A DNA stretch of 25,792 nt from Baffinella frigidus. Taxonomy: Eukaryota > Cryptophyceae > Cryptomonadales > Baffinellaceae. Below, in pieces: positions 1 to 25,792 of the stretch. A model generated the notes under the pieces. The model saw nothing but the letters and a program-made list of their open reading frames with translations, searched no databases and was not told where the DNA came from. Location: positions 487,157 through 512,948 of the forward strand of contig MU646528.1 of the NCBI GenBank assembly GCA_026770585.1, read 5' to 3'. Each line of letters opens with the position of its first letter. The first letter of the stretch is position 1. A program made the position numbers and the translations under genes.

Positions 1-40
1 GGCGGGGCTGTTCCCTGCCGAGGGTCCACACCTCCAGAGG

Positions 41-313
41 CACAGCCTACACAGTCCGAACCTGCCCACGCGGTGACGTAAACCCTAAAACCTAAACCAT
101 AACCCCTAAACCCTTAACCCTTAAGCTTAAACCCTAAACCCTAAAACCTAAACCCTAAACCCTAAACCCTAAACCCTAAACCCTAAACCCTAAACAATAA
201 ACAATAAACAATAAACAATAAACAATAAATACTAAACCCTAAACCCTAAACCCCAAACCCTAAACCCTAAACCCTAAACCCTAAACAGCCTGAACCCGCC
301 CACGCGGTGACGT
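41..313. repeat. Telomere-like heptamer array bounded by a direct repeat
   Basis: Degenerate CCCTAAA units with a block of CAATAAA variants (about 196-228). CCTGCCCACGCGGTGACG (ending at 79) and CCCGCCCACGCGGTGACG (ending at 313) flank the array as direct repeats. Confidence 0.9.
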
Positions 314-768
314 TTTCCTCGGCGCTCCGGTTTCACTTGCGCGTTCTAGCTCTATCTCAGTCTATTCGGCCTCACCAATTTGGTGAGCCCAGGCTCGTTT
401 CCGCTCCGTGGACGGGTGCGAACCACGAACCCAGCATGTCAATTTGAGAATAGTCGGTCAACCCGAGCGAGGCAGAGCGACATTCCGGGGAAAGGAGGTG
501 CGCGCTCTCGTCGGACGGGCATCAGGGTGTTCACGAATCAAATACCCGAAATCCTTGGGAGGATCCAATAAAAGCTCCCTACGGGTTGCTGGTGGTGTGC
601 TATCGTCAGACGGGAGGCATCTGGGTTTTCACGCGTAGGGGGGAAGGTGCGGGGAAGGCGCGGGACTGGTGGGGTGTGTTCAGAAGCTGTCACAGCACGC
701 TGTCTTGCCGCTGACACTTCAGGCCGACCTAAACCCTGAACCCCAGACCCCAGACCCCAGACCTAGCG
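314..768. other. No supported gene; short internal duplication
   Basis: Similar ~30-nt segments occur at about 509-536 and 602-632 (both with TCGTC(G/A)GACGGG and ending in TTCACG). No convincing coding region. Confidence 0.5.
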
Positions 769-830
769 CGAACCGGGAGAGCGCCGTGTCTAGTTTTACC
801 CCAGGCAAAGGGCTGTGCTCCGGGTATTTG
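769..830 (-). other. Inverted diverged copy of helicase exon 1 segment
   Basis: On the minus strand it encodes YPEHSPLPGVKLDTALSRFA, matching exon 1 at PEH, VK(I/L)DTAL and RF. No splice context could be assigned. Confidence 0.55.
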
Positions 831-908
831 CAGCAAATTTGCATGACGTCTGGTCTCAAACAACGCCGCGTCGCCGCTGCACTATGCAGGAGGGCCACGG
901 GGGAGGAC

Positions 909-1589
909 CTCATGCTCGTTCCCAGCGTTGACCGTCGCCGCGAGGGAGAACCCGCCGCACCCCACCCCGCCCGCGGAGATGCCGAGCGCCGGCGGGGAGG
1001 TGTATCCCTCCCCGGCATTGACGATGTGCACCTGTGCGACGGCCCCGCCGCTCCGTGTGAACTCGGCCAGGAACCCTGACCCGCCCCCCCCGGATGCGGT
1101 GAGCTCCCCGTCGGAGAGGCACCCGGAGCCTCCTGAGACGATTTCAACGGCGGCGACGCAGCCTCCTGTCGCAGTGGGGCAGGGCTGCTGGAACGCGAGC
1201 GCCACGAACGACGCGCCCGCGCCGCCCGCCGCAGCGGGATCGCCCGCAAAGTCGACGTGGAACGTGGCGTCTGAGTTCACCGAGGCTGCGCCGTTTGACT
1301 CGCGCGCCAAGATGGTGAAAGCTGCTGGGACCCCGGCCGTTGCGACGAAAAGCCCGCCGCCCAGAGCGGTGGAGCGGGCGGCGAGCACACTACTTGCCCG
1401 CATTCCGGAGCAGAATTGCGACTCAGCCGGAGAGAGGGATTGATCCGCTTGGTCCGCTGGAGTCGCCATCGCCAAGAAAAATACAAGCACTGCCAGGACC
1501 CTGTGCTGGGGCCACAACCGCGGCGACAGAAGGGTCCGCAGAGCAACCACCGCCCCCCGCTGCGGCTCCTCCCGCCCACAAGCTGGCAT
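909..1589 (-). CDS. Probable first exon of a secreted or surface protein gene
   Basis: The minus-strand frame from 1589 begins MPACGREEPQRG and carries a hydrophobic core RVLAVLVFFLAMATPADQA, a likely signal peptide after a long n-region. Then VATAGVPAAFTILARESNG resembles the start of a filamin-type Ig-like repeat, and VHIVNAGEGYTSPPALGISA resembles the 'GGSGYTSAPT' surface-protein repeat. The region is G+C-rich and open from 1709, so an earlier Met is possible. A candidate donor lies after NAGNEHE (GAG|gtcctc at 908). No following exon was identified toward position 1, so this is a partial gene of unknown function. Confidence 0.6.
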
Positions 1590-1923
1590 CCCCCGCCGCC
1601 CTCCCTGCTCTACGACAACCCCGACGGGCCTGGCGGCGGGACACATCTCAGACTGGTCATGCTGCCCCCAATCTCGGCAGTGCGGCCGGTCCGCGGGCAT
1701 TCTTCCCACTCCAAGAATTCTTCAACCAGAAGTTCGAGATCCACAGTGCGAACACGCAGCCGGTAGCTCGCGTGCTGGGAGATGCTGTGGGCCCAGGAAC
1801 CCCCCGAGGATCAGATGAGAAAATCCCAACTTCTCCCGGGAAAATCGAACTTTACAATGTCAACTTTCTAAAGTTGATGCTTTACACGTCGCGGTCAAGT
1901 AAAGCAACTCAAATGCTTTCCCT

Positions 1924-3230
1924 TTGACCTAAAGGACCTAAAGGACCTTTAGCATTTAAAACCGAAAGGGCCTAAAGGATCTCACCCCACACCCCCACAC
2001 AATCCTTCTCAACCCTTGGAATCTTGTTTCCTCTTGTCATCTGGGGTATCCGTGGTTGGAGCTCTTACGCGCTTCACCATGGGATACCATGAGCCTCATA
2101 AAGGCTGACTTGGGTTCGGTGTGTGTGTGAGCATGGCAGCGATGTCGCATACCTTCACACACCCCAAGAGAACCACCCACGTATCCCCTCTTCACGAGCC
2201 TCTGCACTGGAAAGCTAAACGCGATCCGAAAGCAAAAATGCTTTCTCTGCAGTCCTTTCTACGGAAGGGCGTGTCGTTGGCATATGTTGGGAGAAATTAA
2301 AACCTAAAGGACCTAAAACCTAAAGGACCTAAAGGATCCCCTCTTCACGAGCCTCTGCACTGGAGAGCTAAACGCGATCTGAAAGCAACAATGCTTTCAC
2401 TGCAGTCCTTTCTACGGAAGGGCGTGTCGTTGGGCTATGTTGGGAGCATTTAAAACCGAAAGGACCTAAAGAGCCTCATTAAGGCTGACTTGGGTTCGGT
2501 GCGTGTAAGTGAGAATGGGAGCGGTATCGAATACCTTAAGAAACCTCAAGAGAAAAACCCTGTATCCTCTCTTCACGAGCCTCTGCACTGGAGAGCGAAA
2601 CGCGATCCGAGAGCAAAAATGCTTTCTCTGCAGTCCTTTCTACGGAAGGGCGTGTCGTTGGGCTGTGTTGGGAGCATTTACAACCGAAAGGACCTAAAGG
2701 ATCAGATCCTCTGTACAGGGGGGCTTGATGTGATCCGAAAGGAAGCATGGCCTTTCTACAGAACCAGTTCCGGTGTCCGCCTATGTTGGGAGCTCGAAGA
2801 ACCTAAAGGACCTCAAGGATCTAACATGCTTTTTCTGCAGATCTTCTTTACGGAAAGGCGTGTCGTTGGGCTATGTTGGGAGCATTTAAAACCGAAAGGA
2901 CCTAAAGGATCTCTGATTCGATCCTCTGCACCGGGGGGCCTGATGTGATCCGAAAGGAAGCATGGTTTTTCTGCAGATAAGTTCCAGTGTCCGCCTATGT
3001 TTGGAGCTCAAAGAACCTAAAGGACCTAAGGATCTCTGCAGATCTTTTCTACGGAAAGGCGTGTCGTTGGGCTATGTTGGGAGAAATCAAAACCTAAAGG
3101 ACCTAAAGTTTCTGCTGCGATCCTCTGCACCGGGGGGCCTGAATGTGATCCGAAAGGGACCATGGCTTTTTTGCAGAACAAGTTCCCGTGTCCGCCTATG
3201 TCGGGGGCTCGAAGAACCTAAAGGACCTAA
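1924..3230. repeat. Tandem array of ~130-bp units with CCTAAAGGA (family D)
   Basis: Units at about 2190, 2339, 2572, 2826 and 3036 share GAGCCTCTGCACTGGA, GCAGTCCTTTCTACGGAA, GGCGTGTCGTTGGGCTATG and a tail of ACCTAAAGGA. A second unit type contains GTGTCCGCCTATGTTGGGAG. Open frames here simply follow the repeat. Confidence 0.85.
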
Positions 3231-3292
3231 AGACCCCCCCCCCCCTCCCGGCCCCGGTCGTGTTTGACAATTTATTAAACCTGCTTCCCCCC

Positions 3293-3454
3293 CACACAGC
3301 GGCCTACAAAGGGACTTCGTAAATAACCCACAAGTGATAATCCATATGACCCTACGGTAGGCACTATCGGAGGGACATGGGGGGGTTCCTACGGATAAGG
3401 TGACGAAAAGTAGGTCAAAATTGGGCCAAAAGTCCCTTAGTAGCCCGCTGTGTG
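3293..3454. mobile_element. Foldback element, family A copy 1
   Basis: Terminal inverted repeats CACACAGCGG...CCGCTGTGTG with CTACGGTAGG and GGTTCCTACGGATAAGGT inside. No transposase; MITE-like. Confidence 0.8.
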
Positions 3455-3479
3455 GACTCGATAATTTATTCAATCCTAA

Positions 3480-3909
3480 AGGTCCTGAATTAATGCCGCA
3501 TTTCTCCCCACTCCTAGTTGCAGCAAGGTCTCACAAGCCCTTCGTGGAAGGGAATACATGGTGGCCATATTGATTTCGATCCGTTATGAACACACTTTTC
3601 TTTCTCCAGAAAAGGTCTCTCTCTACCCCCCTCTTGCTCAGACACAACCTCGGCGGGGTTTATACATGGTTGCAGTGTTGCAAGTAATAAAAGTTCCTCC
3701 TTTCGTCTTTCTGTCTCGCCTTCGCCTCTCCCTTTCCTGCTCCTTTATGTTCCCCATCGTGCTTGAACATGCAAAAAACTGGCTTTTGCCCTGTGTGTGG
3801 AAATGCATAAGTGACACAGCTTCGGTGGGGTTCCATCCAGATCGGCAGTGTGGTAGTAATCCCTCCCCTCCTCCTTTCTTTTCCCCATCGTGCTTTACAA
3901 CTTTCTGAC
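3480..3909. repeat. Family C-related repeat, copy 1
   Basis: Contains ATACATGGTGGCCATATTGA, CACTTTTCTTTCTCCAGAAA and CTCAGACACAACCTCGGCGG, each recurring in altered form at 4066-4260. No coding region supported. Confidence 0.55.
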
Positions 3910-4050
3910 AAGCAGGGTTTAGGGTTCGAGGTTTCGGGTTTGTGGTTTCAGGTTCAGGGTTTAGGGTTCAGAGTGTATGGTTTATGGTTTATGGTTCAGA
4001 GCATAGGGTTCAGAGTTTAGGGTTTGGGGGTTGGGGTTTAGGGTTTACCG
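3910..4050. repeat. Telomere-like array in TTTAGGG orientation
   Basis: Degenerate GGTTTAGGGTTCAGGG-type units, opposite in orientation to most arrays in the window. Confidence 0.85.
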
Positions 4051-4065
4051 CACGTCTCCAGCGCG

Positions 4066-4260
4066 AATACATGGGTGGTGTTTTTTATTATTTGCAATAA
4101 ACGCACTTTTCTCTCTAGAAAATTTCTTTCTTTACTCGCCTCTGGCTCAGACACAGCCTCTGTTGGGTTTTCTACAACTTTGCGTTGCATGTGATAAGGT
4201 CTTTCCGTTAGTAATAATGTTATAAAGGTCTTTCCGTTAGACAAGTAATAAAGGTCTTTC
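4066..4260. repeat. Family C-related repeat, copy 2
   Basis: AATACATGGGTGG, CACTTTTCTCTCTAGAAAAT and CTCAGACACAGCCTCTGTTG parallel copy 1. It ends in a short tandem duplication of AAGGTCTTTCCGTTAG. Confidence 0.55.
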
Positions 4261-4282
4261 CGTTAGACAACCTACAGAGACT

Positions 4283-4490
4283 AGTGTGGCCGACGAGAAC
4301 CCATCAACCAGTATCATAACTACCACTTTTTGTTGAAAACTGAAACTGCCCGGGTCATGGGTCTGTTTTTCAGTTTTTTGACAAAAAACTGGCCCAAACT
4401 GCAAGTTGATGGTGTTAAAAACTGATGGGTAGCATTCTCTCTTGCTTAAAAACTGATGGGTGGCCTTTGCCCTGACTCGTCGGCCACACT
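4283..4490. mobile_element. Foldback element with 15-bp terminal inverted repeats
   Basis: AGTGTGGCCGACGAG at the left end and CTCGTCGGCCACACT at the right end. The interior has several copies of AAAAACTG(A)TGGGT-like sequence. No coding capacity. Confidence 0.8.
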
Positions 4491-4660
4491 AATAGAGACA
4501 CTAGTCACGACACGGACTGAAAAAACTGCCGTCGAGGCCGATCTCTAATGTGGGTCTGCGGTAAATTCGGTGGTCAATTATGTTGGGAACCAATAAAACC
4601 TTAAGACGGCTGTCTTATTTCTACCCCTAAGATACACCAAAATCGTATTCATTATGAATA

Positions 4661-4833
4661 GAGCGTTTGCGGTAATTGTTGTCCGTTTTCGATTTGCAGT
4701 TTTCGGGGTTTCGGGTTTTCATTTGTACCAGAAGTGTCCATTTAAAATATTTTACGACCTTAACAACATTTTAAAAAACCCGAAAACCCGAAAACTGCAA
4801 GTCGAAAACGGACAACAATTACCGCAAACGCTC
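4661..4833. mobile_element. Long foldback element with TA flanks
   Basis: Arms of about 60 bp begin GAGCGTTTGCGGTAATTGTT and are nearly exact inverted copies. TA on both sides (4659-4660, 4834-4835) fits a Tc1/mariner-type MITE. Confidence 0.85.
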
Positions 4834-4861
4834 TACTCGGCGGGATTAGATTATGTATGGA

Positions 4862-5009
4862 CTAGCTCTGTTCCACTTCGATTTTGTCTCACCATCAATT
4901 CACCCCCCCCCCCAATTTTTCAGGTAAATTTTAGGGGGGGGGTCAAAATTCACCTGAGAAATCTCGGGGGGGGCGAATTGATGGTGAAACGAAATCGAAG
5001 TGGAGCTAG
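4862..5009. mobile_element. Foldback element with 5-bp target duplication
   Basis: CTAGCTCTGTTCCACTTCGA and its near-complement at the other end enclose C- and G-runs. ATGGA flanks both sides (4857-4861 and 5010-5014). Confidence 0.85.
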
Positions 5010-5014
5010 ATGGA

Positions 5015-6026
5015 GGCGTCCTTTAGTCTTTGCATGGAGACACTTATTGACACTTATTGACTTCATTCGAAAGAGAAATGCACGGCGCAGAATTGAGACG
5101 AGAGTAGGAAAACATATGGGGACTGCTCCAGCGTTGTCCTACTCAAGAAACTGCCACTACCCATATTGGGGGATCCATCAGAGGCAGACCTCCAGAGAAG
5201 CCAACGCCCCTCATGTTTTCCGCAGAGCACCCCGTTGCGTGAGAGCCTCTGCCTATCCACACGCAGCTGCCCAGTCCTTCCTTTAGGTCCGTCCTACGTA
5301 TTCGCTGATTTCGTTGATTCCGTGTTCATTAAACAGGATTGTCGGTGTCAGCCCGTGCCGTCCCCAAGCTAGGACCGGGTCAGCCTTGCTTCCCAAATAG
5401 AGCATTGGGCTCCGCCCGCTGTGGTTTCAGGGGCCGCTCCCGGTGGTCGCGCTTAGACCTATCTGGCAAATTTGCCATACTGGTCGTCCACGTTCCCTTC
5501 TTAAAACTATCAGAGTGTTCCTACAGTGCGCACACCCCCCAGGGATGCACTCGGGTACTGTGAGCAGCGCAATGCCGGAACCCAGTATCCTCTACATGCG
5601 AGGCCGACGAGCGCGCCGTCCCCCCCCCCACGAATGCCCCCCCCCGGTCGCCTTCTCCCGCCCCCCGGGCGTATCGGAGCGAAGAGCCCGGTACCGCGAA
5701 CGAAGGATGGTCCGGGCACGACTCTGAGATGATCAGCGCAAATTTTGCTGTTAACCTTACCTAGTTAACTTAGAAGGAATTTCGTTTTATTGGGCGGAAT
5801 GGCGGAAGTCATGCGGCTTTGGGCGTGAAGACCTCAGCTGTGGCTCCTTGTCCCAGAGGTGAACACCGAGATCTTGACCGCTTTCGTGTGGCTTGTCGTG
5901 GCAGATCTTGCGTAGGGACCCTGCTTCGCTCGCTGGCGCCCTCTCTGTTGAGGGTTTGTTGAAGGAATCTCCACCCTGGGGCAGTGCACTGCGGGCAGCG
6001 CCCGCCGTTTTTGAGGCCCTGGCATG
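5015..6026. other. No supported gene
   Basis: Mixed sequence with a direct GACACTTATT duplication (5039-5059) and C-runs near 5615-5665. The open frames lack recognisable motifs or splice continuity. Confidence 0.45.
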
Positions 6027-6186
6027 GTTCCTGCTGTAGGGTCCCAGGGGGTGGCGGTTTCTTATGAGCAAGGTAATCCTGTACCCCCCCCCCTAGGACC
6101 ACCGTAGGGCCCTAGCTAGGCATAGCCCTACTGTAGAGTCCTAGAGGGAGGCGGTTTCTTATGAGCGAGGTACCCCTGTACATAGT
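6027..6186. repeat. Family H repeat, tandem pair
   Basis: Two ~49-nt copies (6035-6083, 6132-6181) share GGCGGTTTCTTATGAGC(A/G)AGGTA and end in CCTGTAC. Related pieces lie at 24166-24540 and 25225-25325. Confidence 0.75.
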
Positions 6187-6861
6187 GACCCGCCTGTCTG
6201 TCGAGACCAGGGGTTGGGGTGTAGCTTTGGGCTGATGAGACGCACCGCTGAACAGCACTGTCGGGACATGCAATCGCCACAGCACCAGCATGAAAAGCGT
6301 GTACAGGAATATGTTATTACAGTTTATCTCGAAAAGTACCTGTACAGCTTGGCTGGGGATCACGGCATTTTCACCTAGGGCAAGGAGTAGCCGCCTGAAA
6401 AAAGTTTTTGCACAGATCGAACGCGGACACTATCCTAGGAATTCCATCCAAAGATTACTTGATTCGGACTAGGGGTTGAGGTGTGAAGGCCATTGGAAGT
6501 TGAGGCACGGAGCTAATAGGCCAAAAAAAAAAATCATTAGAAATTGTAAGGAATTAACCCCTGACATAACGACCCTGTTTCGTATTGGGCAGCCTAATTC
6601 GGAGCCCGACTTAATTGGATGACGCCGCCAACAAAAGGTCGGATTTTAAACGAAACTTATTATTTTTGAACTCCTTTTAGACGGGAAATTTCTAAGTTGA
6701 CTACCCAAAGTCAACACCTGTCAACTTAGTCGTGGCTGACCTTGGAGCCATTGGTGCGAACAAAGTTCTTGGTTCGCCTTTTTGTTCAACAAGGGGAACA
6801 ATTTTTAATTCGGGAAGGTGTTCAGAGAGAGACCTTTGGTGGTGACACCTCTTGCGGCTAG
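6187..6861. promoter_or_regulatory. Upstream region of the helicase gene
   Basis: No exon found. It holds an A-run near 6524 and a 9-bp stem TAAGTTGAC/GTCAACTTA (6693-6728). Placement as promoter is inferred only from position; no TATA box is claimed. Confidence 0.3.
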
Positions 6862-7134
6862 ATGAGCGCGCCAGCTACAGGGTTGCTGGCAATGCAGGCA
6901 CTCGTTGCGGGCTTACCCCATGCCAAAGCCCAAGAAATCATCGAAACTTATGTGAAGGAGCAGCGACGAGCAGAGGATGCAGAGCAACGAGCTCAGGGAG
7001 CAGAGCGGCAGCAACGCGAGGTGCAAGAGCGAGAGAACAACGCTCTGATGCTCTGCCCTGAGCACCCGGAGGACAGACTCTCGAGAGTGAAGATCGACAC
7101 GGCGCTCACGCGGTTCACCGCGACCGAGATCGAG
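6862..7134 (+). CDS. Helicase gene exon 1 (N-terminus)
   Basis: Starts MSAPATGLLAMQ; TAG at 6859-6861 is in frame and directly upstream, which fixes this ATG as the first possible start. Residues ~30-65 are rich in E, Q, R and A (KEQRRAEDAEQRAQ) and are likely a helical or coiled-coil segment. The end, VKIDTALTRFTATEIE, leads into donor GAG|gtagtc in phase 0. The peptide around PEHPEDRLSRVKIDTAL recurs in two non-functional copies elsewhere in the window (8058-8128 and, inverted, 769-830). Confidence 0.85.
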
Positions 7135-10100
7135 GTAGTCACCTTGTCTCCTGCGCGCCGCTCGTTTGAGGCGCTCGGTATGTGCTAACCTCCCGACCCG
7201 CACCAGGTGCTCAAGTACATCTACCAAGCGCTGCAGTACAGCAAGAAGTGTGCGTACATGACCGGCGAACCCAAGTTTGCCGCGCGTAAGCTCAACTTCG
7301 ACGAAGCGGACGCAGGCGAGAACGTGGAGAACGTGCTGGTCGGCGAGTGCCAGTGCGGTAGGCTCCACCCCGCAACAACCCTAGACCCTAAACCCCAAAC
7401 CCCAAACCCCAAACCCTAAACCCCAAACCCTGAACCCCAAACCATGAACCATGAACCCTAAACCCTAAACCCTACGTTCTGCCATGCCCAATCCAACCAT
7501 CAAACCGACCCTCCGACCCTCCCCAGACACGAGGGCATCACCTCCTTGTGTTTACAGGCCTCGGTGCTCCCCGGCGGCAGGCAAATCGCTGGAAGCCGCG
7601 TTTCTGGCGTGGGTCGCCTTCTTCGTCCTGGGGTGCCTCCCGATCGTGCTGGTGCGCAGCGTCGGGGGCAAGGTGCAGGGCACCGACGACATGAAGAAGG
7701 CCCTTGAGAACCTCAACGATTGTATCACGGCCCTTCTCCGAGCGCGAGACCCGGTGCGTTCCCAATCCTACACCCGAAGCCCTCAACCCTAGAGTGTACG
7801 CTCACCTTACCACTACCACCACCACCACCACCACCACCACCACCTAAACCCTAAACCCTAAACCCCAAACCTCACCACCACCACACTACCCCTAAACCCT
7901 AAACCCTAAACCCTAAACCCTAAACCCGAAACCCGAAACCCTAAACCCGAAACCCGAAACCACCACGCGAAACCCCTTACTCTCGTCCCTCACCTCGGGT
8001 CATTCTCGCACCACACCATGGTGTTCCCTAAACTCGTCACGGTCATTGAATCCGCCCAACAACGCTCTGCCCTGAGCACCCGCAGGACAGACTCTCGAGC
8101 GTGAAGATCCACACGGCGCTCACAAGGCCCCTCTTGAGAGGGGAGGGGGGGGAGAGGGGGGGAGGCAGCACACTGTACCCAGGCTGGAAACCTCCCCTCT
8201 GAAATAGCCGGCTATTCCGCATCGTCTTGCTGAGCGCGAGTCCCCGAAGCAGGAGGGGTGGACCCAAGTGTTCATCGACAAGTTCAAGATTCTCAACACC
8301 GTGGACAAGGAGAAGGACGTCCACATGGCCATCAAGACCCACCGGGGCACCGCCCTCGTCCAGCTCAACAACCCCTCGCACCTCCGAAAGCTCAAGCTCT
8401 CCTACACCATGGGGGCCCAGAGGTGGTTCCCGGCGAAGCTCATAGCTCGCAAGGGGGCCTCCTGGGAGGTCAGGTATCACGGCACCGGCGAGACGGAAAC
8501 GTTGGACGTGAGCGCCATTCAGCTTGTGCGTGGATCGACGCGAGTGAAGGTCACTGATCCGGGGAGCCTGGAGGAGTTCCAGCCTGTGTCAGCCAAGAAG
8601 TCTGACGATCTCCGCAGGCACGACTCCGTCTTCGAAGTGATTCGGCAAGAGGTCGGCCTGAAGCAGGTGCGCATCGGAGGAGGAGGGCCCTAGTCACCTG
8701 TAAAAAATATTGTTTTTAACAATACACGCCATCGTAGCTGAGCACACGTGCATCGAATCTAATTCTGATTCTGCTGCGTGGGGCTAAACCCTAAACCCGA
8801 AACCCTTTCCCTGAAACCCGCAGTCCAAGGCGCGGGTGGTGTTCATCGTCGACGAGGCAGATCTCGTGCTGGGCAACCCTGACCGCAAAAGCAACGTCTC
8901 TGCGAGACTTCACTTTCACGACAAGGTACGCGCTCGCAAAGGTTTAGGATTTCAGGTTTAGGGTTTAGGCGCATGTCAAGCTTACGAGTGACCACTCTCC
9001 CATCCGCGCACACCCGCTCGTACGCTCGCATTCCCTCGCTCACTGGGCCTCTCCTCGCCCGCAGGTTGATTCGGAGGCGGCGATGGAGGACACCGAGTAC
9101 ATGCACACGCGCCGCGGGCTCCGCGAGCACGTGACCCCTCATCCCCAACCCCCGAACCCTAAACCTACCCTGTAAAGATTAGTAAACCTGGCCAACACTG
9201 AACCCTAAACCCTAACACCTAACCCCTAAACCATCGACACTCAACCCTCAACCGTAAACCCTCAACCCTAAAACCCTATACCCTGAACCCTGAACCCTAA
9301 ACCCTAAACCCTGAACCCTGAACCCTAAACCCTAAACCCTAAACCGTAAACCCTAAACCCTAAACCCTAAACCCTAATCCCTAAACCGTAAACCCTACAC
9401 CCTGAACCATAAGCCGTAAACCATAAACCATAAAATCATAAACCATAAACCATAAACCATAAACCATAAACCCTAAACCCTAAACCCTAAACCATAAACC
9501 CCGAACCCTAAACCCTAAACCATAAACCACAAACCCTAAATCCTATAACCTACACCCTAAACCCTAAACCCTACAACCTGCACCCTGCACCCTAAACCCT
9601 AAACCAACCTAAACCCTAAACCCTAAACTCTACACTATACATCCCGAACCATAAACCCTAAAGCATAGACCATAAACCGTAAACCCTAAATACTGAACAC
9701 TAAACACCAAACACTAAACCCTAGCATTGCTCCCTCGACCACCACGATTGACGACTAGTCACTCCATAAACCCCAACCTCTGAACACTCAACACTCAGCT
9801 CTAAACCCTACACCCTAAAACCTAAAACCTAAAACCTACATCCTAAAATCTAAACCCTAAAACCAAAACCCTAAAACCCCAAACCCCAAACCCCAAACCC
9901 CAAACCCCAAACCCTAAACCCTAAACCCTAAACCCCCTGTGCCATATACCCTAAGCCCTAAACCCGAACCCAGGTGTATGGCGCTGTGTCCATCACCGCT
10001 ACCCCCGCTGCACTTTTCATCTGCACCTGGCAGGTTCACGGTTTTGGGTTTAGGGTGGGTTTAAGGTTTAAGGTTTTGGGTGTAGGGTGGGTTCAGGGTT

Positions 10101-13100
10101 TAGGGTACAGGGTTTAGGGTTTGAGTCCCTGATCTACAGAATGGGCGTTCGACGGCCAACGTACGGTTTTGGGTGTTGGTGGGTTTAGAGTGCAGGGCGT
10201 ACTCTTCTTCTTGGGCATGTGGAATCACGCGGAACTAGGATTCGCACCCGCCGAGCCGTGCGTCAACACTTTAGGGATGAGCAAATCTGGCAAACCATAA
10301 ATCCAAAGCCCTACACCCTAAACCCTAAACCCTAAACCCTAAACCCTAAACTTTAAATCCTGAACCCTAAACCCTAAACCGCAAACCCTAAACCCTAAAC
10401 CCTAAACCCTATATCCTAAACCCTGTACCCTAAAGCCTAAAGCCTAAAACCTAAAACCCAAAACCTAAACCCTAAACCCTAAACCCCACATCCCCGATGC
10501 AGGAAATGGAGTGCACGGCCTGCAACAAATCGATGGATTCAGGCGACGAACTCGCGCGCTGCAGGGAGGCACAACCCTAAACCCTATACCCTGAACCCTA
10601 AACTCTAAACCCAAACCCCTGAACCCTAAACCCTAAACCCTAAACCCTAAACCCTAAACCCTAAACCCCAAACCCTAAACGCTAAACCCTAAACGCTAAA
10701 CCCTAAACCTTGAAACCTCAGCCCGAAACCCCAAACCCCAAACCCCAAACCCTAAACTCTAAACCCTAAACTAGAAACCCTACACCCTAAAACCTAAAAC
10801 CTAAACCTTAAACCCGAAACTCTGAACCCCAAAGGCCCCCCCTCCTGCTGCTTTTCCCCTCCCCAGCCTTCCCCGCGATTTGAATGGCTCTCCTAAAATC
10901 GCGAGAAACTTGCCTGCCACCGAACCTCTCGAATTGAGGGTCTAGCGCAGAAGTGGAGCCAGGGCGGCTGAAAACGTTGCCTCTCCAAACTGGCAGTGCA
11001 AAAAGTTTTTCCACGACGCCTGCGGGACCTTTGCGAGCTGCCCTGGGTGCCTCCAGGATGCTGCGCCGCGGAAGAGGGGCAGCCCCGGTGGCGGAGCCGA
11101 CATGGAGACCGAGAGTGACGACGACTCGGGAATGGTCGACGACAGCGAGGTACATCGCCTCTAAACCCTAACCCATAACCCCTGAGCCCTAAACCCTTGC
11201 GAGCGCATTAGGCGCTCGTGTAAGTCTGGATGGAAGAACAGCCGTTTGGGAGATGCGCATCCTTTCTGGCACTGCTTGGCAGATCTCTATGCGTGTGCGG
11301 TGCGCGAGGTTTCTAGAGCGCCATAAAATCACAAACTCCTGGATGTTACAGAGCGGAATCCAGCCCAGCGCCGGAAACGCCTAACCGTGTCCTTTGCAGG
11401 TTGGAACGAGCAACGGTTCTCGCGGCGGCGATCTTGAGCGGGGTCCCGCGCTGAAGCAAGAGCTGGCCGAGTACCGCAAGTTCAAGCCTCACGTGGTGTT
11501 CACCGACCGTCCCGATAACTACGTCGCGTATCCTGCCGAGCACTGGGACAGCGGAGGTAGCATCAACCCTACACCCTCAACCCTCAACCCTAAACCCTAA
11601 ACCCTATACCCCAACCCCCAAACCCCAAACCCCAAACCCTCAACCCTAAACCCTAAACCTTAAATCTTATACCCTAAACCCTAAACCCTAAACCCTAAAC
11701 CCTCAACCCTCAACCCTCAACCCTATTCCTTACACCATATACCCTAAACCTTAAAACCTTTACCATAAACCCTATACCCTACACCCTAAACCCTAAACCC
11801 CAAACCCTGAACCCTAAACCCTAAACCCTCACCCCTTACCCCTTAACCCTAAACTCTAAACCCCAAACCCCAAACCCCAAACCCCAAACCCCAAACCCCA
11901 AACTCTAAACCCTGAACCCTAAACCCTAAACCCTAACCCCTAAACCCTAAACCCTAAACCCCGAACCCTAAACCATAAACCATAAACCCTAACCCCCAAC
12001 CACTAACCCCTAAACTCTAAACCTCAAACCCCAAACACTAAGCCCTGATCGCTAAACTCTCAATCCTGAACCCTAAACCCTAAACCCTGAACCCTAAACC
12101 CTAAACCCTAAGCCCCTAAACCCTAAACCCTAAACCATAAACCATAAACCATAAACCATAAACCATAAACCATAAGCAACAAACAACAAAAAATAAAAAA
12201 TAAAAATAAGGGCATCAACGCGTTAGAGGTTGCCTGAAAAACGGATGCTTCCAGGATACGCAACCGGAAACATCGTGAGGTGGGAAGCGAGTCTCGAGAT
12301 GCCGGTATTCCCCGCTCCTTTCCCAGAAGACGCAAAGACGTTTTCTCAGTCAATTCGCTGATCTCATTTCGGAAGAGAACTGAATCAGTTCCAATTTTTA
12401 TGCTAGGTTAGGATGAGATTGCTACCGTGCGGCATTAAAAATTATGCGTCATACATTATAAAAGTAGATCTGATTTAGAGATTTTCCGATATTAGATTCA
12501 CGCGGGCACGCTTAGGGGTTTGGGTTTCGGGTTTCGAGTGTAATGTTTAGGAGTCACCAGTAAAGTGGGGCATCCGGCAGCGCGCCGCTCCTGCGGTTCC
12601 CGTTGGCCCCGTCGATTCAGCCCCGTCACCTAATAGAACCTCTCTCAGATTTGGCTTGACGTTGGAGCCACCTCGAGCACTGCGAGGGTTCACGCCAGGT
12701 CATTAATCAGAATGCCAGATATAAGTCTCATTTAAAAATGTGTTCCCGGGTCCAAAATCTGGAGTAACAAATCGGAAGTGGAAACGACGAGGAACTGGTA
12801 TTACTCAAGGAACGCACACTTAATTAGTACCACGAAACAAAACATCGCGTTCTGAAATTCCCATAAGCGACTTGGCGTGGTTAAGGCTTGCTTCCGTGGC
12901 GTGCAAGTAAGGAGTCGGGCACTTGAGAATCAGGACGTGCAGCTCAATTCGGACTTGAGCTCAAGGTCCTAATTGCACGCGTGATGGTCACGTTTCCCCC
13001 GAAATATCCGGGGGTAGCGGACGCGACGCAGTACAAACTCATACAGCCACGTCGTAAAATAATCCCTCGTTCAGCCTCGACTACTCGCTTCACCTTGATC

Positions 13101-16100
13101 CTAAATCGTTCACTGTCCTGCAGAACAACGGGCAGACGATCATTCGTAGGGTGGTCGACCCGCGCAAGGACAAGTGTACGCGCAAGTTCAAGTTCTACCG
13201 CGAGGTTCGGTGCCACAAGCTTCCACTCGAGGCCAGAAAAGGGAACATTTCTTAAATGTGGTTGTTGAGTTTGTACCAGGCACGGGCGGGCTTGGTCACG
13301 CCCTGCGCGGAATTTCCGGGGGGGGCGTGACCACCCCGCCTGAAAGCAGAACGTTTTGATCCTTCTTCACTTTTAGGAAGAATCCGGTTTCAGAAGTAGG
13401 CCCTTTTTGAGTCTCAAGTGTTTGTTCTCGCCCGACGCAAGCTCCCGCATCTCTACCCATTCTGTCATGGATAGAAGGGAATCTCCGACACTGTACCCCG
13501 GATACAGCAGATGTAATTGCGCCCCTAAACCCTCCTCTTGAAACCGTTTGACATCAGTCCGTGTAGCAGCTGCAATTACATCTGCTGCCATGCCAAGCGT
13601 GGTGGTCACGTTTGGCAGGCCTGCCAGCAAGGCTTTGATGAGAGGACACGAGGTTGGGCAATCCACGGAGTTCGGCCTGAATGTTTTTAGACCCGCTTCT
13701 TTCCGATCCTGCCACAAGCCATGAGAGTAGGACCAAATCGCCTTTTTCAGGTCCCTTGATATGTACTGGGGTTTGGAGCCATTGATACGGAATCTGGCCC
13801 ACTCTCCATACGAATCAAGGGAGTTGAAAAAGACAATTTGGTCCTACTATGAGGGTTGGTGGTACACATTGTGTGGAGTGCGCATGACCTCTTTGTCCTA
13901 CTCAAACTATGCCTCCGTGGGGCTGCACGCATGGCGGCCGTGTTGGTATTAATAAAGGGTCTTTCGCCAGGTATGGCTGGACTATGAGAAGGAAGGCGGG
14001 GGCTCAGAGGAGCAGGCTGAACTCGACTGGAAGGAGATGGAGAGCAAGGCCCGTGCTGGAGAAAAACCGGAACCCTGGGCCGGGTTCTTCATGTGCACGA
14101 CCGCAAGCGGCGGAGGGAAAAATCTGCAAGTCAAACCTCCTCGGCTGAAGAAGAAGACTGACGTGAGCTTCCCGCAAGCTTTAGGGTTTAGGGTTTCAGG
14201 TTGAGGGTTGGGGGTTGGGGGTTGAGGGTTGAGGGTTGAGTGTTGAGTGTTGAGTGTTGAGGGTTGAGGGTTTAGGTCAAGAAATCTCTCCCGTCTCTTG
14301 ACTGCATCTTTCCCCTCTTCTAGTCTCCAGGGACCTGACCATTTCTCTCTCTCCACACAGCGGACTACAGAGGGATTTCTCGAATAACCCATGTGTAAAT
14401 AACCCGTACAACCCTACGGTACGCAACCCACAGTTACATGGAGGCTGCTCTTACATATTTTATTGTTGCCACCTTGGTTGGAATCCAACCAAGAACCCCT
14501 CTTCGTAGCCCGCTGTGTGGGGACTCCAAGGTGCAAATGTCTAAGGTGCAAAACACATTTTAACGAGCGTCAGGAGAGACCTTTATCAATACCAACACGG
14601 CCGTCACGTGTGCACCCCCACGGAAGTTTAGTCTGGTTAGGGTCTACGGTTTGATTGAGAACTAGGTTTTGCGCGCTCTACACGCTGTGTACAGAGGGAG
14701 ACAGGGGCGTGCTATACATGATGCACCCGCACGTGTCCCTCGTGCCATTCGTATTTTTTGCCTACGTTTAGATTGTAACATTTGACAGATAGGTGTCAGA
14801 TTATCAACTGCAATTTCACCGCAGGAGGAGGAGGAGGTGGGCCTGGCGGTTCGCATCAAGGCAGCAGTCGACGCTCGCTTCCAATCGTACAAGGGCGGAG
14901 AGGTAACCTGCCCACCTTTTCTTTTGAAGCTCTGGCGGAATGTTTCGAGGCCTGAATGCGTGCACTCCCTAAGCTTCGCTTTTCGTGGTAATAGAGCGGT
15001 TGACTGTTCGGAAACGTTTCTGGTACTAATCCTGCACGGTCTCGTCCGCGCCCCGGTACACAACCTGCCCGGATCAGTCAACCGCACCCCTCCGCAGAAA
15101 GGAGCCTGGGGCACAGACGGAGTCGCCCTCAAAACCATCCTGAAGGATATCAGCAAGGACAAGACTTCTCCGTACCGCCATGCCCTGATCATCTCGGACA
15201 ACACCAAGGCACTGCCCCCTGCCTTGCCACGCCATCGCGTCTGCTCCTTCCCCCTGCCATGACTTGCATTCTTTCCTGGCATAGGAGATCTGCCATAGGG
15301 GATCTGGTCTCTGATGACAGATCTCGCGCCACCTCCCTCAGCCACCGCGGAGAGGCATCACAGGAAGCGGGAAAGACAGGGGCAGGGAGGGCGAGGGAAG
15401 GGGAGGGAGGGCAGAGGGGGGGAGGGGGTCGTGTCGACACCTTTCAACAAACTGTTTCAGCACCTGAGACCTGTGGTGAAATGAGGGTTGCCGACAGATG
15501 ACAGCGCAGCAAGGCGTGCTCGCCAAGGCCATCCTTGACATCTTCTACCATTCTCCTCTTGCGATCGTCATCTGGTTGAAACCCTAAACCTTAAACCCTA
15601 AACCATAAACCCCAAACTCTAAACCCTAAACCATAAACCTTCAACCCTAACCCTTGAACCCCAAACCTTAAACCCTGAACTTCAAACCCTAAGCCCTAAG
15701 CCCTAGACCCTAAACCCTAAACCCTAAACCCTAAACCCTAAACCCTAAACCCTTAACCCCAACCCCCAAACCCCAAACCCCAAGCCCACCCCTCTCTCTC
15801 AACCCCAACCCTAACCCCTCATCCCCGAACCCTTAACCTGAACTCTAACTCCCAAATCCTTAACCCCAACGCCCAACACCCGAACACTAAACACTAAGTT
15901 TACGCTGCGCCCTGGACCATAAACCTCAAACCCTTTGTTCCGAATTCATTGGAGAATGTGCACTCCTGCTGCATCAAGGTTCTCGTCACTGGGGTCGAGT
16001 TGTCCACGGCTTTTTGCCGACAAAAACAAAAAACAAAACTAAGTTTTGTTTTTGTCGACAAAAACAAAACTGAAGTTGTTCACCAGCCCTCCGAAGTTGA

Positions 16101-19100
16101 CTTTCCGAGGACGTTTCCACTGGTCGATTTGTACCAGGGAGTATGCCTACCACACAGCGGACTTCGAAGGGATTTTGAACCACCCCTAAACGATAAGACC
16201 CATGACCCTACGGTAGGCAACCCGCAGGGGTATAGGGGGGTTCCTACGGATAAGGTAACGGAAACTCGGGTACTGAGTCTCCGAAAATCCCTTCGTAGCC
16301 CGCTGTGTGATAGGTGAAATTAGGTTCCAATTCCCATACAAATCGATGTGTGAAAACGACCTCGGAAAGTTCACTTCCAAGGACTGGTGGGTACTTCCCA
16401 GGAACAACAAAGCGATCGAGGTTCGCTTCACGGAAGAGCTGGACACTAAGTCGCTTCAAGCGACCAACGAGGTGGGCCCCTTGCCGCGCGCAGCGCTTAC
16501 CCCTCAACAACAAATCTCGCAGTCTGCTTCATGCTTCATGATCATGTTGCGCACCCGGACTGGTGTCTAACCGTTGTTACATGGGGTGTATTATCGATTT
16601 TATGCCTTCCCTTACGCATCAACAGCCGTGTTCGGACGAGCGAGCAACGATAGATCCAGGAGACTGGAAAGATTTTGACCGTTTTCTCATTGGACGGCCC
16701 CACTCTGCAGCAAGTGGGCCTGCCTTTTCAGTGAATGTCGAGGTTGGTTCCAGGGCATGGGCACCAGGGCGGTGAAAGAAGTGGGTCGGGTGCTATCCGC
16801 GGAAGACATCTCCGGGAACAACATCTCGTGTCAATGGAACACCAACGATGAACAGGTAAGGAAGGCTCCCTCTTGGCTTAGAGGTTAGGGGTTTGGTTGG
16901 TTAAGGAGGAGACGAGATGTGCAGTGCCCCAATTTCTGATCGAATTGATTCGCGAGGTGTTGATCCACTCGAGGCCAGAAATGGGACTATTTTGAAACCG
17001 GGGTTCCTTTACCCGTGGGGCGGTGTGTAGTAACTTTTACACAAATAGCCGCGTGTGGTCACCTCCCCCGCGGATATCCGCGGGCAACGTGACCAAACCC
17101 GCCCGTGACTGGTACAAATTCCAAAAACCACATTTAACACATAGTCCCTCTTCCAGCCTTGATTGGATGAGGGGTGCTTCGCCTCTGTGTTTTCGGGTTC
17201 CCGGGAACCATGCTGGAAGCTTCTCACCACACCAACTTCACGCGGGCTTGTGACAGGCAAGCTCTGGTAGATTACAGCTCTCCCACATACCACAACCAAT
17301 CGCCTGCGAACGTGCTCAATCTCACACGCTGGGTGCGTTCTTTTTCTTTTTCTTTTTCTTCTTGTTTTCTTCTTATTTTTCTTCTTGTTCTTGTTCTTTA
17401 TTACTCTCCAAATCCAGAGCACAGTGGTCTAACTAACACGCTACCTGCAGCTGGGTGCGTTCTCTCCCACTCTAAATCACTGCACCCTAAACCCCAAACC
17501 CCAAACCCCAAACCCCAAACCCCAAACCCCACAGGATCCGTTCCTCGAAATCAAGGGCGTGACTATCGGAGTGCTCTACGAGGCCCTGAAGCCCCTCTGC
17601 AACCGCGTCGTCGTCGTCACAGGCAGATCTCAACTCTCAAATCCTCAACCCACAACCCCCTAAATCATGTATTTGAACCCTACACTCCAAACCCCAGACC
17701 CCAAACCCTAAAACCCAAACCCAAAACCCTATACCCTGCACCCTACACCCTACACCCTACACCCTACACCCTACACCCTACACCCTACACCCTACACCCC
17801 AAGCCCCAAGCCCTAAACCCTCCACCCTAAACCCTAAACCCTAAACGCAGGCCAGATCGGGGGACGCGGCGTCGCATACCACGACCTGAAGCACGAGCGC
17901 GTGCTCACGGATATGTACACGGGTCAGGACGTGCCGGAGTCGTTCGCGTTGACCGCCCACGGTCGCCTTCTTCTTCTTCTTCTTCTTTTTTATTATTATT
18001 ATTTTGCTTCTTCTGCTTCTTCTTCTTTATTACTCACACACCTTAGATAGACTGATTCTAACCCTCCTTCTTCTTCTTTTTATTCTTCTTCTTCTTTATT
18101 ACTCTCAAAGACTGTTCTAACTACAAAACTGCCAGCCGGAAAGTGTCCACCTCGGCATATTTCGCACGGTCGGTCCCGCACCCGCGTGCTCACTAGAAAG
18201 AAGGGAACTCTTTCAGATGAGCATCCCTACCCTAGAAGGGATGCTCAGCATTGTGAATCCTGCTCGACCCGGAATTAGCTACCGCAACATTAAGGGGGCG
18301 CGTTGAGGCACTGCCCCCTTGCCAGAAGCCCTCCACTCTCACCACTAATCCTGAATCCTCTACTTGAACCCTAAACCCCAAAACTCCTAAATGTTGTACT
18401 TCCACACTCAACTCCAAAACCCACCCCCTTCACCCTTCACCCTAAACCTTAAACGCTAAACCGTGAACCCTCAGGTGAGTACCTCACGCAGCTCCTGGGG
18501 CGCCTCAACACCATCGAAACGCTCTCCCAGAACGGCCAGGAAATCCCGCAGGTGCATTGCTGCACGGTGCTTCGTTCTTATCACCCTGATCACCAAGTGG
18601 CAATGATATTGCCGAAACCTGTTTTATTGCAGTTTAAGCATGGGAGGGGGGCAGACCCTTCTAGAGAGGTCCCAGAAGGTTCCGTTTAGAGTTTAGGATT
18701 AAGGGTTCCCAAGAACCTTTCAGGAAGCTTCTCACCTGCACGCCGACTTTCGGGCTTTGCAGACACTGCGTCAATTAGGTCCTGAAAGGTTTGAGAGCTC
18801 CCGACATAGGCGGACACAGATAAATTATTTTCAGGAGGGACAAGAGCATTGGTGTGCTGAGCTGTGCTGTTTGGCGACAGATCACGCTCTGGGGGTCTGA
18901 GGCCCTCCATGACGTCCACAACCGCTACCTTCAGGTCTCTCTAAACCCCAAACCCTAAACCCTAAACCCCAAACCCTAAACCCTAAACCCTAAACCCTAA
19001 ACCCTAAACCCTAAACCCTAAACCCTAAACCCTAAACCCTAAATCCTAACCACTGAACCCTAAACCCTAAACACTAAACCCTAACCCCCAAACCCTGCAC

Positions 19101-22100
19101 CCCAAACCCCAAACCCTAAGCCCTAAACTCTGAACCCTAATTCCTGAAACCTAAATCCCAAACCATAAAATCATTAACCTAAAACCTTTAACCCAAAACC
19201 ATAACCCCAGCCCCCAAACTCCAAACCCCAAACCCTGAACCCTAAACCCTGAGCCCTTGCACCTAAAAAGTAAACCCTGAGCCCTGAACCCTAAAACCTG
19301 AACCCTAAACCCTAGCCTTAAACCCCTAAACCCTAAACCCTAACCACTAAACACTCAACACTCAAACTAAACACTGAACCCTAAACCCTTAACACCAAAA
19401 CCTAAACCCTTTTTCCCAAACCCTAAAGAAGAAACCCTGAACCCTAAACCCTGAATCCTAAACCCTAAACCCTAAACTCTCAACCCTTAACCCTGATCTC
19501 TAAACCCCCACCCCTAAACTCTAAACCCCAACACCTTTCGGTATCATGCACGATGTGTACAACTGCTACCTTCAGCTGTGCAAAAACGATAAACCATAAA
19601 AACTTTCCAATCGAGCAGGAGACACGCCGAATGTGCATCAATGTCCAGGTACGCCCCAACGCCTCCTAAACCCTAAACTCTGAACCCTGAACCCTGAACC
19701 CTAAACCCTGAACCCTGAACCCTATACCCTAAACCCTAAACCCTAAACCCTAAACCCGAAACCCTGAACCCTGAACCCTGAACCCTAAACCCAGAACCCT
19801 GAACTCTAAACCCTAAACCCTAAACCCTAAACCCTAAACCCTAAACCCTAAACCCTCAACCCTCAACCCTCAACCCTAAACTCTAAACCCTGAACCCTAA
19901 ACCCTATACCCTAAACCCTAAACCCTAAACCCTAAATCTTTAACCTTAAACCCTGAACACTGAGCCCTAAAGCCTAATTACTAAACCCTGAACCTTAATT
20001 CCCAACCTCTAAAGAATAAACCCTGAACCCTAAACCTTAAACCCTGAACCCTAAACTCTAAACTCGAAACCCCATACCCTAATCTCTAAACCCTACACCC
20101 TAAACGACACCCCCCCCGGCGTCGCAGCACGCTAATGTCAGTACTTGTCGGGACACAAAAAATACCACACACTTGGATCATACAAGTAAACCGCTTTTGT
20201 GTACCTATTTTCAATTCCCTACTTGCCGAGAGTATTTACATTTATCATCTCTTGTGTGAGGGCACCTGCTGAAGCGTGGTTTAAATCGCAGAAAGAGGGC
20301 AGTTACGAAAAGGGGCTCAAGACCCTCAACAAGTACAAACCCTTCCTGAACCCCAAATCCTAAAACCCTAAACCCTAAACCCTAAACCCCAGACCCCTGC
20401 ACCCTAAACCCTGAACCCTGAACCCTAAATCCTCATCCCTAATCCCTCATCCCTCATCCCTAACCCCTAACCCCTAACCCTTAACCCCTAACCCCTAACC
20501 CCTAACCCCTAAACCCTAAACCCTAAACCCTAAACCCTGAACCCTAAACCCTAAACCCTAAACCCTAAACCCTAAACCATAAACCTCAAAGCCTAAACCC
20601 CAAACCCTCTGCAGCTGGGCCACGGGTTCGGGTGCAGATTCGTACCTTCGCATGTGCAACCCTGCGTTCTCCAAGCCGTCCAACGGCCGCAATCCTGGAA
20701 GAAAGGTACCTTAACCCTAGACCCCAACCCCCTAAACCCAAAACAATAAACCCGAAACCCGAAATCCGAACCCCCCACGAAGCGTTCCTGAACACGCTGC
20801 GAGTCACGTGAAAATTCTTGTGTGTGTGGCCTATATATGTTAGATGGACGGCTTATTTGGACGTGACGGTAGTAACTTTTTGTACTGGCTTGTACCTTTT
20901 TGTACCGCCTTGTTACAGCCCGGTACTACTTTCGGGACGTGCCCTGGTCTCCGAGACTCCTTTCGTTCTCCGCGGAAGATACGTCCTCTACAAGCGTTTC
21001 CTGAACATGCTCTGAGTTTGGCCCTGGTCTCCGTGACTCATTCCCTGGGTTCTGTTGCCGCCATGAGCACCGGGGAATGTGTCATTTCCCGGGATCCAGG
21101 ACAGGACTCTTGCCGCAAACTGAATGTCCGTGTGTTCTGATCCACGACACCCCCTGATATTGACTGGACACCGCCGGATGCTGGCGGGCTGCAGAACAGA
21201 AACAGAGTCCCCAAGGCGTTCCACGACCACACAGCGGACTACAAAGGGATTTCTTGAATAGCCCGGAATTGAAAAATCCATAGCCCCTACGGTAGGCAAT
21301 ATCGCAGGGACATAGGGGGGTTCCTACGGATACGGTAACGGAAAGGTGGCCCGAATCGAGCTCAAACTCGGGCCACAAATCCCTTCGAACCCCGTTGTGT
21401 TGTGTAGCATAGAGCTCGTGTTTGACAGTCCTAAACCCTCAACTGATAGTCCGTGTGCGCCCTATCAGGGGGAGCAAGAGATGCGGAGCGGAAAGGTGGA
21501 GCAAGTCTCGATCGCTGCCAAACGCGTCCTCCCCATATCCAATTCGATCCTGGTGAACCACAAACGCTTAACCTTAAACTCTGAAAACGAAAAACTGAAC
21601 CCTAAATCCTAAACACTAACCACTAAACCCTAAACACTAAACAATCAACCCTAAACCCCAAGACCTAAACCCTGAACCCTAATCCCTAATACCTAATCTC
21701 TTGCCCCTAATCCCTGAACCGTGAGCCCTAATCCCTAAACCCTGAACCCCAACCCCACCCTCGATTCTCCCCATGCACCGTGACGAACCCTAAAACCCCA
21801 AATCCACCCTCGACTCAAATCCAGGAGGGAGAGGCCGCTCTGGTTCCGTTGCACGCGCAAGTCATGGCGGAGAGGTTGGAGGGTTTACGGTTTAGGGTTT
21901 GGGGTGTAGGGTTTTGTGAACTCGCGGCTCGGGACTCGAGTACCCCAGGCCTGAGTGCAAAGCCAGGAAGGTTGAGTTGATCTATGGTGGGATTGTATGA
22001 ATCCTAAAGACCCACAAGGGTTGATTCGAATGGGTGCGTCTCCACTTTAGACGTGATGGTGGTCAATCACAAGTCAACTCGATGGCAGAATCCTTCAAAT

Positions 22101-24139
22101 CGAAGGATTCCGCCGAAATTTACGGTGTGGTTAGGGGGAGTTGACTTGTTTGCGATTGCCTCCCCTCAGGTCTAGCGTAGTTGGGCCCGAGGGGACTTCT
22201 TGCACTGCTCCAGCGCGATCTCGTAGGTGCCCTGCTTGTTGTAGACGTTGGCGGTGGTGTTGTTGTAGTCCGGGGTGGAGTCCACTCGAGGCGGACCGTC
22301 TGGCTATTTAAAATCGTTGTTTAACATCTACAAGTGGGTGCGTAAAACTTCTTTTAGAGATTTTGCGCGGAAATTGGTCTCAGCAAGGTTAATGAGAACC
22401 CTCAATCCTAAACCGTAGCGCGTAAACACTCCTGCAGGCACTTTCCGGAAGTGGTGGCACTGATGGAGGACGACCAGGTACGACCCCTAAATCCTAATCC
22501 CTAAAACCCCAACCCTAAAACCCAAACCCTAAACCCTAATGCTTCCCTCACAGGAGTGCCCCGACTGGGATCCAGCGGACGGCGCACCCTTCGACCCGAG
22601 GGCCAACCCTGAGTTCCGTCTCACGATCGCGCGCGCATTGCTCCCGAGCGGCCAGGAGCTCCGCGCCCTGATCGACTCGGTTCACCCTAAACCCTGAAAC
22701 CTAGATCCTAAACCCTAAACCCTGAACCCTATACCCTGAACACTAAAGCCTAAAGCCTGAACCCTAACCCCTAACCCATACACCCTAAACCCTAGACCCT
22801 AAACCCTAAACCCTAAACCCTTCACCCCACAACCTACACCCTACACCCTACACCCTACACCCTACATCCTACACCCTAAAACCTACAACCTAAACCCAAA
22901 ACCCGCGCGCGAATTGCTCCCGAGCGGCAACGTGCTCCGCGTCTTGATCGAAACGGTCCACTCTGAACCCTGCTCTCTCAACCCTAAACTCTAAACACTA
23001 AACACTAAACACTAAACACTAAACACTAAACACTACACCCTGAACACTAAATCCTAAACCCTGAACCCTAAACCCTAAACCCTAAACCCTAAACCCTAAT
23101 CCCTATACCCTATACCCTAAAACCTAATCCCTAATCCCTAATTCCTGAACCCTAAACCACAAAGTTTTGATACCAACTCAACCTCTTCGATCAGAAGCCA
23201 CTCTCGTCTCAATCTTTTCCTTCCTGATGACTCTCAAGCCTAGAACAGAGTGATCCATACTCTCGTCTCAACAGGTGGGCGATTCGATTGGTCCCCTCTC
23301 CTACTCGAACTGAGCCTCTGTGAGGGTGCCCACATGGCCGCCGTGTTGGTATTAGTAAACGTCTCTCACGTATACCTCACAACCTGTTGGTGCTACTAAA
23401 GGTAGCAAACCTTTTGGTCCTTTACCAGCTTTTGTGAGAGACGTTTATACTAAAGGTCTCTCTCCTCCCAACAGGCGGGCGATTCGCTGCTTCCAGGCCG
23501 CGAGGAGGGCGGTTCAGGAGGTTCCGAGAAGCTCGCGGAGGGCGGTTCCGGAGGCGGTTCTGGAGGTCCGGGTTCCGGAGGTTCTCCGGAACGCCGCGAT
23601 GAGGTCAAGTTCAAGTTCAAGAGTCTCGACGCCCTGCACCAGTTCCTCGCAGGTCGCTTGCCATCAGTGGGTGAGGGATTTCAATCATGATGAGGAAGCA
23701 CGTCCAGGTGAAGCAGTTGGAAACTAACACCCTAACCCCTTACCCCTAGCCCCTAGCCCCGAAACCCGAAACCCTTACCCCTAAACCCTAAATCCTAAAC
23801 CCTAAATCCTAAACTTCAACCTCAAAACCCTAAACCCTAAACCCTAAACCCTAAACCCTAAACCCTAAACCTTAAACCCTAAACCCTAAACCCTAAACCC
23901 TAAAACCTAAACCTTCAACCCTACACCCTACACCCTACACCCCAAACCCTACACCCTAAACCCTACACCCTAAACCCTAAACCCTAAATCCTAAAACCCA
24001 AACCCTAAACCTTAAACCCTAAACCCTAAACCCTAAACCCTAACTCTGTCTTGCAGGGGGCGCGGCTGGGCAGGACTTCAAAGACGACCTCTGCGTCCAC
24101 TTGAAGACTCAACAGCGGAAACGGCAGAGGGAGCAGTGA
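6862..24139 (+). CDS. Split gene for a Tudor- and zinc-finger-containing SF2 helicase (whole span)
   Basis: Joined exons (nt): 6862-7134, 7207-7357, 7581-7753, 8253-8666, 8824-8925, 9065-9130, 9974-10033, [10140-10160 optional], 10503-10568, 10997-11149, 11400-11556, [12943-12965 tentative], 13124-13204, 13971-14162, 14825-14902, 15098-15208, 15498-15574, 16324-16471, 16754-16855, ~17257-17332, 17535-17622, 17851-~17948, ~18475-18551, 18881-18934, 19619-19648, 20292-20332, 20615-20705, 21469-21552, 21825-21874, 22438-22477, 22554-22679, 23475-23652, 24057-24139. Phases match at all other junctions. Seen in the translation: Walker A ~137-144, Tudor-like ~254-294, DEAD 347-350, TATP 401-404, Cys/His finger 417-453, motif V ~865-872, motif VI ~905-910. 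An in-frame TAG directly precedes the ATG and a TGA closes the last exon. SF2 proteins use ATP hydrolysis to move on or unwind nucleic acid; substrate and partners here are unknown. Expression is inferred from conserved motifs and phase agreement, not seen. Two junctions are unresolved, so the order is firm but the exact protein is not. Confidence 0.85.
7207..7357 (+). CDS. Helicase gene exon 2 (first half of Walker A)
   Basis: Acceptor caccag|GTG, donor TGCG|gtaggc. Encodes VLKYIYQALQ... and ends VENVLVGECQC plus one base. The final GECQC is the start of a P-loop whose Gly-Lys-Ser is supplied by exon 3. It leaves in phase 1. Confidence 0.85.
7376..7478. repeat. Telomere-like array in intron 2
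   Basis: Starts about 18 nt after the donor; CCCTAAA, CCCCAAA and CCATGAA variants. Confidence 0.9.
7581..7753 (+). CDS. Helicase gene exon 3 (completes Walker A; motif Ia)
   Basis: Acceptor gcggcag|GC; joining to the exon 2 base gives G-K-S, completing GxxxxGKS, the ATP phosphate-binding loop. A nearer upstream AG (7557) would put the exon out of phase, so 7580 is chosen. The hydrophobic run FFVLGCLPIVLVRSVGG after the loop fits helicase motif Ia. Ends ALLRARDP|gtgcgt in phase 0. Confidence 0.85.
7809..7975. repeat. CCA microsatellite and telomere-like array in intron 3
   Basis: About 11 ACC/CCA triplets (7812-7843), then CCCTAAA and CCCGAAA heptamers. Confidence 0.9.
8058..8128 (+). pseudogene. 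Diverged copy of exon 1 3' region within intron 3
   Basis: Matches exon 1 (~7038-7117) over CCTGAGCACCCG(C/G)AGGACA, GACTCTCGAG and CACGGCGCTCAC, with a small deletion at the CTCTG repeat. It has no acceptor and is followed by a CCCCTCTTGAGAGGGG palindrome. Confidence 0.8.
8253..8666 (+). CDS. Helicase gene exon 4 (Tudor-like insertion)
   Basis: The longest exon, 138 codons. It begins EGWTQVFIDKFKILN and continues to THRGTALVQLNNPSHLRKL, as expected for the first RecA lobe. Then follows RWFPAKLIARKGASWEVRY and GTGETETLDVSAIQLV, a Tudor-like pattern: aromatic W, x-A-K strand, W-x-V-R-Y strand, acidic turn, final hydrophobic strand. The end, VFEVIRQEVGLKQ|gtgcgc, is phase 0 and joins to the DEAD-box exon. 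Tudor folds usually bind methylated Lys/Arg; whether a full aromatic cage exists cannot be judged here. Read-through would stop at TAG 8691-8693. Confidence 0.85.
8824..8925 (+). CDS. Helicase gene exon 5 (Walker B / DEAD box)
   Basis: Acceptor cccgcag|TCC, donor AAG|gtacgc, 34 codons in phase 0. SKARVVFIVDEADLVLGN is a textbook motif II: a hydrophobic strand ending in D-E-A-D, which binds Mg2+ and activates water for ATP hydrolysis. The rest (DRKSNVSARLHFHDK) is polar. Confidence 0.9.
9065..9130 (+). CDS. Helicase gene exon 6
   Basis: Acceptor cccgcag|GTT, donor CAC|gtgacc, 22 codons in phase 0. Encodes VDSEAAMEDTEY... ending GLREH. It links the DEAD strand to motif III and has no motif of its own. 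Confidence 0.75.
9150..9972. repeat. Large telomere-like array in intron 6
   Basis: About 800 nt of CCCTAAA with homogenised blocks of CCATAAA (9420-9470) and CCCCAAA (9880-9910). It runs up to the motif III exon. Confidence 0.95.
9974..10033 (+). CDS. Helicase gene exon 7 (motif III)
   Basis: Acceptor aacccag|GTG, donor CAG|gttcac, 20 codons in phase 0. VYGAVSITATPAALFICTW carries the (S/T)AT-type motif III, here T-A-T-P, which couples ATP hydrolysis to strand movement in SF2 enzymes. The exon is isolated between a large CCCTAAA array upstream and a TTTAGGG-oriented array downstream. Confidence 0.85.
10034..10136. repeat. Telomere-like array, TTTAGGG orientation
   Basis: GGGTTTAGGGTGGGTTTAAG-type units start right at the donor of the motif III exon; opposite orientation to the arrays on both sides. 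Confidence 0.85.
10140..10160 (+). CDS. Possible 21-nt microexon
   Basis: ctacag|AATGGGCGTTCG...CCAAC|gtacgg would encode NGRSTAN in phase 0 and keep the frame whether included or skipped. The only support is the AG/GT flanks and the break it makes in the TTTAGGG array. Confidence 0.25.
10290..10496. repeat. Telomere-like array
   Basis: CCCTAAA units ending 7 nt before the zinc-finger exon. Confidence 0.9.
10503..10568 (+). CDS. Helicase gene exon (first half of zinc finger, GC donor)
   Basis: Acceptor gatgcag|GAA; 22 codons with cysteines in C-x2-C-x12-C spacing (ECTACNKSMDSG...ARCRE). There is no GT donor, but GAG|gcacaa is a GC-AG donor in phase 0. Joining to the exon at 10997 puts the fourth Cys at C-x2-C, completing the finger. 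Confidence 0.8.
10571..10835. repeat. Telomere-like array in a GC-AG intron
   Basis: Starts 3-4 nt after the GC donor; includes CGCTAAA and CCCCAAA variants. Confidence 0.9.
10997..11149 (+). CDS. Helicase gene exon (second half of zinc finger, acidic tail)
   Basis: Acceptor tggcag|TGC, donor GAG|gtacat, 51 codons. CKKFFHDACGTFASCPGC finishes the pattern C-x2-C-x12-C-x2-C-x4-H-x2-C-x5-C-x2-C, a C4HC3 cross-brace as in RING/PHD-like fingers. The short C6-C7 loop resembles compact RING-like variants more than a canonical PHD. It is followed by PRKRGSPGGG and an acidic stretch (ETESDDDSGMVDDSE). Confidence 0.85.
11400..11556 (+). CDS. Helicase gene exon
   Basis: Acceptor ctttgcag|GTT, donor GGAG|gtagca, phase 0 in and phase 1 out. 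It encodes a Gly-rich start, then ALKQELAEYRKFKPHVVFTD and RPDNYVAYPAEHWDSG. It lies between the zinc finger and the second helicase lobe. No motif is recognised. Confidence 0.8.
11567..12174. repeat. Large telomere-like array
   Basis: About 600 nt, starting about 10 nt after the donor at 11557; blocks of CCCCAAA (~11868-11900) and CCATAAA (12132-12173). Confidence 0.95.
12175..12942. other. Intron remainder without heptamers
   Basis: A+T-richer unique-looking sequence with a few TTTGGG pieces near 12517. No gene or RNA supported. Confidence 0.5.
12943..12965 (+). CDS. Tentative 23-nt microexon
   Basis: gtgcag|CTCAATTCGG...CTCAAG|gtccta would supply the phase 1 to phase 0 change needed between the exons at 11400 and 13124, encoding (A)QFGLELK. 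Other sites in the 1.5-kb intron could do the same. Confidence 0.35.
12981..13345. repeat. Family B foldback repeats around an exon
   Basis: 12981-13085 and, inverted, 13226-13345 share sequence with 16973-17165 (GGTCACG...CCCG, CGGGCGGGCTTGGTCACG and its complement, CACTCGAGGCCAGAAA). The 81-nt exon 13124-13204 lies between them. Confidence 0.65.
13124..13204 (+). CDS. Helicase gene exon
   Basis: Acceptor gtcctgcag|AAC, donor GAG|gttcgg, 27 codons. NNGQTIIRRVVDPRKDKCTR followed by KFKFYRE is basic and could contact nucleic acid. A family B foldback repeat begins about 20 nt past the donor. Confidence 0.75.
13505..13587. repeat. Hairpin
   Basis: CAGCAGATGTAATTGC and its exact complement (13572-13587) with a ~51-nt loop. 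Confidence 0.85.
13727..13970. mobile_element. Family C element before an exon
   Basis: 34-nt inverted arms (GTAGGACCAAATCGCCTTTT... at 13727-13760 and 13814-13847), then ATGGCGGCCGTGTTGGTATT and AATAAAGGGTCTTTCG up to the acceptor. The same module occurs near 23335; its complement lies at 14583-14605. Confidence 0.7.
13971..14162 (+). CDS. Helicase gene exon
   Basis: Acceptor tcgccag|GTA, donor GAC|gtgagc, 64 codons. Encodes VWLDYEKEGGGSEEQAELDW, a charged helix, then WAGFFMCTTASGGG and a basic end (KPPRLKKKTD). A family C mobile-like sequence ends at the acceptor, so the 3' splice site is probably partly element-derived. Confidence 0.85.
14181..14276. repeat. Telomere-like array, TTTAGGG/TTGAGGG orientation
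   Basis: TTTAGGG followed by TTGGGGG, TTGAGGG and TTGAGTG heptamer blocks, starting 19 nt after a donor. Confidence 0.9.
14354..14519. mobile_element. Foldback element, family A copy 2
   Basis: Same ends (CACACAGCGGACTACAGAGG...CCCGCTGTGTG) and CCCTACGGTACGCAAC inside. Lies in the intron between exons 13971 and 14825. The middle differs from the other copies. Confidence 0.8.
14825..14902 (+). CDS. Helicase gene exon
   Basis: Acceptor ccgcag|GAG, donor GAG|gtaacc, 26 codons: EEEEVGLAVRIKAAVDARF and QSYKGGE. The following intron (14903-15097) is 195 nt with no in-frame stop, so retention would add 65 residues without ending the frame. Confidence 0.8.
15098..15208 (+). CDS. Helicase gene exon (start of second RecA lobe, GC donor)
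   Basis: Acceptor ccgcag|AAA, 37 codons: KGAWGTDGVALKTILKDI, then SPYRHALIISDNTK. The RHALIISDNTK strand fits motif IV at the start of the C-terminal helicase lobe. No GT is available; the donor is AAG|gcactg, a GC donor in phase 0. Confidence 0.85.
15363..15430. repeat. Purine tract in an intron
   Basis: Almost pure G/A run with many GGG blocks on the plus strand, able in principle to form G-quadruplex. Confidence 0.8.
15498..15574 (+). CDS. Helicase gene exon
   Basis: Acceptor cgacag|ATG, donor CTG|gttgaa in phase 2. MTAQQGVLAKAILDIFYHS, then PLAIVI, continues the second lobe (helix, then strand). Telomere-like repeats begin 4 nt after the donor. Confidence 0.85.
15579..15935. repeat. Telomere-like array in intron after 15574
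   Basis: Heptamers begin 4 nt after the GT donor and fill about 350 nt. Confidence 0.95.
16043..16070. repeat. Perfect 28-bp palindrome
   Basis: GTTTTGTTTTTGTC joined directly to its exact complement (centre GTCGAC). A related A-rich copy lies just upstream (16021-16039). Confidence 0.9.
16151..16309. mobile_element. Foldback element, family A copy 3, next to a 3' splice site
   Basis: CACACAGCGGACTTCGAAGG...CTTCGTAGCCCGCTGTGTG, about 159 nt, with the shared core GGTTCCTACGGATAAGGTAA. It ends 14 nt before the acceptor of the exon at 16324. Confidence 0.85.
16324..16471 (+). CDS. Helicase gene exon
   Basis: Acceptor aaattag|GTT, donor GAG|gtgggc. The first base completes a Trp codon with the previous exon's TG. 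Encodes FQFPYKSMCENDLGKF, KDWWVLPRNNKAIEVRF and TEELDTKSLQATNE. The acceptor lies 14 nt from the end of a foldback element (16151-16309). Confidence 0.85.
16754..16855 (+). CDS. Helicase gene exon
   Basis: Acceptor ggttccag|GGC, donor CAG|gtaagg (the strongest consensus donor in the gene), 34 codons: GMGTRAVKEVGRVLSAEDI, then SGNNISCQWNTNDEQ. Leaves in phase 0; the next exon needs phase 2, so a small exon of 3n+2 nt is probably missing between 16856 and 17256. Confidence 0.85.
16973..17165. repeat. Family B foldback repeat with 18-bp palindrome
   Basis: CCCGCGGATATCCGCGGG (17067-17084) is a perfect palindrome. The remainder is a diverged copy of 12981-13345. Confidence 0.75.
17257..17332 (+). 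CDS. Helicase gene exon (5' edge uncertain)
   Basis: QALVDYSSPTYHNQSPANVL, then NLTRW|gtgcgt in phase 0. The 3' end is firm because the next exon continues in frame. The 5' edge (gacag|G) requires one residue split with an unidentified upstream microexon. The other two frames contradict the next exon. Confidence 0.65.
17336..17402. repeat. CTT/TTC-rich tract
   Basis: Pyrimidine microsatellite just inside the intron after TGG|gtgcg. Similar tracts at 17965-18030 and 18067-18100. Confidence 0.9.
17484..17531. repeat. Telomere-like array ending at an acceptor
   Basis: CCCCAAA units lead directly into ccccacag and the exon at 17535. Confidence 0.9.
17535..17622 (+). CDS. Helicase gene exon (strand before motif V, GC donor)
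   Basis: Acceptor ccccacag|GAT, directly after a run of CCCCAAA heptamers. DPFLEIKGVTIGVLYEALKP, then LCNRVVVVT. The donor is ACAG|gcagat, a GC donor in phase 1; the shared Gly begins motif V. Confidence 0.85.
17680..17846. repeat. Telomere-like array with CCCTACA block
   Basis: About eight near-perfect ACACCCT units (17734-17795) within CCCTAAA; the array ends in acgcag, the acceptor for the motif V exon. Confidence 0.9.
17851..17948 (+). CDS. Helicase gene exon (motif V; 3' edge uncertain)
   Basis: Acceptor aacgcag|GC. Encodes GQIGGRGVAYHDLKHERVLT, then DMYTGQDVPEFVR. The GGRGV core matches SF2 motif V. Three donors are possible: 17949 (phase 0, used here), a GC at 17947, and 17963 (phase 2). 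The last leads to a stop in the next exon. The CTT-rich tract starts just downstream. Confidence 0.8.
18219..18246. repeat. Hairpin
   Basis: GAGCATCCCT / AGGGATGCTC with an 8-nt loop, just after a ctttcag acceptor-like site. Confidence 0.8.
18475..18551 (+). CDS. Helicase gene exon (motif VI; 5' edge uncertain)
   Basis: Encodes EYLTQLLGRLNTIETLSQNG and ends QEIPQ|gtgcat. Q-L-L-G-R is motif VI, whose Arg acts as the arginine finger. The acceptor is ctcag (exon from 18475, needs phase 1) or gtgag (exon from 18480, needs phase 0). Confidence 0.8.
18778..18832. repeat. Family D fragment, inverted
   Basis: GAGAGCTCCCGACATAGGCG matches the complement of units at 2758-3000. Confidence 0.65.
18881..18934 (+). 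CDS. Helicase gene exon
   Basis: Acceptor gcgacag|ATC, donor CAG|gtctct, 18 codons: ITLWGSEALHDVHNRYLQ. IPQ-ITLW follows motif VI directly. A heptamer array starts 8 nt after the donor and runs for about 580 nt. Confidence 0.85.
18943..19525. repeat. Telomere-like array
   Basis: About 580 nt, beginning 8 nt after the donor of exon 18881-18934. Confidence 0.95.
19548..19578 (+). pseudogene. Diverged copy of exon 18881-18934 end
   Basis: Encodes MHDVYNCYLQ against LHDVHNRYLQ in the exon. Several differences are third-position. No GT donor follows. Confidence 0.6.
19619..19648 (+). CDS. Helicase gene exon (30 nt)
   Basis: gagcag|GAG...CAG|gtacgc encodes ETRRMCINVQ in phase 0. Short, but both splice signals are good and the segment interrupts the heptamer array. 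Confidence 0.6.
19668..20105. repeat. Telomere-like array
   Basis: CCCTAAA, CCCTGAA and CCCTCAA units, starting about 20 nt after the donor at 19649. Confidence 0.95.
20292..20332 (+). CDS. Helicase gene exon
   Basis: Acceptor atcgcag|AAA, donor AACAA|gtacaa in phase 2: KEGSYEKGLKTLN. The next exon completes the split Asn codon. Confidence 0.75.
20335..20603. repeat. Telomere-like array
   Basis: Starts at the donor gtacaaacc; includes CCCTAAC-type six- and seven-base variants; ends about 11 nt before the acceptor. Confidence 0.95.
20615..20705 (+). CDS. Helicase gene exon
   Basis: Acceptor tctgcag|CTG, donor AAAG|gtacct. After the split Asn it reads WATGSGADSYLRMCNPAF, then SKPSNGRNPGRK. 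Phase agrees on both sides. No recognised motif. Confidence 0.8.
21228..21402. mobile_element. Foldback element, family A copy 4
   Basis: CACACAGCGGACTACAAAGG start, a degraded CCCGTTGTGTTGTG end, and shared core GGTTCCTACGGATACGGTAA. It lies in the intron before the exon at 21469. Confidence 0.8.
21469..21552 (+). CDS. Helicase gene exon
   Basis: Acceptor tatcag|GGG, donor CTG|gtgaac, 28 codons in phase 0: GEQEMRSGKVEQVSIAAKR, then VLPISNSIL. The region is probably helical. Confidence 0.75.
21570..21800. repeat. Telomere-like array, degenerate
   Basis: CCCTAAT, CACTAAA and CCCTGAA variants in the intron before the exon at 21825. Confidence 0.9.
21825..21874 (+). CDS. Helicase gene exon
   Basis: Acceptor atccag|GAG, donor GAGAG|gttgga, phase 2: EGEAALVPLHAQVMAE plus a split Arg. 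The next exon restores the frame. Confidence 0.75.
22053..22161. repeat. Foldback element
   Basis: GGTCAATCACAAGTCAACTC pairs with GAGTTGACTTGTTTGCGATT; an inner stem, AATCCTTC/GAAGGATT, lies at the centre. Confidence 0.8.
22172..22290 (-). pseudogene. Antisense TPR-repeat fragment inside an intron
   Basis: Read on the minus strand, the segment encodes DYNNTTANVYNKQGTYEIAL, then EQCKKSPRAQLR and TAG. N-x-Y-x2-Q-G-x-Y-x2-A-L is the signature of the kinesin-light-chain-like tetratricopeptide repeat. Only about one repeat is present, it lacks a start and lies opposite to the host gene, so it is probably a captured fragment. A foldback (22053-22161) abuts its 3' end. Confidence 0.6.
22438..22477 (+). 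CDS. Helicase gene exon
   Basis: Acceptor cctgcag|GCA, donor CAG|gtacga: (R)HFPEVVALMEDDQ. Both neighbours join in phase. Confidence 0.8.
22478..22553. repeat. 76-nt intron made almost wholly of heptamers
   Basis: gtacga, then CCCTAAA-type units, then gcttccctcacag. Both flanking exons join in phase. Confidence 0.9.
22554..22679 (+). CDS. Helicase gene exon
   Basis: Acceptor ctcacag|GAG, donor TCG|gttcac, 42 codons: ECPDWDPADGAPFDPRANPE, then IARALLPSGQELRALIDS. Its last ~50 nt plus the donor are echoed in diverged form at 22903-22967 in the next intron. Confidence 0.85.
22682..22902. repeat. Telomere-like array with CCCTACA block
   Basis: Begins 3 nt after the donor; homogenised CCCTACA at about 22833-22875. 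Confidence 0.95.
22903..22967 (+). pseudogene. Diverged copy of the preceding exon's 3' end and donor
   Basis: GCGCGCGAATTGCTCCCGAG... parallels 22630-22685 over about 55 nt, keeps the frame (ARELLPSGNVLRVLIET) and ends at a matching G|GTCCAC. There is no AG acceptor in front, so it is unlikely to be spliced. Confidence 0.8.
22975..23160. repeat. Telomere-like array with CACTAAA block
   Basis: About seven CACTAAA units (22994-23035) within CCCTAAA. Confidence 0.95.
23275..23474. mobile_element. Family C insertion duplicating a splice acceptor
   Basis: CAACAGGTGGGCGATTCG (23272-23289) recurs as CAACAGGCGGGCGATTCG (23469-23486) at the true exon start. Between them lie ATGGCCGCCGTGTTGGTATT, GAGAGACGTTTATACTAAAG and its inverted partner. 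Confidence 0.8.
23475..23652 (+). CDS. Helicase gene exon (Gly/Ser linker)
   Basis: Acceptor cccaacag|GCG, donor GCAG|gtcgct, phase 1 out. It begins AGDSLLPGREEGGSGGSEK, followed by a Gly/Ser-rich linker, then RRDEVKFKFKSLDALHQFLA. The linker uses GGTTCN and GGAGGN repeats and probably grew by slippage. The acceptor and first exon bases are duplicated 200 nt upstream around a foldback insertion. Confidence 0.9.
23725..24046. repeat. Telomere-like array in last intron
   Basis: About 320 nt of CCCTAAA with a CCCTACA block near 23925-23970. Confidence 0.95.
24057..24139 (+). CDS. Helicase gene terminal exon
   Basis: Acceptor cttgcag|GGG, phase 1 in; encodes GAAGQDFKDDLCVHLKTQQ, then RKRQREQ and TGA. 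The basic tail could serve as a nuclear localisation signal (inference). No AATAAA is evident close downstream. Confidence 0.9.
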
Positions 24140-24165
24140 CAACCGACGTCGGCGGGTGCAGGGGC

Positions 24166-24540
24166 ACCTCGCTCATAAGAAATCGCCCCACCCTAGGGAC
24201 CCAACAGTAGGCCTATGCCTAGGGCCCTATGGTGTTCCTAGGGGGGGGCAGTTTCTTTGAGCGAGGTACCCCTGTGGATAGAGCGAAGGGCGTCGGTTTG
24301 TCTCGTACAGTGTGTTTCCCTCCCCCCAGACCCCCCCCGCAAGAAGGTTGGGGGGTAGAGGGCCAGGGCGTTTCTCGAGGCAGTACTATCAACTACCGCA
24401 ATGGGTACCCCTGTACAGGGGTACCTTGTTCATTGGCCCTAGGACCACCATAGGGCCCCATGCATCGGCCTACGGTGGTCCTAGAGCCTATGGTACGCTC
24501 GAGAAAGCTCCTAGGACCCTACGGTAGGAGACATTTTCTG
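24166..24540. repeat. Family H foldback cluster
   Basis: Multiple inverted pieces: CTCGCTCATAAGAAATCGCC with GCAGTTTCTTTGAGCGAGGT; GGGTACCCCTGTACAGGGGTACC palindrome (about 24400-24423); CCTACGGTGGTCCTAG with CTAGGACCACCATAGGG. Confidence 0.75.
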
Positions 24541-24597
24541 AAGCGTACCCTTGTACGCTTGAGCTCAAATTTCATCGGCCCGTTTTGCGTCGTCACG

Positions 24598-24646
24598 CCC
24601 CCCCCCACCCTCGGGGGGGGGGGGGGGGGGGGGAGGGGGGGGGGGC
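24598..24646. repeat. Long C/G homopolymer tract
   Basis: A C-run followed by about 18 G, one A, then about 11 G; assembly length is likely unreliable. Confidence 0.9.
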
Positions 24647-24760
24647 GCAAGGAACCCCCTCCTTGAGGGGGCCTTGGCTCCTAAGAGCAGGCTGAGCCAT
24701 CACCTCTTGAAAAGGGCTTCCAGAAGGGGGGGCTGCTTCCACTTGTCGGGGACGCCAATT

Positions 24761-24790
24761 CTTCTCAAACCAGTAAGCTGGTTTGAGAAG
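24761..24790. repeat. Perfect 13-bp hairpin
   Basis: CTTCTCAAACCAG-TAAG-CTGGTTTGAGAAG. No T-tract follows, so it is not called a terminator. Confidence 0.9.
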
Positions 24791-25621
24791 CATCGTTGAG
24801 GAACGCTGGGGGGGGGTAGCGGGAAGGAGACGGGTATGTGGTGGGGTGGGGGGATGAGGGGGGGCTGTTGAGCCCTTGGCAGGTGATGAAGCGATCTTGG
24901 AGCCTTTAGGTCCTTTCGGTTCTTTTAACTCCCACCATAGGCGGACACTGGAACTGGTTCTGTAGGAAAGCCCTGGGGTGCGGCGGCGCAGGAGGGCTCA
25001 ACAGCACCTAGCGTCAGAGCAGGTTTCGGGGAGAGGGTTCGAACACCAGCAGAGGGAAGACTCGCCGAGGCGTCCTTTCGTCCCAGCTGAAAGCTAGCCT
25101 CCTATTCATGGTGGCCGCGTCGGAATCAGTGAATACATACAGTGATGGTACCCCACGGCGAGGAGGGGTTGTCGGTTGACAGGTTGTTCCGAACGGAGCA
25201 GTGAATTTTCATGGGCTGCTGGCGAGTACATGTACTGTAGGGTCCTAAGGGGGTGCGCCTCCTTATGATCCAGGCAGCCCTGTACCTTTGGACCCTAGGG
25301 CGTGCGTCCTTATGCGCAAGTAACCTCTGTAAAGCAACTCGATTGCTACTTTACAAAAACCAGTCGCTGAGCGCGCCAGGTGCCACAGGTACTCGCCCGC
25401 GAACCCGCCGATCCCTAGGAGCTTACAGTAGGCCTTTCACTTGCCCTTGTGCAGTGTAGCCTCCGTTGGGGGGGGTCAATGTTGGTATTGCTACGGTTCA
25501 TGGTTCAGGGTTCAGATTGAGAGTCTTTCTTTTCCACCTTTCCACTGCACGAAAGTTGACTTGCTGAGGTGGTGGTGATCCGATGAAAAGCGTCATGTCG
25601 CTCCATCCAGAAGTGGAATGG
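24791..25621. other. No supported gene; repeat fragments
   Basis: An inverted family D fragment (24900-24980, TTTAGGTCCTTTCGGTTCTT), a family C fragment (25109-25135) and family H pieces (25225-25325). Nothing else recognisable. Confidence 0.6.
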
Positions 25622-25626
25622 ATTTA

Positions 25627-25792
25627 CTAAACCCCACACCCTACACCCTACACCCTATACCCTACACCCTACCCTAAACCCTAAACCCTAAACCCTAGAC
25701 CCGAAACCCAAACCTGAACCCTAAACTCTCAACCCTGAACTCCAAACCCTGAACCCCGAACCCTAAACCCTAAACCCCAAACCCTAAACCCT
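25627..25792. repeat. Telomere-like array running off the window
   Basis: CCCTACA block, then CCCTAAA to the end. Whether it is intergenic or in another gene's intron is unknown. Confidence 0.9.

Follow-up and report, generated by a model that had tools for sequence, protein, structure and literature searches.

The window, i.e., the whole stretch of 25,792 nucleotides analyzed here, carries on its forward strand a gene with 29 predicted introns, many of which hold tandem arrays of the heptamer CCCTAAA and its variants (Table 1). The gene model was assembled manually, guided by reading frame and splice signals, and subsequently corrected against the closest homologue. Its introns have GT-AG ends in 26 cases and GC-AG ends in three, and CAG is found at all 29 acceptors; as splice sites were picked to keep the frame open, the 1,132 open codons and the splice ends are partly given by construction. 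Judged by these ends and by the continuous frame, the 29 predicted introns fit the spliceosomal (U2-type) class. Earlier models with 32 exons needed the doubtful exons 17262-17332 and 19619-19648 as well as a GC donor at 12332 to maintain the frame, all three of which were removed by the Baffinella protein.

The closest protein found is T484DRAFT_1840958 (P0001) of Baffinella frigidus, with 733 of 911 aligned residues identical (80%), and three further homologues of the gene product are 33-38% identical. Judging by this one Baffinella protein, the gene most likely belongs to a cryptophyte. A junction was counted as contiguous when at least four of 12 residues were identical in the pairwise alignments; splicing is read here from frame and homology, not from RNA. 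By this measure, at least one of the four homologues is contiguous across 22 of the 29 junctions, and across nine of the 14 in heptamer-rich introns; the other seven of the 29 fail in all four. That the frame remains open through every array speaks against a mis-assembly at the repeats, although the splice sites were chosen for an open frame.

By eye, we take the gene product to carry helicase-like motifs together with a RING/PHD-like finger. The presumed helicase-like motifs cross several junctions, e.g., GECQC/GKS (Walker-A-like) at intron 2 and VVVT/GQIGGRG at intron 19 (slashes denote junctions), and the zinc finger CRE/CKKFFHDAC is split by intron 8. Profile matches to RING fingers are weak: a PDB search with a profile of four sequences returned RING fingers with a best E of 0.00014, and a single-sequence PDB search with the window protein returned nothing at E 0.001 or below. 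In Pfam, the window protein has one match only, Prok-RING_1, which is sub-threshold; among the homologues, SAM_Ste50p is just above the cut-off in P0002 and RING sub-threshold in P0003. No match was obtained in NCBIfam, where three homologues were queried, or in Rfam, and a single scan of prokaryote contigs revealed no relative. On the minus strand at 882-1721, a further open frame, 279 codons long from stop to stop, possibly represents a second gene; it contains no heptamer block and has no Pfam match up to E 1.

Table 1. The host gene, selected predicted introns, and exon copies within them (positions in the window; heptamer shares with one mismatch allowed).
Feature	Position	Strand	Remarks
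Host gene	6862-24139	+	30 exons, 29 introns; 1,132 amino acids, ATG to TGA; from open frame and homology
Intron 2	7358-7580	+	42% heptamer; junction within the presumed Walker-A-like motif
Intron 3	7754-8252	+	heptamer runs 7764-7793 and 7842-7977; contains partial exon 1 copy
Exon 1 copy in intron 3	8064-8123	+	60 nt, 95% identical to 7050-7109
Intron 5	8926-9064	+	TTTAGGG-sense run 8939-8970, 13 nt past donor
Intron 6	9131-9973	+	80% heptamer; blocks 9154-9724 and 9799-9968; reaches 5 nt before acceptor
Intron 7	10034-10502	+	TTTAGGG-sense block 10038-10123 at donor; CCCTAAA-sense 10292-10488 near acceptor
Intron 8	10569-10996	+	GC-AG; 61% heptamer (10572-10833), 3 nt past donor; splits zinc finger
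Intron 10	11557-12254	+	83% heptamer (11563-12175), 6 nt past donor
Intron 16	15575-16401	+	40% heptamer (15578-15935), 3 nt past donor; plus terminal-inverted-repeat element
Intron 18	16856-17534	+	TTTAGGG-sense run 16875-16906 near donor; CCCCAAA-rich block 17469-17531 up to acceptor
Intron 19	17623-17850	+	GC-AG; 83% heptamer (17639-17848), 2 nt before acceptor
Intron 22	18935-20291	+	74% heptamer (18939-19531, 19664-20106), 4 nt past donor
Exon-end copy in intron 22	19549-19575	+	decayed, 22/27 identical to 18908-18934; between two arrays
Intron 23	20333-20614	+	91% heptamer, donor to acceptor
Intron 25	21553-21824	+	70% heptamer (21562-21757)
Intron 26	21875-22437	+	TTTAGGG-sense run 21879-21916, 4 nt past donor
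Intron 27	22478-22553	+	76 nt, 76% heptamer; branch-like CTAAT in heptamer variant near end
Intron 28	22680-23474	+	53% heptamer (22683-22905, 22963-23183), 3 nt past donor
Exon-end and donor copy in intron 28	22904-22961	+	84% identical over 58 nt to 22628-22685; between two arrays
Intron 29	23653-24056	+	75% heptamer (23727-24044)

Heptamer Content of Introns, Exons, and Intergenic DNA

When one mismatch is allowed, heptamers cover 37.6% of the intron bases (13,879 bases), 9.5% of the intergenic bases (8,514), and 3.4% of the exon bases (3,399). Exact units alone cover 20.2%, 3.0%, and 0%, respectively. Over the whole window, exact cover in the CCCTAAA sense amounts to 11.9%, about twelve times the 0.99% (maximum 1.23%) reached in 20 first-order Markov sequences, and in the TTTAGGG sense to 0.92% as compared with 0.19% (maximum 0.31%). 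Units were merged over gaps of at most 20 nt, and merged stretches of at least 40 nt with at least 70% cover are referred to as blocks; 25 of these are found in introns and four in intergenic DNA (binomial p 0.007, given the bases in either compartment). All counts stem from one gene in one window, and the strand and position patterns discussed below were noticed after the sequence had been viewed.

The first-pass annotation had described at least 15 introns as dominated by heptamers. Our number is slightly lower: the heptamer share (one mismatch) is at least 30% in 14 of the 29 introns, which we call heptamer-rich, at least 50% in ten, and at least 75% in six. The observation as such is confirmed; 24 of the 29 introns hold a run of at least 18 nt in either sense and five lack one. 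Intron 27, described there as almost entirely heptamer, has the composition given in Table 1, and the heptamers are not equally dense in the introns and the intergenic DNA of the window.

Among the 528 in-phase units of the CCCTAAA-sense blocks in introns, CCCTAAA is the commonest, with 226 occurrences. Its complement TTTAGGG is a telomere motif reported to be present in cryptomonads (PMC7046594). The arrays are internal tandem repeats of what is presumably the telomere motif of the host; the motif is taken from cryptomonads generally and not from the host's own telomere, and the host is assigned by the single homologue P0001. One might suppose that the whole region is degenerate telomere-rich DNA of subtelomeric location with the gene lying within it, and arrays do occur outside the gene as well, at 77-297, 3913-4048, and 25626-25792. 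However, with an intergenic cover about four times below the intron cover and with blocks distributed as described above, we regard this explanation as quite improbable.

Repeats of other types were noted in the window, too. Four related stretches, 72-80% alike, are located upstream of the gene (3292-3454) and in introns 13 (14353-14433, a partial match), 16 (16146-16314), and 24 (21226-21400). The copy in intron 16 has terminal inverted repeats beginning CACACAGCGG, whose arms are 90% complementary, and the other copies look alike by eye; the left end of this element has no exact match in the viral contigs. The same contigs contain nine stretches (L001-L009) with at least four exact TTTAGGG/CCCTAAA units, arranged in one or two short blocks each and largely outside long reading frames; these stretches were left aside. 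Related and partly inverted sequences (84% over 97 nt) flank the gene on both sides, at 6030-6181 and at 24156-24281 and 25233-25286, and 2746-2831 and 24889-24975 form an inverted pair (84%). Long hairpins at 4656-4838, 4872-5004, and 13712-13862 have arms of 64, 39, and 54 nt that are 95%, 92%, and 80% complementary, respectively. A cluster of imperfect direct repeats (2091-3233) gives matches of about 120-430 nt with 84-94% identity, many of which, by eye, end in ACCTAAAGGA-like sequence. Finally, two long CTT-rich stretches in introns 18 (17344-17411) and 20 (17968-18109) are 81-84% alike.

Orientation and Placement of the Arrays

With respect to the coding strand, 21 intron blocks (5,179 bp) have the CCCTAAA sense and only four (276 bp) the TTTAGGG sense (p 0.0009). 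The intergenic blocks, three and one, respectively, are too few to serve as an orientation control. As found, the arrays contain 0.98% AG and 0.31% GT; if flipped, they would contain 11.5% and 14.0%, compared with 5.5% and 5.8% in other intron DNA. Acceptor-like YAGG sites occur at 0 per kb in the arrays as found versus 80.5 per kb in flipped arrays. TTTAGGG-sense runs of at least 18 nt are confined to seven introns. In five of these the run begins no more than 25 nt past the donor (0.6 expected), and in none of the seven does such a run come as close as 25 nt to the acceptor. From this pattern we infer selection through splicing as the cause of the strand bias; a mutational bias may also be its source.

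Three results are at odds with a simple splicing story. Firstly, the AG-free stretch before the acceptor is not longer in heptamer-rich introns (median 22.5 versus 23.0 nt). Secondly, AG-creating changes are rare in one class (40 units CCCTGAA versus four CCCTAGA and five CCCTAAG), and among the C-to-G variants GCCTAAA (4), CGCTAAA (4), and CCGTAAA (5) the AG- or GT-creating ones are at least as frequent as the harmless one (4 and 5 versus 4). Since the AG-creating C-to-G changes are not depleted, unit variants give no demonstration of selection inside the arrays. Thirdly, branch-like CTRAY motifs reach 7.9 per kb in sense arrays versus 3.1 per kb in other intron DNA, and lie within the last 60 nt in only two of the 14 heptamer-rich introns and in six of all 29. 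Strand bias, adjacency to donors (see below), and the high density of CTRAY might be taken to suggest that the arrays are kept for a job, e.g., to aid splicing or, by binding telomere-repeat proteins, to adjust transcription. Yet CTRAY is not placed near acceptors, the arrays vary in length, purity, and place, and five introns do without any run of 18 nt, and we therefore give this explanation very little credit.

Concerning placement, a run begins no more than 25 nt past the donor in 17 of the 24 introns with runs of at least 18 nt in either sense, where 6.3 are expected and none of 5,000 random placements reached 17. At the acceptor, 11 of the 24 have a run that ends at most 25 nt away (6.5 expected, p 0.013). 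For CCCTAAA-sense blocks, the first block lies within 10 nt of the donor in ten of 18 introns (3.0 expected), and a block edge lies within 25 nt of a splice site in 17 of the 18 (7.9 expected). The acceptor side alone is weaker, with five of 18 introns within 10 nt compared with 3.3 expected (p 0.14), and three of 15 compared with 1.1 in a second block-placement test (p 0.09). These expectations presume that all positions in an intron are equally likely to receive an array. In a rotation test, donor adjacency was weak, with p 0.04 for a distance of 25 nt and 0.37 for 12 nt, and the acceptor had p 0.90; this test was set aside because rotated long arrays wrap over the intron ends and thereby raise the null. 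The donors at 15575, 10569, 22680, and 18935 and the acceptors at 17534 and 17850, named earlier as places where heptamers begin or end, proved to be the exact first and last intron bases, respectively, with blocks starting 3-4 nt after the former and heptamers stopping 2-3 nt before the latter.

A heptamer run extends to within 5 nt of the acceptor in introns 4, 6, 18, 19, 20, and 23. Judged by its position, heptamer DNA is presumably the 3' splice-site region of these six introns. Only one of them (intron 4) has CTRAY in the last 60 nt, and since this motif is rare near acceptors, the use of heptamers as 3' splice site would need a looser branch point. The CTAAT of intron 27 begins 18 nt before the intron end.

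Growth of the Arrays and Origin of the Introns

Variant units are not scattered at random within the arrays. In the 25 intron blocks, there are 85 adjacent pairs of identical variant units, where 32.7 are expected and 1,000 shuffles did not exceed 48; in all 29 blocks, the count is 89 compared with 33.5 expected. As identical variants cluster, they were copied locally after they had arisen, which shows that much of the array growth is due to local duplication rather than to fresh telomerase synthesis. Such clustering, with variants like CCATAAA (24 of 528 units) and CCCTACA (26) often side by side, would also be found if a chance C-rich seed in an intron had expanded by slippage as an ordinary minisatellite, the likeness to telomeres being coincidental or limited to the initial seed. 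From independent seeds, however, different units would be expected, and the cryptomonad telomere motif CCCTAAA is the commonest unit across many separate introns. We consider such an expansion unlikely.

Introns 22 and 28 bear on the extent of the duplicated segments. In intron 28, the exon end is followed by an array, a copy of the exon end plus donor, and a second array; intron 22 is arranged likewise, its exon-end copy being more decayed. On the simplest reading, the exon end would have been duplicated together with the array in both cases. By unit order, the second array of either intron is not measurably a copy of the first. When 15 of the 24 CCCTAAA-sense blocks, those longer than 150 nt, were compared with each other, all 105 pairs were raised (z 0.9 to 8.1, mean 4.0) and none was singled out. 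Only two of the 29 blocks have duplicated flanks; deletions and filler are visible only against an empty site. In an exon-wide scan for copies, the exon 22 copy scored 29, a value that shuffles reach as well (30 shuffles; mean 28, maximum 35). Pairing the two flanks of one array in intron 22 gave a score of 17. Ten of 812 cross pairs scored 17 or more, and nine of these ten involve shared or overlapping DNA. For the putative exon 22 copy, this flank pairing is a stronger argument than the exon-wide scan.

Apart from the copy in intron 28 and that of exon 1 in intron 3, the exon-wide scan revealed no exon copies in introns above the shuffles. The exon 1 copy resembles, and might be, templated filler at a repaired break. 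Tandem genomic duplication has as its hallmark an exonic AGGT segment at both intron ends; the copies in introns 22 and 28 are internal and do not lie at the acceptor.

The annotation had proposed that telomere-type DNA creates or enlarges introns. Enlargement of the introns of this gene is well supported, with about 38% of the intron bases in heptamers and the excess at donors, while creation is possible for introns 19, 23, and 27 only. Without heptamers, these three would comprise merely 37, 26, and 17 nt, respectively, and introns 23 and 27 are heptamer nearly end to end. Together with the start of arrays at donors far above random placement, this is what one would expect if telomere-type fragments had been inserted into exons at splice-like AG/G sites and spliced from the start, such that the array is the intron. 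On the other hand, the non-heptamer remainder of the 14 heptamer-rich introns has a median of 148 nt and exceeds 100 nt in ten of them, and the Baffinella protein also points to older introns. In its gene model, an insert of 15 residues coincides exactly with the intron 19 junction and starts with RPQLS, similar to RSQLS translated from the intron start in the window; gaps are present at or next to introns 3, 5, 8, 14, 15, and 16, among others. These gaps and inserts are best read as introns that were probably already there and were misread by annotation, which concerns four of the 14 heptamer-rich junctions (introns 3, 8, 16, and 19). At eight of the 14 the Baffinella protein is contiguous, which says nothing on an intron there, and two are beyond its end. 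Since the gaps and inserts are read as pre-existing introns, enlargement of older introns is better supported than creation, and we are doubtful that the arrays founded the introns outright.

Known Systems and Proposed Mechanism

Among known systems, the interstitial telomeric sequences of mammals are described as inserted at double-strand breaks, with border deletions being most frequent and duplications a minority; in human, 31% are intronic, a share regarded as compatible with random insertion (PMC2246262, PMC7215372). Our arrays resemble them in being internal arrays of telomere units, some intronic, with putative flank duplications in a minority (here two of 29 blocks). Unlike the mammalian cases, blocks of up to 613 nt occur here many per gene, are about four times denser in introns, start at donors, and are strongly stranded. 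Plant telo boxes are likewise telomere motifs inside genes, but short single ones, most frequent in 5' UTRs, for which telomerase action at free DNA ends has been proposed (PMC3022908), whereas here long arrays fill introns.

A protist with larger, and there apparently gained, repeat-bearing introns is the chlorarachniophyte Amorphochlora amoebiformis, where half of 26 introns absent from a relative hold [AT]n repeats and nine are at AG/GN sites (PMC12730881). In contrast to our case, these are dinucleotide repeats and not telomere-type, and presence or absence was judged there against the relative. With introners (PMC7789003), which often carry terminal inverted repeats, the arrays share the spread of one sequence type across many introns; they differ in being a tandem heptamer unit instead of a transposon-like copy, and no terminal inverted repeats were seen at splice sites. 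In particular, none of the 25 longest of 39 inverted pairs (at least 30 nt, within 400 nt) and none of 56 self-comparison matches pairs both ends of a heptamer-rich intron. The main text of one introner study (PMC9860276) makes no mention of cryptophytes or telomeres, and in the literature on telomere repeats and introns, as far as our partial coverage extends, we found no report of protist introns built of telomere repeats.

Taken together, we consider it probable that spliceosomal introns of this cryptophyte nuclear gene were swollen by interstitial telomere-type repeats. Telomere-type DNA would have been joined at or beside introns in break repair, via telomerase or captured telomeric fragments. 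The arrays would then have grown and been reshuffled by local duplication, at times with the adjoining exon end, as suggested by unit order and the two exon-end copies. Coding selection would have kept the exons clear; they contain no exact unit, though their borders were chosen by reading frame. The CCCTAAA sense would survive in introns by virtue of having nearly no GT or AG, and of the TTTAGGG sense, with GT and AG in each unit, only shorter stretches would persist, most of them close behind donors. In the six introns with heptamers up to the acceptor, the spliceosome presumably uses heptamer DNA as 3' splice-site region, judged by position. The explanations considered in this study are not mutually exclusive, and the confidence we place in them overlaps.

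Origin and growth of introns are a long-standing question, and where the added DNA came from can seldom be seen. In this gene its source is recognizable, which gives direct access to the sites of insertion, the orientation, and the subsequent decay. As a speculative extension, telomere-type DNA might be a general source of cryptophyte introns: telomerase or captured ends would join broken exon edges, the C-rich strand, with hardly any splice-site dinucleotides, would for that reason be tolerated by the spliceosome, and introns would be born or rebuilt genome-wide. If the finding were general, cryptophytes would make a telomere-repair route to intron growth or gain testable by comparison of strains. 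They would also provide an example of a repeat that, nearly devoid of GT and AG on one strand, is accepted as intron DNA.
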